NCBI RefSeq assembly: GCF_004104015.1
Contig: NZ_RYFV01000008.1
Location: 1-64,000, forward strand
Length of the DNA: 64,000 nucleotides
Source of the DNA: Actinomyces oricola
GTDB taxonomy: Bacteria > Actinomycetota > Actinomycetes > Actinomycetales > Actinomycetaceae
Direction of reading: 5' to 3'
The notes below the pieces were generated by a model. That model searched no databases. It had not been told where the DNA came from and saw only the letters and a list, made by a program, of their open reading frames with translations. Shown piece by piece: positions 1 to 64,000 of this stretch. Position numbers and translations under genes: made by a program. Numbering within the stretch: position 1 is the stretch's first letter; each line of letters opens with the position of its first letter.

Positions 1-99
1 CCATCGCCGAAGAACACGGGTGAACGCCCCCGCGCCACCCTGAACTACCTCACCCCACGAGAAGCCTTCGAACGCCTCCTCGTTGCTTCCACCCCTTGA
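1..99 (+). CDS. IS30-family transposase, C-terminal end (partial)
   Basis: The open frame enters from the left edge and ends at a TGA at 97-99. Its last residues include [19 protein letters not shown], which resembles the conserved C-terminal end of IS30-family transposases (arginine-rich segment, then a TP-EAF/L motif). Only about 32 residues are visible, so the DDE catalytic core lies outside the window. In this family the terminal inverted repeat lies close to the stop codon, so the element probably ends near position 100-105, directly against the broken panD. The family call rests on this short tail only. Confidence 0.6.
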
Positions 100-172
100 C
101 ACCAAGCACCGCCCAACACGGATATCATTAGTACTCGAACCGCCTCCTTCACTTCACCCCGGGGCCCGGCGG

Positions 173-559
173 TTCAACGTTGACTCCATTACGGTGGACG
201 CCGGTCTTCTTGATGCTGCTGATCTTCTGCCCGGTGAGCGTGTCGATGTCTGTGACTGTACTAATGGCAACCGTTTGTCCACCTATGTGATCCCCGGTGA
301 GCGGGGCGGGGGTGGGATCTGTGTCAATGGGGCGGCCGCTCACCTGGTGAGCCCTGGCGACATTGTCATTCTCATTGGCTACTCCCAGATGAGCGACGAG
401 GAGGCCCGCACTTACCTGCCGAGTGTCGTCTTCGTCGATGAGTGCAACCGGGTCGTCGAGCGCGGCCGCGAGCCGGGGGACATTCCTGTCGACTCTGACG
501 CCGCCCGGCTCCAGGGGCTTGTGCCGTCTGGGATCCCCCTGACGCGCGCCCGGGTGTGA
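173..559 (+). pseudogene. panD: aspartate 1-decarboxylase, 5'-truncated
   Basis: From about position 173 the frame matches PanD well: [46 protein letters not shown] and [13 protein letters not shown]. PanD makes beta-alanine for pantothenate/CoA after self-cleavage between Gly24 and Ser25 to create a pyruvoyl group. Here the first ~20 residues of the family, including the catalytic Lys9 region, are absent. The cleavage site reads Asp-Ser instead of Gly-Ser. Upstream the frame runs into IS30-derived or unrelated sequence, with the only in-frame start (83) inside the transposase tail. The catalytic Tyr of the STY motif is kept. Insertion of the IS element followed by decay is the simplest reading. 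A functional truncated protein is unlikely. Confidence 0.75.
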
Positions 560-562
560 GCG

Positions 563-762
563 TTGCACATTCTTTCCTCCCCCAAGGAGCGAAGAAGCGC
601 GGAATCCTGCGGATCTGTCCGGAATCCGGGCGCCCAGGAACGGGATGAATGTGCGAACGGGGACGCCATTGCACATTCATCCTTGCCGAACCGACCCCCT
701 GCAACGAGGAATCGTTGAAATACCAACGATCCCCCACAGGCCGGCGCAAGAAGAATGTGCAA
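563..762 (+). repeat. 200-bp two-module palindromic intergenic repeat, copy 1
   Basis: Module A (563-656) starts with TTGCACATTCTTTCC and ends with GATGAATGTGCGA. Module B (669-762) starts with TTGCACATTCATCC and ends with GAAGAATGTGCAA. So each module is closed by inverted TTGCACATTC termini. Module A holds a GCGGAATCCTGCGG stem-loop core. Module B holds a hairpin with arms GGAATCGTTG and CAACGATCCC around AAATAC. The unit recurs at 56460-56658 (same orientation, very similar) and at 42374-42573 (inverted, more diverged). It begins 4 bp after the panD stop codon. The remaining 763-913 shows no gene or other structure I can support. Confidence 0.85.
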
Positions 763-913
763 CACCACCAAGAACCGGGCCAATGAGACCTCAGGACGCC
801 AGGGCCACAAGCAACAACCAGCTCAGGAGGCCTTGGCCGCACATGGTGTGGGTTCAGGCGGTAATGATGTGGAAGCAACGTGGGGTCGGCCGGCGAGTAA
901 TCGGGCGAATGAT

Positions 914-1180
914 TCAGTGAGGACAACGGCCGCCAGGGAGGTGGGGCGCCCGTGCGGCCCGGTCCCCTAGGCGATAGCCCAACCCTTCGACCTGGCAGTA
1001 GCGGGGGCGCCCGTGCGGCCCGGTCCTGTAGACCACCATGGCGGGCAGGTCCTCGGCGAGGAGTCTGCGCAGCCGCGCCTCCGGCTGCCCTGCGGCTTCG
1101 CGCATGAGATCGAGTGCCTCACGGCCGGCCAAGTCCCTGCCGGCAAATCGCCGTACTGCCGCATCCGCCATCCTGTCCAC
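914..1180 (-). CDS. small hypothetical protein (doubtful)
   Basis: An 88-codon frame lies downstream of, and on the same strand as, the DUF624/ABC transporter genes. It is Arg/Ala-rich (for example ADAAVRRFAGRDLAGREAL) with no membrane segment, signal peptide or family motif I recognise. No convincing ribosome site precedes the ATG. Its 3' half contains an exact 23-bp direct repeat read in two different frames, which argues against a constrained protein there. It could be the remnant of a longer gene at the end of the sugar operon, or non-coding. Confidence 0.3.
   Translation of the reverse strand: MDRMADAAVRRFAGRDLAGREALDLMREAAGQPEARLRRLLAEDLPAMVVYRTGPHGRPRYCQVEGLGYRLGDRAARAPHLPGGRCPH
943..1026. 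repeat. exact 23-bp direct repeat, 61-bp period
   Basis: The same 23 bases (GGGGCGCCCGTGCGGCCC followed by GGTCC) occur at 943-965 and at 1004-1026, separated by 38 bp of unrelated sequence. Only two copies exist, so this is more likely a local duplication than an array. Confidence 0.7.
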
Positions 1181-1273
1181 GACCCACCCTACGGAGCACC
1201 CCGAAGAAGGAGGGTGGGCGCGGGAGATAAGGAGGCGGTGCGGCGCAGGCGGGTGGCGGAATGGACGCCCGGC

Positions 1274-1906
1274 TCATTGCCCGCCGCGGGCGGTCTGGCG
1301 CAGGCGGTCAATGACGCGGCGCTGAATGAGGGCGATGAGGTAGGCCTGGAAGCCGACGCCAATGAGCACCATGAACCAGATCAGCCCCGTCCAAACCCCC
1401 GGCAGGAACCAAACCAGGGCCAGCGGGGCGAGAACGACGAGCAGGCACAGCCCGGTCAGGCCCAGTGCTCCGACGGCCAGTCGGGCGGCGTTGGCTATGT
1501 GGCGGCCCAGGGGGGCGGAGAAGAAGGCCGTTAGGGGCACCAGCCACACAACCACGCCCAAAAGGACGACACCACCGGCCAGCACCAGCCCGGACAGCGC
1601 CCCGCCACCTGCGTCGGCCAGCAGCAGGTACTCCCACAGGCCCAGGGCCGCCAAGGCGAGCACCAACGGCCACCACAGGAGGGACTGGCCCAGGGCGCTG
1701 CGCCAGGCGCGCCACCAGGAGCGCACTATGTAGGTCTCCTCGTCGCGGGCCATCTCCATGGTCACTCGCGCGCAGGCGCTCAGGGCGGCGCCGGCTGTGA
1801 GCACCGGCAGACAGGCCAGGAGGGTGAGGGCGTTAACAATGACCAGGTCGGCGGCGGCGTTCCAGGCCCGGTAGACCGGGGAGTCGATCCTGAGCAGACC
1901 AGCCAT
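1274..1906 (-). CDS. DUF624 (YesL-like) membrane protein
   Basis: A 210-residue integral membrane protein with about five hydrophobic segments. It opens with MAGLLRIDSPVYRAWNAAADL and then a segment with LTLLACLPVLTAGAALSA, the N-terminal pattern of the DUF624/YesL family (a first helix preceded by a W-N/A-x2-D/N-L segment and followed by P-V-x-T-x-G-A-A). Genes of this family usually sit beside carbohydrate ABC transporter genes, as here, 184 bp downstream of the second permease. The molecular role is not established; an accessory role in sugar uptake or polysaccharide use is inferred from context only. Confidence 0.75.
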   Translation of the reverse strand: MAGLLRIDSPVYRAWNAAADLVIVNALTLLACLPVLTAGAALSACARVTMEMARDEETYIVRSWWRAWRSALGQSLLWWPLVLALAALGLWEYLLLADAGGGALSGLVLAGGVVLLGVVVWLVPLTAFFSAPLGRHIANAARLAVGALGLTGLCLLVVLAPLALVWFLPGVWTGLIWFMVLIGVGFQAYLIALIQRRVIDRLRQTARGGQ

Positions 1907-2090
1907 GAGGGCTCCTTTGGCGTGGATAGTGCGGTTTGCGCGCCGGGCGCGGGTGAGACGCGGCCCGGTGCGGGTGAGACGCGGTTAGAGGTCGAGGCTG
2001 CCCGCGCCTGCGCGCCCCCGAGTCCCCGGCGTGGTGCCGGGCTCCGGGATGCCGGCGTGGGCAGCCTCTTGTCGGAACTGCGGGTACTGC

Positions 2091-2981
2091 TCAGCCCTTG
2101 ACGGCGCCGGCGGCCACGCCCTCGATAATGTGTCTCTGCCCGAAAAGGTAGAAAGTGACAATCGGGACGATCGCCAGCACCAGCATAGCCATCTGGGCGC
2201 CCATGTCACGGTTCCCATTGGAGCCGATGAGCATCTGGATAACAATGGGGATGGTCTTGTACCGCTCATCTTGGCCAATGACGAGGTTGGGCAGAAGGAA
2301 GTCGTTCCACACCCACATGGCGTTGAGGATGGCCACGGTTACGGCGGTGGGCCTGAGCAGCGGCATGACCACCCTAATGTAGGTCTGCAACGGTGAGCAG
2401 CCATCGATGTAGGCGGCCTCCTCAATCTCGACGGGGACTGACCTGACGAAGCCGGCGAACAGGAATACCGACAGTCCACCCCCGAACCCCAGGTAGAGCA
2501 CGATCATGCCCCATGGGGTGGCCAGGCCCAGCATGTCAGCGATCTTGACCGTGGGGAACATGACCATCTGGAAAGGCGCGATCATGGAGAAGGCGAAGGC
2601 GTAGTAGATCAGGGAGGTCCACCAGGTCTTGACCCGGGTCAGGTAGTAGGCGGTCATGGCGGTGAGCAGGACGATCACCAGGACCGAGCCGACCGTAATG
2701 AACAAAGACCAGCCGAGGGCCGGGGCGAAACCGGAGAGATTGAGGCCGGTGACATAGTTGTCGATCCCGGCGAAGGTATCACGCGTGGGCAGGGCGAAAG
2801 GATCGGTGGAGATGAAGGCCCTGCCCTTGAAGGAGTTAATGAGGATGAACGCCAGCGGCACCACCCAGATCAGGGACAGCAGTGCCAGCAGGGCGACGAT
2901 TATGGAGCGTCCAGCACTGAGCGGGGCTTTGCGCGGCGCGCTGGGGGCTTCTGCGGGCGCGGTCTGAACGGCGGCGCTCAT
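2091..2981 (-). CDS. carbohydrate ABC transporter permease, MalG type
   Basis: A 296-residue inner membrane permease with six hydrophobic segments. The EAA loop that contacts the ATPase reads EIEEAAYIDGCSPLQTYIRV, close to the consensus EAA-x3-G. The start is ATG 2981: its ATGA overlaps the stop of the upstream permease and GGAGG lies 7 nt ahead. Further upstream in-frame codons lack a ribosome site and would extend deep into the neighbour. Together with the next two genes it forms a sugar importer (CUT1-like). No ATPase is encoded nearby, so a shared MsiK/MalK-type ATPase encoded elsewhere is expected. Confidence 0.9.
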   Translation of the reverse strand: MSAAVQTAPAEAPSAPRKAPLSAGRSIIVALLALLSLIWVVPLAFILINSFKGRAFISTDPFALPTRDTFAGIDNYVTGLNLSGFAPALGWSLFITVGSVLVIVLLTAMTAYYLTRVKTWWTSLIYYAFAFSMIAPFQMVMFPTVKIADMLGLATPWGMIVLYLGFGGGLSVFLFAGFVRSVPVEIEEAAYIDGCSPLQTYIRVVMPLLRPTAVTVAILNAMWVWNDFLLPNLVIGQDERYKTIPIVIQMLIGSNGNRDMGAQMAMLVLAIVPIVTFYLFGQRHIIEGVAAGAVKG

Positions 2982-3823
2982 GCGTCGACCTCCTTGGAAC
3001 GGGTTGCGGTCAGCTGAAGCAGCGCAATGGTGGAAACAATAATGAAGAAGATGACGGCCTCGGCTTGAGCAGTGCCCTCGTGGCCGACCTTGACATACAT
3101 GGTGTCCACAATATTGAGCGCCGCCATCTGCGTCTGCTTGAGTGGTGCTCCGTTGGTCAATGCAAGGTTCTGGTCGTACATCTTGAAGGTGCTGGCCAAC
3201 GTCAAGAACAGGCAGATCGTGATTGAGGGCATGATCATGGGCAGGGTCACGTGCCGCAGCGTGGCCCATTTTCCGGCGCCGTCGATCTGAGCGGCCTCAA
3301 TGAGCTCTGGGGGCACGTTCTGCAGGCCGGCGATGTAGATGACCATCATGTAGCCCACCAACTGCCAGTTGATGAGGAGGATGAGGCCGGCCAGGCCCAG
3401 GCGCCAGTCGTTGACAATGGTCTGACCCCAGCGCTGGAGGATCGAGTTGAGCATGACCTGCCAGGTGTAGCCCAAGACAATGCCGCCAATGAGGTTGGGC
3501 ATGAAGAACACCGAGCGGAAGAGGTTGGTGCCCCGCAGCTTGCGGGTCAGCAGGTAGGCCAGGGCGAAGGCGGCAATATTGACGGTAATAATGGAGATCG
3601 CCGACACCAGGGCGGTGAACACCAGCGCCGAGACGAAGCCGGATCCTTTATCGAAGGCGTCAACGTAGTTCTGGGCGCCGACGAACTTGGCGTCGGTCAG
3701 GGTGGTGAATTCGGTGAAGGACAGGTACAGCCCCATGAAGAAGGGGATGACGAAGGCTATGAGAAACGCCAGGAGCGTGGGCCCGGCGAACACTGGGAAG
3801 TATTTTTTAAGTGAAGTGGTCAT
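2978..3823 (-). CDS. carbohydrate ABC transporter permease, MalF/UgpA type
   Basis: A 281-residue permease with six membrane segments and the EAA loop ELIEAAQIDGAGKWATLRHV. The FYLSF-like start (MGLYLSFTEFTTL) and short periplasmic part put it in the group of CUT1 first permeases without the large MalF P2 domain. It is co-translated with the following permease (4-bp overlap). It is separated from the binding-protein gene by 100 bp that contain a 40-bp perfect palindrome. Confidence 0.9.
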   Translation of the reverse strand: MTTSLKKYFPVFAGPTLLAFLIAFVIPFFMGLYLSFTEFTTLTDAKFVGAQNYVDAFDKGSGFVSALVFTALVSAISIITVNIAAFALAYLLTRKLRGTNLFRSVFFMPNLIGGIVLGYTWQVMLNSILQRWGQTIVNDWRLGLAGLILLINWQLVGYMMVIYIAGLQNVPPELIEAAQIDGAGKWATLRHVTLPMIMPSITICLFLTLASTFKMYDQNLALTNGAPLKQTQMAALNIVDTMYVKVGHEGTAQAEAVIFFIIVSTIALLQLTATRSKEVDA

Positions 3824-3859
3824 TGTTGTCTCTGCTTGAGCTCCGCGTGGTCAGTGCGC

Positions 3860-3899
3860 ACGATGGCGCCCGGCCCGGTACCGGGCCGGGCGCCATCGT
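3860..3899 (-). terminator. 40-bp perfect palindrome between binding-protein and permease genes
   Basis: Bases 3860-3899 are perfectly self-complementary, with arms ACGATGGCGCCCGGCCCG meeting at a central GTAC. The transcript would fold into a very stable hairpin after the binding-protein stop. There is no U-run, so it may act as a partial terminator or as an RNA-stabilising 3' structure. Either would leave more binding-protein mRNA than permease mRNA, the usual stoichiometry in such operons. Confidence 0.6.
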
Positions 3900-3923
3900 C
3901 GGTGCGAGACTGGGATACTGGAA

Positions 3924-5240
3924 TCAGGCCTTCTCGGCGGCCCACTGGGTGACGAAGTAGTCCTTGACCGCGGCCCAGTCCTCGTTCCCGGAGGCGTACT
4001 GGGCCAGGTGCTGGCCGAGCTGGTTCTTGAACTCCTGGCTCGGGAAGGTGGGGAACACCCAGTTGATGGTGTACAGGTCGTCGTTGTTCATGAAGGTGAC
4101 GACCTCCTTACCCAGCGGGTCGCTGGGAGCCAGGTCAACGAAGGTGTCGTAGGGGGCGATAAAACCAAGCTTCTCCGCGGCGAGCTTGGTGCCCTCGGGG
4201 TCGGTGAACAGCCAGGTGAGGAAGTCCGCCGACGCCTTCTGCCTCTCCTCGGAGGCCTTGGAGTTAATGGTCAGATAGTTCTCCGTGCCGATCGCAATGC
4301 CGGAGTTCTCCTCGCCCTCAACGCCGATGTAGATCGGCAGGAAGTGGATGTCCTCCTCCTTGACCGTGTTGCCCTGGACTTCGGCGATCTGGGACCAGGC
4401 CCAGTTGCCGTTCTGGACGAAAGCGGCCTTACCCAGGGCGAACTCGCTCATGGAGTCGGTGACGAGCTTGGCGCTCGTGGCGGAGGGGGCCACCGTGGAG
4501 TTGGCCAGATACAGGTCGAAGATCTGCTTGTAATTGTCCGAGTAGGTGAGCTTGACATCCTTGGAGTCCTGGACGCCGGCGTCGCGGTACTCGTAGAAGA
4601 GCGGGTAGTTGGCCAGGTGGGTCTGCCAGCGCCAGTCCTCGCCGGGGGACAGGGAGGTGGAGGCGAAGGCGCCGTCAATGCCCAGCTCCCCCTTCTTGGC
4701 CTGCATGTCCTCGGCGACTTCCTTGAGCTTGGCGAAGCTGTTGATCTCCTCGACAGAGGTGATCTTGGCGCCGTCGGTGGCAATGTAGGCGTTGAGGATG
4801 GCGGCGTTGTAGATCAGGCCGTAGCCCTCGTTGGCCAGCGGCAGGCCGTAGACCTTGCCGTCCTCGCCCTTGAGGGCCATGGTCGGGTCGGAAAGGTGCC
4901 CGGTGAGCTCCAGGTCGGTCATGTCCGAGGCGTAGGCCTCCCAGGTGGCCAGGCCGACGGGGCCGTTGAGGTTGAACAGGGTGGGCGGGTTGGACTTGGC
5001 GAGCTCGGACTTCAGGGTCTGGGCGTAGGTGCCGGAGGCGGCCGTCACGACCTTGACCTCCACACCGGTCTTCTCCTTGTAGGTGGCGGCGACCTCCTTG
5101 AAGGCGGCATCCGACTCGGGCTTGAAATTCAGGAAGTAGACACTGGCCGCGTCCGAACCGCTTGAGCAGGCAGCCAGGGTCGCGGCGGTCGCCAGGGCGA
5201 GCGAGCCGCTGAGCATGGTGCGGCGGGAGATAAGTGGCAT
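3924..5240 (-). CDS. sugar ABC transporter substrate-binding lipoprotein
   Basis: A 438-residue extracellular binding protein. The N-terminus has SRRTMLSGSLALATAA followed by the lipobox LAAC, so it is exported and lipid-anchored at Cys; the twin Arg suggests possible Tat export. The mature part matches family 1 (MalE-like) solute-binding proteins, for example the NWAW and NYLTINSKASEE regions. ATG 5240 is chosen because AAAGGAGG lies 9 nt upstream and the signal peptide begins there; the frame stays open for 50 further codons without export features. The substrate cannot be told from sequence. Confidence 0.92.
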   Translation of the reverse strand: MPLISRRTMLSGSLALATAATLAACSSGSDAASVYFLNFKPESDAAFKEVAATYKEKTGVEVKVVTAASGTYAQTLKSELAKSNPPTLFNLNGPVGLATWEAYASDMTDLELTGHLSDPTMALKGEDGKVYGLPLANEGYGLIYNAAILNAYIATDGAKITSVEEINSFAKLKEVAEDMQAKKGELGIDGAFASTSLSPGEDWRWQTHLANYPLFYEYRDAGVQDSKDVKLTYSDNYKQIFDLYLANSTVAPSATSAKLVTDSMSEFALGKAAFVQNGNWAWSQIAEVQGNTVKEEDIHFLPIYIGVEGEENSGIAIGTENYLTINSKASEERQKASADFLTWLFTDPEGTKLAAEKLGFIAPYDTFVDLAPSDPLGKEVVTFMNNDDLYTINWVFPTFPSQEFKNQLGQHLAQYASGNEDWAAVKDYFVTQWAAEKA

Positions 5241-5362
5241 ACGGGAAGTCCTCCTTTGGACGCGAGAGGTGGCGGGGCTCTCGCCCACCGGTGGGAGTTG
5301 CCGCGGGGGCATCGGATCCACGGGTAGGTCCGGGCCTCGACGGCGACGCCCAATCATTGCAC

Positions 5363-5390
5363 AAAGTACATGTCCGTTGCTGCAAGGCAA
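5363..5390 (-). promoter_or_regulatory. candidate sigma-70 promoter for the sugar importer operon
   Basis: On the minus strand TTGCCT (5390-5385) and TACTTT (5368-5363) are separated by 16 bp, and lie about 125 bp upstream of the binding-protein start. The surrounding segment is clearly richer in A/T than the rest of the gap. No LacI-type operator with full dyad symmetry was found. The assignment is weak. Confidence 0.35.
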
Positions 5391-5550
5391 TACAGAACTG
5401 CGTCCTCAGTCACACGCGGCTGCGCCTCGGCCTACCACCACGGCGCCTGGACCGCCAATACCCCAGACCCTGGGCCCTGCGCCGTCGTCCCGGTCGGATG
5501 CCGGCAGGCCGGCGGAATCAAGAGATCGAGATCGTGGAGCCAATGACGCA

Positions 5551-5587
5551 CTCGACCCCCGGCACCGTTCCCGGACCGGGGGTCGAG
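5551..5587 (-). terminator. hairpin terminator after fba
   Basis: A 12-bp perfect stem (CTCGACCCCCGG at 5551-5562 pairing with 5576-5587) with a 13-nt loop sits about 120 bp beyond the fba stop and before the sugar operon promoter. It is the only strong hairpin in the 467-bp gap 5241-5707, which otherwise holds the candidate promoter and no gene. Confidence 0.55.
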
Positions 5588-5707
5588 TATTGCTCGGGCG
5601 GCCCGCACCGCCTCCGGTGTGGGGCGAAGCGACCGCCTGCCCTCTCGAACAGGTAGCCGCGCGCCGCTCCTGGCGGGGGCGGTCAGGGGCCTGACCGGCG
5701 GTGAGGC

Positions 5708-6757
5708 TCAGCGCTTGGCCGAGCCGACGGAGCCCAGGCGCTCGCAGGCCTCGACCACGCGGGCGGCCATGCCCTCCTCGGCGGCCTTGCCCCAAGCGCG
5801 CGGGTCGTACTTCTTCTTGGAGCCGACCTCGCCGTCGATCTTGAGGACGCCGTCGTAGTTCTTCAGCATCCAGTCGGCGACCGGACGGGTGTAGGCGTAC
5901 TGGGTGTCGGTGTCAACGTTCATCTTAATGACGCCGTTGCGCACCGCGGTGGCGATCTCCTCATCGGTGGAGCCGGAGCCGCCGTGCATGACCAGGTCGA
6001 AGGGGGAGTCCTTGACGCCGACCTTGGTGGCGAGGCGGTCGCCAATGCGCTTGGCGCACTCGACCTGGATCTCACCGAGGATCTCCGGACGGAGCTTGAC
6101 GTGGCCGGGCTTGTAGGAGCCGTGCACGTTGCCGAAGGTCAGAGCCGTAATGTAGCGGCCGTTCTCGCCCAGGCCCAGGGCCTCGATGGCGCGCATGGCG
6201 TCGTCGGCGGTGGTGTAGAGGTTGGCGTTCTCCTCACCCTTAATGCCGTCCTCCTCGCCGCCGACGGCGCCGATCTCGATCTCGAGGACGGTGTTGGCGG
6301 CCTTGGAGCGCTTGAGCATGTCCACGGCAATGTCAATGTTGTCGTCCAGGGACTCCGCCGAGCCGTCCCACATGTGGGACTGGAACATTGGCAGCTCGCC
6401 GTTCTTGACCTGCTCGGCCTCGATCTCCAGCAGGGGGTGGATCCAGCCCTCAAGGAGCTTCTTGGGGCAGTGGTCGGTGTGGAGGCCGACCACACCGGGG
6501 TAGAGGTCGCCGACCACACGGGCGTAGGCGGCAAAGGCCATTGAGCCCTTGACGCGGTCCAGGCGGGAGGAGCCGGACCAGTAGGCGGCACCACCGTTGG
6601 AGATCTGGACGATGCCGTCGGACTCGGCGTCCGCGAAGCCCTTGAGGGCGGCGGAGAGGGTCTGGGACGAGGTGACGTTAATCGCGGGGACCGCGTACTT
6701 ACCGGCCTTGGCGCGGTCAAGCATGTCCGCGTAGGACTCCGGAGTTGCAATGGCCAC
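5708..6757 (-). CDS. fba: class II fructose-bisphosphate aldolase
   Basis: A 349-residue zinc-dependent aldolase of glycolysis/gluconeogenesis (fructose-1,6-bisphosphate to DHAP plus GAP), cytosolic. Seen: the metal-ligand segment GLHTDHCPKKLL, the second segment EIEIGAVGGEEDGI, and the phosphate-binding end VMHGGSGSTDEEI and NVDTDTQYAYTRPV. Length and motifs match the long FbaA subgroup of actinobacteria and E. coli. The start is GTG 6757, with AGGAGG 6 nt upstream. It is the housekeeping aldolase here, distinct from the shorter class II aldolase at 52530. Confidence 0.97.
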   Translation of the reverse strand: MAIATPESYADMLDRAKAGKYAVPAINVTSSQTLSAALKGFADAESDGIVQISNGGAAYWSGSSRLDRVKGSMAFAAYARVVGDLYPGVVGLHTDHCPKKLLEGWIHPLLEIEAEQVKNGELPMFQSHMWDGSAESLDDNIDIAVDMLKRSKAANTVLEIEIGAVGGEEDGIKGEENANLYTTADDAMRAIEALGLGENGRYITALTFGNVHGSYKPGHVKLRPEILGEIQVECAKRIGDRLATKVGVKDSPFDLVMHGGSGSTDEEIATAVRNGVIKMNVDTDTQYAYTRPVADWMLKNYDGVLKIDGEVGSKKKYDPRAWGKAAEEGMAARVVEACERLGSVGSAKR

Positions 6758-6929
6758 TGGGTGCCTCCTGTGTCAGTGATAAGACAGTGGTGCGTGGCCG
6801 ATTGTCCCACGAAATCGGCTCGCTGTGGATCGAATCACGATCCCAGCTCACATCTCCCAATAGCCGGTCCTTCCCGTTTCGCCGCCCTGAGTCACCGGCT
6901 GCCGGCCGGTTCACCCTGGGCGATGCCTC

Positions 6930-6956
6930 TTAGCACTCTCGGAGCGAGAGTGCCAG
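6930..6956 (+). promoter_or_regulatory. CIRCE-like HrcA operator upstream of hsp20
   Basis: TTAGCACTC at 6930-6938, nine spacer bases, then GAGTGCCAG at 6948-6956. The CIRCE consensus is TTAGCACTC-N9-GAGTGCTAA. The left arm is perfect, the spacer is exactly 9 nt, and the right arm matches its first six bases. It lies 90 bp before the Hsp20 start, where an HrcA operator would repress transcription until heat shock. HrcA itself is not in the window. No HspR (HAIR) inverted repeat was seen. Confidence 0.75.
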
Positions 6957-7046
6957 AATCGAGGCGTCGGGGTAGAGAGGCGACAGGCGCCTTCGCCCAC
7001 TCGGCCTCCGGAGGCTCCGGGGCCGTGACCACAGGAGGTGGTTGAC

Positions 7047-7487
7047 ATGGCAACATCTTCCTTCGATCCCTTCCACGACCTTGACCGCTGGCTCACTCAC
7101 GGCCTGGTGCGCACTCCCGCGTCCGTGGGCATGCCTCTGGACCTCTACCGCAAGGATGAGTCCTTCGTGGCCCAGATCGACCTGCCCGGCGTTGATCCGG
7201 CAACGATCGACGTCGATGTCGAGGACCGCACCCTGACCATTCGCGCCGAGCGTCCCGCCCACGACGACGAGGGCGTCCAGTGGCTCGCCCACGAGCGCCC
7301 CTCGGGCACCTTCGCCCGCCAGCTCACGCTGGGCTACGGTCTGGCCCTGGACCGCATTTCAGCGACCTACACCGACGGCGTACTGACACTGACGATCCCG
7401 GTGGCCGAGGAGGCCAAGCCCCGCAAGATCGAGGTCATGCACTCCAAGACCGACCAGCCCATTATTGAGGCCGAGTCGCAGGCGTAA
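7047..7487 (+). CDS. Hsp20/alpha-crystallin small heat-shock protein
   Basis: A 146-residue ATP-independent holdase chaperone. The alpha-crystallin domain runs from about residue 35 (YRKDESFVAQIDLPGVDPATI) to about 135, with the A-x-x-x-n-G-V-L-T-L signature as ATYTDGVLTLTIP. The start is ATG 7047 because AGGAGG lies 7 nt upstream at 7034-7039; the GTG at 7038 overlaps that site. Monocistronic, with a CIRCE-like operator upstream and strong hairpins downstream. Confidence 0.93.
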   Translation: MATSSFDPFHDLDRWLTHGLVRTPASVGMPLDLYRKDESFVAQIDLPGVDPATIDVDVEDRTLTIRAERPAHDDEGVQWLAHERPSGTFARQLTLGYGLALDRISATYTDGVLTLTIPVAEEAKPRKIEVMHSKTDQPIIEAESQA

Positions 7488-7544
7488 TCCGCCGGCTCCC
7501 GCCGGCCGGCCCCAGCCGGGCCCGCGGAGTACGGAGTACTGGGT

Positions 7545-7586
7545 GCGCGGAGTGCTGCCGGATTCGAATCCGACAGCACTCCGCGC
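7545..7586. terminator. 42-nt nearly perfect palindrome
   Basis: The outer arms GCGCGGAGTGCTG (7545-7557) and its complement (7574-7586) enclose the self-complementary CGGATTCGAATCCG, with one mismatched pair between them. It is the first of two hairpins between the convergent hsp20 and trmH-like genes, and could serve hsp20. Confidence 0.55.
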
Positions 7587-7629
7587 CGGGCATTGGGCGG
7601 GAGGGCCGGCGCCGGTCGAGCACCGGACG

Positions 7630-7683
7630 GGCCGCCCCCGCCGGAGCGGGCCACACAGCGGGCCCGCTCCGGCGGGGGCGGCC
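7630..7683. terminator. 23-bp-stem bidirectional terminator
   Basis: A perfect 23-bp stem (7630-7652 with 7661-7683), very GC-rich, with an 8-nt loop ACACAGCG. It sits between the convergent hsp20 (stop 7487) and methyltransferase (stop 7706) genes and would form in either transcript. There is no U-tract, as is common for actinobacterial terminators. Confidence 0.7.
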
Positions 7684-7705
7684 TGCCGCATTACCCGCGC
7701 CAAGC

Positions 7706-8533
7706 TCAGTCCGGTGCGGGCCCACCGTGCTGGAGGATCCAGGCGTGCATGGCGACGGCGGCCGCCGCGGCCACATTAATGGAGCGCGTCGAGCCGTATT
7801 GGCCTATGCGCAGCAACCGGGTGCAGCCGGAAAGGAGATCGGCGCTAACCCCCTGCGCCTCAGAGCCGAAGATCATGAGACAGCGCTCAGGCAGTGGCTC
7901 ACCCTCCAGCAGGCGAGATCCCGGGCCATTGTCTATGGCCACCGGCTCGTAGCCGGCGTCGCGCGCCCAGTCCAGGAGTTCGCCGGGCCCGGGGTGGTGG
8001 CGCACGTCGAGGTAGCGGTTGGTGACCATGGCGCCGCGCTTGTTCCAGCGGCGTCGTCCAACAATGTGGACCCCGGCAACATTGAAGGCGTTGGCGCTGC
8101 GCACAATGGAACCGATATTGAGATCCTGGCTGACGTTCTCAATGGCCACATGCAGCCGGTGGGCGCGGGCGGCCAGGTCGGCGCGAATCGCCTCAATACT
8201 CCAGTAGCGGTAGCGGTCCACCACATTGCGCCGATCCCCCTGGGCCAGGAGGACGGGGTCGTAGCGCGGATCGGTGGGCCAGGCGGTCTCCCCGCCGGGC
8301 CACGGCCCCACCCCCACCTCGCGGTGATCAGCCGGGGCGTCACGGTCCAGTGGGCTGGGCCGGGCCCGGTACTCGCCCTCGGGCAGGTCCTGGCCCCCGG
8401 TTCGGTGTTCGCCCTCGGGCAGGTCCTGGCCCCCGGGCCGGCCGGCAATGCCAGGGCCGCAGGCCTCCTTCTGCGGCGCATGGGCGGCGTCGGCCTGCGG
8501 GGCGGGGACTGGGTGGCTGGCGTCCTGGTTCAC
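7706..8533 (-). CDS. TrmH/SpoU-family RNA 2'-O-methyltransferase
   Basis: A 275-residue SPOUT-fold, SAM-dependent RNA ribose methylase. Motif 1 is NIGSIVRSANAFNVAGVHIV, motif 2 is CLMIFGSEAQGVS and motif 3 is GSTRSINVAAAAAVAMHAW. The catalytic core begins only near residue 75. The first ~65 residues are a poorly conserved extension containing a tandem duplication (GGQDLPEGEHR then GGQDLPEGEYR). GTG 8533 is the longest start, with GGAGG 15 nt away, so the real start may lie further in. Target RNA (tRNA or 23S rRNA) cannot be decided. A CRISPR-like repeat cluster lies immediately upstream. Confidence 0.85.
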   Translation of the reverse strand: MNQDASHPVPAPQADAAHAPQKEACGPGIAGRPGGQDLPEGEHRTGGQDLPEGEYRARPSPLDRDAPADHREVGVGPWPGGETAWPTDPRYDPVLLAQGDRRNVVDRYRYWSIEAIRADLAARAHRLHVAIENVSQDLNIGSIVRSANAFNVAGVHIVGRRRWNKRGAMVTNRYLDVRHHPGPGELLDWARDAGYEPVAIDNGPGSRLLEGEPLPERCLMIFGSEAQGVSADLLSGCTRLLRIGQYGSTRSINVAAAAAVAMHAWILQHGGPAPD

Positions 8534-8561
8534 AGGGGCATTCTTGCGCCTCCCGGTGCGG

Positions 8562-8711
8562 CCCCTGACCCGCGCGAGCGAGGGCCGTTCCCACCGCGTC
8601 TACCGCGCCGCCCGCCCCACGACCCTGGCCCGCGCGTGCGAGGGCCGTTCGGGATCATCCCCGCTCGCGCGGGGTCGACGCTCCCCTGGCCCGCGCGAGC
8701 GCGGGCCGTTC
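8562..8711 (-). CRISPR. degenerate three-repeat CRISPR-like array, type I-E-like, no cas genes
   Basis: Three related 29-nt units lie at 8562-8590, 8622-8650 and 8683-8711 (period 60 and 61). Read on the minus strand each starts GAACGGCCC and ends GGG(C/T)CAGGG(G/T), with a GC-rich stem around CGC(A/T)CGCG. The intervening segments are 31 nt (8591-8621) and 32 nt (8651-8682), the sizes seen in type I-E arrays. The second 'spacer' is itself a different I-E-like palindrome: 8679-8651 on the minus strand begins GTCGACCCCGCGCGAGCGGG and ends GATGATCCC. No cas gene is visible in 64 kb. It may be a decayed or orphan array, or a non-CRISPR hairpin repeat cluster. Confidence 0.4.
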
Positions 8712-8785
8712 CGGTCGAAGGCACGTGGACACCGCCGGCGAGCGGCCCCCACCGAATCGGTGGGGGCCGCTCCCATTGGTTCCCC

Positions 8786-9073
8786 TCAGGGGCGCTCGAT
8801 CATGGCCCGCAGCTGCTCGACGTAGTCCTCGAAGGCGCGCCGCCCCTGGGCGGTGAGACCGAGGTAGGTGGCAGGACTGCGGCCCTTGAAGGTCTTGTTG
8901 ACCTTGATGTAGTTCACTTCCTCCAGCTTGCTCAGGTGGGTGGAGAGGTTGCCGGCGGTCATGTCCAGGGCGCCCCGCAGCCGGGGGAAGGAGATCTCGT
9001 CGCCCTCGGCGAGTCCGGAGAGGGTGGCCATGATTCGCAACCTGGCTTGGGCGTGAATAACCGGGTCGAGCAT
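8786..9073 (-). CDS. winged-helix transcriptional regulator
   Basis: A 95-residue DNA-binding protein. It has an ArsR/MarR-like winged helix: LDPVIHAQARLRIMATLSGL, helix-turn-helix FPRLRGALDMTAGNLSTHLS, and a wing around INKTFKGRSPATYLGLT (here VNKTFKGRS). There are no Cys clusters, so metal sensing is unlikely. ATG 9073 is chosen because it overlaps the TAA of the upstream membrane gene by one base (TAATG). Such small regulators commonly control the membrane protein encoded with them. A symmetric AT-rich segment upstream of the pair (9706-9733) is a likely operator. Confidence 0.85.
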   Translation of the reverse strand: MLDPVIHAQARLRIMATLSGLAEGDEISFPRLRGALDMTAGNLSTHLSKLEEVNYIKVNKTFKGRSPATYLGLTAQGRRAFEDYVEQLRAMIERP

Positions 9074-9687
9074 TAGCGCACCGCCTTGCGCTGCCAGAGT
9101 TGGACCAGCCCCATCACCAGGAGGCCGCCACCGCCCAGAATGGCCATAATCCACCAGGCGGCGGGCAGGCCCACGATGGTGGCCGCGGCCGTCACCACGA
9201 GGATCCAGCCGCCCAACCAGGCCATGGAGGTCTCCTCCCAGAGCATGGCGCTGGCCATGTAGATGGTTCCGACAACGAGGCAGGGGATGCCCGAACTGAG
9301 GAGCGACGTGAGCTCATTGACCTCCTCGGAAGGAAGGTCTGCGAGGACGACGCCGATGCGGCTCAGGAGGATGACGGCCAGTCCCATGGCGGCGATCCAG
9401 GTCAGTCCGTAAACCGTGCCAATGCGAGAGGTGGTGCCGCGCACGCCGCGTGAGCCGCGGCTCACGACGACGGCGGTCACGACGATGGCGGCGGCGAGGC
9501 CGGCGGCCAGGATGAAGGGACTGCCCGCCAAGGCGAGGCCGGTGTAGCCCACTGCCCAGGCCAGGCCCCAGGCGATGAGAATGAGGTCAACGCGCACCGT
9601 GACGGCCTGGCGCTGTGTCTTGATGGCGGCAAGGGCGGCGGCCGGGTCGAGCGACTCGGCCTCAGGGACATGCGTGGAGGATGACAT
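9073..9687 (-). CDS. membrane protein co-encoded with winged-helix regulator
   Basis: A 204-residue protein with a hydrophilic N-terminal ~30 residues and about six hydrophobic segments (for example VDLILIAWGLAWAVGYTGLA and WILVVTAAATIVGLPAAWW). I recognise no transporter motif. It is translationally coupled to the regulator downstream, and the pair is preceded by an AT-rich palindromic region. Function unknown. Confidence 0.8.
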   Translation of the reverse strand: MSSSTHVPEAESLDPAAALAAIKTQRQAVTVRVDLILIAWGLAWAVGYTGLALAGSPFILAAGLAAAIVVTAVVVSRGSRGVRGTTSRIGTVYGLTWIAAMGLAVILLSRIGVVLADLPSEEVNELTSLLSSGIPCLVVGTIYMASAMLWEETSMAWLGGWILVVTAAATIVGLPAAWWIMAILGGGGLLVMGLVQLWQRKAVR

Positions 9688-9705
9688 GATCGAGCTCCTT
9701 GGTCT

Positions 9706-9733
9706 CTAGTTAACACTAGTTTGTTCAACAAAC
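9706..9733 (-). promoter_or_regulatory. candidate operator/promoter of the winged-helix/membrane pair
   Basis: Two adjacent dyads lie just upstream of the 9687 start: CTAGT...ACTAG (9706-9719) and GTTTGTT-C-AACAAAC (9719-9733, perfect 7-bp arms). A further CAAACTAGT-like half-site lies on the same strand near 9750-9760. The 60-bp block is strikingly AT-rich for this genome. Autoregulation by the 95-residue winged-helix protein is the likely use; this is inference. Confidence 0.5.
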
Positions 9734-9791
9734 CACTACTAGAGTACACCAACTAGTTTGCTTTGCAAAGTGTACGACGGGCCGGAGCCAC

Positions 9792-10361
9792 TCAGGCCAG
9801 ATCGAGGTCCGTCAGCCCCAGGGCGGCGTAGTAGGGCAGGCCGGCGGCCTCGATCCGCTCACGCGCACCGGTGTCCCGGTCCACAATGACGGCCACGGCG
9901 AGTACATTCGCGCCCGCCTCCCGTAGCGCCGCTACCGCCTCCAAAGGGGAGCCGCCGGTGGTGGAGGTGTCCTCCAGGACCACCACCGACCGGCCGGCGA
10001 CGTCGGGGCCCTCAACGCGACGCCGCATGCCATGGCTCTTGACGGCCTTGCGCACCACGAAGGCGTCCAAGTCCAGGCCGCGGGAGGCGGCGGCGTGGAG
10101 CATGGCCGTGGCCACCGGGTCCGCACCCATGGTCAGCCCGCCGACGGCGTCGACCTCGTCGGCGCCCAGCCCGGCCTCCTCAAGCATGTCGAGCATGACG
10201 TGGCCGACCAGCGGGGCGGCCTCGTGGTGGAGGGTGGCGCGGCGCATGTCCACGTAGAAATCGGACTCCAGGCCCGAGGCCAGAGTGACCTTGCCGCGCA
10301 CCACCGCGAGCTCGCCGACGAGCTCAGCCAGGCGGGCACGCTGGGAATCATTGGTGCTCAT
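9792..10361 (-). CDS. pyrE: orotate phosphoribosyltransferase
   Basis: A 189-residue enzyme making OMP from orotate and PRPP in pyrimidine synthesis. The PRPP-binding motif is VVVLEDTSTTGGSPLEAV (D-D/T-T-T-G-G pattern), preceded by the flexible-loop Lys/His region AVKSHGMRRRVEG. The N-terminus has LASGLESDFYVDMRRATLHH. ATG 10361 is chosen over a GTG two codons earlier; neither has a strong ribosome site. It stands alone, not with other pyr genes. Confidence 0.93.
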   Translation of the reverse strand: MSTNDSQRARLAELVGELAVVRGKVTLASGLESDFYVDMRRATLHHEAAPLVGHVMLDMLEEAGLGADEVDAVGGLTMGADPVATAMLHAAASRGLDLDAFVVRKAVKSHGMRRRVEGPDVAGRSVVVLEDTSTTGGSPLEAVAALREAGANVLAVAVIVDRDTGARERIEAAGLPYYAALGLTDLDLA

Positions 10362-10418
10362 GGGCACGATGGTAGTGCCGCCACAACCCGGGGCGTGCGG
10401 GCCCAGGGCGGCCCGTCC

Positions 10419-11258
10419 TCAGCGGCGGTGGGAGGCCCTCGGGCTCGTCACCCGGCGGACCAGCCAGCGTGGAGCCACGCGCAGCAGGGCGTTCACGCTC
10501 ATGTAGCGCAAGGAGGGCGTGCAAATGACCTGCCCGCGACGCACCGCCGTCAGCGCGGCGCGAGCGACGTCGTCGGCCTCCAACCAGACGACCCCAGACC
10601 AGTCAGCGGTGGCCATGTCGGCGCGCTCATGGAACTCGGTGCGGGTCAGGCCCGGGCACAACACGGTGGCGCTCACCCCCGTGCCGGCCAGTTCACCGGC
10701 CAGGCCCTCAGTGAAGGTGCGCACCCAGGCCTTGTGAGCGGCGTAGGTGCCCATGGCGGTCAAGGCCGTCATGGAGGAGACATTGAGGATGGCGCCGCGC
10801 CCGCGCGCCACCATCCCGGGCACGGCCGCATGGGTGAGTTCCATGACGGCAGTGACCATGACCGCCAGAGCGCGGCGCTCCTGCTCAATATCCCCGCCCA
10901 CGAAGTCCTGCCCCAGGCCGAAACCGGCGTTGTTGACCAGCAGATCCACGGGCCGGGCGGGATGCCGCCCACTGGTGCGCGCAGCGGAGTCTGAGGGGTG
11001 CGCGGCGGAGCCGTCCGCCCACGGCTCTCCGGGTGGACGCAGACGCTGGGCCACACGTTCGCGGCCCTCGGCGGTCGACAGGTCCGCGGGCAGGACTTCG
11101 ACGCCAACGCCGGCAATCTGGCGAAGCTCCTCGGCCAGGCCCTCCAGGCGGAGGGTGTCGCGGGCGACGAGAATCAAGTCGTGATGGGCTTCAGCCAGCT
11201 GCCAGGCGAACTCGCGGCCAATGCCGGCGGTCGCTCCAGTAATAAGTGCAGTTCCCAT
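10419..11258 (-). CDS. short-chain dehydrogenase/reductase
   Basis: A 279-residue Rossmann-fold NAD(P)-dependent oxidoreductase. Seen: cofactor motif ITGATAGIGREFA (TGxxxGIG), DLLVNNAGFG (NNAG), ILNVSSMTALTAM with catalytic Ser, and YAAHKAW with the YxxxK pair. An extra ~25-residue Gly/Pro/Ser-rich stretch (GEPWADGSAAHPSDSAARTS region) lies between beta-4 and the preceding helix, longer than usual. Substrate unknown. ATG 11258 directly precedes the glycine motif. Confidence 0.88.
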   Translation of the reverse strand: MGTALITGATAGIGREFAWQLAEAHHDLILVARDTLRLEGLAEELRQIAGVGVEVLPADLSTAEGRERVAQRLRPPGEPWADGSAAHPSDSAARTSGRHPARPVDLLVNNAGFGLGQDFVGGDIEQERRALAVMVTAVMELTHAAVPGMVARGRGAILNVSSMTALTAMGTYAAHKAWVRTFTEGLAGELAGTGVSATVLCPGLTRTEFHERADMATADWSGVVWLEADDVARAALTAVRRGQVICTPSLRYMSVNALLRVAPRWLVRRVTSPRASHRR

Positions 11259-11790
11259 GCCTCCAGGCTACTGGGAAGCTCCCCGGAGTATGCGGCGGCG
11301 CCCGTCACCCCCCATGTAATCGGTGACGGGCGTCGCCGGGGTCCCCACCCCAACAACCTTCAGCTATCGGCGGCCCGACGGCGACACCGGGCCGATGATG
11401 GCACTGAAGGAAGACTATGGACGGGCTCGACTGGAATCCTCGCAGCCCCATGAGGGAACCGGCGCCGTGGTGGCGCGCGCAGACCCAGCCCCATTGCCCG
11501 GTTGTGCTCAGCCAGTGGACTTCTAAGCCTGGCTGCGCAACCACCATACTGTATGACGTCTGATGTCGCCATTGGCGAGAAGTGCAGGCCGTGTGATGTC
11601 TGACATATCGGGCGAGATGTCGGGGGAGGCGGTCGGCTGGTCATGCTGAAGACGCTCTTGCGCTCAGCGTCGAGCTATTGCGCTCAGCCGGGAGGCGCTT
11701 CATCGCCGGCTTGGACTCGACTTGGACTCGGCCTGGACAGGGCGCGCCCTCCTGCGGGACGCAGCACCCGGCAGCCGATACCCTGCCGCC
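11259..11790. other. 532-bp gap between divergent SDR and xthA
   Basis: No gene is supported here. An 11-bp perfect hairpin (CGCCCGTCACC at 11299-11309 pairing with 11322-11332) lies near the SDR start. It looks like a terminator stranded between divergent genes, perhaps left by a lost gene. The stretch 11540-11620 is less GC-rich with repeated GATGTC/GACATC words, and may hold promoters. Confidence 0.5.
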
Positions 11791-12618
11791 ATGCGCCTGG
11801 CTACGTGGAATGTCAACTCCATCCGCACTCGCGTCGATCGCGTCCTCGCCTTCCTCCAGCGCGAGGAGATTGACGCTCTGGCTATGCAAGAGATCAAGTG
11901 CCGCCCCGACCAGTTCCCTCACGACGCCTTTGCGCACGCCGGCTATGAACTTGCCGTTCACGGCCTCGATCAGTGGAATGGGGTGGCCATCGCCTCCCGG
12001 GTGGGGATCGACGACGTCGCCACCTCCTTCCCGGGTCAGCCCACCTGGACGTCCAAAGAGGGCCGGGCCCCGGTGGTGGAGGCGCGGGCGCTGGGGGCGA
12101 CGGTCGGCGCCGGCACGAGGACTCCAGTGCGACTGTGGAGCCTGTACGTCCCCAATGGCCGCGAGCTCACCCACCCGCACTACACCTACAAACTGGAATG
12201 GCTGGGGGCACTGCGCCGGGCCGCCACCTCCTGGCTGGAGACCGAGCCGGACCTGGACCTGGCACTGGCGGGCGACTGGAACGTGGCGCCCCGCGACGAG
12301 GACGTGTGGGACATGGCCGCCTTTGAAGGGGCCACGCATGTCTCGGCCCTGGAGCGGGAGGCCTTCGCCGCCTTCCAGGAGACGGGGATGCGGGAAGTGA
12401 CCCGCAAGCACGTCACCAACTACACCTACTGGGACTACCAGAAGCTGCGATTCCCGCGCAATGAGGGCATGCGCATTGACTTCGTCTACGCCTCGCCGAC
12501 CCTGGCCGCGCGCGTGACGGGGGCGGCCATTGACCGCAACGAGCGCAAGGGCAAGGGTGCCTCAGACCATGTACCTGTCATTGTCAAAGTGGATGAGGGA
12601 CGGCGCCGGCAGAGTTAG
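11791..12618 (+). CDS. xthA: exodeoxyribonuclease III (AP endonuclease family 1)
   Basis: A 275-residue DNA repair nuclease cutting abasic sites. Motifs: MRLATWNVNSIRTR with metal-binding Asn, LAMQEIKC with catalytic Glu, YVPNGRELTHPHY, LALAGDWNVAPRDEDVWD (GDxN), RIDFVYAS and the terminal GASDHVPVIV with catalytic Asp-His. ATG 11791 gives the canonical N-terminus; the open frame upstream has no family similarity. Followed by a hairpin. Confidence 0.95.
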   Translation: MRLATWNVNSIRTRVDRVLAFLQREEIDALAMQEIKCRPDQFPHDAFAHAGYELAVHGLDQWNGVAIASRVGIDDVATSFPGQPTWTSKEGRAPVVEARALGATVGAGTRTPVRLWSLYVPNGRELTHPHYTYKLEWLGALRRAATSWLETEPDLDLALAGDWNVAPRDEDVWDMAAFEGATHVSALEREAFAAFQETGMREVTRKHVTNYTYWDYQKLRFPRNEGMRIDFVYASPTLAARVTGAAIDRNERKGKGASDHVPVIVKVDEGRRRQS

Positions 12619-12697
12619 TCGCGGATGAGGGGCCGGGCCAACAGGGCGGCCCGCGGTTGAGGGCCGCCGGCGGGGCGGCCACAAAAGCGCCCCCGGG

Positions 12698-12737
12698 GGC
12701 CATTGCCGGCAGGACCTATGGCCAGTCGGCAATGGCC
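12698..12737 (+). terminator. hairpin after xthA
   Basis: An 11-bp perfect stem GGCCATTGCCG (12698-12708) pairs with 12727-12737 around an 18-nt loop, 80 bp after the xthA stop and before the next gene. Confidence 0.5.
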
Positions 12738-12826
12738 GGCCGGCAGTCGGCCCCCTGGTGCGGTCGGCGCCGTGCGCGGGCGCCTGGTCGTTCCGTGGCC
12801 GGCACCGGCGTGTGATACTCCAGGCC

Positions 12827-14740
12827 ATGACGACTTCTCCCCCTGGAGAGCCCCTCCCTAGCGACGCCGTGACAAACCCTGCAACAAGCGCCGCCGTGCT
12901 TGAGCGGATCGCGGCCGGTCACCCTGAGTTGCATGTGGCCATCCTGCGTCACCCCAATGCCCCGGCGAGCCTGACAAAGTGGATTAGCCAACTCAACCCC
13001 GAGGCCGCCCAGGAGGCGGCTCAAGCAGCGCAAGCAGCCGCGGCCCAAGCAGCCCAGGCGGCGCAAGCGGCCCAGGCGGCGCAAGCGGCCCAGGCGGCCC
13101 AAGCAGCCCAGGCGGCGCAGGCAGCCCAGGCGGCTCAAGCAGTGCAAGCAGCCGCGGCCCAGGCAGCCCAAGCGGCGCAAGCAGCCCAAGCCGCGCAAGC
13201 AGCCCAGGCGGCTCAAGTAGCCCAAGCGGCACAAGCAGCGCAAGCAGCCGCGGCCCAGGCAGCCCAAGCGGCGCAAGCAGCCCAGGCGGCTCAAGTAGCC
13301 CAGGCGGCTCAAGTAGCCCAGGCGGCGCAAGCGGCTCAGGCAGCGCAAGCTTTTCCAATGGCCGCCCCAGGCCCCATGCCATCGGCGGCGTCGGCACCCT
13401 CACTTGCGCCCACGGAAAACCAGGCGTGGGCTCCAGTAGCACCACCACCCGGGGTCTCCGGCACGGCACCGATGCCCCCCGGCGCGGCACCGATGCAGGG
13501 CCCCTTCCCAGGCCCCCGACACAAAAAGGGCAGGACAGCAGCCGTCATAGCCGTATTGCTCGTCGTCGTGCTCGCGGCCACCGGCGGGACCTTCTGGTTC
13601 CTGCATTCACGGGGCGACGACAACCCGTGGATCGGTTCCTGGTCCAGTACCTGGGCCGGGGGCACTCGAAAGCTGTGGAGTGTCGAGGCGCGGCGAGTAT
13701 GGATCTCTCAAGACGGCAGATGGATGGTCGCCGCCAGGGCATCAGGGTCCCGCTCATCCGAGGTCTCCTACGAGGCCTACCGCCTGGAGGGCGAGAAGCT
13801 CGGGGAGCCGATCAGCATGGACACGGATGAAACATTCTCATTCTCAGAGGTAGAAGAGGTTGTGTTCCTGGCCGACGGCAGGGCGGTCATTGGCGATGAG
13901 ACCTGCCAGCTCGCCAGCGGCAAGTGCCAGGAGGCTCCCTGGGACACCAACAAGTTCGGTATTGTCCTGGAGTTCCCGAACAAGAACCTTCTGGCCTACG
14001 ACAGCTCGTGCTTTCTGCGCAGTACGACCAGTTCTACGACCAGTTCTTGCCGATTCTTCCTTCTCGCCCCCAATGGCCAAGAAATCTCCTCCCTGAAGGG
14101 TCGCTACAGCGACATCCAGGCGCCGATGACGTGGAACCACGGGCCGGGCGACCGTTTCATTGCAATTGCCGCGGACACCATCGACATTGTGGACGCCAAC
14201 GATGGTCACGTCGTCGCGCACCTGGACGCCAGCGAGGGATTAACGCACGCAGCCTCCGACGGCATTGTCGTTGACAACAACAACAAGCTGACGGCCTACA
14301 CCTGGAACGGCGACGAGATGTGGCAGGAGAGGCATGGTGACGATAACCTCCTAAGCGTCTGGCGCGTGGAGTCCGTCGCCGAACTCCACAGCTTCCTGAA
14401 AGAGGATCTCCCTGAACTCTCCCCGGACGACTCATATTACGCGCTTGACAAAGACTCCAGGTACACGTTGAGGAACGGACGCGTGACAAGCCTTGTGACC
14501 GGTCAGACCATAAAGATCAGCTCCAGCTACGAGTATATTTTTCCTTTCGCCGGCGGTCAGGGCATCGCGGCGGCCACGCTGACGTCCGAAAAGCCTAAGA
14601 TCTCGTTCTGGGAGACAAGCGGCGGCAGCGAGGTCGACGTCGTCAAGGGAATGTCGTGGGTGTTCGGCTCCCAACGCCTCCTAGTCGAAGAAGAAGGCAC
14701 TGGTAAGAATTCAACGTACACCGTCTACGCCCCCAAGTAA
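12827..14740 (+). CDS. LRV-AAQ repeat-TM-ectodomain protein
   Basis: A 637-residue single-pass membrane protein. Residues ~12-55 (SDAVTNPATSAAVLERIAAG...ILRHPNAPASL) match the variant leucine-rich repeat (LRV) type of helical repeat. Residues ~59-174 are an almost pure Ala/Gln tract built on an AAQ triplet. A Pro/Ala linker follows, then a basic stretch (RHKKGR), a membrane helix at ~236-258, and a ~380-residue outer domain with repeated W-x-S/G-beta strands such as LWSVEARRVWISQDGRWMV, suggesting a propeller-like fold. The N-terminus lacks a signal peptide, so the LRV and AAQ parts are predicted cytoplasmic. ATG 12827 aligns with the paralogue's start. A tandem paralogue follows. Confidence 0.85.
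   Translation: MTTSPPGEPLPSDAVTNPATSAAVLERIAAGHPELHVAILRHPNAPASLTKWISQLNPEAAQEAAQAAQAAAAQAAQAAQAAQAAQAAQAAQAAQAAQAAQAAQAVQAAAAQAAQAAQAAQAAQAAQAAQVAQAAQAAQAAAAQAAQAAQAAQAAQVAQAAQVAQAAQAAQAAQAFPMAAPGPMPSAASAPSLAPTENQAWAPVAPPPGVSGTAPMPPGAAPMQGPFPGPRHKKGRTAAVIAVLLVVVLAATGGTFWFLHSRGDDNPWIGSWSSTWAGGTRKLWSVEARRVWISQDGRWMVAARASGSRSSEVSYEAYRLEGEKLGEPISMDTDETFSFSEVEEVVFLADGRAVIGDETCQLASGKCQEAPWDTNKFGIVLEFPNKNLLAYDSSCFLRSTTSSTTSSCRFFLLAPNGQEISSLKGRYSDIQAPMTWNHGPGDRFIAIAADTIDIVDANDGHVVAHLDASEGLTHAASDGIVVDNNNKLTAYTWNGDEMWQERHGDDNLLSVWRVESVAELHSFLKEDLPELSPDDSYYALDKDSRYTLRNGRVTSLVTGQTIKISSSYEYIFPFAGGQGIAAATLTSEKPKISFWETSGGSEVDVVKGMSWVFGSQRLLVEEEGTGKNSTYTVYAPK
13002..13349 (+). repeat. in-frame GCN-CAR tract coding Ala-Ala-Gln repeats
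   Basis: About 350 bp of near-periodic 9-bp units coding A-A-Q, with larger blocks (for example repeated GCAAGCAGCCGCGGCCCA words) that point to expansion by duplication. The paralogue at 14925 has only a short AQATQATQ stretch at this place, so the tract expanded after the genes split. Length variation between strains is expected. Confidence 0.9.
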
Positions 14741-14924
14741 CCCCGTCCGGCTCTCCGCCGTCGGGCACCATGCCGCCGGGCGGCGGGCGGTAGCACCAGG
14801 TCAGCACCGGGCCACCTGGGGCATGGCCATCCCCTCGCGGCGTGATCCCTCAGCGGTCGGGCCCCGGCACCGAATCCGGTCCTGCTCGGCATGTGACTGA
14901 GATCAATGTGTGACACTACACAGT

Positions 14925-16580
14925 ATGGAAACTCCTCCTTGGGGATCCTCCCTCCCGGCCGATGCCGTGACGAACCCGGCGACCAGCACCGCTGAACTCG
15001 CACAGATCGCGCAGAACCATCCGCAGTTGCATGGGGCTATCCTGCGTCATCCCAATGCCTCCCCGGAGCTGGTGGCCTGGATTAACGAGTTCACCGCGCA
15101 AGCAACTCAAGCGACCCAGGCGCTTCCAACGGCCGCCCAGGCCCCTGCCGCCCCAGGCGCGGCGCCACCATCTGCGCCGTTCCCCGCAGCGCCGCCCGCG
15201 GCGCCCTGGGCCCCGGGGCCAATGCCGGCCGGAGGCCGGCCGCCGATTGGAGGGCCGGCGCCGACTTTTGCCGCTGCCCCGGCCGGAGCACCGAACCCCC
15301 TACCGTCGCCCCAGGGCCAGCAGCCATGGCCCACCGTCCCCGTTGGAGGCCCTTGGGCCGTGCCCGCGCCGACGCCGCGGCGCAAGAAGGGACCGCTCAT
15401 CGCCTCGCTGGCGGCGGTCCTGGTCGTCGTGCTCGTAGTGGCGGGCGGACTCGTCTGGTTCCTGCGCTCCAAGAACAGCACCAACGCGTGGGTGGGCACA
15501 ATGAGCGCGGACTGGGCGAAGGGAACCCGGGAGCTGTGGAGCGTTGACGCCGACGACGCCTGGATCTCCCCTGACGGGAGATGGATGATCACCGTCGAGG
15601 ACTCGGGATCGGACTACTCCTACACCGCCTACGCCCTGAAAGGCGAAGAACTGGGGGATCCCGTGCTCCTGGACGGCACGAGAAACGCCTCAACGATGAC
15701 AGACCCCATGTTCATGGCGGGGGACAAGGCGATGGTCGCCGGAAGGATCTGCGAGCTCGCCAACGGCAAATGTCAGGACGCCCCCTGGGACGCGAACGAC
15801 CTGACCGCCTACCAGGAGACACCGAGTGGAACGATCTTGGCCTACGACGCCGACTGCACGCCGGATGGGACCACCATCACCTGCCCGTTCACCCTGCTCA
15901 CCGCCGAGGGGCAGGAGATCGCGTCCCTGGGTAAGAGTTATACACGGGTCACGGCCCGCGGGCTGTGGGATCTTGCTCCAGACGACTATCTTGTTGGGGT
16001 CTCGAATGACTCCGTTGACATTCTCAACGCCGACACCGGCCAGGTTGTGGCCCACTTGGATGCCGATGCCAGCTATGTGCTGACAACACTGGACGGCATT
16101 GTGGTCAACAATGAGGACACGCTGGTCGCCTACACCTGGGACGGCACCAAGCTGTGGCAGGAGAAGCACGACGGCGTCGGCTTCGACCACGTCTGGACAG
16201 TGAAGTCGGTCAACGACTTCCATGACTTCGTGAAAGCGGATATGCCGCAACTCTCCTCAGGGGATCTCTATAACGCCGCTGATAAGGATTCACGCTTCGT
16301 CCTGAAGGACGACGGGAAGGTGATCAACCTGGTGACCGGCGAGACCCGCAGTGTCAGCACCCGCTCCCTCATCATCCCCCTGGCTGAAGGAGCCGGGTTC
16401 GCAGTGGTGAGCGGGACCTCCACCAAACAGGAGGTCTCGTTCTGGGCGTCGGGCCGCGGCAGCAGTTCCAGCACCCTTGAGGGTTTCGTCTGGTACCACA
16501 GCTCCCAGCGCCTGCTGCTCAAGAATGACAGCAGCACCAGCAGCGAGAAACCAAGATTCACCGCCTACGCCCCCAAATAG
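14925..16580 (+). CDS. LRV-TM-ectodomain protein, tandem paralogue
   Basis: A 551-residue paralogue of the preceding gene with the same order: LRV-type segment (ADAVTNPATSTAELAQIAQN...), Ala/Pro/Gly-rich linker, basic RRKKG, membrane helix at ~156-180, and outer domain aligning throughout (GTRELWSVDADDAWISPDGRW against GTRKLWSVEARRVWISQDGRW; the shared end YAPK). It lacks the long AAQ tract. ATG 14925 is preferred over GTG 14910 because it gives exact alignment with the paralogue's N-terminus. The function of this pair is unknown. Confidence 0.85.
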   Translation: METPPWGSSLPADAVTNPATSTAELAQIAQNHPQLHGAILRHPNASPELVAWINEFTAQATQATQALPTAAQAPAAPGAAPPSAPFPAAPPAAPWAPGPMPAGGRPPIGGPAPTFAAAPAGAPNPLPSPQGQQPWPTVPVGGPWAVPAPTPRRKKGPLIASLAAVLVVVLVVAGGLVWFLRSKNSTNAWVGTMSADWAKGTRELWSVDADDAWISPDGRWMITVEDSGSDYSYTAYALKGEELGDPVLLDGTRNASTMTDPMFMAGDKAMVAGRICELANGKCQDAPWDANDLTAYQETPSGTILAYDADCTPDGTTITCPFTLLTAEGQEIASLGKSYTRVTARGLWDLAPDDYLVGVSNDSVDILNADTGQVVAHLDADASYVLTTLDGIVVNNEDTLVAYTWDGTKLWQEKHDGVGFDHVWTVKSVNDFHDFVKADMPQLSSGDLYNAADKDSRFVLKDDGKVINLVTGETRSVSTRSLIIPLAEGAGFAVVSGTSTKQEVSFWASGRGSSSSTLEGFVWYHSSQRLLLKNDSSTSSEKPRFTAYAPK

Positions 16581-16610
16581 TCCGCCGCCGGCAAGGCAAG
16601 ATCGAGGAGT

Positions 16611-17456
16611 TCACAGAGCCAAGATCTGGTCATTGAGCACCGGCCACACGGCCCTGTGCACCGAACTGAAGGGCTGCTCCCCCAGGAACACCGCCTGCCG
16701 GCCGGCCACCGGATCCACCCAGATAAAGGAGCCCGCCTGACCAAAATGGCCGAAGGTTGCCGGACTGTTCCCCCGGCCCGTCCAATGCGGCGACTTCGAG
16801 CCGCGAACCTCCACCCCCAGGCCGAAGTCGTTGGGCGTCTGACGTCCATAACCCGGCAGCACTCCGGCCAAGCCTGAGAACACTGGAGCACACGCCTGCT
16901 TCGCCAGCCCCGCCGACACCAGGCGCGGTGCAGCCAGCTCCTGGGCGAAGAGCGCCAGGTCGCGGGCGCTGCCCTCGCCGGAGTAAGCGGGGGACCCGGG
17001 CACCAGAACGCTGGCCATCCCCAGGGGCTCCAGCACACTGGTCTCCACCCATGTCTCCAGGGCAGTACCCGTGGCCTCCTCCAGGAGTTCCCCCACGATC
17101 TCAATGCCCCGGTTGGAGTAGATGCGCCTGGTCCCCGGCTCAGCGAGCACGGCGTCGGAGTCGAAGGCCACCCCCGAGGCGTGCGCCAAGAGGTGGCGCA
17201 CACTCGCCCCCGGCAGGCGAGCCGGGTCGGCGGGCGCCCCCAGGCCCAGCAGGCCCCGCTCAACAGCCACCAGCACCGACCAGGCCACAATCGGCTTGGT
17301 CACTGAGGCGAGGGGAAGAACCTCCATCACCGCCCCCGCCTCGGCGATGACCCGCCCGCCCTGGCAGACCACCAGCGCCGTGGGAAAGTCAAAACCGGCC
17401 AGGGCGGGAAGAGCCGCCAGTGCGGCATCCCCAGTCAAAGGGCGCAAAACGGTCAT
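16611..17456 (-). CDS. beta-lactamase-like serine hydrolase
   Basis: A 281-residue penicillin-binding-protein/class C beta-lactamase fold protein. The nucleophile motif is SVTK (in LPLASVTKPIVAW), the second motif YSN (RIYSNRGIEIVGE) and the third HFGQAG (HxG type). There is no signal peptide, so it is predicted cytosolic, and is more likely an esterase or peptidase than a resistance enzyme. ATG 17456 has AGAAGGA 4 nt upstream. Confidence 0.88.
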   Translation of the reverse strand: MTVLRPLTGDAALAALPALAGFDFPTALVVCQGGRVIAEAGAVMEVLPLASVTKPIVAWSVLVAVERGLLGLGAPADPARLPGASVRHLLAHASGVAFDSDAVLAEPGTRRIYSNRGIEIVGELLEEATGTALETWVETSVLEPLGMASVLVPGSPAYSGEGSARDLALFAQELAAPRLVSAGLAKQACAPVFSGLAGVLPGYGRQTPNDFGLGVEVRGSKSPHWTGRGNSPATFGHFGQAGSFIWVDPVAGRQAVFLGEQPFSSVHRAVWPVLNDQILAL

Positions 17457-17629
17457 GGGGTCCTTCTGTCCTTCCACGTGGTGCAGAACACGGGCTGGCG
17501 GCGCAGCGAATCCGGATCGGGAGACGGCCCCTATCGCGCACGCGCGCCGCCGGCAACTGCACGCGAGTACTCCGGCCCTGGGCGTCGTCGTCCCCGCCCA
17601 TCCGCCACGGGCCCAGCCGGCCCTTCTGG

Positions 17630-18448
17630 TCAGTGCAGGGCCAGGCGCTGATCGTGGAGGACCGGGAGAGCCGGGACGACGGCGGCCGGCCCCATGCCCA
17701 GGGCGCGCACCATCTGTGCGCTGAAGGAGTCGACGCGGTTGTTGGTGTCGCGCAGGTCGTAGTACTCCTCAACAACGGCGTCGTAGTCGGCCAGGGCCTC
17801 CAGATGCTCCTCCACATCGGGGTAGGAGTCGACTCCGGTGGTGATCTCCCGGGGCAGGCGCGGCTTGTACTGGGGCTCCTGGGCGGCATGCCCCACGAGC
17901 AGGCCCAGCAGCGGGAAGGTGCGCTCGGGCAGCTTGAGGGCTTCAATGACGCGGCGGGGGTCGCCCAGGATCGATCCCAGGTAGGTGGTGCCCAGGCCCA
18001 GGGACTCGGCGGCCACGACAACGTTCTGCGCCGCGATCACCGCGTCCTCCACCCCCTGGAGGAAAAGGTTGACGCGCTCGAGGGGCTCCAAGGAGACCCC
18101 GGCGCGCTCGCGGATGACCGCATTGCGGTGCAGATCGACGACGAACACGAAGAGCTCGCCGCGGTCCCCGCCCACATAGGGCTGCCCGGAGGCCAAGTAG
18201 ACCTGTTCGCGCACCACCGGGTCCAGAATGCGGATAATGGTGACCTGCTGCTGGAAAGCGGAGGTGGCGGCGTGCCGGGCGACATCGAGAAGGGTGGTGA
18301 CTGTGTCCTCCCCCAGCGGCTCATCGGTGTAGGCGCGAATAGTGCGGTGGGCCATCTGGGCGGCGATAGTCGTATTGGTCACCGGGGTGGTGGCCGGGGT
18401 GTTGAGAGCGTCGGTGGGGGCGTCGGTACTGTGTGCGGTCGTGCTCAT
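17630..18448 (-). CDS. nitroreductase-family FMN oxidoreductase
   Basis: A 272-residue flavoprotein of the NfsA/Frp branch. The FMN/N-terminal motif is MAHRTIRAYTDEPL (H/R-R-S/T-x-R-x-F/Y), followed by VARHAATSAFQQQVTIIRI, QNVVVAAESLGLGTTYLGSI and LLVGHAAQEPQYKPRLP, all typical of NADPH-dependent reductases of that branch. The first ~25 residues are a Thr/Ala-rich extension. It likely reduces quinones or nitro compounds; the physiological substrate is unknown. Confidence 0.9.
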   Translation of the reverse strand: MSTTAHSTDAPTDALNTPATTPVTNTTIAAQMAHRTIRAYTDEPLGEDTVTTLLDVARHAATSAFQQQVTIIRILDPVVREQVYLASGQPYVGGDRGELFVFVVDLHRNAVIRERAGVSLEPLERVNLFLQGVEDAVIAAQNVVVAAESLGLGTTYLGSILGDPRRVIEALKLPERTFPLLGLLVGHAAQEPQYKPRLPREITTGVDSYPDVEEHLEALADYDAVVEEYYDLRDTNNRVDSFSAQMVRALGMGPAAVVPALPVLHDQRLALH

Positions 18449-18633
18449 GCCTGCTGTCCGTCCGGTGGATCGTGTTTACCCTGATGCTAGCCGCAGGGGT
18501 CGGGGCCGAGCCCGCAGGAGTCGAGCCGGCGTCGCCCCATGCCGCTCAAGGGATGACGCGGCCATCAGGCATGCGGGGCAGGGGCGGCGGGCGCCCGCGA
18601 GTGTGTCCGCACAGGTCGCTAGCATCATTGGCG

Positions 18634-19422
18634 ATGCCTTTTTATCACCGCGCCCCGCACGACCGCGGCCCTCTGCGCCCCGTCTCCACACCCCGGCTTC
18701 GGGCGACCGACCCCACCTCGGCGGCCGGCCGGGCATTGGTGCCCGACCCAGCGCTGGAGCGCGCGGTGGCCGGCGTGGGCTACGCGATCATTGACCTGGA
18801 AACCACGGGCCTGTCCCCGACCACCGACTCCATCCTGGAAATCGGGGTAGTCCTGACCGACGCCTGCGGGAGGGTCGAGCGGAGCTGGTCCACCCTGGTG
18901 GATCCTGGCGCCGGCATTGACGTGGGCCCCACCTTTATTCACGGGATTGTCGCCGCCGACCTGGCGGGCGCCCCCGCCCTGGATGACGTCGCCGACCTGC
19001 TCGTGCGCGACCTCGCGGGCCGGGCGGTGGTGGCCCACAACGCGCGTTTCGACGTCGGTTTCCTCGTTCAGGCCTTAGGCAGGCGGCGCATGCTCGACCG
19101 GGGTGCGCGCGTGCCGCGGGTGTGCACCATGGAGTGGGCGCGTCACTTCATCACCACACCCTCGCGGCGCCTGGTCACCTGTTGTCGCAGCGCCGGCGTC
19201 GACATTGGGCAGCACCACAGCGCGCTTGACGATGCCGTGGCAGCCGCGGGCCTGCTGCGCCACTACTTGAATGTAGGTCGCGAGCGCGGCGAGGAGCCGG
19301 TGGCGTGGGCGCGGGCCCTGGTCGCTGCGCAGGCCTTTACCGGCTGGCACTGGGACGACGAGCGCGCCAGGAGGGCCGAGGCCCTGCTGGTGCCGCGCTC
19401 CCGGCCCGGCGCCCCGCGCTAG
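18634..19422 (+). CDS. DEDDh 3'-5' exonuclease (DnaQ-like)
   Basis: A 262-residue exonuclease-fold protein. ExoI motif IDLETTGLSPTTDSILEIG (DxE), ExoII AHNARFDVGFL (D) and ExoIII HHSALDDAVAAAGLL (H-x4-D) are all present, so it should be active. It resembles stand-alone DnaQ-type proteins rather than a replicative epsilon subunit. ATG 18634 is the last start before the conserved core; the ribosome site is weak. Divergent from the nitroreductase. Confidence 0.88.
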   Translation: MPFYHRAPHDRGPLRPVSTPRLRATDPTSAAGRALVPDPALERAVAGVGYAIIDLETTGLSPTTDSILEIGVVLTDACGRVERSWSTLVDPGAGIDVGPTFIHGIVAADLAGAPALDDVADLLVRDLAGRAVVAHNARFDVGFLVQALGRRRMLDRGARVPRVCTMEWARHFITTPSRRLVTCCRSAGVDIGQHHSALDDAVAAAGLLRHYLNVGRERGEEPVAWARALVAAQAFTGWHWDDERARRAEALLVPRSRPGAPR

Positions 19423-19444
19423 CCCCCGCCCCCTCCTCCCCCCT

Positions 19445-19504
19445 TCCAACAAAATCCTCACAGCACAACGTCCACGGCTGCCGTGCTGTGAGGATTTTGT
19501 TGGA
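19445..19504. terminator. 22-bp-stem bidirectional terminator
   Basis: A perfect 22-bp stem (19445-19466 with 19483-19504) with a 16-nt loop between the convergent exonuclease and 376-residue hypothetical genes. The base of the stem carries AAAA/TTTT, so each strand transcribes a short U-run on leaving the hairpin. The flanks are pyrimidine-rich on one side and purine-rich on the other, extending the pairing further. Confidence 0.8.
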
Positions 19505-19522
19505 GAGAGGGAGGGGAGGGGT

Positions 19523-20653
19523 TCAGCTTTCCAGCGCCACCAGGAAGCCGTCGTCGTCCACCGCCACGCCACCGACGGCGCGCACCAGCGCCGCGGCCAT
19601 CGCCTCAACCCGCTCGCGGGCCGCGGTGCGCTCACGACGCCGACTGCGCGAGAGCACTAGGGCGAAGGCGTCGGCCGGGTCCCGGGGAATCCAAGCCAGC
19701 GAGTACATGACGACGCCGTCGCGCGCCCACTCTTCACCGCGGATGCACAGGGGCAGGTGCTCGGCGCCCTGGACGCGGACCTCTAGGCGCCCCCAATCCT
19801 CGCGCTGGTTCTCAACATCGACGGGGGCGACGACGCCGTAACCGGTGCGGATCTCGTCAATGGTCTGCCCGGCGGCGGCAACCCGGTCGTCCTCACGCCC
19901 CCGCTCCTGCCGGGAACGCTCAGCGGTGCGCCACGCCTCATCAAGGACCTCGGCGCCAAAACGCTCCACCAGGCTCTCCAGTTGCTGACTCGACAGGGCC
20001 GCCAGGCCCGTGGCACCCCGCACCTGGATGGCGTCCAGGTGCAGGCGAACCCCTGGGGCGACCGGTGACAAGGCCGCCACGGCACCGTCGGGCGAGAGCC
20101 ACACCGGCGAGAAGACAGTCAACCCCACCGAGGACATGGGATCGGGCACCACCAGGGTCACCATTGGCTTCTTCTGGCCCTCGGGGGGGTCGGCAACCAG
20201 GCGCAGGCCGCCGGCCAGCCTGCGGGCAATAGCTCGCAGCCTCTGCAATGCAAGGAGTTCGTCACCGGCGGGCTGACGCTGGGGGAAGGCGTCAGCCAGG
20301 GGATCGGCCCCCACCAGCTCAGGCGGCAACGGTCCAGAGCGTTGGGGGGCGCAGTCCAGCAGCATGACCTGCGTGGCCCACTCGGGCAGGTCCAGCATGG
20401 CGCGCATCTGCGCGTCCAAGCTCCACGGGCCGTGGAGCTCGGCCCCGGGAGAGAGCTGAAGGCGGGAGGCCCCCACCCACCCGGCGTGCGCGTCAAGGGA
20501 CAGGGCCAGGGCCTCGACCTCGTCAGGGGCGACATCATCGGCCAGGACCAGCAGGTGGCGGGTGTCCACCAGGCCCACCGGCAGCATCCCGGTCACCGAG
20601 AAACTCATAGTGTCCGAGGGCAGGGAAACTGCAAAATCACCGAAACTGCTCAC
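19523..20653 (-). CDS. conserved hypothetical protein, coupled to dcd
   Basis: A 376-residue soluble protein without signal peptide or membrane segment. It is rich in acidic residues and aliphatic strands (for example [21 protein letters not shown]). The sequence [14 protein letters not shown] and the C-terminal end [20 protein letters not shown] carry no motif I know. GTG 20653 overlaps the dcd TGA (GTGA), so it is translated after dcd. I do not recognise its family. Confidence 0.75.
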
Positions 20654-21297
20654 CGCTGTACCTCCGCGCTCGTGCCCTGTACTTGATCCCGACCGGCATC
20701 CTGGGCCAGGGGGCCGGGGTCGGTAATGCGCCTGCGATCGAAGCCCCTATAGGAGCGCGAGGCGGTCGGGCCGCGCTGCCCTTGGTAGCGCGAGCCCGAG
20801 GCCCCCTGCCCGTAGGGCGCCTCGGCGGGGCTGGAGAGGCGGAAGAAGCACAACTGGCCGACCTTCATCCCCGGCCATAGCTTGATCGGCATAGTCGCCG
20901 TGTTGGACAGCTCCAGGGTGACGTGCCCGGTGAAGCCGGGGTCGATGAACCCGGCCGTGGAGTGGGTGAGCAGGCCCAAGCGCCCCAGGGACGACTTGCC
21001 TTCCAGGCGGGCGGCAATGTCGTCGGGCAGGGTGATCCGCTCGAAGGAGGACCCGAGGACGAATTCGCCGGGGTGGAGCACGAAGGGCTCATCGGGGCCG
21101 ACATCCACCAAGTGGGTCAAGTCCCCCTGCGGCTGGGCCGGATCGATCACCGGGTAGCGGTGGTTATCGAAAAGACGGAACCAACGGTCCAGGCGCACGT
21201 CAATGGAGGCGGGTTGAATCATCTCCGAGTCAAGAGGGTCCAACACCACGCGGCCGGCCTGGAGTTCGGCGCGGATGTCACGGTCGGAAAGTAGCAC
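20650..21297 (-). CDS. dcd: dCTP deaminase (bifunctional dUMP-forming type likely)
   Basis: A 215-residue enzyme converting dCTP to dUTP, and in the actinobacterial type on to dUMP. Seen: [11 protein letters not shown] at the N-terminus, [21 protein letters not shown], the loop [33 protein letters not shown] with the catalytic Glu, and [11 protein letters not shown] 21297 gives the canonical N-terminus (M-LLSD); ATG 21318 would add seven residues (MTWHNRP). The C-terminal tail is ~15 residues longer than usual and runs into the next gene's start. Confidence 0.93.
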
Positions 21298-21399
21298 AGG
21301 GCGATTGTGCCAGGTCATGGCCTGCGCTACGCACACCGGCCGCACGCCCGCCGCAGGGCGGGCATGCGGCCAGTGCCGGTGTATGTGCCGCTGACCGGT

Positions 21400-21957
21400 T
21401 CACTCCTTGAGGGGGACGCCATTGGCGTCCACGCCCCACGGCTGGGCGCCGGGCTGGGCGGTGAGGATGAGGATGCCCTCGATCAGGCCCCACAGGGCCC
21501 CCGCACCGCAGGTCACAATGGTGACAATGATCTGGATGATGCCCTTGTTGGTGTTGCCCAGGTAGAAGTTGTGGATGCCCCACCCGCCCAGGAAGATGCC
21601 GAGCAGGCCCGCGGCCATCTTCGACTTCTGCTCCGTGACGTAGCCCTGCTGCTGGTAGCCGGCCTGAGGATAGGCCTGCTGGGCCGACTGGCCGTAAGCG
21701 TCCTGGGTGTAACCGGTCTGACCGTAAGCGTCCTGGGTGTAACCGGTCTGGCCGGAGGCGTCCTGGGTGTAGCCGGTCTGGCCGGAGGCGTCCTGGGTGT
21801 AGCCGGTCTGACCGTAAGCCTGCTGGCCCGCCTGAGCGGCGTAGGGGTCGGCGCTTCCGTAGGCCCCGGAAGCGGACTGGGTTCCGGGGGCCGACTGGGC
21901 GCCGTCAGCAGAGTTGGACCACTGCGGGCTGGTACCTTCGGGAGACGGCGTCGTCAT
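21400..21957 (-). CDS. TM2-domain protein with tyrosine/glutamine repeats
   Basis: A 185-residue protein. The N-terminal half is low-complexity, with four near-identical ten-residue repeats GQTGYTQDA(S/Y). The C-terminal half is the TM2 domain: KSKMAAGLLGIFLGGWGIHNFYLGNTNKGIIQIIVTIVTCG, with the characteristic G-x-H-x-F/Y-L-G turn between two membrane helices, then W-G-L-I-E-G-I. ATG 21957 has CAGGAG 8 nt upstream. TM2 proteins of actinobacteria are of unknown function. Confidence 0.9.
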   Translation of the reverse strand: MTTPSPEGTSPQWSNSADGAQSAPGTQSASGAYGSADPYAAQAGQQAYGQTGYTQDASGQTGYTQDASGQTGYTQDAYGQTGYTQDAYGQSAQQAYPQAGYQQQGYVTEQKSKMAAGLLGIFLGGWGIHNFYLGNTNKGIIQIIVTIVTCGAGALWGLIEGILILTAQPGAQPWGVDANGVPLKE

Positions 21958-22136
21958 ACGATCTGCTCCTGTTTCAAACCGGCGCCGCTGGGATACGGCG
22001 CGTGCATCGGACACCATACCCAGATTCGGAGGCTTGCGCGTACCTGACCGCCGGAGACAGATCTCCCCCTTGACACGGTTTTCGCCTTGACGCCCTGGTG
22101 GGGTATGCTGCTCCAGCGCGCCCCGAGGGCGAGCAC

Positions 22137-22210
22137 GCGGGTGTAGTTCAATGGTAGAACTTCAGCTTCCCAAGCTGACAGCGCGGGTTCGATTCCCGTC
22201 ACCCGCTCCA
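22137..22210 (+). tRNA. tRNA-Gly (anticodon CCC)
   Basis: 74 nt with acceptor stem GCGGGTG/CACCCGC, D-arm GTAGTTCAATGGTAGAAC, anticodon stem TCAGC/GCTGA around loop TTCCCAA (anticodon CCC), T-arm GCGGGTTCGATTCCCGT, discriminator T and encoded CCA. It reads GGG codons. A TATGCT -10-like hexamer lies at 22104-22109, 28 bp upstream. Confidence 0.96.
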
Positions 22211-22249
22211 CTGCCGGGGCGGCCCGGCCGCCGAGCCGCCGCCAGCCAT

Positions 22250-22942
22250 TCAAAAGGCCGCCAGTAACGCCTTAACCGCCACAGCGCTGGCGGCCGCATC
22301 GACAAGGAACCACGTCACCAGCCAGAACCAGGCAGGCAGGACAGTGAGTTGGGCCAGGGTTCGGTGGTCCTGGCCGGCGTCCCGTGAGGAGGCAACGTCT
22401 CGCAGAGAGTCCCACGCACCCACGAGCAGCGCCAGTCCGACTCCAACCAGCACGCCGTCGCGCCAATGCCAGCCCCACCACCACAGGGCGCCAGTCGCAA
22501 TAATGGCGCACACCACGAGCACGGCGGTGCGCAGCGATCGCGACATGAGCAGCAGGACCACGAAGGCCACCGCGGCGAGGATCAGGAGGGCGCCGCTCCA
22601 CCCCCGCATGGCGACGGCCACCGTCACCGCCCCGAGCAGGGCCGGCGCCGGGTAGCCCGCCCACGTGGTGAGCACCCGCCCCGGCCCCCGGGTTTTGCCC
22701 GCGGTAATGGCGTGCCCGCCCAGTTCCCGGGAGACCACGAACCCCTCGAACCTGCGCCCCACCAGAATGCCGACGAAACCGTGCCCGGCCTCGTGAACAA
22801 TGGTGACCAGGGCCCGTCCCCAGCGCCTGGCCGTGGGCCAGGCCACCACCAGCACCCCCATGGCCAGGGCGGGCCACAGCTCGAACACCGAGGGCGCACC
22901 GGTACCGGAGACGCGCACAACAAGCTCATGCCACAGGTTCAT
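22250..22942 (-). CDS. M50-type membrane metalloprotease-like protein
   Basis: A 230-residue polytopic membrane protein. The zinc motif HEAGH is in ALVTIVHEAGHGFVGIL on the first hydrophobic pair, followed by about five more hydrophobic segments. A C-terminal D in AWDSLRDVASSRDAGQDH may supply the third metal ligand. This resembles the actinobacterial M50B-like group rather than S2P/RseP with PDZ domains. ATG 22942 starts the conserved part. Substrate unknown. Confidence 0.85.
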   Translation of the reverse strand: MNLWHELVVRVSGTGAPSVFELWPALAMGVLVVAWPTARRWGRALVTIVHEAGHGFVGILVGRRFEGFVVSRELGGHAITAGKTRGPGRVLTTWAGYPAPALLGAVTVAVAMRGWSGALLILAAVAFVVLLLMSRSLRTAVLVVCAIIATGALWWWGWHWRDGVLVGVGLALLVGAWDSLRDVASSRDAGQDHRTLAQLTVLPAWFWLVTWFLVDAAASAVAVKALLAAF

Positions 22943-23008
22943 TCCGTCAGAACTCACGTCCGGCAGTGTGCCAGGAGCGCCTGTGGACTCGCTATGTAGG
23001 GTCACTCC

Positions 23009-23506
23009 ATGTCCACACCCTCCCCCACCCCCCGCCTGGTCGTGGCCGCCGCCGTCCTGGACAGCCTGTCGCATCCGACGGCGATGCTGTGCGCCGCCCG
23101 CTCCTACCCGCCTGAGCACGCGGGCCTCTACGAGCTGCCCGGCGGCAAGGTCGACCCCGGCGAGACACCGCCGGTGGCCCTGCGCCGCGAGCTGCGCGAG
23201 GAGATCAGCCTGGAGGTGCGCCTGGGGGCTGAGCTGCCCCCGCCGGCCCGCCTGGCGGTGGCGCCGCCCGCCCCGGGCCAACGCCGGGGGCCGGGCGACG
23301 ACGCCCCGGCCTGGCCGGTACTCAACGGCTATCGAATGCGGGTGTGGCTGGCCGAGCCCGCCGTCCCCGGGCATGGTCCCCGGCGGGGCGGTGACCATGA
23401 GGACATGCGCTGGGTTGGCCTGGAGGGGCTGGGGGAGCTGGGATGGTTGTCCGCCGACGAGCCGATTGTGCGAGCCCTCCGCGCCCTGCTCACCTCGGTT
23501 TTCTGA
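23009..23506 (+). CDS. NUDIX hydrolase, MutT-like
   Basis: A 165-residue pyrophosphohydrolase. The Nudix box GGKVDPGETPPVALRRELREEISLEV fits G-x5-E-x7-REUxEE, ending in I-S rather than the usual G-U. It resembles 8-oxo-dGTP/CTP pyrophosphatases that end in a strand WV-LEGL-E-L-W. A ~25-residue Pro/Gly-rich insertion follows the box. Divergent from the M50-like gene. Confidence 0.88.
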   Translation: MSTPSPTPRLVVAAAVLDSLSHPTAMLCAARSYPPEHAGLYELPGGKVDPGETPPVALRRELREEISLEVRLGAELPPPARLAVAPPAPGQRRGPGDDAPAWPVLNGYRMRVWLAEPAVPGHGPRRGGDHEDMRWVGLEGLGELGWLSADEPIVRALRALLTSVF

Positions 23507-23549
23507 CGCTTCTCGCGCATTCGTCACCTTGTCGACTAGGCTGACCGCC

Positions 23550-24173
23550 GTGCCGAAGATCATGGGTAACTCACTGTCCGAGCATCGTCAGCGCACGCGC
23601 GCAGCCCTCTTCGAGGCCTTGTCCACGCTTATGAGCGAACGCGCCTTCGACAAGATCACTCTCTCCGATGTCGCCGCCCAGGCGGGTGTGGGCCGCACAG
23701 CCGTCTACAACCATTTCGCCGACAAGGAGGATCTTCTTCTGGCCTTTATGGAGTACGAGAGCAGGCGCTTCGGCGCCGAACTCACCCGCTGCCTGATCGA
23801 CACCGAGGACCCCGTCGATCAGCTGCGCATCTACGTGCGCCAGCAGGCCCTGATCAAGAGCCACTACCACTTCCCCACCACCGGCCCCCTGTCCACCACG
23901 GTCTCCCAGGGGACCGCCGGGCGGCTGCGCGCCCACGCCGGACAGGTCACGCACATGCTCGCCCAGATCCTCACTGAGGCCATGGAGGCCGGGGCCATCC
24001 CCCGACAGGACCCGGCCCAGCTCATCCCCTTGATCCACGCCTGCGTCATGGGCGGGCGCCCAACCCCCACCGACCCGCAGGCGCGGGCCGCCTACCTGCA
24101 GGCGCTGGACACCTTCGTGCTGCGCGGGGTGGGAGCGGTCGTTCCCGACCACCCCGTGCCCACCCCGATTTGA
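23550..24173 (+). CDS. TetR-family transcriptional regulator
   Basis: A 207-residue repressor-type protein. The HTH is ITLSDVAAQAGVGRTAVYNHFADKEDLL, residues ~37-65. GTG 23550 gives MPKIMGNSLSEHRQRTR, the usual opening for this subgroup; ATG 23562 is a second choice. The effector domain gives no clue to ligand. No adjacent transporter or enzyme on either side is an obvious target. Confidence 0.9.
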   Translation: MPKIMGNSLSEHRQRTRAALFEALSTLMSERAFDKITLSDVAAQAGVGRTAVYNHFADKEDLLLAFMEYESRRFGAELTRCLIDTEDPVDQLRIYVRQQALIKSHYHFPTTGPLSTTVSQGTAGRLRAHAGQVTHMLAQILTEAMEAGAIPRQDPAQLIPLIHACVMGGRPTPTDPQARAAYLQALDTFVLRGVGAVVPDHPVPTPI

Positions 24174-24227
24174 GCCGCGGCGCCCCATTATCACAGCTTC
24201 AGACAGGCGCGGACGTGCGCCTGCGGC

Positions 24228-25139
24228 TCACCAGCGGCGGCCGTCCGTGACGGAATCCGTCCCGTCCGACTCATTGGCCTCCCTATTGCGCCGCTCCAGT
24301 TCCTCGCGCTTGGCGTCAGTCGGCGTTGGGCTCGGTGAGGGGGAGGTTGATGCGCTCGGTGATGGGCTCGCGGAGGGACTGGGCGATGGGCTCGCGGAGG
24401 GACTGGGCGACGGGCTGGTCGAGGGGGTGGGTGGCGTCGGGTCCGGATTCTGCTGGGCGGGAGGGACCTCGCAGGTGTCGGCGGCCTCGGTGGCCGCGGC
24501 GGTCTGCGCCTCGGCGCCGGCGGTGTCCCCGGCGTCCCGGGCCTTGGAGGCCAGGACCAGGTGGGTGGCGAAAAGGTTGGTGCGCACCATGCACTCCGGC
24601 GAGGAGGGGTCCTTGACCCGGTCTGTGCTGCCGTCGCCCCTGTCGACCGTCACCATGGAGGCCGGTGGGGCGGCGGCCAGGGCCGTCGTCAGGTCGGTCA
24701 GGGCGTCGTCAAGCCGGTCGGCCGCCAATTCGGCGGTGCCCAGGTTGAAGTACACCCGCCACTGCTCCAGCCACGGGTTGACCCGGGCCACCGTGCGGTA
24801 GCGGCTCACCGCGGTGGGGTAATCCTTGTGGACGAAGGCCTGGTTGCCGCCCATAGTCCACAGGCTCACAAAACCCAGCCACCCGGCCGCGGCCAACGCC
24901 AGTAGTGCCGGCAGGCCGCCAATGAGCAGGAGGCGGCGCCGGCGCGCCAGCCTCGCGGCACGCCAGCGGGGGTCTTCCTCGGCGCTCGGGGGGTCCGCCC
25001 TCCCCTCGCCGGCATCCGGTGAGTTGGAGGCCCGGGGGGTCTGCGGGCTCGCGGCGGTGCCGGTCGCCGGCGCCCCGCCGGCGACCGGCACCGGCGCCGC
25101 GGGGGTGTCCTTCTCTTCGCGTCCGCGGCTGTCCCTCAT
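24228..25139 (-). CDS. TPR-like membrane protein with Ser-Pro tail
   Basis: A 303-residue protein, last gene of the ten-gene cluster. The N-terminal ~65 residues are Pro/Ala-rich, followed by a membrane helix (RRRLLLIGGLPALLALAAAGWLGFV). A TPR-like segment follows (GNQAFVHKDYPTAVSRYRTVARVNPWLEQWRVYFNLGTAELAADRLDDALTDLTTALA). The C-terminus is a Ser-Pro repeat tail and a charged end. It is analogous in position and domain content to the TPR protein of Bat-type operons. ATG 25139 overlaps the upstream stop (ATGA). Confidence 0.82.
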   Translation of the reverse strand: MRDSRGREEKDTPAAPVPVAGGAPATGTAASPQTPRASNSPDAGEGRADPPSAEEDPRWRAARLARRRRLLLIGGLPALLALAAAGWLGFVSLWTMGGNQAFVHKDYPTAVSRYRTVARVNPWLEQWRVYFNLGTAELAADRLDDALTDLTTALAAAPPASMVTVDRGDGSTDRVKDPSSPECMVRTNLFATHLVLASKARDAGDTAGAEAQTAAATEAADTCEVPPAQQNPDPTPPTPSTSPSPSPSASPSPSPSASPSPSASTSPSPSPTPTDAKREELERRNREANESDGTDSVTDGRRW

Positions 25140-26182
25140 CGCATCCCCCTCAAGGCCGGGACCATCCGCCGCAGGGCGCGATCGGCGCGGATGAGCGCCA
25201 CCGCCTCCCAGGCGAGCAGGCCAACGGCGACCAGGCCCAGTGGCCACACCACGTATTGGCGGTCGCGCTTGCGCTCCCGCCCATCGGTCAGGGCGGCCTG
25301 GACGTCCACGCTGGTGAAATCGCTAGTGGGGGCGTCATCGGCCCCGGTGCGCTGGATGTAGGGCAGGCCCAGGGCCGCCGCCACATTGGTAAGTTCCTCG
25401 GTGTCGGGCACGGAGACGGCGGCCTCACCGGTGGCCGGGTCCTCAATGTAGTTGGCATTGGGGTCGGCGCTGCCGTCGAACTCGCGCATGGAGCCGCCCT
25501 CGGGGGTGCCGTAGCCCAGCACCGCCCCGCCGTCGACCAGCTCGGCGAGCATCTGCCAGCTCAGCCCCTGGGCGGCGACCTCCTGGGCCGCCTTGCCGTC
25601 ATCAGTGGCTTCGCCGTCGGAGAGGATGTAGACCAGCCGGACATCCTCGGGGTCCTCCTCAGCGGCGTTGGCCAGGGTCTGGGCCAGCAGGGGCAGGGCG
25701 CGCTCCAGGGAGGAGCCCGAGGAGCGCTGCGTGATCTCCTGGTGCAGGGAGCCGATCCAGGAGTCGACGGCGTCCACGTCGCTGGTCAGCGGCAGCTCGC
25801 GGGCGGCGGTGGAGTCCAGGGCCAGGATGGAGAAGCGGGCGTCGGGGAAGGCCTCGCGGACGGCCGCCAGGTCCGAGCGCACGCCGTCGAGTCGGGTTCC
25901 ACCGCCCCCGGCCCAGTCCTCGGCGCCCATGGAGCCGGTGCGGTCCACCACCAGGTAGATCTCCACATTGGAGACCTGGGTGGCCCAGGAGGCGTTGACA
26001 CTGGGCCCGGCCAGAATGAGCAGCACCGTCAGGCTCAGCGCCACCCGCCGCCACAGGCTCATCCTCGCGCCCGGATCGGAGCCGCGGCGCCACAGCCACT
26101 GGGCGCTGACCCACAGCAGGGCCCCCAGGACCAGGGCCAGGAGCACCAGCAGGGGCCAGGGGATCATGGGGTGCAGGCTCAT
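25136..26182 (-). CDS. VWA-domain membrane protein (BatB-like)
   Basis: A 348-residue protein: two N-terminal membrane helices, a von Willebrand A domain, and a C-terminal helix (YVVWPLGLVAVGLLAWEAVALI). The MIDAS metal site is DRTGSM (a DxTxS form), with LTSD and ILSDGE completing it. ATG 26182 overlaps the stop of the upstream VWA gene. It pairs with that gene in the manner of BatA/BatB. Confidence 0.85.
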   Translation of the reverse strand: MSLHPMIPWPLLVLLALVLGALLWVSAQWLWRRGSDPGARMSLWRRVALSLTVLLILAGPSVNASWATQVSNVEIYLVVDRTGSMGAEDWAGGGGTRLDGVRSDLAAVREAFPDARFSILALDSTAARELPLTSDVDAVDSWIGSLHQEITQRSSGSSLERALPLLAQTLANAAEEDPEDVRLVYILSDGEATDDGKAAQEVAAQGLSWQMLAELVDGGAVLGYGTPEGGSMREFDGSADPNANYIEDPATGEAAVSVPDTEELTNVAAALGLPYIQRTGADDAPTSDFTSVDVQAALTDGRERKRDRQYVVWPLGLVAVGLLAWEAVALIRADRALRRMVPALRGMR

Positions 26183-27231
26183 GCGCGCCTCCATGCGGTC
26201 AGTCCCAGCAGGGTCAGAACCCCTAGGGCCAGGGCAGTCACCCACCGCTGGGGGGTGTCGGTAATGCGTACCTCGGAGTCGGCGGTGAGTTCATTGGCCT
26301 GATCCTGCTCCAGCTCCTTGACGATTGAGCTGGTGGCGTCGACGTCAGTAATCTCATAGAAGCGGCCGTTGTGCGCAGTGGTCACCGACTCCAGTTCGGC
26401 GCGGGCCCCTTCCACGTCAATGCCCGACACCCAGGGGTCGGACTCGAGGTCGGCGGCGGCGAAGAGGGAGAAAAGCCGGATGTTCTGCTCGGCGAGCAGG
26501 TCGGCGGCTTCGGACAGGGAGTAGACCTGCGTGTGGCCTAGGTCCACGACCTGGTTGTCGGTGGCCAGGATAATGGAGCGGGAGCGCTCCTCCACGGGCT
26601 GGTCGAAGGCCAGGGTGCAGGAGGCCAGGCCATCGCCGGCCAGGGAGGAGCCGGAGACGCTGTCGGACAGCGCCCCGGGGAAGGTTTCGAAATAGCGGTC
26701 CAGGTCGGGGTTGCCGTAGTAGGGCGAGAAGTCGAGGACTTCGCTGAGTTCGTCGAACTGGTCCTGGAGGAGGTCGTAGTCGTCGGTGAGCGGCACCATG
26801 GTCTGGGCGGTGGAGTTCCAGACCACCAGCGCCACGCGCTCGCCGTCGAACTCCTTGATCAGTGTGCTGAAGGTATTGAGCACCTCGGCGTCCACGGTCA
26901 CCATGGAGGTGGACACATCCAGGCACAGGACGATATCGCGGCTGGCCAGGGCCTCGGAGTGGACCGAGCGGGCCACTGGGCGCCCCGCAATCCCGGCGGC
27001 GCCCACCAGGCAGACCATGATCATGACCCCCAGGAGCACATGCAGGCCGCGGCGCAGTGCCAGGCGGCGACGCACCAGGGGGGAGGCGAGCAGGGGGCCG
27101 GAGTTGGCGACTTTGCGCGCAACCCGATCCTCGCCGCGCCGGGCCCCACCGGGCAGGGCGCCGCCGAGTGCCAGCAATACGAGAATGAGGACCAGGACCA
27201 GGACCAGTCCTGTGAGCCAGGGCATCACCAT
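26179..27231 (-). CDS. VWA-domain membrane protein (BatA-like)
   Basis: A 350-residue protein with an N-terminal helix, a second helix (HVLLGVMIMVCLVGAAGIAG), a VWA domain and a C-terminal helix before a basic end (TAWRRA). The MIDAS motif DVSTSM is intact (DxSxS), with TDN further on. The domain has an insertion with two Cys-free acidic stretches. ATG 27231 overlaps the upstream stop by 7 bp; ATG 27225 would give a 1-bp TGATG overlap. Confidence 0.87.
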   Translation of the reverse strand: MVMPWLTGLVLVLVLILVLLALGGALPGGARRGEDRVARKVANSGPLLASPLVRRRLALRRGLHVLLGVMIMVCLVGAAGIAGRPVARSVHSEALASRDIVLCLDVSTSMVTVDAEVLNTFSTLIKEFDGERVALVVWNSTAQTMVPLTDDYDLLQDQFDELSEVLDFSPYYGNPDLDRYFETFPGALSDSVSGSSLAGDGLASCTLAFDQPVEERSRSIILATDNQVVDLGHTQVYSLSEAADLLAEQNIRLFSLFAAADLESDPWVSGIDVEGARAELESVTTAHNGRFYEITDVDATSSIVKELEQDQANELTADSEVRITDTPQRWVTALALGVLTLLGLTAWRRA

Positions 27232-27752
27232 TGGGTCACCACCTCCTGGGCGTGCTTAATGGCCGCCTCCGCTGCGGCGTCGGGCTCCCGGTCGAAGGAG
27301 GGCTGCTCCCAGATGGCCAACAGCTCACCGACTCGCCCCAGGGGGTTGGTGTCCAGGGGGCGGCCGTCGTGGCGCACCCGGCGCAGGCGCTCCTGGACCG
27401 AGCGCGGGCCGGAGGTCTGCGCCATGTCAAGGATCTCGGTGACAGTGGCCGACTCAATGTCCGCCCCGGAGCGGGCGGTGGCGAAACCACGCATAATCTC
27501 GGCCAGCTCCAGGTGCAGGCCGCGCAGGTCGGTCTCACCGGCATGGAAGCGGGCGGCGGCCTTCTTCACCCGCGCACCCCACTTGCGCCGGTCCCTGGGG
27601 GCCATGGGGATGTCGCCAACCTCTAAGGCGGTGTCCCGGCGGGTGACCAGGAAGGTCCGCAGCAGCCAGGTCAAGGCCGTCAGCAGGCACACGACGGCAA
27701 CCACCAGCATCCACACGGGCATGAGGACGGGGTCGACGTAGGAGATCGTCAT
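27225..27752 (-). CDS. membrane protein of MoxR/DUF58/VWA cluster
   Basis: A 175-residue protein with one N-terminal helix (MPVWMLVVAVVCLLTALTWLL) and a cytoplasmic, mostly helical, charged domain (GLHLELAEIMRGFATARSG). It sits between DUF58 and VWA genes, the position held in related clusters by a small DUF4381-like protein. I cannot confirm the family. GGAGG lies 10 nt before ATG 27752, and 7 bp separate it from the DUF58 stop. Confidence 0.8.
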   Translation of the reverse strand: MTISYVDPVLMPVWMLVVAVVCLLTALTWLLRTFLVTRRDTALEVGDIPMAPRDRRKWGARVKKAAARFHAGETDLRGLHLELAEIMRGFATARSGADIESATVTEILDMAQTSGPRSVQERLRRVRHDGRPLDTNPLGRVGELLAIWEQPSFDREPDAAAEAAIKHAQEVVTQW

Positions 27753-27759
27753 GGTCGTC

Positions 27760-28722
27760 TCACCTCCGGCCCCGGGACATGGCCAAGCGCTGGCGCCCCA
27801 GGATCTGGGCAATGGAGTCCACAAGGGTCTCCTCAGAGCCAATGGCGGTGTGCTCCAGGTGGCGGGCGTCGAGCAGGGCGGTGATGGCGGCGCGGCGAGC
27901 GGATTCGACCTGGGCGAGCCGGGCGGCCAGATCGGCGTCCTCGCGCAGGAAGGCGGGCAGTTCCCCATCAACCTCAACATCACGGGTGCGACCGGCGCCC
28001 GGGCGCAGCGGCAGATCATCAGCGATCTGGATGACAATGAGCTCGTGCTGGGCGGAGAGGCGACGCAACCAGTCGGTGGCGTCGGGTCCGGGGTGGGCGG
28101 TGTCGGTAATGAGGACCACGAGGCTGCGGCGCCGGTGCCAGGTGCTCACGCGCTCCAGGAGCACCGGCACGGCTGAGGGCGGGGCCTGCCCCGACTCGGC
28201 CCCCATTGCATCCAGGGCGTCGTACTGGCGGGCGAGTCGGGCCAGAAGGGTTTCGGCGTGCTCGGCGCCGGCGCGCGGAGGGCGGGTGACAATACGACCG
28301 GCGTCGGCCGCCACCAGGGCAATGGAGTCCCCCCGCATACGGGCCAGGTAGGCCATGATCTCAGCCACCGCCATGGCCAGGAAGCGCTTGTCCTCACCGC
28401 TGGGCGCCTGGGCCGCCATGGTGCGCCCGGTGTCCGCGGCCAGGACCAGCGGCAGATTGGATTCACGCTGGTAACGCTTAATGACGGGCAGGCCCAGGCG
28501 GGCCGAGGCCTTCCAGTCAATGTCGGAGACGTCGTCGCCGGGCCGATACTCGCTGAGGTCGTCGAAGTCCTGGCCGTGCCCGATGAACACGGATTTGTGG
28601 CGCCCATCGAGCATGCCGGTGGCCCGCCGCAGGGTCGGCAGGGCTATGCGTCCGCGCGCACGCGCCAGCCGCGAGCCGCGCGAGGACGGCACGTCGGGCA
28701 GGGGCGAGGCTGAGGCGGTCAT
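27760..28722 (-). CDS. DUF58 protein
   Basis: A 320-residue protein with the DUF58 signature GQDFDDLSEYRPGDDVSDIDWKASARLG and the VWA-like core LVLAADTGRTM. It lacks the N-terminal membrane helices of many DUF58 proteins, so it is probably cytosolic or membrane-associated. DUF58 genes regularly follow moxR. ATG 28722 is 10 bp after the moxR stop. Confidence 0.9.
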   Translation of the reverse strand: MTASASPLPDVPSSRGSRLARARGRIALPTLRRATGMLDGRHKSVFIGHGQDFDDLSEYRPGDDVSDIDWKASARLGLPVIKRYQRESNLPLVLAADTGRTMAAQAPSGEDKRFLAMAVAEIMAYLARMRGDSIALVAADAGRIVTRPPRAGAEHAETLLARLARQYDALDAMGAESGQAPPSAVPVLLERVSTWHRRRSLVVLITDTAHPGPDATDWLRRLSAQHELIVIQIADDLPLRPGAGRTRDVEVDGELPAFLREDADLAARLAQVESARRAAITALLDARHLEHTAIGSEETLVDSIAQILGRQRLAMSRGRR

Positions 28723-28732
28723 GGCGGTGGGT

Positions 28733-29902
28733 TCACGGGGTGGGGACGGCGGCGAAGATCGCGTCAATGATCGACTCCGGGGCGACGTCGTCGGCCAAGG
28801 CGTCATAGGTGAGCACCAGCCGGTGGCGCAAGATGGCGTGGCGCAGCAGGCCGACGTCGTCGGGGGTGACATAGGTGCGCCCGGCCTGCAGAGCAATGGC
28901 CTGGGAGACCTTCATGAGGGCAATACCGCCGCGCGGGGAGGCCCCCACCCGCACGTGCCGCTCAATGCCGGGAACCGGGCGCGGGCCGCCACCGCGGGAG
29001 GTGTTGACCAGGGCCACAATGTACTGCTTAATGACCGGATCGACGTAGACGCGTTCAACAGCGCCCTGAAGCCACTCCACGTCCCGGGTGCTAATGGGCT
29101 CGGTGGTGATCGGTTGATCGAAGGCCCCCTGGCTAATGCGGTCCAGGATGTCGGCCTCCTCGGCCGGACGCGGGTAGGTCAGGACCTCCTTCATGAGGAA
29201 GCGGTCCATTTGCGCCTCGGGCAAGACGTAGGTGCCCTCCTCCTCAATGGGGTTCTGGGTGGCCAGAACCATGAAGGGGTGGGGCAGGGCGTAGACGACG
29301 CCGCCAATGGAGGTCTGCCGCTCCTGCATGGCTTCCAGCATTGCGGATTGAGTCTTGGCGCTGGAGCGGTTGATCTCATCGAGCAGGACAATATTGGCGT
29401 GGACCGGCCCCAGCTGGGTGGTCATCTCCCCGGTCTGGTAGTTCAGGACCTGGGTGCCCACAATGTCGTTGGGCATGAGGTCAGGGGTGCACTGGATGCG
29501 GTGGAAGGAGCCGGAGACGGCTGCCGCCAGGGTCTGGGCGGCGGTGGTCTTGGCCAGGCCGGGCACGGATTCCAGCAGGACGTGCCCGCTGGCAATGAGG
29601 GCTGAGACCATGGCGATGCGCAGGCGCTCCTGGCCCACGACCCGTTCAGAGAAGATGCGCCTGACCCGTTTGAGCAGGTCGCCAGCGCGCGCCACGTCCT
29701 CCTCCGGGGAGGCGGTGGACCGGGAGGTGCGCTCCGCCTCGCGGCGCAGCTCGCTGCGCGCGGGCAGGGGGCCGGTGTCGGGGTAGGACGAGCCCCGTGG
29801 CGGCGATGCCGGCGGCGCCACCGAGGGGGGCAGCTCACTGAGCACGGGGGGCGCCGTGCTCGGGCTCGAGGTGCCGTAGTGCTGCTCAGGCTGGGTGCTC
29901 AT
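28733..29902 (-). CDS. MoxR-family AAA+ ATPase
   Basis: A 389-residue AAA+ chaperone-type ATPase. Walker A is ESVPGLAKTTAAQTLA, Walker B IVLLDEINR, sensor 1 VLATQNPIEEEGTY, arginine-finger region QMDRFLMK. The first ~70 residues are a disordered Pro/Ser-rich extension absent from most homologues. MoxR proteins are thought to insert cofactors or remodel VWA-protein complexes; here they would act on the two VWA proteins downstream. ATG 29902 has GAGGAGG 4-5 nt upstream. Confidence 0.95.
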   Translation of the reverse strand: MSTQPEQHYGTSSPSTAPPVLSELPPSVAPPASPPRGSSYPDTGPLPARSELRREAERTSRSTASPEEDVARAGDLLKRVRRIFSERVVGQERLRIAMVSALIASGHVLLESVPGLAKTTAAQTLAAAVSGSFHRIQCTPDLMPNDIVGTQVLNYQTGEMTTQLGPVHANIVLLDEINRSSAKTQSAMLEAMQERQTSIGGVVYALPHPFMVLATQNPIEEEGTYVLPEAQMDRFLMKEVLTYPRPAEEADILDRISQGAFDQPITTEPISTRDVEWLQGAVERVYVDPVIKQYIVALVNTSRGGGPRPVPGIERHVRVGASPRGGIALMKVSQAIALQAGRTYVTPDDVGLLRHAILRHRLVLTYDALADDVAPESIIDAIFAAVPTP

Positions 29903-30018
29903 CGTCCTCCTCGTATGGGCCGGGCCGGGTCAACCGGCGCCAACCGCAGGCTATTACGTCGGCCGGCCCACCCCCAGCCCATGACCATGGGGATAAGTGC
30001 CCCTTGGTCAGGAGCCGG

Positions 30019-31401
30019 TCAGGAGCCGAGCGACACGTTGGTACCCGACAGCGTCAGCGCAAGCCCCTTCTGAGTCACCTTCACGGCGGTGATTTTCAAA
30101 CCGGCGGGCAGGAGCTCGGGGCCGATCTCCACTGACTCATTGCCGGTCAGCCCGGTGAGGGCGCCGACGGCGAAGTCGGGGATATCGACGCTCAAACCAG
30201 AGCCTGCCACCGTGATCGAGGACACGGACAACAGGAGCCCGCCCTCGGCCGTCACCGAGGGGGTAATGCCGACTTGCAGTTCGACGCCGAAGGAGGACTC
30301 GGCCAGGATGGTGCCGGGATCGGTGTCGGTGCTCAGAGTATCGGGCTTCAGCGTCAGAGGTGGCAGGTTGGTGGAGATGCCCGCGGCCAGGGAGGTGGCA
30401 TCATCCCAGCTAATGGTCCCAGTGCCGGAGAACTCCTGGGCGGTGTAGGGCGCCTTCAAGCTCAAGTCGGTGACGTGGACGCTGAACTCTGAGAGCGTGA
30501 TCGACGAACCGCCGGTGGCTGGGGCGCTCCCGCCCCCGGATTCCAGAGTCAGCGAGTCGGCGTCAATGCTCAGGGTCTCCAGGGTGCCGCGCAGGATCTG
30601 GGGAGTGATCAGCCCCTCGGTGGTGATCTGGGCGTCCTGGGAGAGCCCGGGCAGGCCCTGGCGAATGGTGGCGGACACCTGGGAGCGCAGATACATCTCC
30701 AGGCCCCACCCGGCCCCGGCGAGCGCCAGGATGAGGACCAGGACCACGGCCAGCGCAATCCTCCCGCGCCGCCGGCGGCGCCTGGGCGCGACCTTCAAGC
30801 GCTTCTTGGACGCGGCGCCCCGGCCGCTCCCCTCGTCAGCCTCGTCCTCGTCAGCCTCCTCGTCGAAGTAAGCCCCTTCATCCTCCTCTTCGTCCCTCTC
30901 GGCACTCGCAGGGCTCACAGGGGAGGACTCGCCCGCAGCGGCGAAGTCCACGGCGGCGGCGTCCAGCCAGGCGGTCTCCATGAGGGCGGACGACTGGGCG
31001 GCGGTGGGCTCATCTGGAGCCTTGAGCGGGGGTGCGGGCACTGTCAGCTGCTCCATGGCGGCCGCGAAGGCCGACCCCCCGGCCGGGGCCAAGGGCCCGC
31101 CCCCGGTGGGGTCTTCCGGCACGGCCCCAGCGGGGTCGCCGGGCCGGGCCCAAGTGGGGTCTCCCGGCCCGCCCCCGGCGGGGTCTTCCGGCACGGCCCC
31201 GGCGGGGTCACCGGGGCGGGCCCAAGTGGAGTCTTCCGGCACGCCCCCGGTGGGAACCGCGGCAAGATCCTGGGCCGGATCCCCGGCCGACTCCTGCTCA
31301 GGACTGTGGGCCGGGGCCTGGAGCGGCGCAGGCACCGGCTCGGTCCGGGCCCGGTTCAGGTGCTGGCTCTCCTCAGGCTCGCGCGGCGTCGTCGAACTCA
31401 C
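30019..31401 (-). CDS. DUF2993 (LmeA-like) membrane-anchored protein
   Basis: A 460-residue protein. The N-terminal ~110 residues are Pro/Gly-rich, with a repeated ...TWARPGDPAGAVPEDP... unit. An acidic block (EEEDEGAYFDEEADEDEADE), a basic block and a membrane helix (RIALAVVLVLILALAGAGWGLEMYLRSQ) follow. The outer domain matches DUF2993: IRQGLPGLSQDAQITTEGL, ILRGTLETLSIDADSL and VDIPDFAVGAL. Mycobacterial LmeA of this family is a cell-envelope protein involved in mannan elongation. GTG 31401 has GAGGAG 8 nt upstream, supplied by a short tandem duplication. Confidence 0.85.
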   Translation of the reverse strand: MSSTTPREPEESQHLNRARTEPVPAPLQAPAHSPEQESAGDPAQDLAAVPTGGVPEDSTWARPGDPAGAVPEDPAGGGPGDPTWARPGDPAGAVPEDPTGGGPLAPAGGSAFAAAMEQLTVPAPPLKAPDEPTAAQSSALMETAWLDAAAVDFAAAGESSPVSPASAERDEEEDEGAYFDEEADEDEADEGSGRGAASKKRLKVAPRRRRRRGRIALAVVLVLILALAGAGWGLEMYLRSQVSATIRQGLPGLSQDAQITTEGLITPQILRGTLETLSIDADSLTLESGGGSAPATGGSSITLSEFSVHVTDLSLKAPYTAQEFSGTGTISWDDATSLAAGISTNLPPLTLKPDTLSTDTDPGTILAESSFGVELQVGITPSVTAEGGLLLSVSSITVAGSGLSVDIPDFAVGALTGLTGNESVEIGPELLPAGLKITAVKVTQKGLALTLSGTNVSLGS

Positions 31402-31403
31402 GA

Positions 31404-31431
31404 CTACTTCTCCTCAACTACTTCTCCTCAC
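31404..31431 (-). repeat. 14-bp tandem duplication carrying stop codon and ribosome site
   Basis: CTACTTCTCCTCAA (31404-31417) is followed by CTACTTCTCCTCAC (31418-31431). On the minus strand each copy reads GAGGAGAAGTAG. The first copy met supplies the FHA stop codon (TAG at 31418-31420). The second supplies GAGGAG 8 nt before the DUF2993 GTG start. So the duplication separated the stop of one gene from the ribosome site of the next. Confidence 0.85.
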
Positions 31432-32224
31432 CGCGTCGCGCCGGCGTCGTCCCCGCCGAGGCGGCCGCGGCCTGATTGGCGGCGAACTCCTCATCAAGCA
31501 TGGGCAGGTCCTCAGCGGTGACCATGAGGGTGGACACGGCGTGCTCCACCAAGGCGGTGCGCCGGTTCGAGGCGGCCCCCGCCGCGCGCCCGCCGCGCAG
31601 TCCCCGCACCCCCACCCGGTCGAGCTTCTCGCAGACGTTGTCCAGTTTGCGGTTGAACTTCGTCAACGGCCAGCCCAGGCGCGCTGCTGCTGCGGCGGAG
31701 GAGGGGATCTCGGCGGCGCCCGTCCCGGCGCGCCGCAGCACCGGCTCGGCCAGCGCCAGCACGAGCAGCAGCTGGGTGCGAGTCATGGGGGTCACCCCAA
31801 TGGTGGTCTGCCCGCTGGACTGCTGGGTGCCGGTGATCCCTGCGAAGTGGTCCTCACCGCTGGTAATGAGGTTGATCTCATAGGTGGTGGGGCCCGCGGA
31901 GAACGTCAGGATGACGCGCGGGAAGACCAGGGGTATGCGGGCCCCCGGCGCCAACCGGGACTGGACCAGGCCGTCGCCGTCGGTGAGTGTCGCCGACAGG
32001 CGGCTTCCCTCGTTGGACACCCACCACAGCCCATTGTCACGTGAGAGCGCCAGGAACCGCCGGTGCAGGTAGGGATTGTCGTCAATATCGAGGTCGCCGC
32101 CGCGCCCAATGACGAAGCTCTTATCGGGGGGGATGCGGTGAACCTCGCCGGAGAAGTCGAGGACGAGCTCGTCGGGGCTCTCCGGGTCAACCGATGGCAG
32201 GTCGGTCCACGTCAGGTCGCTCAA
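31418..32224 (-). CDS. FHA-like domain protein with C-terminal helical domain
   Basis: A 268-residue cytosolic protein. The N-terminal part looks like an FHA domain: DKSFVIGRGGDLDIDDNPYLHRRFLALSRDNGLWWVSNEGS, with the G-R and H-R positions of phosphothreonine readers, though the usual S-x-x-H is altered to L-H-R-R. The C-terminal half has a winged-helix-like basic segment (LGWPLTKFNRKLDNVCEKLDRVGVRGLRG). TTG 32224 is preferred for its AAGGAG 7 nt upstream. ATG 32284, overlapping the upstream stop as ATGA, is an alternative adding 20 residues. Confidence 0.75.
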   Translation of the reverse strand: MSDLTWTDLPSVDPESPDELVLDFSGEVHRIPPDKSFVIGRGGDLDIDDNPYLHRRFLALSRDNGLWWVSNEGSRLSATLTDGDGLVQSRLAPGARIPLVFPRVILTFSAGPTTYEINLITSGEDHFAGITGTQQSSGQTTIGVTPMTRTQLLLVLALAEPVLRRAGTGAAEIPSSAAAAARLGWPLTKFNRKLDNVCEKLDRVGVRGLRGGRAAGAASNRRTALVEHAVSTLMVTAEDLPMLDEEFAANQAAAASAGTTPARRGEEK

Positions 32225-32280
32225 GGGTGGTCTCCTTCCCAGGCATGGGCCTTGACGGCGCGGATGTATGGGCTTGGGCC

Positions 32281-33342
32281 TCATAGTGGGGCCTCGATCC
32301 TCACAGTGACACCGTCGCCCAGGTCCAGAAAGTCTCCCACGAGCAGCGGTGTCGGCAGAGCCGAAGCGAGGAGCACTGGCGCGTTGCCCGGTCGCACCAA
32401 GACCGTCCCATTGTTCGATCCCAGATCCCGTGCTAACAGGTTCCAGCCCTTGGTGGTCACCACCAGGTGGGAGCGGGAGACCAGGTGCGTGGGGCTGGGC
32501 ACGGGCACCAGGGCCTGGGTTCCGGGCTCGCTGCCGGGCATCTGTTGGGGGGCCCGCCCAATGACGACGTCGCCGCGCACCGCCACCGCCTCCCCTGTGG
32601 ACAGGGCCAGCGTGGCCAGCATAGGGCAGGGAACCTTGCGGATCTCGCCGGTCAGGGGCGCTCGGCAGCTCTGGCAGGCGGTGGCGCCGGGCGGGTTGGC
32701 GTGCCCGGCGGTGCACAAGACGGCCGCCACGAGGGGGCCGGTGTCAATAGGGGTGAAGGGCGCCGTGGCCCCCTCGGGCGGGGTAACGGATCCGGGTGAG
32801 CCGGCGGTGACGGACTGGGCCTGGGTGGCGGGCATGACCTGGGTCGGATGGGCGCCACTATCCATGCTCGTAGCACTCGATGCGTCCGAGGAGTGAGACG
32901 ACGGCGGTGAGGCGACCTTGCCGCTGTCCGGCCCGCCGTTCCCGTCGGCCGACCGGACCGCCTTACGGCGCCGTCGCCCTGAGCCGGGCCTGGGCTGGGG
33001 GTGGGGGCGCGGGGCGGGCGGGCCGGGAGGGTCGGGGAGTTCGACGACAGACGCATTGGCCTGGGCCTCGTCCTCCTCGCCCCAGGTCAGAGTGGCCCCG
33101 GCGGGGGTCCCAAGCACCTGCGCAATGAGGTCGCCGCTGAGAAGCTCGGTGACGCGCGCGCCGTCCTGGGCGGCCTGGAGGGGGGAAGCGGTCTGGGGCA
33201 GCGGTCCCCCCAGGGCGTCGAGCACCTGCTGAGCCGTGTGCGGAGGCGCCAGGGCACTGAGCTCGGCGGTGCCGTAGAGTCCCACCACCCGAATGACGCC
33301 GTCGTCACCCTCCGTCGGTGTCGCGCCGCTGGAGCCCGTCAC
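32281..33342 (-). CDS. FHA-domain protein with Cys motif
   Basis: A 353-residue cytosolic protein: acidic N-terminal domain (~100 residues), disordered Pro/Ser-rich linker, a zinc-ribbon-like half-site LCTAGHANPPGATACQSCRAPL, then a canonical FHA domain at the C-terminus (GDVVIGRAP, SRSHLVV, ARDLGSNNGTVL). FHA domains bind phosphothreonine. No Ser/Thr kinase gene lies in the window, so the partner kinase must be elsewhere. GTG 33342 overlaps the phosphatase stop (GTGA). Confidence 0.88.
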   Translation of the reverse strand: MTGSSGATPTEGDDGVIRVVGLYGTAELSALAPPHTAQQVLDALGGPLPQTASPLQAAQDGARVTELLSGDLIAQVLGTPAGATLTWGEEDEAQANASVVELPDPPGPPAPRPHPQPRPGSGRRRRKAVRSADGNGGPDSGKVASPPSSHSSDASSATSMDSGAHPTQVMPATQAQSVTAGSPGSVTPPEGATAPFTPIDTGPLVAAVLCTAGHANPPGATACQSCRAPLTGEIRKVPCPMLATLALSTGEAVAVRGDVVIGRAPQQMPGSEPGTQALVPVPSPTHLVSRSHLVVTTKGWNLLARDLGSNNGTVLVRPGNAPVLLASALPTPLLVGDFLDLGDGVTVRIEAPL

Positions 33343-34214
33343 CGCTGGTGCCCCGTGCCGTTCTCAGGATTCTCAGGAGCACGGCGCCCCCCGGTGCGGG
33401 ACTCCTCGCCGCCCGCCCCCGCGGTATCAGTCGCCTCAAAGCCGGCCTCCTCGGGCTCGGCGGGGGCGTCGACCACCAGGGCGGTGACATTGTCGTGCCC
33501 ACCGGCCTCCAGGGCGGCGGCAACGGCGTGCTCAGCAGTGCGCTGGGCGTCCGCCCCGGCCGAGAGTATTGTGTCCAAAGTCTCATCATCGAGTTCGTCG
33601 CTGAGCCCGTCGGAGCAGACGAGCAGGCGGTCCCCGGCCTCAATCGGCAGGAGGTGGATATCGGGGACCGCTGGCCCTGAGATTCCCGCCCCCAGGGCGC
33701 GGGTGACCACGTTGCGCCGCGGGTCCCGGCGCGCCTCGGCCGGGGTGAGGAGACGGGCGTCGATGAGGGCCTGGACTTGGGAGTGGTCGCGGGTGACCTG
33801 TCGAAGCGCACCCGAGCGCCGCAGGTAGACGCGGGCGTCCCCAATGTTGAGCACAATCCAGGTGCGGCCCTCGGGCAGGTCCGCCGCAACCACACCGGCA
33901 ATGGTGGCGCCGGGCCGGTGCGAGGACTCCGAGGGGATTGCCGCGACCGCCTCTCCGGCGGCGACAACAGCGTCGACCACCGTGCCCTGGTCGGTAATGC
34001 AGGTGCCGGACAGCGGGGCGAGGGCGTCCAGGGCCTTCTGGGTGGCGGCGCGGCCCAGGGCGTGCCCGCCCATGCCGTCCACGACAATGAAGGCGGGAGC
34101 GGCGGCGAGGTAGCCGTCCTCATTGACGGAGCGGAAGCGTCCCACGTCGGTGGCCGCCCCGGCCGCGGGTGCGAGCAGCACGACCTGCTCCCGGGATGAT
34201 GTCGCTTCGCTCAT
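33339..34214 (-). CDS. PP2C-family Ser/Thr phosphatase
   Basis: A 291-residue metal-dependent protein phosphatase. Motifs: RSVNEDGY, VVDGMGGHALGRAA (metal-binding DGMGGH), LNIGDARVYLRR, VTRDHSQVQALID, LVCSDGLSDEL and GGHDNVTALVV. The C-terminal ~40 residues are a disordered acidic tail. First gene of the ten-gene cluster. ATG 34214 is chosen (AGGAT 7 nt upstream); ATG 34220 is possible. It should dephosphorylate Thr sites read by the two FHA proteins (inference). Confidence 0.92.
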   Translation of the reverse strand: MSEATSSREQVVLLAPAAGAATDVGRFRSVNEDGYLAAAPAFIVVDGMGGHALGRAATQKALDALAPLSGTCITDQGTVVDAVVAAGEAVAAIPSESSHRPGATIAGVVAADLPEGRTWIVLNIGDARVYLRRSGALRQVTRDHSQVQALIDARLLTPAEARRDPRRNVVTRALGAGISGPAVPDIHLLPIEAGDRLLVCSDGLSDELDDETLDTILSAGADAQRTAEHAVAAALEAGGHDNVTALVVDAPAEPEEAGFEATDTAGAGGEESRTGGRRAPENPENGTGHQR

Positions 34215-34414
34215 CGCCATATCCTGTCTGCTCGGGGCGGCGGGGCCTGAGAGGTGAGCCACCAAACGTGACGATACCGGCACAAGCCCCGGATTGAAGC
34301 CCTCAGGTAGGCTCGTAGCGGGCGGCACCCGCGACCCGCCACCCGATGTCCTTCCCCGGCGACCCGACGGCGTGGAGGGGCATGCTCTCCCCAGACCATT
34401 CCGAAGGATCCAGC

Positions 34415-35554
34415 ATGTCTCAGGCACCGGATGACCTCGTTGCACGAGCTCAGGACCCGCAGGCCCCACTCGAGACTCTTCACGAACTCGCCCAGGACTA
34501 CCCCGGCCTGCGGCCCTACATCGCTGCAAATCCGCGCACCTACCCCGATCTTCTCGACTGGCTCGGCTCCCTGGGGGATCCCGCAGTCGACGCGGCGCTG
34601 GCAGCGCGCGGCAGCGAACAGATCTCCAGCACGGCCCCCCTCCCGGCAGTGGACGCACCGACACAGCCGCAGGCCGCCGTTGGCGCCGACACCCAGGCCC
34701 TGCCCCCCGGCGCCGCCCCCACGGCGGGCGCACCCACCCAGGCCCTGCCCCCCGGCGCCGCCCCCACGGAGATGGGATCGCCCACACAAGCCCTCGCCGG
34801 TCTTCCTCAACCGAACCAGGCCTGGCAGGGCGTCCCGCCGTCGGCGCCAACCGCTGTTCAGGCCCCCGACGCCGCAGCCCAGGCGTGGGCCCCGTCAGGC
34901 GCCGAGGCCGGCATCTTCGGTCTGGGCGGCGAGCCCCCGGCCGAGCCCGAGCGCCACCGCGGTGGGGCGATTTTGTGGGTGCTCTCCTGCGTGGTCCTGT
35001 TCCTGGTGGTGGCCGTGGCCACCTGGTTCTTCACCTCCGGCTCCTCCGACCCGGCCCCCTCCGCCAACTCCGCCAAGCCCTCCCAGAGCCAGGAGAGCAA
35101 GCCGTCCGCCTCCACGCGGACCCCTTCGCAGACCCCCTCATCCACCCCGACCCCCAGCCCCACCCCGAGCCCCACTCCGGAGCTGCGCTACCCGGCCCCG
35201 GCCGGGGCCGTTGAGATGACCAGTTTCACCTCTCCCAGCGGCAATATCACCTGCACCCTGGGGGAGAGCTCAGTGAGCTGCACCATTAACGAGCACAGCT
35301 TCACCTCGACCGACGCCTCCTGTTCTCAGGGAATCTCTCAACCCTTCACGGCGTCTGTGGGCACCAATGGCCAAGCCACCGGCACCTGCGGCACGCCCTT
35401 CTCCCCCTCGGGTGCGACCTTGAACTACGGCTCGTCCGCCACCCACGGCACCTTCGCCTGCACCTCGACCGAGACCGGTGTTGAGTGCTGGAGTCAGGTC
35501 AGCGGACAGGGATTCACGATCGCCCGCAGCGGGGCCCAGGGCACCTCCCGCTAG
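34415..35554 (+). CDS. LRV-TM-ectodomain protein (third family member)
   Basis: A 379-residue single-pass membrane protein sharing the plan of the pair at 12827-16580. The N-terminal helical LRV-type segment is VARAQDPQAPLETLHELAQDYPGLRPYIAANPRTYPDLLDWL. A Pro/Ala linker with repeated TQALPPGAAPT follows, then a membrane helix at ~183-208, a Ser/Thr/Pro stalk, and a ~115-residue outer domain with four or more Cys (ITCTLGESSVSCTI, SCSQGIS, CGTPFSP, FACTSTETGVECW). The outer domain differs from the other two. ATG 34415 has GAAGGA 6 nt upstream. Divergent from the phosphatase. Confidence 0.85.
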   Translation: MSQAPDDLVARAQDPQAPLETLHELAQDYPGLRPYIAANPRTYPDLLDWLGSLGDPAVDAALAARGSEQISSTAPLPAVDAPTQPQAAVGADTQALPPGAAPTAGAPTQALPPGAAPTEMGSPTQALAGLPQPNQAWQGVPPSAPTAVQAPDAAAQAWAPSGAEAGIFGLGGEPPAEPERHRGGAILWVLSCVVLFLVVAVATWFFTSGSSDPAPSANSAKPSQSQESKPSASTRTPSQTPSSTPTPSPTPSPTPELRYPAPAGAVEMTSFTSPSGNITCTLGESSVSCTINEHSFTSTDASCSQGISQPFTASVGTNGQATGTCGTPFSPSGATLNYGSSATHGTFACTSTETGVECWSQVSGQGFTIARSGAQGTSR

Positions 35555-35576
35555 GGGGCGGGCGCACACATCGAGC

Positions 35577-36836
35577 ATGCCCAGCCCCTACAGCCGTATC
35601 CTGCGCCAGCGCGGCGCCTGGACCTTCTCCCTGGCGGGCCTTCTGGCCCGCTTCCCCATGTCCATGGTGGGCATCTCCACAATTCTGGCCATCCAGGACC
35701 TCTACCAGAACTACTCCGACGCCGGCGCTGTCAGCGCCGCCCATATTGTGGCCGCCGCCATTGGCTCCCCCATCCTGGCCCGGTTCGTCGACACCCACGG
35801 TCAGGCCCGCATTATGCGCCCGGCGCTGGTGGTCTCGGGGCTGGCCCTGGTTGGCCTGATCCTGGCCGCCGGCGCCCGCGCCCCCCTATGGGCCCTCATG
35901 GCCCTGGCCGCCACATCCGGGGGCCTGGGCGGGTCCATGGGCTCCCTGGTGCGCTCGCGCTGGACGGCATTGCTGTCCACTCCTGAGGACATCCACATTG
36001 CCTTCTCCCTGGAGGCCGCCCTGGACGAGGTCGCCTTCATCGTTGGCCCGGTGCTGGCCACCGCCCTGTGCACCGCACCCTTCCTGCCGGTGACCGCCGG
36101 GTGGACGGCCACCTTGATCCTCCAAGTGGGCGGGGGTCTGTGGTTCCTGGCCCAGCGCGCCACCGAGCCGCCGGCTCACCCGCGCCCCTCCCGACCGGCG
36201 CGCCGTCAGGCCGGAGAGGTGGAGGACCTGCTCGCCCTGGTTCCCCAGCGCTCCAAGCCCGTCCTGTTCCACGGGGCGGTGCTGGCCATTGTCGCCGTGT
36301 TCATGTTCTCCGGGGCCCTGTTCGGGGTCAACGACGTCACCGCCGTCGCCTTCGCCACCGAGATGGGGCGCAAGTCCGCCGCCGGGGTGGTGCTGGCGGC
36401 ATGGGCGGTGGGCTCCCTCATGGCGGCCCTGGTCTACGGCTCGCGCTCCTGGGGGTGGCCCTTGTGGAAGCAGCTGCTCACTGGCGTCGTTGTCATGGCC
36501 GTGGGGTCGTCGACCTTTGTTCTTGCACCCAACCTGCTGGTTCTTTCGGCACTCATGGTGCTCACCGGCATGGCGATCGCACCGACAGTCACCGCCGGGA
36601 ACAGTATTGTCCAGGTCACCGTGGCCCCCTCTCAACTCACCGAGGGCCTGGCCTGGATCGGCACCGCCCTCAATATCGGGGTGTCCCTGGGGTCCATGGC
36701 GGGGGGTCGCGTCATTGACGCCGCCGGTTCGCACGGCGGCTACCTCCTGATGGCGCTGTGCGGCTGGCTGGCGGTGCTGGCCGCGCTCGTGGGGCTGCGC
36801 ACCATTCGGCGTGCTCACACCCGCCATACCCTGTGA
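35577..36836 (+). CDS. MFS transporter
   Basis: A 419-residue membrane protein with twelve hydrophobic segments in two halves and a basic middle loop (PRPSRPARRQ). The loop-2-like motif FVDTHGQARIMRP corresponds to the MFS G-x-x-x-D-R-x-G-R region, degenerate. The N-terminus (ARFPMSMVGISTILAI) is like the actinobacterial YfcJ/YfiS-type drug/sugar efflux group. ATG 35577 starts 22 bp after the LRV gene, with no strong ribosome site. Substrate unknown. Confidence 0.88.
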   Translation: MPSPYSRILRQRGAWTFSLAGLLARFPMSMVGISTILAIQDLYQNYSDAGAVSAAHIVAAAIGSPILARFVDTHGQARIMRPALVVSGLALVGLILAAGARAPLWALMALAATSGGLGGSMGSLVRSRWTALLSTPEDIHIAFSLEAALDEVAFIVGPVLATALCTAPFLPVTAGWTATLILQVGGGLWFLAQRATEPPAHPRPSRPARRQAGEVEDLLALVPQRSKPVLFHGAVLAIVAVFMFSGALFGVNDVTAVAFATEMGRKSAAGVVLAAWAVGSLMAALVYGSRSWGWPLWKQLLTGVVVMAVGSSTFVLAPNLLVLSALMVLTGMAIAPTVTAGNSIVQVTVAPSQLTEGLAWIGTALNIGVSLGSMAGGRVIDAAGSHGGYLLMALCGWLAVLAALVGLRTIRRAHTRHTL

Positions 36837-36866
36837 GGCGCCCCTCGGAGGATCTAGGATCGGGCA

Positions 36867-38018
36867 GTGCCCTTCTCTGACATCGCCCGCGCCGCCGAGG
36901 ACCGGTTTCACGCTGACATAATCCCTGCGCTGCGCCGGCGCGGGTGGCGTCCGCGTGTCATCCCCTTCGAGGGCTACGGCTCGGCCGCCGGTCCCCCGGA
37001 GGGTGCCGGGCCGCAGAAGGGCAACGAGATGGCCCGCGTGCTGGGCCGTATGGTGATGCGCCCCAAGGACGCCCCCAGCGAGGGCCCCCTGTTCCGCTCC
37101 CTGCCGGAGAAGCTGCCCGGCTCCGCCGCTGACGCCCGCGACCTGGCCATGACCAGCATTCTGGAGGCCCAGCGCGGCTGGCGCCTTTTCGTGGACGTCC
37201 CGGTGCCCTACCTGCCAGTGACCGTCACCGTGGGCGGTTCGCGGGTGCGCACGCGCGCCGACCGCGGCGGATACGTCAATGTGGTGGTGCGCGGCCACGG
37301 CCTGGCGCCGGGATGGCACCAGGCGAAGATTGACGCCGCGGGAGCCGGGGCCGTCAGTGCCCGGGTACTCGTCGTGGCGCCCGGCCCCCGCCTGGGCATT
37401 GTCTCCGACATTGACGACACGGCCATGGTCTCCCACGTGCCGCGCGTGCTCGTGGCCGCCTGGAACCAACTGGTCAAGCACTCCCTGGCCCGCGAGCCGG
37501 TGCCCGGCATGGCTGAGCTCCTGACCCGGATCCAGCAGACGCATCCGGGCACCCCCATGGTGTACCTGTCAACGGGGGCGTGGAATGTTGTGCCGACCCT
37601 GCGCTCCTTCTTCAAGCGCAATGGCTTCCCCGACGGCCCCAAGCTCATGACCGACTGGGGGCCGACCAATACCGGCTGGTTCCGCTCGGGGATTGAGCAC
37701 AAGCGCACCGAGTTGCGCCGGCTCATGATCGACCTGCCGGAGGTCCGCTGGCTACTCGTGGGCGACTCCGGTCAGCACGACCCCCTCATCTATGGGGAGG
37801 CGGCGCGCGAGCACTCCGACCGAATCGCGGCCATTGCCATTAGGCGCCTGACACCCGCTCAGCAGGTTCTGGCCGGGGGCATCACCGTGCACCCCATGGG
37901 TCTGGGTCCTGAAGCCCGCACCCTGGCGGAGGCCGACGTGCCCGTGGTGGTGGGCGGCGATGGCTACGAACTGGCCAGGCTCCTCCCCCGTGACATTATG
38001 ACGCCCCCCAGCCACTGA
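36867..38018 (+). CDS. App1-like phosphatidate phosphatase (DUF2183)
   Basis: A 383-residue protein. HAD-type catalytic motif IVSDIDDTAMVSHV (DxDxT), then GTPMVYLSTGAWNVVPTLRSFF and LVGDSGQHDPLIYGEAA, all diagnostic of the DUF2183/App1 family whose yeast member is a phosphatidate phosphatase. The N-terminal ~110 residues are less conserved. GTG start, 30 bp after the MFS gene. A role in phospholipid turnover is inferred. Confidence 0.9.
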   Translation: MPFSDIARAAEDRFHADIIPALRRRGWRPRVIPFEGYGSAAGPPEGAGPQKGNEMARVLGRMVMRPKDAPSEGPLFRSLPEKLPGSAADARDLAMTSILEAQRGWRLFVDVPVPYLPVTVTVGGSRVRTRADRGGYVNVVVRGHGLAPGWHQAKIDAAGAGAVSARVLVVAPGPRLGIVSDIDDTAMVSHVPRVLVAAWNQLVKHSLAREPVPGMAELLTRIQQTHPGTPMVYLSTGAWNVVPTLRSFFKRNGFPDGPKLMTDWGPTNTGWFRSGIEHKRTELRRLMIDLPEVRWLLVGDSGQHDPLIYGEAAREHSDRIAAIAIRRLTPAQQVLAGGITVHPMGLGPEARTLAEADVPVVVGGDGYELARLLPRDIMTPPSH

Positions 38019-38024
38019 GGGTTC

Positions 38025-38042
38025 CCGCCCCTACCGGGGCGG
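38025..38042. terminator. short hairpin between convergent genes
   Basis: CCGCCCC (38025-38031), loop TACC, GGGGCGG (38036-38042). It lies in the 29-bp gap between the App1-like and VIT-type genes and can serve both. Confidence 0.45.
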
Positions 38043-38047
38043 ACGGC

Positions 38048-39127
38048 TCAGACGGTGACGCCTATGAGGTGGCCAATACCCCAGGTCACCGCCATGGCGA
38101 CCGCGCCGCCCAGGACCACCCGGACAACCGCCGGACGCACCGGCGCCCCACCCAGCTTGGCGCTGACTCCGCCGGTGAGGGCCAGGCCCACGACGACGGC
38201 GGCGAAGGTCAGCGGGATCTTGAAGGGCACCGGTAGCAGCACAATGGCGAGCATGGGCAGCAGGGAGCCCAGGGTGAAGGCGATGGCTGAGGACAGCGCC
38301 GCATGCCAGGGGTTGGTGTACTCGTCCTCGCTCAGGCCCAGCCCGACCTCCAGATGGGCGGCCACGGCGTCGTGCTCGCTCAGTTCCCTGGCGACGGCGC
38401 CGGCAGTGACCGCCGACAGCCCCTTGGCCCGATAGTGGGCGGCCAGGCGGGCGACGCCGGCGGCGGGGTCGGTGGTCAGCAGGGCTTTCTCCTTGACCAC
38501 CAGGGCGCGCTCGGTATCCGATTGGGTGGACACCGACACGTACTCTCCGGCGGCCATGGACACCGCGCCGGCGAGAATGCCGGCGACGCCGGCGGTGAAG
38601 ATGGCGCCGGTGGCGGTGGGGGCGGCGGCGGCCACCCCAATGACCAGACCGGCAATGGACACAATGCCGTCGTTGGCCCCCAGGACGCCCGCGCGCAACC
38701 AGTTAAGACGGGAGGCCAGCGAGGAGGCGTCGCCGTGGCGGGCGACCCCGTCCGGCTCATCCCAAGCCCGTGGCGAGCCCGGCCCGGCGGGAGCCTCAGC
38801 AGCCGCCGGCCCGGCGGGAGCCTCAGCAGCCGCCGGCCCGGCGGGAGCCTCAGCAGCCGGAGCGGCGGGAGCCCCAGCCGCCGGAGCGGGCACTGACGCA
38901 CTGACGGTCGGGGCGGCGGACGGCTGCTCAAGGTGGGCTCCCAGAACGGCGGTGTTCACCGTCCGGCGCAGACCGGTCGCCCCTTCTTGGGTCGCCCCTT
39001 CTTGGGGGGCCAGCCAGCGGGCGGTGGGACACGCTGCGACCCTCGGGCGGTGCTGGTCGGCCGGCGCGTCGAGCGTGTCGTCGGGGCTGACACGAGAAGT
39101 GCTGCGGGGGGTATCGACGACCGTCAT
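38048..39127 (-). CDS. VIT1/CCC1-family transporter
   Basis: A 359-residue protein. The first ~125 residues are a disordered extension with tandem AAAEAPAGP units. The VIT1 domain follows: LNWLRAGVLGANDGIVSIAGLVIGVAAA, VSMAAGEYVSVSTQSDTERA, a cytoplasmic metal-binding helical region (ARLAAHYRAKGLS, ARELSEHDAVAAHLEVGLGLSEDEYTNPWHAALSS) and further membrane helices. The family moves Fe(II)/Mn(II) out of the cytosol. ATG 39127. Confidence 0.92.
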   Translation of the reverse strand: MTVVDTPRSTSRVSPDDTLDAPADQHRPRVAACPTARWLAPQEGATQEGATGLRRTVNTAVLGAHLEQPSAAPTVSASVPAPAAGAPAAPAAEAPAGPAAAEAPAGPAAAEAPAGPGSPRAWDEPDGVARHGDASSLASRLNWLRAGVLGANDGIVSIAGLVIGVAAAAPTATGAIFTAGVAGILAGAVSMAAGEYVSVSTQSDTERALVVKEKALLTTDPAAGVARLAAHYRAKGLSAVTAGAVARELSEHDAVAAHLEVGLGLSEDEYTNPWHAALSSAIAFTLGSLLPMLAIVLLPVPFKIPLTFAAVVVGLALTGGVSAKLGGAPVRPAVVRVVLGGAVAMAVTWGIGHLIGVTV

Positions 39128-39130
39128 ACC

Positions 39131-39185
39131 AACGATGGTAGATCCAATTAATAAACCTGTATAGCATAGAAAGTCTTACCTAACG
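39131..39185 (-). promoter_or_regulatory. AT-rich promoter region of VIT-type gene with iron-box-like half-site
   Basis: A 50-bp AT-rich island directly upstream of the VIT-type start. On the minus strand GTTAGGTAAG (39184-39175) resembles the left half of the DtxR/IdeR operator (TTAGGTTAG), followed by TATGCTATAC, a plausible -10 area. The right half of the operator is poor, so metal regulation is only suggested. Confidence 0.35.
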
Positions 39186-39396
39186 AAGGTGCGCCTGCCC
39201 TTGACACACCTCGACTCACTGAAGCCTCCCGGCACGAGGCCGCTGAAAAACCCGTAGGGCGCACCCGCCTCGCCCTGAATCCGGCCCCCGACGCGAGTCA
39301 CCCGGAAACGGGCGTTAGAGTGGCCCGCAAGCGCCGTCGTCGTCCCCGTGCCGACGCGGCACAAGGCCAGGCCGCGACCAGCTCCAGGAGGCACCC

Positions 39397-39702
39397 ATGT
39401 CCGGAAAGATCCCCTTCATCCTCGGACTCGGCGCCGGTTACCTGCTCGGAACCCGCGCCGGGCGCGCCCAGTACGAGCGGATCAAGGCCACCGCGGTCAA
39501 GATTGTTGAGCAGCCCTTCGTGCGCACTCGGGTCGACGCCGCCGCCTCCAAGGTCTCCAAGATCGTGCGCGAGCAGGGCGAGGCGGTGACGGACAAGGTC
39601 GCGGACGCCGTCAAGGAACGCCTTTTCGGGGCGCAGGCCACCAGCCCCACTGAGACGGCGGTCGTCAAGGTCGACGACGCCCAGGTGAGCCCCCTGCACT
39701 GA
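39397..39702 (+). CDS. YtxH-like small membrane protein
   Basis: A 101-residue protein with one short N-terminal hydrophobic segment, IPFILGLGAGYLLGTRAGRAQYERI. The G-Y-L-L-G-x-R-A-G-R-x-x-Y-E-x-I pattern is typical of actinobacterial YtxH-domain proteins. The rest is an amphipathic helix (VSKIVREQGEAVTDKVADAVKERL). AGGAGG lies 5 nt before ATG. Function unknown; related proteins are stress-associated. Confidence 0.85.
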   Translation: MSGKIPFILGLGAGYLLGTRAGRAQYERIKATAVKIVEQPFVRTRVDAAASKVSKIVREQGEAVTDKVADAVKERLFGAQATSPTETAVVKVDDAQVSPLH

Positions 39703-39726
39703 GCACCCGGGCCGTCAAGCCCCTGC

Positions 39727-40704
39727 TCACAGGTCCTCGGGGTCCAGGGGCTTGCGGCGGCGGCGCACCGGCGCACCGGCCGACAACCTGGAGGTGGTCA
39801 TGACCAGAGTGCGCCAGGAGCCGCGCACCACCCCCGGTGTGCGGGCGGCCCGACGCTGGACCCGGCGGCGCTCGCGATCGGAGATCACCGGAAGCCGCCA
39901 GGACCGCCAGTACGCCAGCAGGCAGGTTCCGGCCCCGACCAAGGTTGCTGCCAGCATGGCGGCGCCATCGGGCAGGCCCAACCGCACCATGGCCACCTCC
40001 GTGGCCGCCGAGCACAGGGCGGGGACGGCGTAGAGCTTATTGCCGCCGAACACCGAAGGCCTCTCCCCCACCGAGACATCCCGGATCATGGAGCCGCCGA
40101 CCGCGGTCAAGCACCCCAGGAGGAGGGCCGGCATGACCCCCAGGCCGTTGCTCAAGGCCTTCGCGGCCCCAGTGGCCGCCCAAGTGCCCAGAACGACGGC
40201 GTCGGCGACGACCAGGAAGCGGTGCGCCAGGCTGGAGGTGAAGGGGACGAACCAGGCGATCAGTGCACCGGCGCAGGCGGTGCCCAGGTAGTAGGGGTCG
40301 GTGAGGGCGAAGGGCGGGCCGGCCTGGATCATGACGTCACGCAGGATGCCGCCACCAGTGGCGGTCAAGATCGCCAGCACCACGAAGCCGACCATGTCGA
40401 AGTTCATGCGCCGGGCGATGAGTCCACCGAGGATGCCATTGAGCAGGACGCCGGACAGGTCCAGGACCCGGAAGGTCTGGGAGAGAGTCGTGGCGTCAGC
40501 AATGGAGGCGGGCAGCACGTCGGCCGAAGTGGAGGCGGAGGCGAGCGCCCCACAGGCTGCGGGCCCCTGCCCCAGCAGGCCTGCGACGGCGCCGGCCGCC
40601 ACGGCCCCCAGAGGGCCCGCCCCCGCTCCGGCCGCTGCGCCCGCATCCGCCATCCCTGGAAAACCTGCGGCCGCCCCCGCAGCCATCGCCTCGCCGAACA
40701 ACAC
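39727..40704 (-). CDS. TRIC-type cation channel family protein (UPF0126)
   Basis: A 325-residue membrane protein with two UPF0126 repeats: FVVLAILTATGGGILRDVMI and LLGCLTAVGGSMIRDVSVGERP, each with the GGGxxRD turn. About seven membrane helices follow a Gly/Ala-rich N-terminal extension of ~60 residues. A basic C-terminal tail follows (RRRRKPLDPEDL). GTG 40704 is the longest start; ATG 40686 is an alternative. Prokaryotic members form trimeric K+-permeable channels. Confidence 0.88.
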   Translation of the reverse strand: MLFGEAMAAGAAAGFPGMADAGAAAGAGAGPLGAVAAGAVAGLLGQGPAACGALASASTSADVLPASIADATTLSQTFRVLDLSGVLLNGILGGLIARRMNFDMVGFVVLAILTATGGGILRDVMIQAGPPFALTDPYYLGTACAGALIAWFVPFTSSLAHRFLVVADAVVLGTWAATGAAKALSNGLGVMPALLLGCLTAVGGSMIRDVSVGERPSVFGGNKLYAVPALCSAATEVAMVRLGLPDGAAMLAATLVGAGTCLLAYWRSWRLPVISDRERRRVQRRAARTPGVVRGSWRTLVMTTSRLSAGAPVRRRRKPLDPEDL

Positions 40705-40832
40705 GGCGCCACCCTAGCGGTTGTGCGCCGAGACAAGCGCCGTCATCGGAATCCCCACGCCTTCGGGGGCCCGAAGGTATTGCGGCGCCCCGGAATACTG
40801 GGTTCACCTGGCGGCTTGGGGCCGGGGAGGAT

Positions 40833-41756
40833 GTGAAGGTGTCTTCTCCGCGCTACGCCCCGCCCAAGGATCTGAGCGGTTACGCCTGGTTGTCCATTGC
40901 GGCGGCCCTGGCCACGATCCTGTTGAAAGGCGGTGCCGCCTGGATTACCGACTCGGTGGGCCTGCTCTCGGATGCCGCGGAGTCGGTGGTCAACCTGGTG
41001 GCCGCCGTCGTGGCCCTGGTGACCCTGAAGATCGCCATTAAACCGGCGGATGACGACCATCCCTTCGGTCACTCCAAGGCCGAGTACTTCTCAGCGGCAG
41101 TCGAAGGCTCCATGGTGTTCGTAGCCGCCGCCTTCATTATTGTCTCGGCCGTTGAACGCATCCTGACCCCGGTCATGCCCGAGCAGCTCGGGCTGGGCCT
41201 GTTCATTAGCGTGTGCGCCGCCGTCCTCAACGGCTCGGTGGCCCTGGTGCTGCTCCGCAAGGGCCGGCAGGAGGGCTCAGCCGTCCTGGTGGCCGACGCC
41301 AAGCACCTGCTGACCGACGTCGTCACCTCCGTGGCGGTGCTTGTGGGGATCGGTCTGGTGGCGCTCTTCCAGGCCCCGATCCTGGACGCCATTGTGGCCC
41401 TGCTGGCGGGCCTGAACATTATGTGGACCGGGTTCGGGATCCTGCGCGGTGCGGTGGGCGGGCTCATGGACATTGCCCCGTCTGACGAGCTCATGGGCCC
41501 CATTGAGGCAGTGCTGGAGCGCCACCGCGAGCCGGGTCGGATCGACTTCCATGCGGTGCGCGTGCGAGAGGCGGGCAACCGTCGTTTTATGCACCTGCAC
41601 GTCCTGGTGCCCGGGACCTGGAGCGTGAAGGAGGGGCACGACTTCACCGAGTCGCTCATAGACGACTTCGTGGCCACCGACCCCAGCCTGCGGGTCTCGG
41701 CGCATCTTGAACCCATTGAGGACCCCAAGAGCTACGAGGACATTGAGGACGTCTGA
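40833..41756 (+). CDS. cation diffusion facilitator (CDF) transporter
   Basis: A 307-residue metal/proton antiporter. Transport-site residues are in LLSDAAESVVN (an E replaces the usual H/D) and DAKHLLTDVVTSV (HxxxD). HPFGHSKAEYFSAAVEG is the conserved loop. Six membrane helices are followed by the cytoplasmic ferredoxin-like domain (RIDFHAVRVREAGNRRFMHLHVLVP). Zn/Fe/Mn specificity is not decidable. GTG 40833, with GGGGAGG a few nt upstream. Confidence 0.92.
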   Translation: MKVSSPRYAPPKDLSGYAWLSIAAALATILLKGGAAWITDSVGLLSDAAESVVNLVAAVVALVTLKIAIKPADDDHPFGHSKAEYFSAAVEGSMVFVAAAFIIVSAVERILTPVMPEQLGLGLFISVCAAVLNGSVALVLLRKGRQEGSAVLVADAKHLLTDVVTSVAVLVGIGLVALFQAPILDAIVALLAGLNIMWTGFGILRGAVGGLMDIAPSDELMGPIEAVLERHREPGRIDFHAVRVREAGNRRFMHLHVLVPGTWSVKEGHDFTESLIDDFVATDPSLRVSAHLEPIEDPKSYEDIEDV

Positions 41757-42073
41757 ACCGCGCGCTGCATTGGCCCGGTGGCGATCATGGGAAATGATGG
41801 GCCACCCCCGCGCCCGCCGGCACTGCTGGCCCGCCGGGGCGGGCACTGCTGGTCTGCCGGAGCGGGCGGGTCCGGGCCGCCCCCGCGCCCGCCGGCCCCG
41901 CCCGAGGCGCGCGTCGGCACCGGCATGCGCATCGGAGCGCTCCCATGCCCGCCGGCCCCGCACTCACAGGCCGGACACAGCGCGGCTGGGCGCGATGAAC
42001 AGCTCGGGCCGCTTAGCTGATAGGGCAAGGCCGGAAGAGACCACCGGCACCACACGAGCACACGGAGGCAACC
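41757..42073. other. GC-rich repetitive gap
   Basis: No gene is supported. Short GC-rich words recur at 41801-41961: CCCCCGCGCCCGCCGG at ~41805 and ~41880, GCCCGCCGGCCCCGC at 41887-41901 and again exactly 60 bp later at 41947-41961, and GGGCACTGCTGG twice. GCATCGGAGCGCTCC (41929-41943) is identical to the centre of the 42374-42573 repeat element (42463-42477), so part of that element may have been copied here. Confidence 0.5.
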
Positions 42074-42298
42074 ATGACCACTGGCACCATCCGCACCAAC
42101 TCCCTGGCGGGCCTGTCACTCCTGCAGGTACTCACCATGGTGGGCACAGCGATCCTGCTCCTGCTCGGTGTCATGCTGGGCGGGCGCGCCTTCATTACCG
42201 GCGTTGACTCCACGAACCTGGTCACCGTCCCGGCCAACACGGTGTCGGCGCCCCTGGCCGAGCAGCGCGAGCCCTCCAATCGAAGCCGGAACCTCTGA
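42074..42298 (+). CDS. small membrane protein
   Basis: A 74-residue protein with one central hydrophobic helix (LLQVLTMVGTAILLLLGVMLGG), N-terminal Thr/Ser-rich segment, and a C-terminal ~35-residue tail. GGAGG lies 5 nt before the ATG and supports translation. I recognise no family. Confidence 0.65.
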   Translation: MTTGTIRTNSLAGLSLLQVLTMVGTAILLLLGVMLGGRAFITGVDSTNLVTVPANTVSAPLAEQREPSNRSRNL

Positions 42299-42373
42299 GC
42301 GGGGCGAGGAGCGGGTCGGGGCGCCATGGGAGACTGCTGGCCGCGAATGCAATGGCGCACCCCCGGAACCTGA

Positions 42374-42573
42374 TTGCACATTCTTTCCCTCACCGCAGCC
42401 GAGAGGCCGGCGCCATTCCAACGATTCACCGAGGCAAGAGCGCCCAGACAAGGAAAGAATGTGCATCGGAGCGCTCCGTTGCACATTCATCCCCTCCCAG
42501 ACCTCTGACACAACCCGCCAGAACCGCATGATTCCGCGGTTCATAGATTCAAGATCGCGGAAAGAATGTGCAA
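42374..42573 (-). repeat. 200-bp two-module palindromic intergenic repeat, copy 3 (inverted)
   Basis: Same architecture as the copies at 563 and 56460 but in reverse orientation and more diverged. Modules 42374-42466 and 42479-42573 both start TTGCACATTC and end GAATGTGCA(A/T). The first has 14-bp perfect arms (42375-42388 with 42452-42465). Read on the minus strand the first module contains CCGCGGAATCATGCGG, matching the module A core CCGCGGAATCCTGCGG of the 56460 copy. The second contains GAATCGTTGGAA, matching the module B core GAATCGTTGAAA of the 563 copy. The centre (CGGAGCGCTCCG) is palindromic. The flanking 42574-42909 shows no gene or further structure. Confidence 0.75.
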
Positions 42574-42909
42574 GTCGCAGCATCAACGCACGGCGAGCGG
42601 GTAGCGGCCCCGACCAGTGAGGCCCACCCCGGTGCATACCCTCGCAAACCCGGCCCTGAACGCCGTTCAACACCGCGCCTTCGCCTGACCGGGATCATGC
42701 TCCACAACCAGAACCCCACCCTCCCGTCGAGATCGGCGTGGAGGAGGTAATCCGTGCGCGCCGCGGCGCACACCGGGGCCGACCGCGCCGAGCTGTGCGG
42801 GAACTGGCCGGGCCGCGGAATGTGCACCCGGATCGGGCCGCGGAATGCGCGCCCCGGCCCGGGCGGGCAGGAGCCCGGCCCGGGCGGGAGAGCGATGTCG
42901 GGAGACGGT
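42574..42909. other. gap between repeat copy 3 and metE 3' end
   Basis: No gene is supported. 42780-42960 is extremely G/C-rich and carries repeated GGGCCGCGGAATG(T/C) (near 42810 and 42837) and CCCGGCCCGGGCGG words. I see no clear terminator for metE. Confidence 0.4.
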
Positions 42910-45306
42910 TCAGGCCCGCCGCGCGCCAGTGGCCCGGGCCCGCCCGGCCCGGGCGGCGGCTACGAGGTTGCGCAGGCTCGCGTCGGTTTCGGCGTAGCCG
43001 CGGGTCTTGAGCCCGCAGTCGGGGTTGACCCACACCTTCTCCACGCCCAGCGCGGCCACCGCCCGCTCCACCAGTTCGGTGCACTCCTCGACGCTGGGCA
43101 CGCGCGGGGAGTGGATGTCCCACACGCCCGGGCCCAGCTGGCGCTCAAAACCGTGCTCGGCGACGGCCGGCAGGATGTCCATGCGGGAGCGGGAGGCCTC
43201 AATGGAGGTCACGTCGGCGTCCAAATGGTCGACGGCGTCAATGACAACGTCGAACTCCGAGTAGCACAGGTGGGTGTGAACCTGCGTGGCCGGTGCCGCC
43301 CCGCCAGTGGCCAGGCGGAAGGAGCCCACCGACCAGTCCAGGTAGTCGGGGCGGTCGGCCCGCCTCAGCGGCAAAGTCTCGCGGATGGCGGGCTCATCGA
43401 CCTGAATGACACCGATTCCGGCCGCCTCCAGGTCAGCGACCTCGGCGCGCAGCGCCAGGCCCAACTGATCGGCGACCTGGGCGCGGGGGATGTCCTCGCG
43501 CACGAAGGACCAGGCCATAATGGTCACCGGCCCGGTGAGCATGCCCTTGAGGGGCTTGTCGGTCAGTGACTGGGCGTAGGCGGACCAGGCCACGGTCATG
43601 GGCGCGGGGCGCTCAACATCGCCCCACAGAATAGAAGGACGGGTGCAGCGCGAGCCGTAGGACTGGACCCAGCCGTGCTGGGTGGTCACGAAGCCGTCGA
43701 GCAGCTCGGCGAAGTACTGGACCATGTCATTGCGCTCGGCCTCCCCGTGGACCAGGACATCGAGGCCGATCTCCTCCTGGAGGGCCACCACCCGCCCAAT
43801 CTCCTCGCGCATGGCCTGCTCGTAGCCGGCCTCGGAAAGCTCGCCCCGGCGATGGGCGGCGCGCGCGGCCCGAATCTGACCGGTCTGGGGGAAGGAGCCG
43901 ATCGTCGTCGTCGGCAGCAATGGCAGGCCCAGGCGCTGGGCCTGAGCGGCCCGGCGCTCGGCGTAGGGGGCGCGGGTACGGGCGGCGTCGGTGACCGCGG
44001 CAACGGCGGCGCGCACCTCGGCGCGCTTCACCCCCGGGTGGGTGGCGTGCTTGGCACGTACCGCCGAGTCAATGGCCAGCTCAGAGGCAATGGCCTCCCG
44101 CCCCTGGGCCAGGCCCCTGGCCAGGATCTGGACTTCGGTGACCTTCTGGTCGGCGAAGGCCAGCCAGGAGCGAATGTCCGCGTCAATGGCGGTCTCCCGC
44201 TCGGCGTCGTGGGGGACGTGCTGTAGAGAGGTGGACGTGCCCACGGTTATGGGGGTGCCGGCGGGCAGGCGATCGGCCAGCGCCTCCAGGGCGGTCAAGG
44301 ACACAGAGAGGTCGTTGCGCCAAATATTGCGGCCCGAGACAATGCCGGCCACCACGGTCTTGCCGGCCAGGCCGGCCAGGTCCTCCGCCGGCGGGATGGC
44401 GCCGGCCACCAGGTCCAGGGCCACGCCCTCCACGCCGGTGGAGGCCAGGGCGGGCAGGGCATCGCCCAGGGCGCCGTAAGAGCCGGCCACCAGGATCTGG
44501 GGGCGCTCGGCGATGGCCGACAGCCAGGTGTAGGCCTCGCCCACCGCCTGAAGAACTCTCTCGCGCGGCGCATCCCAGGAGTCGGAGACCAGGGCGGGCT
44601 CGTCGAGCTGAACCCACTGGGCCCCGGCGGCCCACAGGTCGGCCAGGAGGTGGCCGTAGGCGTTGAGCAGGTCACCCAGGCGGTCAAGGGGGTGGAAGCC
44701 CTCGGCGGCGGCGTCAGAGGCCTTGGCCAGCAGCAGGTAGGTGACCGGGCCGACGACGACGGGGCGCGGCGCCTCCTCGCCGGCGCCCAGGGCCTCAAGG
44801 ACCTGGGCGACAGGGCCGTCGGTGGGGTCCACGGCGCCGAACCCGGGAACGTAGTCCAAAGGAGTGGTCTCGTCGAGCTCGGGCACCAGGTAGTGGTAGT
44901 TGGAGTCCAGCCACTTGGTCATCTCCAGGGCGGCACGCTCCCCCTCGCCGCGGGCGGCGGTGAAGTAGCCGGGCAGGTCCAGGCCCGGGAAGGACTCACC
45001 GGTCCCCTGGACGGCACCGCGCAGGTGGGTGAAGCGCTCAGGGACAGCGCCCAGCGCACTGGTGACCTGGAGGACCTGGTCGTAGTAGGTGAAGTCGGCG
45101 GGCACGGCGCTGGCGCCGGCCAGTCCCAGGTCCCGCAGATGGCGGCGGGCCTCGGTGCGCACGGCGGCGGCGCGCTCCCGCAGCTGGGACTCGTCAATCC
45201 GGCCGGCCCAGAATGCCTCCACGGCGCGCTTGAGCTCGCGGTTGGGGCCAATGCGGGGGTAGCCGAGAATGGTGGCGGCGGGCAGGGCGGTGGTCGGGAC
45301 ACTCAT
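42910..45306 (-). CDS. metE: cobalamin-independent methionine synthase
   Basis: A 798-residue two-barrel enzyme transferring methyl from 5-methyl-THF-polyglutamate to homocysteine. N-terminal barrel: LGYPRIGPNRELKRAVEAFW. C-terminal barrel: zinc ligands in HTHLCYSEF (His, Cys), VHGEAERNDMVQYF (Glu) and NPDCGLKTR (Cys), with the substrate loop TTTIGSFPQT. Full length. It is the second gene of a metF-metE pair, with a 125-bp gap, so methyl-THF is made and used by one transcript. Confidence 0.97.
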   Translation of the reverse strand: MSVPTTALPAATILGYPRIGPNRELKRAVEAFWAGRIDESQLRERAAAVRTEARRHLRDLGLAGASAVPADFTYYDQVLQVTSALGAVPERFTHLRGAVQGTGESFPGLDLPGYFTAARGEGERAALEMTKWLDSNYHYLVPELDETTPLDYVPGFGAVDPTDGPVAQVLEALGAGEEAPRPVVVGPVTYLLLAKASDAAAEGFHPLDRLGDLLNAYGHLLADLWAAGAQWVQLDEPALVSDSWDAPRERVLQAVGEAYTWLSAIAERPQILVAGSYGALGDALPALASTGVEGVALDLVAGAIPPAEDLAGLAGKTVVAGIVSGRNIWRNDLSVSLTALEALADRLPAGTPITVGTSTSLQHVPHDAERETAIDADIRSWLAFADQKVTEVQILARGLAQGREAIASELAIDSAVRAKHATHPGVKRAEVRAAVAAVTDAARTRAPYAERRAAQAQRLGLPLLPTTTIGSFPQTGQIRAARAAHRRGELSEAGYEQAMREEIGRVVALQEEIGLDVLVHGEAERNDMVQYFAELLDGFVTTQHGWVQSYGSRCTRPSILWGDVERPAPMTVAWSAYAQSLTDKPLKGMLTGPVTIMAWSFVREDIPRAQVADQLGLALRAEVADLEAAGIGVIQVDEPAIRETLPLRRADRPDYLDWSVGSFRLATGGAAPATQVHTHLCYSEFDVVIDAVDHLDADVTSIEASRSRMDILPAVAEHGFERQLGPGVWDIHSPRVPSVEECTELVERAVAALGVEKVWVNPDCGLKTRGYAETDASLRNLVAAARAGRARATGARRA

Positions 45307-45431
45307 GGTGGTTAGGACTCGTTTCTTGTTGTGGAGTGCGTCGTTCAGGGCGAGCCGGCGGGCGCTGGGCGCCGCGCGGCCGGTGCCCGGCCGGGGTCCA
45401 ACCGGAGCCCGGCCAGGGCCTGCGGTCGCGC

Positions 45432-46745
45432 CTAGTGGGCGGCGGTTGCGGTGCGGCTCGGCACGGCAACCGCCTCGTGCATTCGCCGGCCCCCGCCGGG
45501 GATGGCGTTGAGGAAGGCCTGGCGCACCTCCTGCTGGACCGCCAGGTCCGGGGACTGGCCGGCGAGGATTCCACCCAAGCGCAGCTGGGAGACGACGTCG
45601 AGGGCGGGCCGGGTGCGGTTGAAGGTGTAGAGGTGCAGTCCGGGGGCGCCGCCGTCAAGGACCTCGGTGGCCAGGCGCAAGGTGGCGTCAATGCCGCGGG
45701 TGAAGGTGCCCATGGCCCCGCCGCGGCCGTGGTCGCGCAGGGCGTCGTGAAGACGCTCGGGGACACGGACCCCGGTCAGGGGCTCCAAGCGGGTCAGGCG
45801 GCGCAGGTCGGTCAGGGGGATGATGCCGGGCAGGATCGGCAGGCTGACTCCGGAATACAGGCAGGCGCGGGTGAGGGCCAGGTAGTCCTCGGCGTCGTAG
45901 AAGACCTGGGTAATGGCCAGGTCAGCGCCCGCAGCCTGCTTGGCGGCCAGAATCTCCACGCCCAGGCCGTGGTCAATGGCGGCGGGGTAGGCGGCCACCG
46001 CGATCTGGAGGTGGCGCTCACCGTCGTCGAAGAACTCGGCCTCGACCTCGCGAATGACGCGCACAAGGTCCTCGGCGCGCCGCAGTTCGCCGCCGACCTC
46101 CTCGGGGGCGACCCCGCGGGGCGGGTCCCCGCGCAGGGCGAGGAAACGGCGCACCCCCATGCGCAGGAAGCGGCCAACGATCTCCACCACGTCGCGCTTG
46201 CGGTAGCCGATGCAGGTCAGGTGCGCCATGAGCGGCACCTGGGAGCCGGCCAAGACGCGGGCGATGACGTCCTCGGCCGGGTTGCGCACGGCGGGGTCGC
46301 GCTCGGTGGTGACCCGCACGCGGCGGCCGGCCGGCTTGGCGGACTGCTCGGGGACCTGCGCGGCGGCCCCGTCGGAGGCCGGGGCGGGAACTGTGGCGGC
46401 CCCGTCGGAGGCCGGGGCGGAGCCTGTGCTGGAGGCCGGGGCGGGAACCGTGCTGGAGGCCGGGGCGGGGCCTGGGTCGGCGGCGCCGGCCGAGCCCTCC
46501 GCCGGCGCCGCTGCTGGGCTCGCGGTGGATGCCGGTGTCGGAACCGCGGCGGACGGCGCGCCGGAGGTGACCGCGCTGGAGGTGACGAAGGAGGGCCGGT
46601 AGGTGACGGAGACGAAGTCGGGGCACAGGCCCAGCAGACGGTTGAGCGCCCCCCAGGTTTGGGAGGAGGAGGGGCCGGGGCGGGGCGGAAAGAGCTCAAG
46701 CGACAGGCTCGGCCTGTGAGTCTCAGGGCTAGCGGTGGCGTTCAT
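45432..46745 (-). CDS. metF: methylenetetrahydrofolate reductase with Ala/Pro-rich insertion
   Basis: A 437-residue FAD-dependent TIM-barrel reductase forming 5-methyl-THF for MetE. Seen: SLELFPPRPG with the catalytic Glu, PDFVSVTY, VPLMAHLTCIGYRKRDVVEI, RFLALRGDPPRG, ADLAITQVFYDAEDYLAL and GLHLYTFNRTRPALDVV. An ~85-residue Ala/Pro/Ser-rich stretch with tandem PAPASSTV/PAPASDGAA units replaces the usual short G-A-G-G-S loop after beta-2 (residues ~60-150). Family members are ~290-310 residues; the extra length is this insertion plus longer loops. ATG 46745 has GGAG 6 nt upstream. Activity is likely but not certain. Confidence 0.9.
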   Translation of the reverse strand: MNATASPETHRPSLSLELFPPRPGPSSSQTWGALNRLLGLCPDFVSVTYRPSFVTSSAVTSGAPSAAVPTPASTASPAAAPAEGSAGAADPGPAPASSTVPAPASSTGSAPASDGAATVPAPASDGAAAQVPEQSAKPAGRRVRVTTERDPAVRNPAEDVIARVLAGSQVPLMAHLTCIGYRKRDVVEIVGRFLRMGVRRFLALRGDPPRGVAPEEVGGELRRAEDLVRVIREVEAEFFDDGERHLQIAVAAYPAAIDHGLGVEILAAKQAAGADLAITQVFYDAEDYLALTRACLYSGVSLPILPGIIPLTDLRRLTRLEPLTGVRVPERLHDALRDHGRGGAMGTFTRGIDATLRLATEVLDGGAPGLHLYTFNRTRPALDVVSQLRLGGILAGQSPDLAVQQEVRQAFLNAIPGGGRRMHEAVAVPSRTATAAH

Positions 46746-46930
46746 AGAGCACTCCATCGGTCCTGGCGGAAGCACCCACCGGTTCGGGGTTGCTGCGGCG
46801 TCGCGGAGCCAGGTCTCTCAGCCGCTCTGGATGGACTGGACTCACCGTATCCCGGGCCAGTGCGGCCGACGACCATGCATCCACAGACCAAGAAACCGAC
46901 TACACGGTTAACTTTTGCCTCGATCACGCT

Positions 46931-46954
46931 GGCAGCGCAATCGAGTGCGCTGCC
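46931..46954 (-). promoter_or_regulatory. hairpin/dyad in metF upstream region
   Basis: GGCAGCGCA (46931-46939) and TGCGCTGCC (46946-46954) form a perfect 9-bp dyad with a 6-nt spacer, in the 255-bp gap between divergent metF and the hydrolase-like gene. It could be an operator or a leader hairpin. I found no SAM riboswitch. Confidence 0.35.
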
Positions 46955-47000
46955 CAAAGCGGCCCGTGACCCGCGACGACGCCTGCCTTAGGTTACCTCC

Positions 47001-47828
47001 ATGACAGATGTCCGCATCGACACTGCCCGCGGCGTCACCCTGGCAGGCACCCTGATGCTACCCGCGGACGCCGACCCACTTGACCTGCAATCCCTTGAAA
47101 CCGCCCTCGACCACAACCCCGACCGCGCCCCCGCCCGACTTGAGGGCATGGTCATCTTGGCCCACGACTTCCTCACCGACCGCCACGGGCTGGAGGGCCG
47201 CTTGGACGCCCTGGCCACCCGCTATCAGGAGGCGGGCCTGGCCACATTCAGTTTTGACTTCTCCGGCCTGGGCGAGTCCGACGACGACGTCATCACCCTG
47301 GCCGGGGAGGTCGAGGACCTTCAAGCCGTCTCCGGCTGGCTCGCCAGGCACGGGTTCACCCGCCAGGGCATTCACGCCAACGGCTTCGGGGCGACTGCAG
47401 CGCTGCTGGCACGCCCCGATACCGTGCGCACCGCGGTGGTGGTCGGTGCCGTCGTCGGCCCCCAGTCCATCTTGTGGGAGGAGGTTTTCTCCCCCGAACA
47501 GCTCGATGAGCTCGACCGCCACGGCCTGACCCGCTTAATGGACGACAATCCGAATCGGCGCAAGTGGGACGTGCTGAGCAAGGAGACCCTCGCCGATGTC
47601 TCCTTGCAGACCCCGGAGAAGACCATGGCCGACCTCCCCTGGCCGGTCCTCATGCTCAACGGGGCGCTGACCAACGAGTTCCCCGACACTGTCCAGACGG
47701 CCTCCTACGGCTTCAAGTTCCTACCCGAGGGGTCTCAACTGGTGGAGGTGCACGGGGACCGGGGGGCGGAGGCCCTCGATGAGATCGCGGAGCACTCCAT
47801 CGCCTGGATGAGGCGCTTCCTGAGTTGA
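47001..47828 (+). CDS. alpha/beta-hydrolase-fold protein, nucleophile missing
   Basis: A 275-residue protein of alpha/beta-hydrolase type: MVILAHDFLTDRHGLEGRLDALATRYQEAGLATFSFDFSGLGESD matches strands and the oxyanion region. The nucleophile elbow, normally G-x-S-x-G, reads ANGFGATAALL, so the Ser is replaced by Gly. The end (LMLNGALTNEFPD, VEVHGDRG) keeps the later D and an H. It may be a non-catalytic relative. TTAGGTTACC just before the start is an iron-box-like half-site of doubtful meaning. Confidence 0.82.
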   Translation: MTDVRIDTARGVTLAGTLMLPADADPLDLQSLETALDHNPDRAPARLEGMVILAHDFLTDRHGLEGRLDALATRYQEAGLATFSFDFSGLGESDDDVITLAGEVEDLQAVSGWLARHGFTRQGIHANGFGATAALLARPDTVRTAVVVGAVVGPQSILWEEVFSPEQLDELDRHGLTRLMDDNPNRRKWDVLSKETLADVSLQTPEKTMADLPWPVLMLNGALTNEFPDTVQTASYGFKFLPEGSQLVEVHGDRGAEALDEIAEHSIAWMRRFLS

Positions 47829-47889
47829 TCGGGCAATCGGTGCATCGCCGGTGCGGTGCGTCATCGCCTCACCGCACCGGGCCGGCTGG

Positions 47890-47925
47890 TTCTCAGGCGG
47901 ACGTCGTTTCTCAGGCGGACGTCGT
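47890..47925 (-). repeat. exact 18-bp tandem duplication over the PfkB stop codon
   Basis: TTCTCAGGCGGACGTCGT occurs at 47890-47907 and again at 47908-47925. Each contains TCA, the complement of the TGA stop of the kinase gene. The functional stop is the one at 47911-47913; the other copy is beyond the gene. Confidence 0.9.
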
Positions 47926-49191
47926 CGTTCTCACGTGGTCGAGCCATGCTCGGGTGCCCAGGGTGGTCGTGGAGACTGCGGCGATCCGGCAGGCGCGACG
48001 CACCGCCGCCTCCAGCGCCCCCGCCCCCAACGCCATCCCCAACGCCACTGTCTTCGGGCCGCTCCGCGCCCTGCTCTCAACGTCCTCAACGTGCTCACCA
48101 TTCTCAACTGCGGTTCTCGCACCGGGGCCGGGCTCATAAGAGCAGGGCTCCCCCGCTTCGCCCCCTGCCGGCCCGCCCGCCCCAGTGGCGAGGACGTAGG
48201 CGAGGGCGCCGTGGAAGGCGTCCCCGGCTCCCAGGGTGTCGACGACGGCGACTGCGGGGGCCTCCACCGAGCCGTGAGCCACGGGCGCTCCAGTCGACCC
48301 TGTCGAACCAGTGGGCGCTCCATCTCCTGCATTGTCGGCGGGCCCTGCGCTTCCAGTGGCCCCGGCCCGCCACCACAGGGCGCCCTGCTGTCCACGGGTT
48401 ATCACCACGGCGGGCACGCCACGGCCCAGGAGCCAGGCGGCGACCTCGTCAGGACGGTCCGCGGCGCCGGGCGGGCGGAAGCGGGCCGAGGCGGCCACGA
48501 CGTCGCAGCGCCCCAGGAGATCGGCGGCATCGTCCTTCCAGGAGCCCGCATCCATGACCCGCCTGGCCCCGGTGGCCTCAGCCATATTGAGGGCAACGCG
48601 GGCCAGGGCCGGATTGTGGCCGTCCACCAGGACGACGTCGGGGGCCGGCGCCCGACCGGCGGCAACCGCCCGTCCGAAACCAACCAGCGGGGCCGGGTCC
48701 ACCGGCAGACGGGCATTGGTGGACACCACCGAGCGTTGACCGGTGCCGGCGGAGACAATGCAGGAGGAGACCGATAGGGCGCCCGGAGCGCCACCCGCGG
48801 CCGGGGCGGAGCCGCCGCCGACGCCGCCGGCCCGGCCCGAGCCGCCGACCGGCCTCCGATCGCGGGGGCGGGTCGGGGAGGCGGCGGGCCGACTCCCCGA
48901 CGCCGAGGCGGTGCAGTCAATGAGTTCCACGCCCTGTGCGGCCAGATCGGCCCGCACCAGGGCGGCCAGTGGCCCCTTCCCCACCGGGGCGGCCAGCAGG
49001 GCCCGGCCCCCCAGAGCGGCGAAGGTGACGGCGGCGTTCGTGGCGGGCCCGCCCGCGGCCACCACCTGGTCCAGGGCCGTGGTCTTCTCGTCGGGCCCGG
49101 GCGGTTCGTCCACCAGCTGGACGACGTCGAGAACAGCCAGCCCGCAGAACAAGCCCACCGGCTCACCACTCCTTGACTGCGCGTTGCCCAT
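47911..49191 (-). CDS. PfkB-family carbohydrate kinase
   Basis: A 426-residue ribokinase-fold sugar kinase. Seen: AAGGPATNAAVTFAALGG (substrate/GG motif), PAVVITRGQQGALWW and the ATP/catalytic motif VVDTLGAGDAFHGAL with the base Asp. Three Gly/Ala-rich insertions (near residues 100-140, 280-310 and 340-370) make it ~110 residues longer than usual. AAGGAGG lies upstream of ATG 49191. It is divergent from a PTS operon; sulfofructose-, ribo- or fructose-phosphate-type substrates are all possible. Confidence 0.88.
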   Translation of the reverse strand: MGNAQSRSGEPVGLFCGLAVLDVVQLVDEPPGPDEKTTALDQVVAAGGPATNAAVTFAALGGRALLAAPVGKGPLAALVRADLAAQGVELIDCTASASGSRPAASPTRPRDRRPVGGSGRAGGVGGGSAPAAGGAPGALSVSSCIVSAGTGQRSVVSTNARLPVDPAPLVGFGRAVAAGRAPAPDVVLVDGHNPALARVALNMAEATGARRVMDAGSWKDDAADLLGRCDVVAASARFRPPGAADRPDEVAAWLLGRGVPAVVITRGQQGALWWRAGATGSAGPADNAGDGAPTGSTGSTGAPVAHGSVEAPAVAVVDTLGAGDAFHGALAYVLATGAGGPAGGEAGEPCSYEPGPGARTAVENGEHVEDVESRARSGPKTVALGMALGAGALEAAVRRACRIAAVSTTTLGTRAWLDHVRTTTSA

Positions 49192-49808
49192 GGGCGCTCT
49201 CCTCCTTGCTTCCTTGCTCGCACTTGCTCGCGCGGGCGCCCGGCCCGGTACGACCCCATCCCGGGCACCCGGTTACAACCCCATCCCCGGGGCGGGAGAA
49301 CCAAGCCGCCCGAGCCCCGCGCCCCAGAGCGATTCAGTATGCCCCAAAGCGCCTCAGTGCCCGGGGGTATCCGGGGCGCTGCGCGGTCGCCCCGGATCAA
49401 TCCCGGGCCGGTCCAGGCCATTCCGGGCCATTCCGGGCCAGTCCAGGCCATTGAGGACCTCACTCCGGCCGCCGGCCCAGGGGCCCGGGGAGTCGTGGCC
49501 GGCTCCGCCTCATGGTGCCCCGACGTGCCGCCCGCCACGCCGCAATAGCGCCGACAATGTCTTCCTCCATTGCCGCGCCTCGCGGAAGGAACCGTGTTGG
49601 CCCGAAGTGAGACATCGCCCACATACTCGATATGCGGCAGGGAGATTCCCGGCCGCCGGCAAGGAAGCCACACGGAGAGGCCCGCCGGACTCGAGTTGGA
49701 CTGATCCACCCAGCCAGTCCGGTAAGCCCTCTCGCCGGTCGGCCACCCGTCCAGGGCGGTGGCCGACCGGCTTCGGAGGGGACCGCGCCGCAATGACGGG
49801 ACAGGACC
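49192..49808. other. 617-bp divergent regulatory gap with 14-bp hairpin
   Basis: No gene is supported. Bases 49734-49747 and 49758-49771 form a perfect 14-bp stem (GCCGGTCGGCCACC) with a 10-nt loop, 38 bp before the EIIA start, placed like a leader terminator or operator of the PTS operon. A short repeat of GGCCATTCCGGGCCATTCC type lies at ~49415-49450. Promoters for the kinase and the PTS operon must lie here. Confidence 0.5.
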
Positions 49809-50264
49809 ATGGACAGTGCGCTGACCAACCTCATTACCGACGATCGAGTCATGATCCGCAGGCGAGTACGCGACTGGCGGCAGGCTATTGCCGCCGCGGC
49901 GGAGCCGCTTGTGGCCGACGGCTCGATAACGCCGGACTATGTGCGCTCCATGATCCGCTCCGTTGAGAAGTACGGCCCTTACATTGTCCTGACCCCCCAC
50001 ATGGCGCTGGCCCACGCCCGGCCCGAGGGCGGCGTCAACCGGGAGGCCATGAGCGTCATGACCCTGGCTGAGCCGGTGGAGTTCGGTCACGAGGAGAACG
50101 ACCCGGTCTCCATTGTGTTCTGCCTGGCGGCGGTGGACAACGACTCCCACCTCCAGGCCCTCCGGCAGTTCGTCGTCGTGGCCAAGGACGCGCCTCGCTT
50201 GGAGCGCCTGGTTCAGGCGTCCAGTGTTCGACAGTTCCAACAGGTTCTTCACGAGAGCGGCTGA
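49809..50264 (+). CDS. PTS EIIA component (fructose/mannitol type)
   Basis: A 151-residue cytosolic phosphocarrier. The EIIA-2 phosphorylation site is in GPYIVLTPHMALAHARPEGGVN (His of AHARPE), with the typical D-x-L-x-A-L end (HLQALRQFVVVA). It passes phosphate from HPr to EIIB. It begins the operon, 208 bp ahead of EIIB; that gap holds no gene and ends in AAAGGAG before EIIB. Confidence 0.92.
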   Translation: MDSALTNLITDDRVMIRRRVRDWRQAIAAAAEPLVADGSITPDYVRSMIRSVEKYGPYIVLTPHMALAHARPEGGVNREAMSVMTLAEPVEFGHEENDPVSIVFCLAAVDNDSHLQALRQFVVVAKDAPRLERLVQASSVRQFQQVLHESG

Positions 50265-50472
50265 GCCGCAGGGCCGGCCCAGGGGCCGCCCGCCCGGCCC
50301 CGACGGCCGCGCCCCGGCAGGCGCCCCAACCGGATCCTGGCAGCTGCACCGCCCCGGCGACCGCCCCACTCCGGCGGCTCCGGTTGCCGGCCCCGACCCG
50401 GCTCCACCCGACCCCGGGGCCCACATTCCCAACCCCGTCATCCGCCACGTTATTAATAAAGGAGTGCCCGAC

Positions 50473-50781
50473 ATGGCAAAGCGACCCGACATTTACTTCA
50501 TCTGCGGAGCGGGCCTGGGCTCCAGCCTGGCCTGCCAGATGGAAGCCGAGGACGTGCTCCGGGAGGCCGGCATCCAGGCCAACCTGCACCACGACGGCAT
50601 CTCGGGTATTCCCGGGCTGCGCGCCGACATTATTGTCTCGGCGGAGAACTTCAAGCCCACCATTGAGAAGTACGAGCTCGACCCAACCATTAGCCTGGTG
50701 TTCCTCAAGAACATTGTGGACAAGCAGGAGATCGCCGACAAGCTCGTGCCCGCGGCTCAGGAGAGGGCGGCCCGGCCATGA
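50473..50781 (+). CDS. PTS EIIB component (ascorbate/galactitol type)
   Basis: A 102-residue phosphocarrier. Phospho-Cys is in FICGAGLGSSLACQM (C-G-x-G-x-G-S-S). AAAGGAG lies 8 nt before ATG. Its TGA overlaps the EIIC ATG (ATGA), so EIIB and EIIC are co-translated. It resembles UlaB/SgaB. Confidence 0.93.
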   Translation: MAKRPDIYFICGAGLGSSLACQMEAEDVLREAGIQANLHHDGISGIPGLRADIIVSAENFKPTIEKYELDPTISLVFLKNIVDKQEIADKLVPAAQERAARP

Positions 50782-52070
50782 GCGTGTTGAACTGGATTAT
50801 CAGCAACGTCCTGACTCAGGCCGGAATTGTCGTCGCGCTGATTGCGATGCTCGGCCTCATCTTGCAGAAGAAGGGGGTCGGGGGCACGATTATCGGGACT
50901 TTCAAGACCCTCCTGGGCTTCTACGTCCTGTCCGCCGGCTCGGCCATTCTAGTGGCCACCCTGACCTACTTCGGCACTATGTTCCAGGCGGCCTTCAATA
51001 TGACCGGCATTGTGCCGAGCATTGAGGCGGTCAACGGCTACGCCACCAATAACCTGGCCCTCGGCGGCCAGATCGCGATGACCTTCCTGGGCATCTTCAT
51101 CGTCAATATTATCCTGGCGCGCTTCACGCCCTTGAAGTACATTTTCCTCACCGGTCAGGCCCTGCTGTGGATGTCCACCATGACAGTGGTCTTCGGTTAT
51201 ACCGCCGGACTGCGCGGCTTCTGGCTGGTGCTGGCGGCCAGCATTGTCGGCGGCCTGTTCGCGGTGGGAATGCCCGCCGCCGCCCAGCCGATCGTCCGCA
51301 AGATCACCGGCAACGACGCCATCGCCCTGGGTCACTTCTGCACCATCGGCTACCTGGTGGAGGCCGGGGTGGCCTGGCTGGTGCGCAAGCGCGGCGTGGA
51401 CAAGCAGCCCTCCACCGAGGAGATCGCGCTGCCCCGCGCCATGGAGTTCCTTCAGGACACCTACATGTCCTTGGCCGTGGTCATGATCCCCCTCTACCTC
51501 ATTACGGCGGCCTTCGCCGGCCCCGCCCCGGTGGCGGAGACGACCGGGGGCATGAACTACCTGATGTACGCCTTCCTCCAGGCCATCCAGTTCGTCGTCG
51601 GCGTCTACGTCCTCATGGCCGGTGTCCGGCTCCTGCTGGGTGAGATCGTGCCGGCCTTCCGCGGAATCTCCATGAAACTGGTGCCCGACTCCAAGCCGGC
51701 CCTGGACTGCCCGGTGCTCTTCCCCTACGCCCCCAACGCTGTCATCGTCGGTTTCATTACGACGACGATCGGCACGGTGATCGCCATGTTCACCCTGCCG
51801 CTGGTCGGCTTCGCGGTCATTGTGCCGGGCATGCTCACCAACTTCTTCGCCGGCGGCACCGCGGGCATCTTCGGCAATGCGGTGGGCGGTCGGCGCGGTG
51901 CCATTGTCGGCGGCGTCGTCCACGGCCTCTTCATCACCCTGCTGCCGGCGCTGCTGGTCACCACCTTCCTCAACCTGGGGTTCCCCAACCTGTCGGCCAC
52001 AGATGTGGACACCATTGCGGCGGGCCTGTTCTTCGCCTACCTCGTGGGCCCGATCCTCAAGGCAGTTTGA
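50778..52070 (+). CDS. PTS EIIC component, UlaA/SgaT type
   Basis: A 430-residue permease with about eleven membrane segments. LGLILQKKGVGGTIIGTFKTLLGFYVLSAG at the N-terminus, and PYAPNAVIVGFITTTIGT and GGRRGAIVGGVVHGLFITLLPALL near the C-terminus, are typical of the ascorbate-type EIIC family. UlaA imports L-ascorbate as the 6-phosphate. None of the downstream ascorbate enzymes (lactonase, decarboxylase, epimerases) is encoded here, so the substrate may differ. Confidence 0.92.
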   Translation: MSVLNWIISNVLTQAGIVVALIAMLGLILQKKGVGGTIIGTFKTLLGFYVLSAGSAILVATLTYFGTMFQAAFNMTGIVPSIEAVNGYATNNLALGGQIAMTFLGIFIVNIILARFTPLKYIFLTGQALLWMSTMTVVFGYTAGLRGFWLVLAASIVGGLFAVGMPAAAQPIVRKITGNDAIALGHFCTIGYLVEAGVAWLVRKRGVDKQPSTEEIALPRAMEFLQDTYMSLAVVMIPLYLITAAFAGPAPVAETTGGMNYLMYAFLQAIQFVVGVYVLMAGVRLLLGEIVPAFRGISMKLVPDSKPALDCPVLFPYAPNAVIVGFITTTIGTVIAMFTLPLVGFAVIVPGMLTNFFAGGTAGIFGNAVGGRRGAIVGGVVHGLFITLLPALLVTTFLNLGFPNLSATDVDTIAAGLFFAYLVGPILKAV

Positions 52071-52088
52071 GGCGGAGGGCAGGCAGTT

Positions 52089-52481
52089 ATGGGACTCTTC
52101 CGCCGCCGGAAACCGCCGGCCAAGCCCGACGACGACGCCCCCCTGAGCGCCGAGCGCCGCGCCGACCTGGAGCACAGGGCCACGGCCCTCACCGGGACCC
52201 TGGACCAGGAACAAGACCCGGAGCGGCGCATTGCGCTCCTCAACGAGCTGGCGGCGACCTGCTGCGAGCTCGGCGACACTGACGCCGCAATCGCCCACTA
52301 CGAGGCCTCCATGGGTATCCGTGAGCAGTTCGGGCCGGCTTACAACGGCTTGCTCAGCCTCTACAACGACAAACTCAAGACGGCCGCGCAGGCTCAAGAC
52401 GACGCCGGCATCCAGCGCTGGACCACCCGGCTCGACGATCTCCTGGCCCTGTCCAAGCGCGTCATGCGCTCACGCTACTGA
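52089..52481 (+). CDS. small TPR-like protein of the PTS operon
   Basis: A 130-residue soluble protein. A basic start (MGLFRRRKPPAKP) precedes one or two TPR-like helical pairs (RIALLNELAATCCELGDTDAAIAHYEASMGIREQFGPAYNGLLSLYNDKLK). It starts 19 bp after EIIC, with GGAGG 10 nt upstream, and precedes the aldolase. Proteins of this kind are sometimes found with UlaA-type EIIC genes, but I know of no assigned role. Confidence 0.8.
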   Translation: MGLFRRRKPPAKPDDDAPLSAERRADLEHRATALTGTLDQEQDPERRIALLNELAATCCELGDTDAAIAHYEASMGIREQFGPAYNGLLSLYNDKLKTAAQAQDDAGIQRWTTRLDDLLALSKRVMRSRY

Positions 52482-52529
52482 CGCCGCGCCGTCGCCACCT
52501 CCAATCAGCCACCAGCAAGGACAGACGCA

Positions 52530-53378
52530 ATGTACGTTTCCATGACCCCACTGCTCGCCGAGGCGACCCGGGTGGGCTACACGGTGGGCGCCTTTAACGC
52601 CCACAACCTTGAAATGGTGCCACCCATGATCCGGGCGGCCCGCGACCTCGGGGCACCGATCATTATCCAGACCTCACCGGGCACGGCCCGCTATGTGGGG
52701 ATGAGGAATTTCGTCGCCGTGTGCCGCTCCATGGCCTCCGACGAGATCGTCGACGTCGCCCTCCACCTCGACCACGCCACGAACCTGACCGATATTCGCG
52801 ACGCCATTGAGGCGGGGTACTCCTCGGTCATGTTCGATGGCTCCCAGCTGCCCTTCACACGGAATGTGGCCACCTCGCGCCGCGTCATCGAGTACGCCCG
52901 CGACCACGGCGCGTCGGTGGAGACCGAGATCGGCACCATTGGCGGCACCGAGGAGGGCATTCGTAACAAGGTCGGCGTGTACACCCAGCCCGAGGAGGCC
53001 GTGCGCCTCCTCCAAGAGGTGGATACCGACGCGCTGGCGGTGAGCATTGGCACCAACCACGGCCAGTTCAAGGCCAAGACCCGGCTGGACCTGGACCTGC
53101 TCTCGCGGATCCACCGGGCTGTCGACGTTCCCCTGGTCATTCACGGGGGCACGGGCGTGGACGAGGCCGACTACCCCCAACTCACCGCCGACGGAATCCG
53201 GAAGTTCAATGTCGGCACCGAGTTGCTGGTGGGCTGGACCCGCACCGCCCAGGAGAGATTCGCCGCCACGAAGGTCAACTCTTCCCTGCGCAACAACATT
53301 GTGCCCTGCAACGACGTCGTCCACGACATTGTCGCCCACAAGATCAGTCTTTTCATGGGCGCCGACCGCTCCCAGTGA
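52530..53378 (+). CDS. class II ketose-bisphosphate aldolase (GatY/KbaY type)
   Basis: A 282-residue zinc aldolase. Seen: YTVGAFNAHNLEM, ALHLDHATNLTDI (Zn His), ETEIGTIGGTEEGI, LAVSIGTNHGQFK (Zn His) and LVIHGGTGVDEADYP. Short form, as in tagatose- or fructose-bisphosphate aldolases of catabolic operons, and different from the housekeeping Fba at 5708. AAGGA 8 nt before ATG. It would cleave the bisphosphorylated product of imported sugar. Confidence 0.92.
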   Translation: MYVSMTPLLAEATRVGYTVGAFNAHNLEMVPPMIRAARDLGAPIIIQTSPGTARYVGMRNFVAVCRSMASDEIVDVALHLDHATNLTDIRDAIEAGYSSVMFDGSQLPFTRNVATSRRVIEYARDHGASVETEIGTIGGTEEGIRNKVGVYTQPEEAVRLLQEVDTDALAVSIGTNHGQFKAKTRLDLDLLSRIHRAVDVPLVIHGGTGVDEADYPQLTADGIRKFNVGTELLVGWTRTAQERFAATKVNSSLRNNIVPCNDVVHDIVAHKISLFMGADRSQ

Positions 53379-53619
53379 CACCGGTCGAGGGCGGTTCGGG
53401 CCGCATGACGGGACTCGATGTCCTGATCCCCGGCCCGAACCCCCAGCCGGGCCGGGCCCGGTGCCCTGGCCCGCGCAGGCCCGGCTCCGGGCGCCCGTCC
53501 CCGGACGACCCGCCTGGGCGAGCGGGGGCGGCCCAGGCCCTCACCGTCAGCATTTCACCACCCGCCCGATCCCACGGTCCGGGCGCCCAGAGCGCCACCA
53601 CCGGAAGGAGAACCAGCCT

Positions 53620-54231
53620 GTGGCACCACCTACCCTCATCCTCGTGGCCGGCCTGCCCGGCACCGGCAAGACCCACTTGAGCAGGCTCATTGCCGACCAC
53701 GTCGGCAACTGCGAGCAGGTCTGCCTGGACCAGATCAAGGAGCGCCTGTGGGACCAAGTCGGCTTCCAGGGCCCGCAGGAGAAGGCCGCCATTGACCAAC
53801 GGGCGCTGAAGGTCTTCTTCCAGGAGGTCGGCGCCGCCATGGGCCGCAGCCGGGTGGTGCTCTCGGACTACCCCTTCAGCTCCAAACAGGGTCCCGCCCT
53901 GGCGGCCCTGTGCGCTCGGCACGGGTTCACTCCCCTGACTGTGCGGCTCGTGGCCGACCTCGACGTCCTCTACGAGCGCCAGCGCCTACGAGATCTCAAC
54001 AGCTCACGTCATCTGGGTCACATCCTGACCAGCTACCGCCCGGGGGATCAGCTCACCGAGCGCCAGGAGGCCGACGGGCTGCTCACCCGCGAGGAGTTGC
54101 GCCGTCGTTGCACCACCCGCGGCTACGGCTCTTTCGCGTTAGGGGAGGTGCTTGAGGTAGATATGAGCGACTTCGACGCCGTTGACCATCCCGCGATCCT
54201 CGCCTGGCTGGATGAGCACATGCGCGATTGA
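53620..54231 (+). CDS. P-loop kinase-like protein
   Basis: A 203-residue AAA/Zeta-toxin-like P-loop phosphotransferase. Walker A is LVAGLPGTGKTHLSRLIA, with CLDQIKERLWDQVGF and VVLSDYPFSSKQG as Walker-B-like segments and a lid region YERQRLRDLNSSRHLGH. GTG 53620 has GGAAGGAG 9 nt upstream; the open frame further upstream overlaps the aldolase and lacks similarity. A small-molecule kinase acting on the pathway sugar is a reasonable guess. The 241-bp gap before it holds nothing recognisable. Confidence 0.8.
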   Translation: MAPPTLILVAGLPGTGKTHLSRLIADHVGNCEQVCLDQIKERLWDQVGFQGPQEKAAIDQRALKVFFQEVGAAMGRSRVVLSDYPFSSKQGPALAALCARHGFTPLTVRLVADLDVLYERQRLRDLNSSRHLGHILTSYRPGDQLTERQEADGLLTREELRRRCTTRGYGSFALGEVLEVDMSDFDAVDHPAILAWLDEHMRD

Positions 54232-54312
54232 CCCACCACCCGGGCCCGGCCGCACCCGCCCATGGAGCCGGGGCACCACCAGCGGGCGTCACAAAGGAGA
54301 CGACAAGACCCC

Positions 54313-56232
54313 ATGGCACGGTTCACCGACATTATCCCGATCCTGGACCAGGATCCCGAGCGTCGTGTGCCCGCCGCCGAGATCGCGCGCCACCTGGGCG
54401 TGTCCACGCGCACGGTCCGCAACTACGTCACCGCCACCAACCGCCACTACGGGCGCCGCGTGGTGACGTCCTCGCGCGCCGGATACCGCCTGGACACCGA
54501 GGCCCTGGAGAGGGCGGTGGTCATGCGCAACGCCTCCCCTCACCCGGCCGAGGGCCCGAACGAACGCCTCATCCACATGCTGCGTGAACTCATAGCCACC
54601 GGCACCCCCCTGGACGTGTTCGACCTGGCGGAGTCCTTCCACGTCTCGGAGTCCACCGTCGAGTCGGACCTGACCCGGGCCCGGGTCCTGGTCACGCAGT
54701 TCGGACTGAGCATTGTGCGCTCCGGGCATCGGGTTCACCTGGAAGGCGACGAGGTGGCCCAGCGTCGTCTCATGCGCCGTCTCCTCATTGAGGCGGCGGT
54801 GAGCCGCCGCCAGTTCATTGACGTCGAGGAGCTGGCGCGCCAACTCGGCGAACCCGCCCTGCTCGACTTCAAACGGCGGATGCTCGCGGTTCTGACCTCC
54901 GCCGATCTTATTGTCAACGACCGCACTGCTGACGAGCTGGTCGCCCACATTGCCATTATGGTGGGGCGGGTGCGCACCGGCCACGCCATTTCCTGGCTGT
55001 CCGGGGCCCAGGACCGTGACGTGCTGAAGCCAATCTCGCAGGCCCTGGGGGGCCTGGTCGACGAGGTCTTCCATATTGAGCTGTCCGACCAGGAGCTCGC
55101 CTACCTGGCGCTGCTCCTCTTGGACAAGGCGGTCCCCGCCCGGCCCGAAGACCCCGCCCGCCCTGAACTGGAGGTCTTCCTGGACGCCCAGTACGTCGAA
55201 CTCGTCACCGACATTGTGCATAAACTCAATGAGAACTATCTCATTGACCTCAGCGATGAGCGGTTCACCGCCTTCCTCGCCCTCCACATTCGCCACCTGG
55301 TCGACCGGGCCTCGCACCACGAGGTCGCCCAAGTGCCCGCGGGCCAGTCGGTGAAGAACACCCACCCCCTGGTCCACGAGCTCGCCGTATTCATCGCCCA
55401 ACAGATTGAACGGGGCACGGGCATTAAGGTGGCTGAAGACGAGATCGGTTTTATCGCCTTCCACGTCGGTGGGCGCCTGCAATCCATGCACGAGCACGAC
55501 GACCAGGTGGATGTCACCGTGGTGGTCCCCCGCTATTACGACACCCACCTGCCCTTCAGTGAAGCGGTGGGGCGGGCCGTGGCCGGGACCGGCCGGGTGG
55601 AGCGGGTGGTCACGAATCTGGAGGAAGTCACCCCCGAGCTGGACACCGACCTCATTGTCACCACGGTGCCGTTGCACGACGTCCCCGACGTGCCGGTCAT
55701 CCGCACCGGACTCCTGCTCTCCCAGGAGGACCTGGGCCGAATCGGCACAATGGCGCAGAGAATCGCCGCCGGTCAGAAGCGCTTCAAGGCGGCGGCCTGG
55801 TTGACCACGGTCATGGACCCGCACCTCTTCATACGGATCCCCGGCGGGGGCTCGCGGGAGGCGGTGCTCTCAACCATGACGGAGGCGCTGGCCGGCCAGG
55901 GGGCGGTGGGGCCCGACTTCCTGGCCCAGGTCATGGAGCGCGAGCGCCTGTCGACCACGGCACTGCCCTCGGGCGCCGCTATCCCGCACACCATTGAGAT
56001 GACGGCGATCAGGTCGGCGATCGCCGTGTGCCTGGCGCACGAGCCGGTGGACTGGGCGGGCACACCGGTCAGACTGGTGGCCATGCTCTGTCTGTCCGAG
56101 GCCAGCCGGGACGCCTTCGGGGATGTGTTCGACGCTTTCATCCGCACTCTGGTCAACGACGAGAAGACCGCCCGCCTGGCGGCGGCCACCTCATACGACG
56201 ACTTCATTCAAACAATGCTCGCCATCCTCTAA
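54313..56232 (+). CDS. PRD-containing transcriptional regulator with EIIB/EIIA-like domains
   Basis: A 639-residue MtlR/LicR-type activator: HTH (PAAEIARHLGVSTRTVRNYV, ~20-40), second Mga-like HTH (DVFDLAESFHVSESTVESDL, ~105-125), PRD1 (~180-280), PRD2 (~295-395, with HIRHLVDRASHH and FIAFHVGGRLQ), EIIB-like domain (~410-500, no Cys at the usual site) and EIIA-like domain (~510-635, with SGAAIPHTIEM). Activity is normally tuned by PTS phosphorylation of the PRD and EIIA His residues. It ends the PTS operon and very likely controls it. Confidence 0.92.
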   Translation: MARFTDIIPILDQDPERRVPAAEIARHLGVSTRTVRNYVTATNRHYGRRVVTSSRAGYRLDTEALERAVVMRNASPHPAEGPNERLIHMLRELIATGTPLDVFDLAESFHVSESTVESDLTRARVLVTQFGLSIVRSGHRVHLEGDEVAQRRLMRRLLIEAAVSRRQFIDVEELARQLGEPALLDFKRRMLAVLTSADLIVNDRTADELVAHIAIMVGRVRTGHAISWLSGAQDRDVLKPISQALGGLVDEVFHIELSDQELAYLALLLLDKAVPARPEDPARPELEVFLDAQYVELVTDIVHKLNENYLIDLSDERFTAFLALHIRHLVDRASHHEVAQVPAGQSVKNTHPLVHELAVFIAQQIERGTGIKVAEDEIGFIAFHVGGRLQSMHEHDDQVDVTVVVPRYYDTHLPFSEAVGRAVAGTGRVERVVTNLEEVTPELDTDLIVTTVPLHDVPDVPVIRTGLLLSQEDLGRIGTMAQRIAAGQKRFKAAAWLTTVMDPHLFIRIPGGGSREAVLSTMTEALAGQGAVGPDFLAQVMERERLSTTALPSGAAIPHTIEMTAIRSAIAVCLAHEPVDWAGTPVRLVAMLCLSEASRDAFGDVFDAFIRTLVNDEKTARLAAATSYDDFIQTMLAIL

Positions 56233-56309
56233 AGGACTGCGCCGAGGGGCGGTGAAGATCGCCTCCTGTACTTGAGTTGCGCCGCGAGCCCCGGCACTCC
56301 GCACACCAT

Positions 56310-56459
56310 CTGGGCCCCTGGGCGCGCGGGCTTGGAGGCCGCCAAACGGATCCCCTTCGCCACGTCATCCTGGGCCCCTGGACGTGCGGGCTTGGAGGCC
56401 GCCAAACGGATCCCCTTCGCCACGTCATCCTGGGCCCCCTGGGCGTGCGGGCTTGGAGG
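56310..56459 (+). repeat. 60-bp tandem repeat, 2.5 copies, abutting repeat element copy 2
   Basis: Unit 56310-56369 is repeated at 56370-56429 with only two or three changes. A partial third copy (56430-56459) ends exactly where the TTGCACATTC terminus of the 200-bp element begins. The unit carries CGGGCTTGGAGGCCGCCAAA. There are no spacers, so it is not a CRISPR array. The flanking 56233-56309 shows nothing. Confidence 0.9.
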
Positions 56460-56658
56460 TTGCACATTCTTTCTTCCCTCAAGGAGTGGGGAGCCGCGGA
56501 ATCCTGCGGATCTGCTCGGGGCTTGAGGGTTCGGGAATGGGATGAATGTGCAACGGCGTCGCCGTTGCACATTCATCCTTGTCGAACCAACCTTCTGCGA
56601 CGAGGGATCGTTGAAATACCAACGATCCCTCACGGGCCGAGGCAAGAAGAATGTGCAA
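56460..56658 (+). repeat. 200-bp two-module palindromic intergenic repeat, copy 2
   Basis: Module A runs from TTGCACATTCTTTC (56460) to GATGAATGTGCAA (~56553); module B from TTGCACATTCATCC (56565) to GAAGAATGTGCAA (56658). The junction of the modules is a 39-nt perfect dyad with 19-nt arms (GGATGAATGTGCAACGGCG). Internal hairpins: CCGC-GGAATCCT-GCGG in A, and GGGATCGTTG-AAATAC-CAACGATCCC (10-bp perfect stem) in B. Module B is roughly 85% identical to that of copy 1 by eye. 56659-56880 holds no supported gene. Confidence 0.88.
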
Positions 56659-56880
56659 CACCGCCAACCCTTCGGACCACCCGCCCATCGGCGCAGCCGC
56701 CGCACGGCTTGATGTGGCCCGGCAGCCTCTCGATCGGAGGCGGCCAGGCCGGGACCGGGATCGGGACCAAGGGACCGGGACCAGGAGGGACGGGCCGAGG
56801 GCGAGCACCCAGGTGACGGCGCCGAGGGGGCGGAGGCTCCGGGGCCGGGGAACATTCACGCCTTGTTAGTATGCGGCAGC

Positions 56881-57732
56881 ATGGATAGGAGTTCTTCGGC
56901 CACCTGGTTCAAGGACAACCGCGCCAACTGGGATGACCGGGCCGCTCTTCACGAGGCCTCCGGCTACGGCATTCAGCACCTCGTGTCCGACCCCAATGCG
57001 ATCAGCAACGAGGTCGCCCAGGACCGCGAGCGCCTGGGCGACCTCACTGGCAAGGACGTCATCCACCTCCAGTGCCACTTGGGCACCGACACGGTGGGCC
57101 TGGCCCGTCTGGGTGCGCGGCGCGTCGTCGGCGTCGACCTGTCCGGGGAGTCGCTGCGGCGGGCGCGGGACATCGCCCGGCGCTGCGGGGCGCCCGCCAC
57201 GGGGATCGAGTACGTGGAGGCCAACGTCTACGACGCCCGCCAGGCGGTGACCGGGGACTTCGACCTCGTCTACACCTCGCTGGGCGTGCTGTGCTGGCTG
57301 CCGAACATCGCCGCCTGGGGCCGCGTAGTCGCCTCGCTGCTGCGCCCCGGCGGGCGCCTCCTGCTGCGCGACGACCACCCCATGTTCATGACCCTGGGCG
57401 AGGACGTCTCTGACGGCCTGCGCGTGGAACAGCCCTACTTCGAGCAGGCTGAGCCCCTGACCTGGGACGACCCCGGGAGCTACGTCACCGGCCCCGAGGA
57501 CGGCCCGGTGGTCTCCCACAGCGTCAACCACCAGTGGAACCACTCCGTGGGCGAGATCCTCACCGCGCTGCTGAGTGCCGGGCTGGTGCTGGACTCCTTT
57601 GAGGAGACCCAGCACGCCGCGTGGTGCCCGTGGCCCGACCTCATGGTCCTCGACGAGCAGAGCTGGCGGCTGCGGGAGGCCCCCGAGCGCCTCCCCCTCC
57701 AGTTCGTCCTCACCGCCCACCGGCCCGCCTGA
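56881..57732 (+). CDS. class I SAM-dependent methyltransferase
   Basis: A 283-residue methyltransferase. SAM motif I is VIHLQCHLGTDTVGLARLGARRVVGVDLS (the G-x-G loop is altered to C-H-L-G-T-D), motif IV FDLVYTSLGVLCWLPNI, and post-motif GGRLLLRDDHPMF. A W-rich N-terminus (ATWFKDNRANWDDRAALHEAS) is typical of a subgroup acting on small molecules. ATG 56881 is chosen as the only start near the conserved N-terminus. Substrate unknown. Confidence 0.88.
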   Translation: MDRSSSATWFKDNRANWDDRAALHEASGYGIQHLVSDPNAISNEVAQDRERLGDLTGKDVIHLQCHLGTDTVGLARLGARRVVGVDLSGESLRRARDIARRCGAPATGIEYVEANVYDARQAVTGDFDLVYTSLGVLCWLPNIAAWGRVVASLLRPGGRLLLRDDHPMFMTLGEDVSDGLRVEQPYFEQAEPLTWDDPGSYVTGPEDGPVVSHSVNHQWNHSVGEILTALLSAGLVLDSFEETQHAAWCPWPDLMVLDEQSWRLREAPERLPLQFVLTAHRPA

Positions 57733-57933
57733 GGCTGGGCCGGCGGGCGCGGCCAGCAGGCGGCCACCAGCAGGCGGCCGGGCATGCGCGGCCGCCGGAC
57801 GGCCGGGCGCACCCATTAGGATCACCGGCCAGCAGTCGGCCCGGCCTTGGGCCGGCAGCCGCCTACCGCTGTCAGGCGGCGCACGCACCCCCGTTCGGGG
57901 ACCGCGCCGCTCCTGGGGGACAATGAGGCACCT

Positions 57934-60900
57934 ATGGAGAGTCAGACGCAGCGCAACGACGACGCCACCACGCCAGCAGCCGCGAGCGCCACCGGCACCA
58001 TCTCCCCGGAGACGCGGGACGCCACCGGCCCCGGTCGGCCGCGCAGGAGCATCCCCGGCCCTGACCAGCACCGTAGTCAGGACCTGCAGGACCGCAGTCG
58101 AGAAGACCGGGCCCCCCGCAGTCAGGAGGACCAGGGAGGCGGGGGCGATCGGGGCGGGACCCGAGGCAGCCAGGACCAGCGAACACGGCACCACGGGCAG
58201 GAGGACCGGGCCCCTCACAGGCAGGACGGGCACGGGCAGGACGGGAAGGACCCGCACCCCAGCCGGCAGGAGCAGGGCCGCGAGCGAGGCGGCCAGGGCC
58301 GGCCCAGCGCCCCCATCGGGGCCACCCAGGGTAATCGTGAGACCTGTAACCGGCAGATTGCTGCCAGCGCCCCGGTCGGGACCACCCAGGAGGGCCAGTC
58401 GCTCACCCCCGACCGTCGCGAGCGCCCACCGCGCCCCCAACGCCGCGGCGGCCGGAACAACCGTCACCGCCCAGACCGCTCCCGCGACGGCCACCCGGAC
58501 CGCTCCCGCGGCGGCGGGCGCCGCCGCTCCTGGCCAGGCTTCACCCCCGAGCAGCTGGCTGAGCGCGCCGCCTCCGTCCCCGCCCTCGTCTACCCCGACG
58601 AACTGCCGGTCAGCGCGCGCCGCGAGGAGATCTCCGCCGCCATCCGCGACCACCAGGTGGTCATCGTGGCCGGGGAGACCGGGTCCGGCAAGACCACCCA
58701 GATCCCCAAGATCTGCCTGGGGCTGGGCCGCGGCGTCACCGGCATGATCGGCCACACCCAGCCCCGGCGCATTGCCGCCCGGACCGTGGCCGAGCGCATT
58801 GCGAGCGAGCTGGATACCCCGATCGGGCGCGACGGCGTGGTGGGCTACCAGGTGCGCTTCACAGAGGAGGTGGGCGAGCGCACCCTGGTCAAGCTCATGA
58901 CCGACGGCATCCTCCTGGCGGAGATCCAGTCCGACCCCATGCTGGCCCGCTACGACACCATCATTGTGGATGAGGCCCACGAGCGCAGTCTCAACATCGA
59001 CTTCATCCTGGGCTACCTGTCCCGCCTCCTGCCCTCCCGCCCCGATCTCAAGGTCATCATCACTTCGGCCACCATTGACTCGGCGCGCTTCGCCGAGCAC
59101 TTCGGGCGCCACGAGGTGGGCGACCGCGGCCGCCCCTTCACCGTCCCCGCCCCCGTCATCGAGGTCTCCGGGCGCACCTACCCCGTGGAGATCCGCTACC
59201 GTCCCCTGGTCCCCGACGCCGTCGAGGACCAGGGGCCCGACGGCGCTCCCGCCGCTCCCGGCGGCCCCGGCCAGGCCTCCGGCGCTCCCGGCGGTCCCGG
59301 CCAGGCCTCCGCCGCTCCCGGCGGTCCCGACGCTCCCGACAGCGCCTCCCGGCAGCCCTCCCCCGCCGCCCCCGGGGAGCTGACCGACGCCGAGCTGGAG
59401 GCCCTGACCTCCCCCGACCCGGCCGTCCGGGCCGCCGCCCGGGCGCGCCGCGAGGCCGCCCGTTCCGCCGCCCAGGCCGCCGGCCACTTCCCGCGAGGTC
59501 GGGGCGGCTCCCGCGGCAGGGGCCGGGACGGGGGGCGCACAGGCCCCGGAGGTCGAGCGGGCAGCAGGGGGCAGGCGGGCGCCGGCGGTTCCGACGAGCC
59601 CCGGGATCAGGTCACCGGCATCCTCGACGCCGTCGACGAGCTCATGGCCGAGCCCAGCGGCGACATTCTCGTTTTCCTGGCCGGTGAGCGGGATATCCGT
59701 GACACCGAGTCGGCCCTCATTGACCACCTGGGCCCCCGCTACACGGCCGACGGCCGCTCACGCACCCCGGGGGCGGTGGAGGTGGTCCCCCTGTACTCGC
59801 GCTTGAGCGCCGCCGAGCAGCACCGGGTCTTCGAGGCGCACTCGTGCCGCCGGATCGTCCTGGCCACGAACGTGGCCGAGACCTCCCTGACCGTGCCCGG
59901 CATCCGCTACGTCATCGACCCGGGCCTGGCCCGCATCTCCCGCTACTCCAACCGCACCAAGGTTCAGCGCCTGCCCATTGAGCCGGTCAGCCGGGCCAGC
60001 GCCGACCAGCGCTCGGGCCGCTGCGGGCGCCTGGCCGACGGCATCGCCATCCGCCTGTACTCCCGGGCCGACTTCGACTCCCGCCCGGAGTACACCGAGC
60101 CGGAGATCCTGCGCACCTCCCTGGCCAGCGTCATCCTCCAGATGGCGGCCCTGGGGCTGGGGGCGGTGGAGGACTTCCCCTTCCTGGACGCCCCCGACCC
60201 CCGCCAGGTTCGCAGCGGCATCCAGCTGCTCACCGAGATCGGCGCCATTAAGACCGACGGCGGGGCCCGCGGGGACCGTGCTGGCGGCAAGACTCGTGAA
60301 GACCGCGGGGATCGCGGGCCCCTCACCGGCGGCTCCCGCCGGGGCCCGCGCCTGACCGCCGTCGGACGCCGCCTGGCCCGCCTGCCCATTGACCCGCGCC
60401 TGGGGCGCATGCTCCTGGAAGCCGGGGAGCGCGGCTGCACCGGGGAGGTGCTCGTCATCGTCGCGGCCCTGTCCATCCAGGACGTGCGCGAGCGCCCTGC
60501 GGACCGCCAGGAGGCCTCCGACGCCCTGCATCGGCGCTTCGCCGACCCCACCAGTGACTTCCTCACCTACCTCAACCTGTGGCGCTACCTGCGCACCCAG
60601 GCCCGCGAGCTGTCCGGCTCCGCTTTCCGCCGCATGTGCCGCACCGAGTTCCTCCACTACCTGCGGGTGCGCGAGTGGATTGATGTTCATGCCCAACTGC
60701 GGCAGATGGCCCGGCCCCTGGGGCTGGATGCCGCCCCGGTCGAGCTGCCCACCGCCCGTGCCATTCGAGCCGCCGGCCGCGCCCTGGAGGCGGGAACCCA
60801 GGCGGCCACTATTGCCAATGGGGACGTGGCGGCCGCCGTCGTCGCCCTGGGGCGCGGCGCAGACACCCCCGACGCCGACGCCATTCACCGCTCCCTGCTG

Positions 60901-63450
60901 GTGGGGCTGCTGTCGAATGTGGGCAGTTGGGACGAGCGGCGCCGGGAGTACGCCGGGGCGCGCGGGACCCGCTTCATCATTTGGCCCGGCTCCGGCCTGC
61001 GCCGCAAGACCTACGAGTGGGTCATGACCGCCGAGCTGGTGGAGACCTCCCGCCTTTTCGCCCGCACTGTGGCCAAGGTGGATCCCCGCTGGGTGGAGGA
61101 GGCCGCCGAGCGGGCCGGGCTGCTGCGCCGCGTCCACGGCGAACCCTACTGGTCCACGAAGCACGGGGCGGCCATGGTCCATGAGAAGGTGCTGCTGTAC
61201 GGGATGACGCTGGTCGCTGACCGTCCCGCCACCCTGGTGTCGGTGGGCACGCCCTCGGCCCGCGAGGTGGCCCGGGAGATGTTCATCCGCTCCGGGCTGG
61301 TGGAGGGCGACTGGCACGCCCGCCACGCCTTCGTGGAGCGCAACCGGGACCTTCTCGAGGAGCTGGGGGACGTAGAGCGGCGCCGTCGTGAGCATGGGCT
61401 GCTGGCCGACGACGAGGCGCTGGTGAGCTTCTACGACGACCGTCTCCCCGAGGAGGTCACCGGCGCGGCCGCCTTCGACGCCTGGTGGAAGAGCGAGCGG
61501 CGACGCCACCCCGATTTGTTGGACTTCACCCGCGAGCTGCTACTGCCCGGCGGCGACGACGCCTCGGGCTACCCCGACACCTGGGTGCAGGGGGACCTGA
61601 CCCTGGGGTTGGAGTACGTCTTCGACCCCGGCAGCGCCAACGACGGCGTGAGCGTGCTGGTGCCCGTGGAGGTGCTGGGGCGGCTGCGCCCCGACGGTTT
61701 CGACTGGCTCGTGCCGGGCCTGCGCCCCGAGCTGGTGGTGGCCACCATCCGGGCCCTGCCCAAGCGGGTGCGACGCCAGTTAGTGCCGGCCCCCGATGTG
61801 GGCGCTCAGGTGTGGGCCGCCATGGAGCGGGATTACCCGACGCCGCCGGGCGCCAGTGCCCCACGAGTCCCCTTCGAGGAGGCCTTTGCGGCGACGACGG
61901 CGCGCCTGCGCGGCGTGGAACTCACTGAGGCGGACTGGGCGGAGGCCGCCCAGCGACTGCCCGACCACTTGAAGATGGCCTTCACCGCCCTGGACGCCGC
62001 CGGGCGGGTGCTGGGGCGGGACACGGACCTGGTGGCGCTGCAGCAGCGCCTGTCGGGGCGCACCGAGGCCGCGGTGCGCCAGGTGGTGCGCGGGGCCCTG
62101 GCTCAGGCCATGGCCGAGGCCACCGAGCGGGAGGCCTCACGGGGCCGCCGGGGCCCTGGGGGGAGCGGATCGTCCCGCCCGGGCGGCTCATCCCAGGGCG
62201 GCGCGTCCTCCGGGGGGCGCCGGGGCCGCGGGGGTGCCTCCCCCGGTCGTGCTCCCGGCGCCGGGGCGCCCGGGCGGCCCCCGGCCCCGGGGGTGGAGCC
62301 AGGGGCGGCCCCGGGTGCCGGCGGGCCGGGGGCGGGCGGAGGGGACGCGGGCGCCTCAAGGCGCAGGAGCGCCCTTCGCGCCGGGCTCGCCGAACGCACG
62401 GGCCTGACCGACTGGCCCCAGCATGTGCCCGGCCTGGGGGACCCGCAGGCCTCCACCATTCCGGCGACCGTGGAGTCCACGGGCGCAGCGGGTCTGATTG
62501 TGCGCGGCTACCCCACGCTCCTGGCCGCGGGAGGGGCGGCGCCGCTGCGGCCCAGCGCCGGCGGGCAGCGGGCCGGGGCGGATTCGGCGGGGACTCCGAG
62601 CCGGGCCGGTGCGGCGGGCGCACAGGATTCTTCACGCCGAGCCGGCGGAGCATTGGGGCCGAGCGCGGACCTGATGATCCTGTCGGACGCCGTCGGCCAG
62701 GCCCGCGAGCACGGAGCCGGGGTAACGGCCCTGGCCCTGGCCCGCACGATGCTGCCGACGGGCCGGGTCTCCAGCCGGTGGAGCGGATCGGAGGCGTTAA
62801 CGCTGGCGGCCTCCCCCTACCGCAGCACCGAGGAGTTGGTGGCCGACCTGCAGCTGGCGGCAGCGCGCGGCGTGGCGGACCGGTGGGCCACTGCGACCGG
62901 GCGGCCCTTGGCCCAGGTGCGCGAGCGGGCCGTCTTCACTGCTCTGGTGGGGGTCATGCGCCAGGAGTTGGAGGACGAGGTTCACCGGCTCGCACAGATC
63001 GTGGTGCGCACGCTCTCAGCGCAGCGGGACGTGGAGCGGGCCGTGGGGGCGCACACCTCGATGGCGCTGCTGCCGGTTTTGCAGCAGGTGCGCAAGCACG
63101 CCGCCGAGCTGGTCTTCGACGGCTTCATCACGGTCACACCGGCCACCGAGCTGGCGCACCTGCCCCGCTTCCTGACGGCTCTGGCCATGCGCGTGGACAG
63201 GGCGGCCTCCTCGCCGTCCGCGGCCGCCCAGGATGCGGCGCTGGCCTACCAGGTCGGCGAGGCCCTGGAACTGGTGTCTCAAGCGAGGGCGCGGGCGGCG
63301 GCGCTGCCCCCCAACGCCGAGCGCGAGGCGGTGCTGGTGGAGGCCACGTGGATGGTTGAGGAACTGCGGGTGAGCCTGTTCGCCCAGAGACTGGGCACGA
63401 GCCGTAAGGTCAGTATGAAGCGTTTGAGCAAGCTCCTGGCCGCGGTCTGA
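57934..63450 (+). CDS. hrpA: HrpA-type DEAH RNA helicase with RG-rich insertions
   Basis: A 1838-residue ATP-dependent helicase (E. coli HrpA is 1300). A ~200-residue disordered, Gln/Arg/Gly-rich N-terminal extension precedes motif I GETGSGKTTQIPK (~246-258), motif II DEAH (~345) in VDEAHERSLNIDF, motif III SATID, motif VI QRSGRCGR, the helicase-associated domains and a C-terminal DUF3418 region (VSFYDDRLPEEVTGAAAFDAWW). A ~130-residue Pro/Gly- then RG-rich insertion (~430-560) splits the two RecA lobes, with smaller RG inserts at ~785-805 and ~1390-1480. HrpA resolves stalled ribosomes/mRNA in E. coli; the same role here is inferred. ATG 57934. Confidence 0.92.
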   Translation: MESQTQRNDDATTPAAASATGTISPETRDATGPGRPRRSIPGPDQHRSQDLQDRSREDRAPRSQEDQGGGGDRGGTRGSQDQRTRHHGQEDRAPHRQDGHGQDGKDPHPSRQEQGRERGGQGRPSAPIGATQGNRETCNRQIAASAPVGTTQEGQSLTPDRRERPPRPQRRGGRNNRHRPDRSRDGHPDRSRGGGRRRSWPGFTPEQLAERAASVPALVYPDELPVSARREEISAAIRDHQVVIVAGETGSGKTTQIPKICLGLGRGVTGMIGHTQPRRIAARTVAERIASELDTPIGRDGVVGYQVRFTEEVGERTLVKLMTDGILLAEIQSDPMLARYDTIIVDEAHERSLNIDFILGYLSRLLPSRPDLKVIITSATIDSARFAEHFGRHEVGDRGRPFTVPAPVIEVSGRTYPVEIRYRPLVPDAVEDQGPDGAPAAPGGPGQASGAPGGPGQASAAPGGPDAPDSASRQPSPAAPGELTDAELEALTSPDPAVRAAARARREAARSAAQAAGHFPRGRGGSRGRGRDGGRTGPGGRAGSRGQAGAGGSDEPRDQVTGILDAVDELMAEPSGDILVFLAGERDIRDTESALIDHLGPRYTADGRSRTPGAVEVVPLYSRLSAAEQHRVFEAHSCRRIVLATNVAETSLTVPGIRYVIDPGLARISRYSNRTKVQRLPIEPVSRASADQRSGRCGRLADGIAIRLYSRADFDSRPEYTEPEILRTSLASVILQMAALGLGAVEDFPFLDAPDPRQVRSGIQLLTEIGAIKTDGGARGDRAGGKTREDRGDRGPLTGGSRRGPRLTAVGRRLARLPIDPRLGRMLLEAGERGCTGEVLVIVAALSIQDVRERPADRQEASDALHRRFADPTSDFLTYLNLWRYLRTQARELSGSAFRRMCRTEFLHYLRVREWIDVHAQLRQMARPLGLDAAPVELPTARAIRAAGRALEAGTQAATIANGDVAAAVVALGRGADTPDADAIHRSLLVGLLSNVGSWDERRREYAGARGTRFIIWPGSGLRRKTYEWVMTAELVETSRLFARTVAKVDPRWVEEAAERAGLLRRVHGEPYWSTKHGAAMVHEKVLLYGMTLVADRPATLVSVGTPSAREVAREMFIRSGLVEGDWHARHAFVERNRDLLEELGDVERRRREHGLLADDEALVSFYDDRLPEEVTGAAAFDAWWKSERRRHPDLLDFTRELLLPGGDDASGYPDTWVQGDLTLGLEYVFDPGSANDGVSVLVPVEVLGRLRPDGFDWLVPGLRPELVVATIRALPKRVRRQLVPAPDVGAQVWAAMERDYPTPPGASAPRVPFEEAFAATTARLRGVELTEADWAEAAQRLPDHLKMAFTALDAAGRVLGRDTDLVALQQRLSGRTEAAVRQVVRGALAQAMAEATEREASRGRRGPGGSGSSRPGGSSQGGASSGGRRGRGGASPGRAPGAGAPGRPPAPGVEPGAAPGAGGPGAGGGDAGASRRRSALRAGLAERTGLTDWPQHVPGLGDPQASTIPATVESTGAAGLIVRGYPTLLAAGGAAPLRPSAGGQRAGADSAGTPSRAGAAGAQDSSRRAGGALGPSADLMILSDAVGQAREHGAGVTALALARTMLPTGRVSSRWSGSEALTLAASPYRSTEELVADLQLAAARGVADRWATATGRPLAQVRERAVFTALVGVMRQELEDEVHRLAQIVVRTLSAQRDVERAVGAHTSMALLPVLQQVRKHAAELVFDGFITVTPATELAHLPRFLTALAMRVDRAASSPSAAAQDAALAYQVGEALELVSQARARAAALPPNAEREAVLVEATWMVEELRVSLFAQRLGTSRKVSMKRLSKLLAAV

Positions 63451-63651
63451 GAGGCCGCGGCTCAATGCCCGCGCGACCGTAGGCGCGCCCCAGGACGGTG
63501 GCGTCCTGTGGTGCCGCCGGGCGCAGTCCGGGCAGGCGGGCGGCAGTACCCTGGCTCACCCCTGGCCCCGCCCGACGACGGCGCCCAGGACCAGGCCGTG
63601 CACGGGGTTCAGCTGGCGCGCCCGCGCCGCCCCGCCGGCCCGTTCGGGGCC

Positions 63652-64000
63652 TTAAAGCACGGCGGACATGAGGCGGCAGACGTTGTCAATGTAGCGGCGG
63701 TACCAGGGCTCGGCCGCCCACTCGGCGACGGTGAGCTCGGAGGATACGCCCCGGTAGTACTCGTCGTTGTGGCGCAGCAGGTCGTCGAGGTCCCCGCCGA
63801 AGGCCAGCAGCATCATCTCGTAGTTCAGGGCGAAGGAGCGGAAGTCCATGTTGGATGAGCCAATGACCCCGACCTCCCCGTCGACCGTCATGTACTTGGC
63901 GTGCAGCACCGCCGGCGCCGGGTAGCGGTAGATGCGCACCCCGGCGGACAGCAGCGCTGAGTAGTAGGAGCGCTGGGCGTGGTTGACAATGAACTGGTCG
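63652..64000 (-). CDS. cardiolipin synthase / phospholipase D-like, C-terminal part (partial)
   Basis: The frame enters from the right edge and ends at 63652. The visible ~115 residues hold the second PLD catalytic motif HAKYMTVDGEVGVIGSSNMDFRSFALNYE (HxK-x4-D-x6-GSxN), preceded by QRSYYSALLSAGVRIYRYPAPAVL and ending in WYRRYIDNVCRLMSAVL. This matches cardiolipin synthases, which join phosphatidylglycerol molecules at the membrane. The 201-bp gap to hrpA shows only a short CCGCGG hairpin over the hrpA stop. Confidence 0.9.
   Translation of the reverse strand, partial: DQFIVNHAQRSYYSALLSAGVRIYRYPAPAVLHAKYMTVDGEVGVIGSSNMDFRSFALNYEMMLLAFGGDLDDLLRHNDEYYRGVSSELTVAEWAAEPWYRRYIDNVCRLMSAVL

Follow-up and report, generated by a model that had tools for sequence, protein, structure and literature searches.

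Probable REPIN-like palindromic intergenic elements in Actinomyces and their association with an AbiEi-DUF559 nuclease-like gene

The window analyzed here, a stretch of 64,000 nucleotides of the Actinomyces oricola genome (G000; contig NZ_RYFV01000008.1), contains three dimeric elements at the positions given by the initial annotation. Each is 199–200 bp long and built from two modules of 93–95 bp around a spacer of 11–12 nt. Copy 1 (563..762, forward strand) consists of module A at 563–656, a spacer at 657–668, and module B at 669–762, and copy 3 (56460..56658, forward strand) shows the same order with module A at 56460–56553, a spacer at 56554–56564, and module B at 56565–56658. Copy 2 (42374..42573, reverse strand) is indeed inverted, with module B at 42374–42466, a spacer at 42467–42478, and module A at 42479–42573, and represents a second subtype in common with the copy at C16:49454. 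The module termini are inverted repeats, and 10 of the 12 terminal 10-mers in the window are exact copies of TTGCACATTC while the remaining 2 carry one mismatch. The palindromic centre of copy 3 is perfect over 39 nt (56540..56578; 19 + 1 + 19), its module A core (56494..56509, forward strand) reads CCGC-GGAATCCT-GCGG and resembles the core of single modules from sister species, and the core of its module B is a hairpin (56602..56631, forward strand; GAGGGATCGTTG-AAATAC-CAACGATCCCTC). The 10-mer TTGCACATTC alone, allowing up to 2 mismatches, is not enriched in the window (20 found versus 23.3 expected); as an inverted pair at fixed spacing, it occurs 23 times exactly genome-wide, and a reversed-pattern control gave none.

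The surroundings of these copies contain duplicated and repeated sequences. Copy 1 begins 3 bp past the stop codon of what had been described as a broken panD; panD sequence does lie beside it, but it is actually a duplicate of the panD 3′ part (177..559, forward strand, inside an ORF at 83–559) with 97% identity over 610 bp, 386 bp of which are left of the element. The complete panD gene is found on contig C56, where its neighbors are a further dimer and the sole DUF559 gene detected in G000. Among the 19 other copies in this genome, the left flank of 9 resembles the panD 3′ end (above 100/100 shuffles, one of them barely), and judging from this similarity these flanks look as if they had spread from the panD duplicate. 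An analogous derivation of the right flanks from the DUF559 gene was rejected (1/19 above shuffles). At copy 3, the 60-bp tandem repeat is real (56310..56459; 2.5 units) and stops exactly at the left end of the element, and it may represent the unoccupied form of this flank (TTGGAGG/CCGCCAA). This tandem repeat is also the basis for an unproven idea in which a palindromic target carries the element at its apex. Outer flank inverted repeats were rejected as a locus-specific stem: in G000 they are no better than left and right flanks mixed between loci (3100/5000 permutations as good), they are above chance in species G017 (34/5000) and not in G053 (1429/5000), and most relatives of the panD locus show no symmetry of the outer ends beyond that of shuffles.

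Three copies are only the window's share of the family, because a script detected 19 dimers in G000 and a further one with a mutated left end brings the total to 20, and exact-pattern counts, which are lower bounds, gave at least 26 copies in G017 and at least 8 in G053, two further species of the genus. The outcome that the initial annotation had named as refuting, a family of only three copies, thus did not occur. All 39 exact occurrences of TTGCACATTCTT in G000 are dimer ends, and since a search for these ends revealed no solo module, the dimer is the unit in this genome. In G017 and G053, module lengths are kept nearly to the base, with drift in the sequence between the sites. Across the family, site columns show 98.5–99.5% majority base compared to 77–91% elsewhere; consensus and pair counts refer to the main subtype, with 2/20 copies in G000, 4/26 in G017, and 2/8 in G053 set aside as other subtypes. 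In TGCA-to-TGCA measurements, most copies in G000 are 92/14/92, most in G017 are 92/13/92 or exceed this by one base, and those in G053 are 92/13/104; 6/8 of the G053 copies have module/spacer/module lengths of 94/11/106. Gene-linked dimers measure 92/13/81 in G040 and 92/13/115 in G022, so that dimer module lengths across species differ by steps of 11–12 bp or approximately one turn of DNA. Outside these genomes, viral contigs did not match the exact centre pattern, plasmids and phages searched with one element by blastn gave no match, and a centre-pattern scan of genome contigs that may omit records near the source genome found one stretch, in Actinoplanes.

The elements had been called intergenic throughout, and 0/54 copies in the three species lie inside a gene as predicted by a rough, purpose-made gene caller, but two overlap the end of a gene by 29 bp. 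One such overlap in G017 (locus L112) equals that at the DUF559 gene of G000 and concerns a neighbor that appears metX-like by eye and is not a DUF559 gene. For 45/51 copies, at least one neighboring gene points at the element.

Single modules also exist on their own. We found 50 modules of 121 bp dispersed in 18/49 genomes of the genus, some of them clearly orthologous, and none with the reversed-pattern control; an AbiEi-DUF559 gene was absent within 1.5 kb at all 18 sites that were read. When 297 genomes of the order, among them 6 from the genus, were scanned with a 120/121-bp pattern, 2 of these 6 gave matches (14 in G010 and 1 in G051). All of these counts are lower bounds because both patterns require TGTC-N9-GACA arms. 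A core profile was built from 47 single modules (29 gene-linked and 18 of the 50 dispersed ones) with a seed written by hand from cores seen before. With this profile, the core scored higher than 95% of the respective shuffles in 104/108 dimer modules, and it lies centrally in 108/108. The shared core supports dimers and single modules as parts of the same system. Because single modules exist alone, we replaced an earlier view, in which a dimer would be what remains of a transposon deleted down to its two ends, with that of two overlapping modules.

A link to a nuclease-like gene lay outside what the initial annotation could see. At 17/30 PF04480 loci, picked by hand and not independent because some are close relatives of each other, a single palindromic module of 119–120 bp is located at the 3′ end of the gene, and in 14/17 it is matched by a 120-bp module at the 5′ end with 0–6 mismatches over 36 arm positions (shuffled minimum 13–17). 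The interiors of the 5′ and 3′ modules are alike in 8 of 13 pairs (0.62–0.97, with 95% of between-locus values below 0.57; L150 was omitted as near-identical to L149). These module–gene–module cassettes span ca. 1.2 kb and encode a nuclease-like protein that is not a known transposase. Neither a 120-bp module nor a dimer was detected by our module test at 12/30 loci. In a second set from a protein-alignment search, comprising 21 of 22 strong matches (one had no locus) and including two already in the first set, 4/21 homologues have arms matching at 16–18/18 positions on both sides compared to a shuffled maximum of 13–14, and 9/21 showed no module by the same test. In G000, the sole DUF559 gene ends 29 bp inside a dimer of the type seen in the window, with no 5′ module found; dimers also lie at the 3′ end of gene homologues in G040 and G022 and, by spacing only, in G046. 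The last codons of the gene run into the element in G021, G022, and G046. Although G017 has 26 well-kept copies, the best match to the protein there (E 1.2e-4) is not a close homologue, and the arms at the G053 homologue are unlike those of G053 dimers.

In 8/11 genomes, the arms beside the gene correspond to a dispersed module from that genome (up to 2 mismatches in 18), the other 3 showing 5–7 mismatches, and 3/20000 permutations were as good in a test that ignores relatedness; for at least 4 of the 8, another genome fits equally well or better. Arm distances correlate with protein distances (r 0.70), yet the DNA-binding part does not surpass the nuclease part (0.71) and module interiors come close (0.65), so that common descent explains this relationship; a co-evolution of the arms specific to the DNA-binding part was rejected.

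The product of the linked gene combines an AbiEi-like DNA-binding part with a nuclease that resembles homing endonucleases (DUF559). Its structure was modeled with a pLDDT of 90.4, and the first PDB fold match is the AbiEi antitoxin 6y8q (E 5.4e-5, the only match below 0.001), followed by a Vsr-like nuclease fold with 3r3p (I-Bth0305I; E 2.6e-3, probability 1.00, TM 0.76 by target length) and, as third fold match, Rv2827c (1zel; E 5e-3). By sequence, the similarity of the nuclease part to EDxHD homing endonucleases is weak (E 0.068), and the PADLOC AbiEi model scored 1.4e-6 for one of three proteins scanned and weaker or not at all for the others. As candidates for the EDxHD catalytic set, residues E211, D213, E223, D225, H230, and D239 are invariant in 16/16 proteins. 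AbiEi proteins are described as binding 23-bp inverted repeats (PMC7319586).

We consider it reasonably probable that the elements are REPIN-like miniature mobile elements that are read as double-stranded DNA and paired with a non-RAYT nuclease; among the readings offered before, a mobile miniature element with nested repeats and a paired protein-binding site fit best. In this reading of the dimers as non-autonomous palindromic repeats, they consist of two 120-bp modules overlapping by around 12 bp in the middle (13 + 94 + 12 + 94 + 13), each with inverted recognition arms of approximately 23 nt (the inner 10 nt of which are TTGCACATTC in G000) around a conserved core of the form AACC..GGAATCATGCGG or CGTTGGAAT.. 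The putative binder, with its AbiEi-type winged-helix part and Vsr/EDxHD-type nuclease part (DUF559), would most likely contact the arms in double-stranded form and along a single face of the helix. We infer that this AbiEi-DUF559 protein would cleave the modules or DNA close to them and that repair or strand transfer would copy them in trans to intergenic sites, mostly downstream of genes. The stronger proposal is of a second, independently evolved REPIN-type system in which an AbiEi-winged-helix/EDxHD nuclease, kin to homing endonucleases rather than HUH transposases, would recognize the length and helical phase of its own 120-bp palindromic modules, maintain them at either end of its gene, and disperse them in the genome singly or as overlapping dimers; we put it forward tentatively, with slightly less than even confidence.

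Alternatively, the elements might be fixed DNA sites of the AbiEi-DUF559 or another protein (autoregulatory operators, defence, or genome-organizing sites) that selection maintains and ordinary recombination spreads, without being mobile elements. Inverted arms with one-turn length steps, near-invariant sites amid drifting sequence, and the copies retained by G017 without a close gene homologue would suit such sites, as would the 9/19 left flanks if these are panD sequence carried along. In several loci, the 5′ module also ends ca. 100 bp upstream of the gene start, a position comparable to the operators described for AbiEi (PMC7319586). Yet a module is also present at the 3′ end of the gene, copy numbers differ by species, and the copies are dispersed with just 3 orthologous sites found among the three dimer species when neighbors within 2.5 kb were compared, which makes fixed sites an unlikely explanation.

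MITEs and Correia-type palindromic repeats are short, intergenic, and bounded by inverted ends without an internal gene, and the family studied here is alike in these respects. Ordinary MITEs moved by a conventional transposase, with the DUF559 link due to insertion into the flanks of this gene, would account for terminal inverted sites, intergenic dispersal, and the G017 copies. Unlike those repeats, the elements have a nested four-site layout with near-exact spacing, and neither a parent transposon of known type nor a target duplication was found. Inspection of module and cassette flanks by eye revealed no target-site duplications, and no clean empty site was found at the one locus examined, where the occupied/deleted comparison (G014 versus G012) showed a deletion between CCAACCG repeats that left 12 nt of an arm. 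Because all 39 exact TTGCACATTCTT copies in G000 are dimer ends, a longer element with such ends does not show up in this genome. The Y1 transposase family (PF01797), the only one covered by the search, was absent from all 24 genomes (16 of the genus including G000, without G017 and G053), with 5/14 controls positive. Together with the 14/17 loci in which the gene has its own specific arms at either end, these results render conventional MITEs quite improbable.

A structured RNA (guide, regulatory, or 3′-end stabilizing) downstream of genes, perhaps as an RNA partner of the nuclease and anticipated before as a structured RNA pair, would agree with compensatory changes of the centre hairpin between species, an excess of G-U over A-C in dimer centres read from A to B, the entry of final codons into the element, and the genes directed at it, but we regard it as very doubtful given that G-U and A-C are about equal (15 versus 12) in the 29 gene-linked modules read in gene sense, that RNAs rarely show near-exact lengths and one-turn steps, that the sites keep the sequence itself and not just pairing, and that the matches to Rfam 15 at gathering score in the window comprise a tRNA and a SAM riboswitch, both away from the elements.

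The REPIN-like reading finds several parallels in the REPIN/RAYT system as portrayed by Bertels and Rainey (2011; PMC3116915), including two inverted conserved ends with a spacer able to form a hairpin, extragenic dispersal, an intervening length that is kept while its sequence changes, single-copy genes beside repeats of their own type, and several repeat flavors. Unlike in REPIN/RAYT systems, the linked gene encodes an AbiEi-like and Vsr/EDxHD-like nuclease instead of a Y1/HUH transposase, and dimeric forms exist. The protein shares its fold matches, the PADLOC match of one of the three proteins scanned, and association with inverted repeats of ca. 23 bp with AbiEi-type antitoxins and Rv2827c as characterized in PMC7319586, but differs by its nuclease-like C-terminal half and by repeats on both sides of the gene and dispersed in the genome. 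Similarly, the nuclease fold and invariant acidic and histidine residues recall EDxHD homing endonucleases such as I-Bth0305I as presented in PMC3943268. Unlike for these enzymes, no intron or intein was noticed, and palindromic modules, which can also stand alone, border the gene.

To our knowledge, REPINs have been explained by a single enzyme class, the RAYTs. If the job of a RAYT is done here by a nuclease of the homing-endonuclease type that carries an AbiEi-type reader, then small palindromic repeats can arise from quite different enzymes. This prediction is direct and cheap to test with one protein and one 120-bp DNA. If true, it would suggest what one DUF559 subfamily does, connect antitoxin-type DNA readers with mobile DNA, and give the intergenic repeats of RAYT-less bacteria an obvious place to seek their partner.

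The initial annotation had placed three palindromic two-module elements in the window, and their positions (563-762, 42374-42573, and 56460-56658) were confirmed. Each element contains 4 copies of TTGCACATTC or its complement (2 of the 12 with one mismatch), which bound two modules of 93-95 bp, A and B, separated by a spacer of 11-12 nt. The frequency of this 10-mer alone in the window is not above chance, while its inverted pair at module spacing occurs 23 times in the A. oricola genome (G000; 2.93 Mb in 78 contigs) versus 0 for the reversed control. G000 carries 20 such dimers, and all 39 exact occurrences of TTGCACATTCTT are outer ends of dimers (the 40th end is mutated), so that neither a lone module nor a longer element with these ends was seen in this genome.

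The window also holds a panD duplicate with replaced first codons (83-559; a further panD locus is L065) that adjoins a dimer, as does a panD C-terminal remnant of 31 codons on contig C67 (102846-102938). Window 19440-19510 and loci L060 (1341-1408) and L057 (2748-2813) hold copies of a different palindrome family (CCAACAAAATCCTCACAGCACAACGTCC...; 66-75 bp) that looks intergenic, one copy being perfect over 68 bp. A SAM riboswitch on the minus strand (46751-46837) lies directly upstream of ORF 45432-46745 and adjoins metE, and a coding-type tandem repeat of GCC/CAA-like codons spans 13014-13350.

The exact centre pattern of the dimers is present in 5 of 49 genomes of the genus: besides G000, these are G017 (26 sites), G053 (8), G046 (1), and G059 (1). 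The single sites of G046 and G059 are diverged, lie upstream of a glycosyltransferase region (L090 ~3145 and L091 ~3250, respectively), and have outer ends unlike the centre. The layout is nearly exact in G017 (94/11/94 or 95/11/94 bp for module, spacer, and module in 24 of 26 copies) and reads 94/11/106 in 6 of 8 G053 copies. Mean identity of the copies in G000, G017, and G053 is 88% (n=18), 73% (n=22), and 77% (n=6), with a majority base of 99.2, 98.5, and 99.5% in the columns of the four sites and of 91, 77, and 83% outside them; by eye, module B is replaced by an inverted A in a few G017 copies. Gene calls from a rough caller of our own put all 54 copies outside genes, apart from a 29-bp overlap with a gene end in 2; where both neighbours were called (51 copies), these are convergent in 24 cases and divergent in 6 (raw counts). 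Comparison of neighbours within 2.5 kb identified three dimer sites as orthologous between species: one follows panD, one follows rplI, and one separates two further genes.

On contig C56, a convergent gene ends 29 bp inside the dimer that follows the complete panD; no DUF559 gene besides this one was found in G000. Of the remaining 19 dimers in G000, 9 have an A-side flank similar to the panD end and 1 has an opposite flank similar to the nuclease gene end; whatever the mechanism, this fits a spread out of the panD site in which one flank was carried along. Other species have a strong centre hairpin behind panD whose sequence changes yet stays complementary (AGTGTGCA, AGCGTGCG, CATGTGCA, and others); the outer ends of these elements are mostly not symmetric above shuffles. 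Given the overlap at C56 and these hairpins, we inspected the 3' ends of 30 DUF559 loci.

A 3' palindromic module of 119-120 bp was present at 17 of them, picked by our own choice from the computed outputs, with a common core between inverted arms of ~18-24 bp whose sequence varies among the genes (TGTCCACAGAAATGACATTGG in G023, TGTCCGTCAGAATGACATTGG in G044, TGTCACGATCCAGGCCATT in G056). One further locus is the G000 gene with its dimer, and 12 had neither module nor dimer by the 3'-end test, 4 of these with inverted repeats of other lengths; the genes at L162, L165, L164, and L148 end in inverted repeats of 71, 75, 93, and 181 bp, perhaps further module types. A second module, always of 120 bp, lies upstream of the gene at 14 of the 17 loci (not found at G014 L157, G047 L171, and G062 L173), which are not independent given the close relatives G001/G011/G048 and G050/G052/G055. 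Upstream and downstream arms differ at 0-6 of 36 positions, compared to 13-17 for the best shuffled ones, and the interiors of the two modules are alike in 8 of 13 pairs (5 direct, 3 inverted). In a second set of 21 homologues from a protein alignment, 2 of them already in the first, 4 had both modules at 16-18 of 18, 3 had a weaker module at either end (13-15, against at most 12 in shuffles), 5 had a module on one side, and 9 had none by the arm test. An MFS-transporter-like gene in G010 (L204 1081-2652) sits between 120-bp modules at 674-793 and 2820-2939 as if it were a passenger.

Single modules also occur dispersed. A strict 121-bp pattern matched 50 sites in 18 of 49 genus genomes (reversed pattern, 0), some clearly orthologous between species, and no DUF559-type gene was found within 1.5 kb at any of 18 loci inspected. 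Over 297 genomes of the order, 6 of them in the genus, a 120/121-bp pattern matched in 2, both genus members. In the G014/G012 comparison, a module flanked by short repeats was lost except for 12 nt of one arm; the interval holding a 121-bp module in G014 contains another strong palindrome, GCACCCTGGTGTGCGG...CCGCACACCAGGGCGC, in G055 (L208 ~2455-2500).

A profile of the core, built from 47 single modules, placed it in the expected middle of all 108 dimer modules and exceeded 95% of their own shuffles in 104. The window dimer plus 13 bp at each outer end is a pair of 120-bp modules with ~12 bp in common. Dimers can be gene-linked as well: G040 L238, one of the 9 homologues without a module by the test, has one at the gene's 3' end with arms TGCACATCTTC. 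Measured from TGCA to TGCA, gene-linked dimers are 92/13/81 (G040 L238) and 92/13/115 (G022), and the usual ones 92/14/92 (G000), 92/13/92 or one base more (G017), and 92/13/104 (most G053 copies), with steps of 11-12 bp or about one DNA turn; outer GCACGCTCA and TGAGCGTGC sites at G046 L230 are comparably spaced.

The DUF559 protein joins an AbiEi-like, putatively DNA-binding part to a homing-endonuclease-like putative nuclease. Of 3 proteins scanned, 2 passed the Pfam DUF559 cut-off, all matched REase_MTES_1575 below its cut-off, 2 were assigned AbiEi in their N-terminal half by PADLOC (best 1.4e-6), and none matched NCBIfam. Residues E211, D213, E223, D225, H230, and D239 are invariant in 16 proteins. 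A model of the L156 protein (pLDDT 90.4) has as its top fold matches 6y8q (an AbiEi antitoxin; E 5e-5), 3r3p (the homing endonuclease I-Bth0305I; E 3e-3, target-length TM 0.76), and 1zel (Rv2827c; E 5e-3); sequence-based structure matches were 3hrl and 3r3p alone, weakly. Inverted repeats of 23 bp, close in size to the module arms, are the binding sites of AbiEi and Rv2827c (PMC7319586).

That the modules act as RNA has little support in the gene-linked ones (15 G-U versus 12 A-C), although G-U exceeds A-C in dimer centres read from A to B. No close homologue of the DUF559 protein was found in G017 despite its many dimer copies, and the G053 homologue has arms unlike the dimers there; the partner protein may have been lost in these genomes, or its pairing with dimers may be wrong. 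Gene-flanking arms match modules of the same genome in 8 of 11 genomes, and for at least 4 of these 8, modules from a different genome are an equal or better fit; neither this matching nor the correlation of arm and protein distances separates co-adaptation from descent.

We found no description of these modules in the open-access literature (most subscription journals lay outside the search), and REPINs (PMC3116915) are the closest described kind. Sites that stay invariant in sequence, lengths that are all but exact, and steps of one turn favour a protein that would read the arms from one side, probably as double-stranded DNA.
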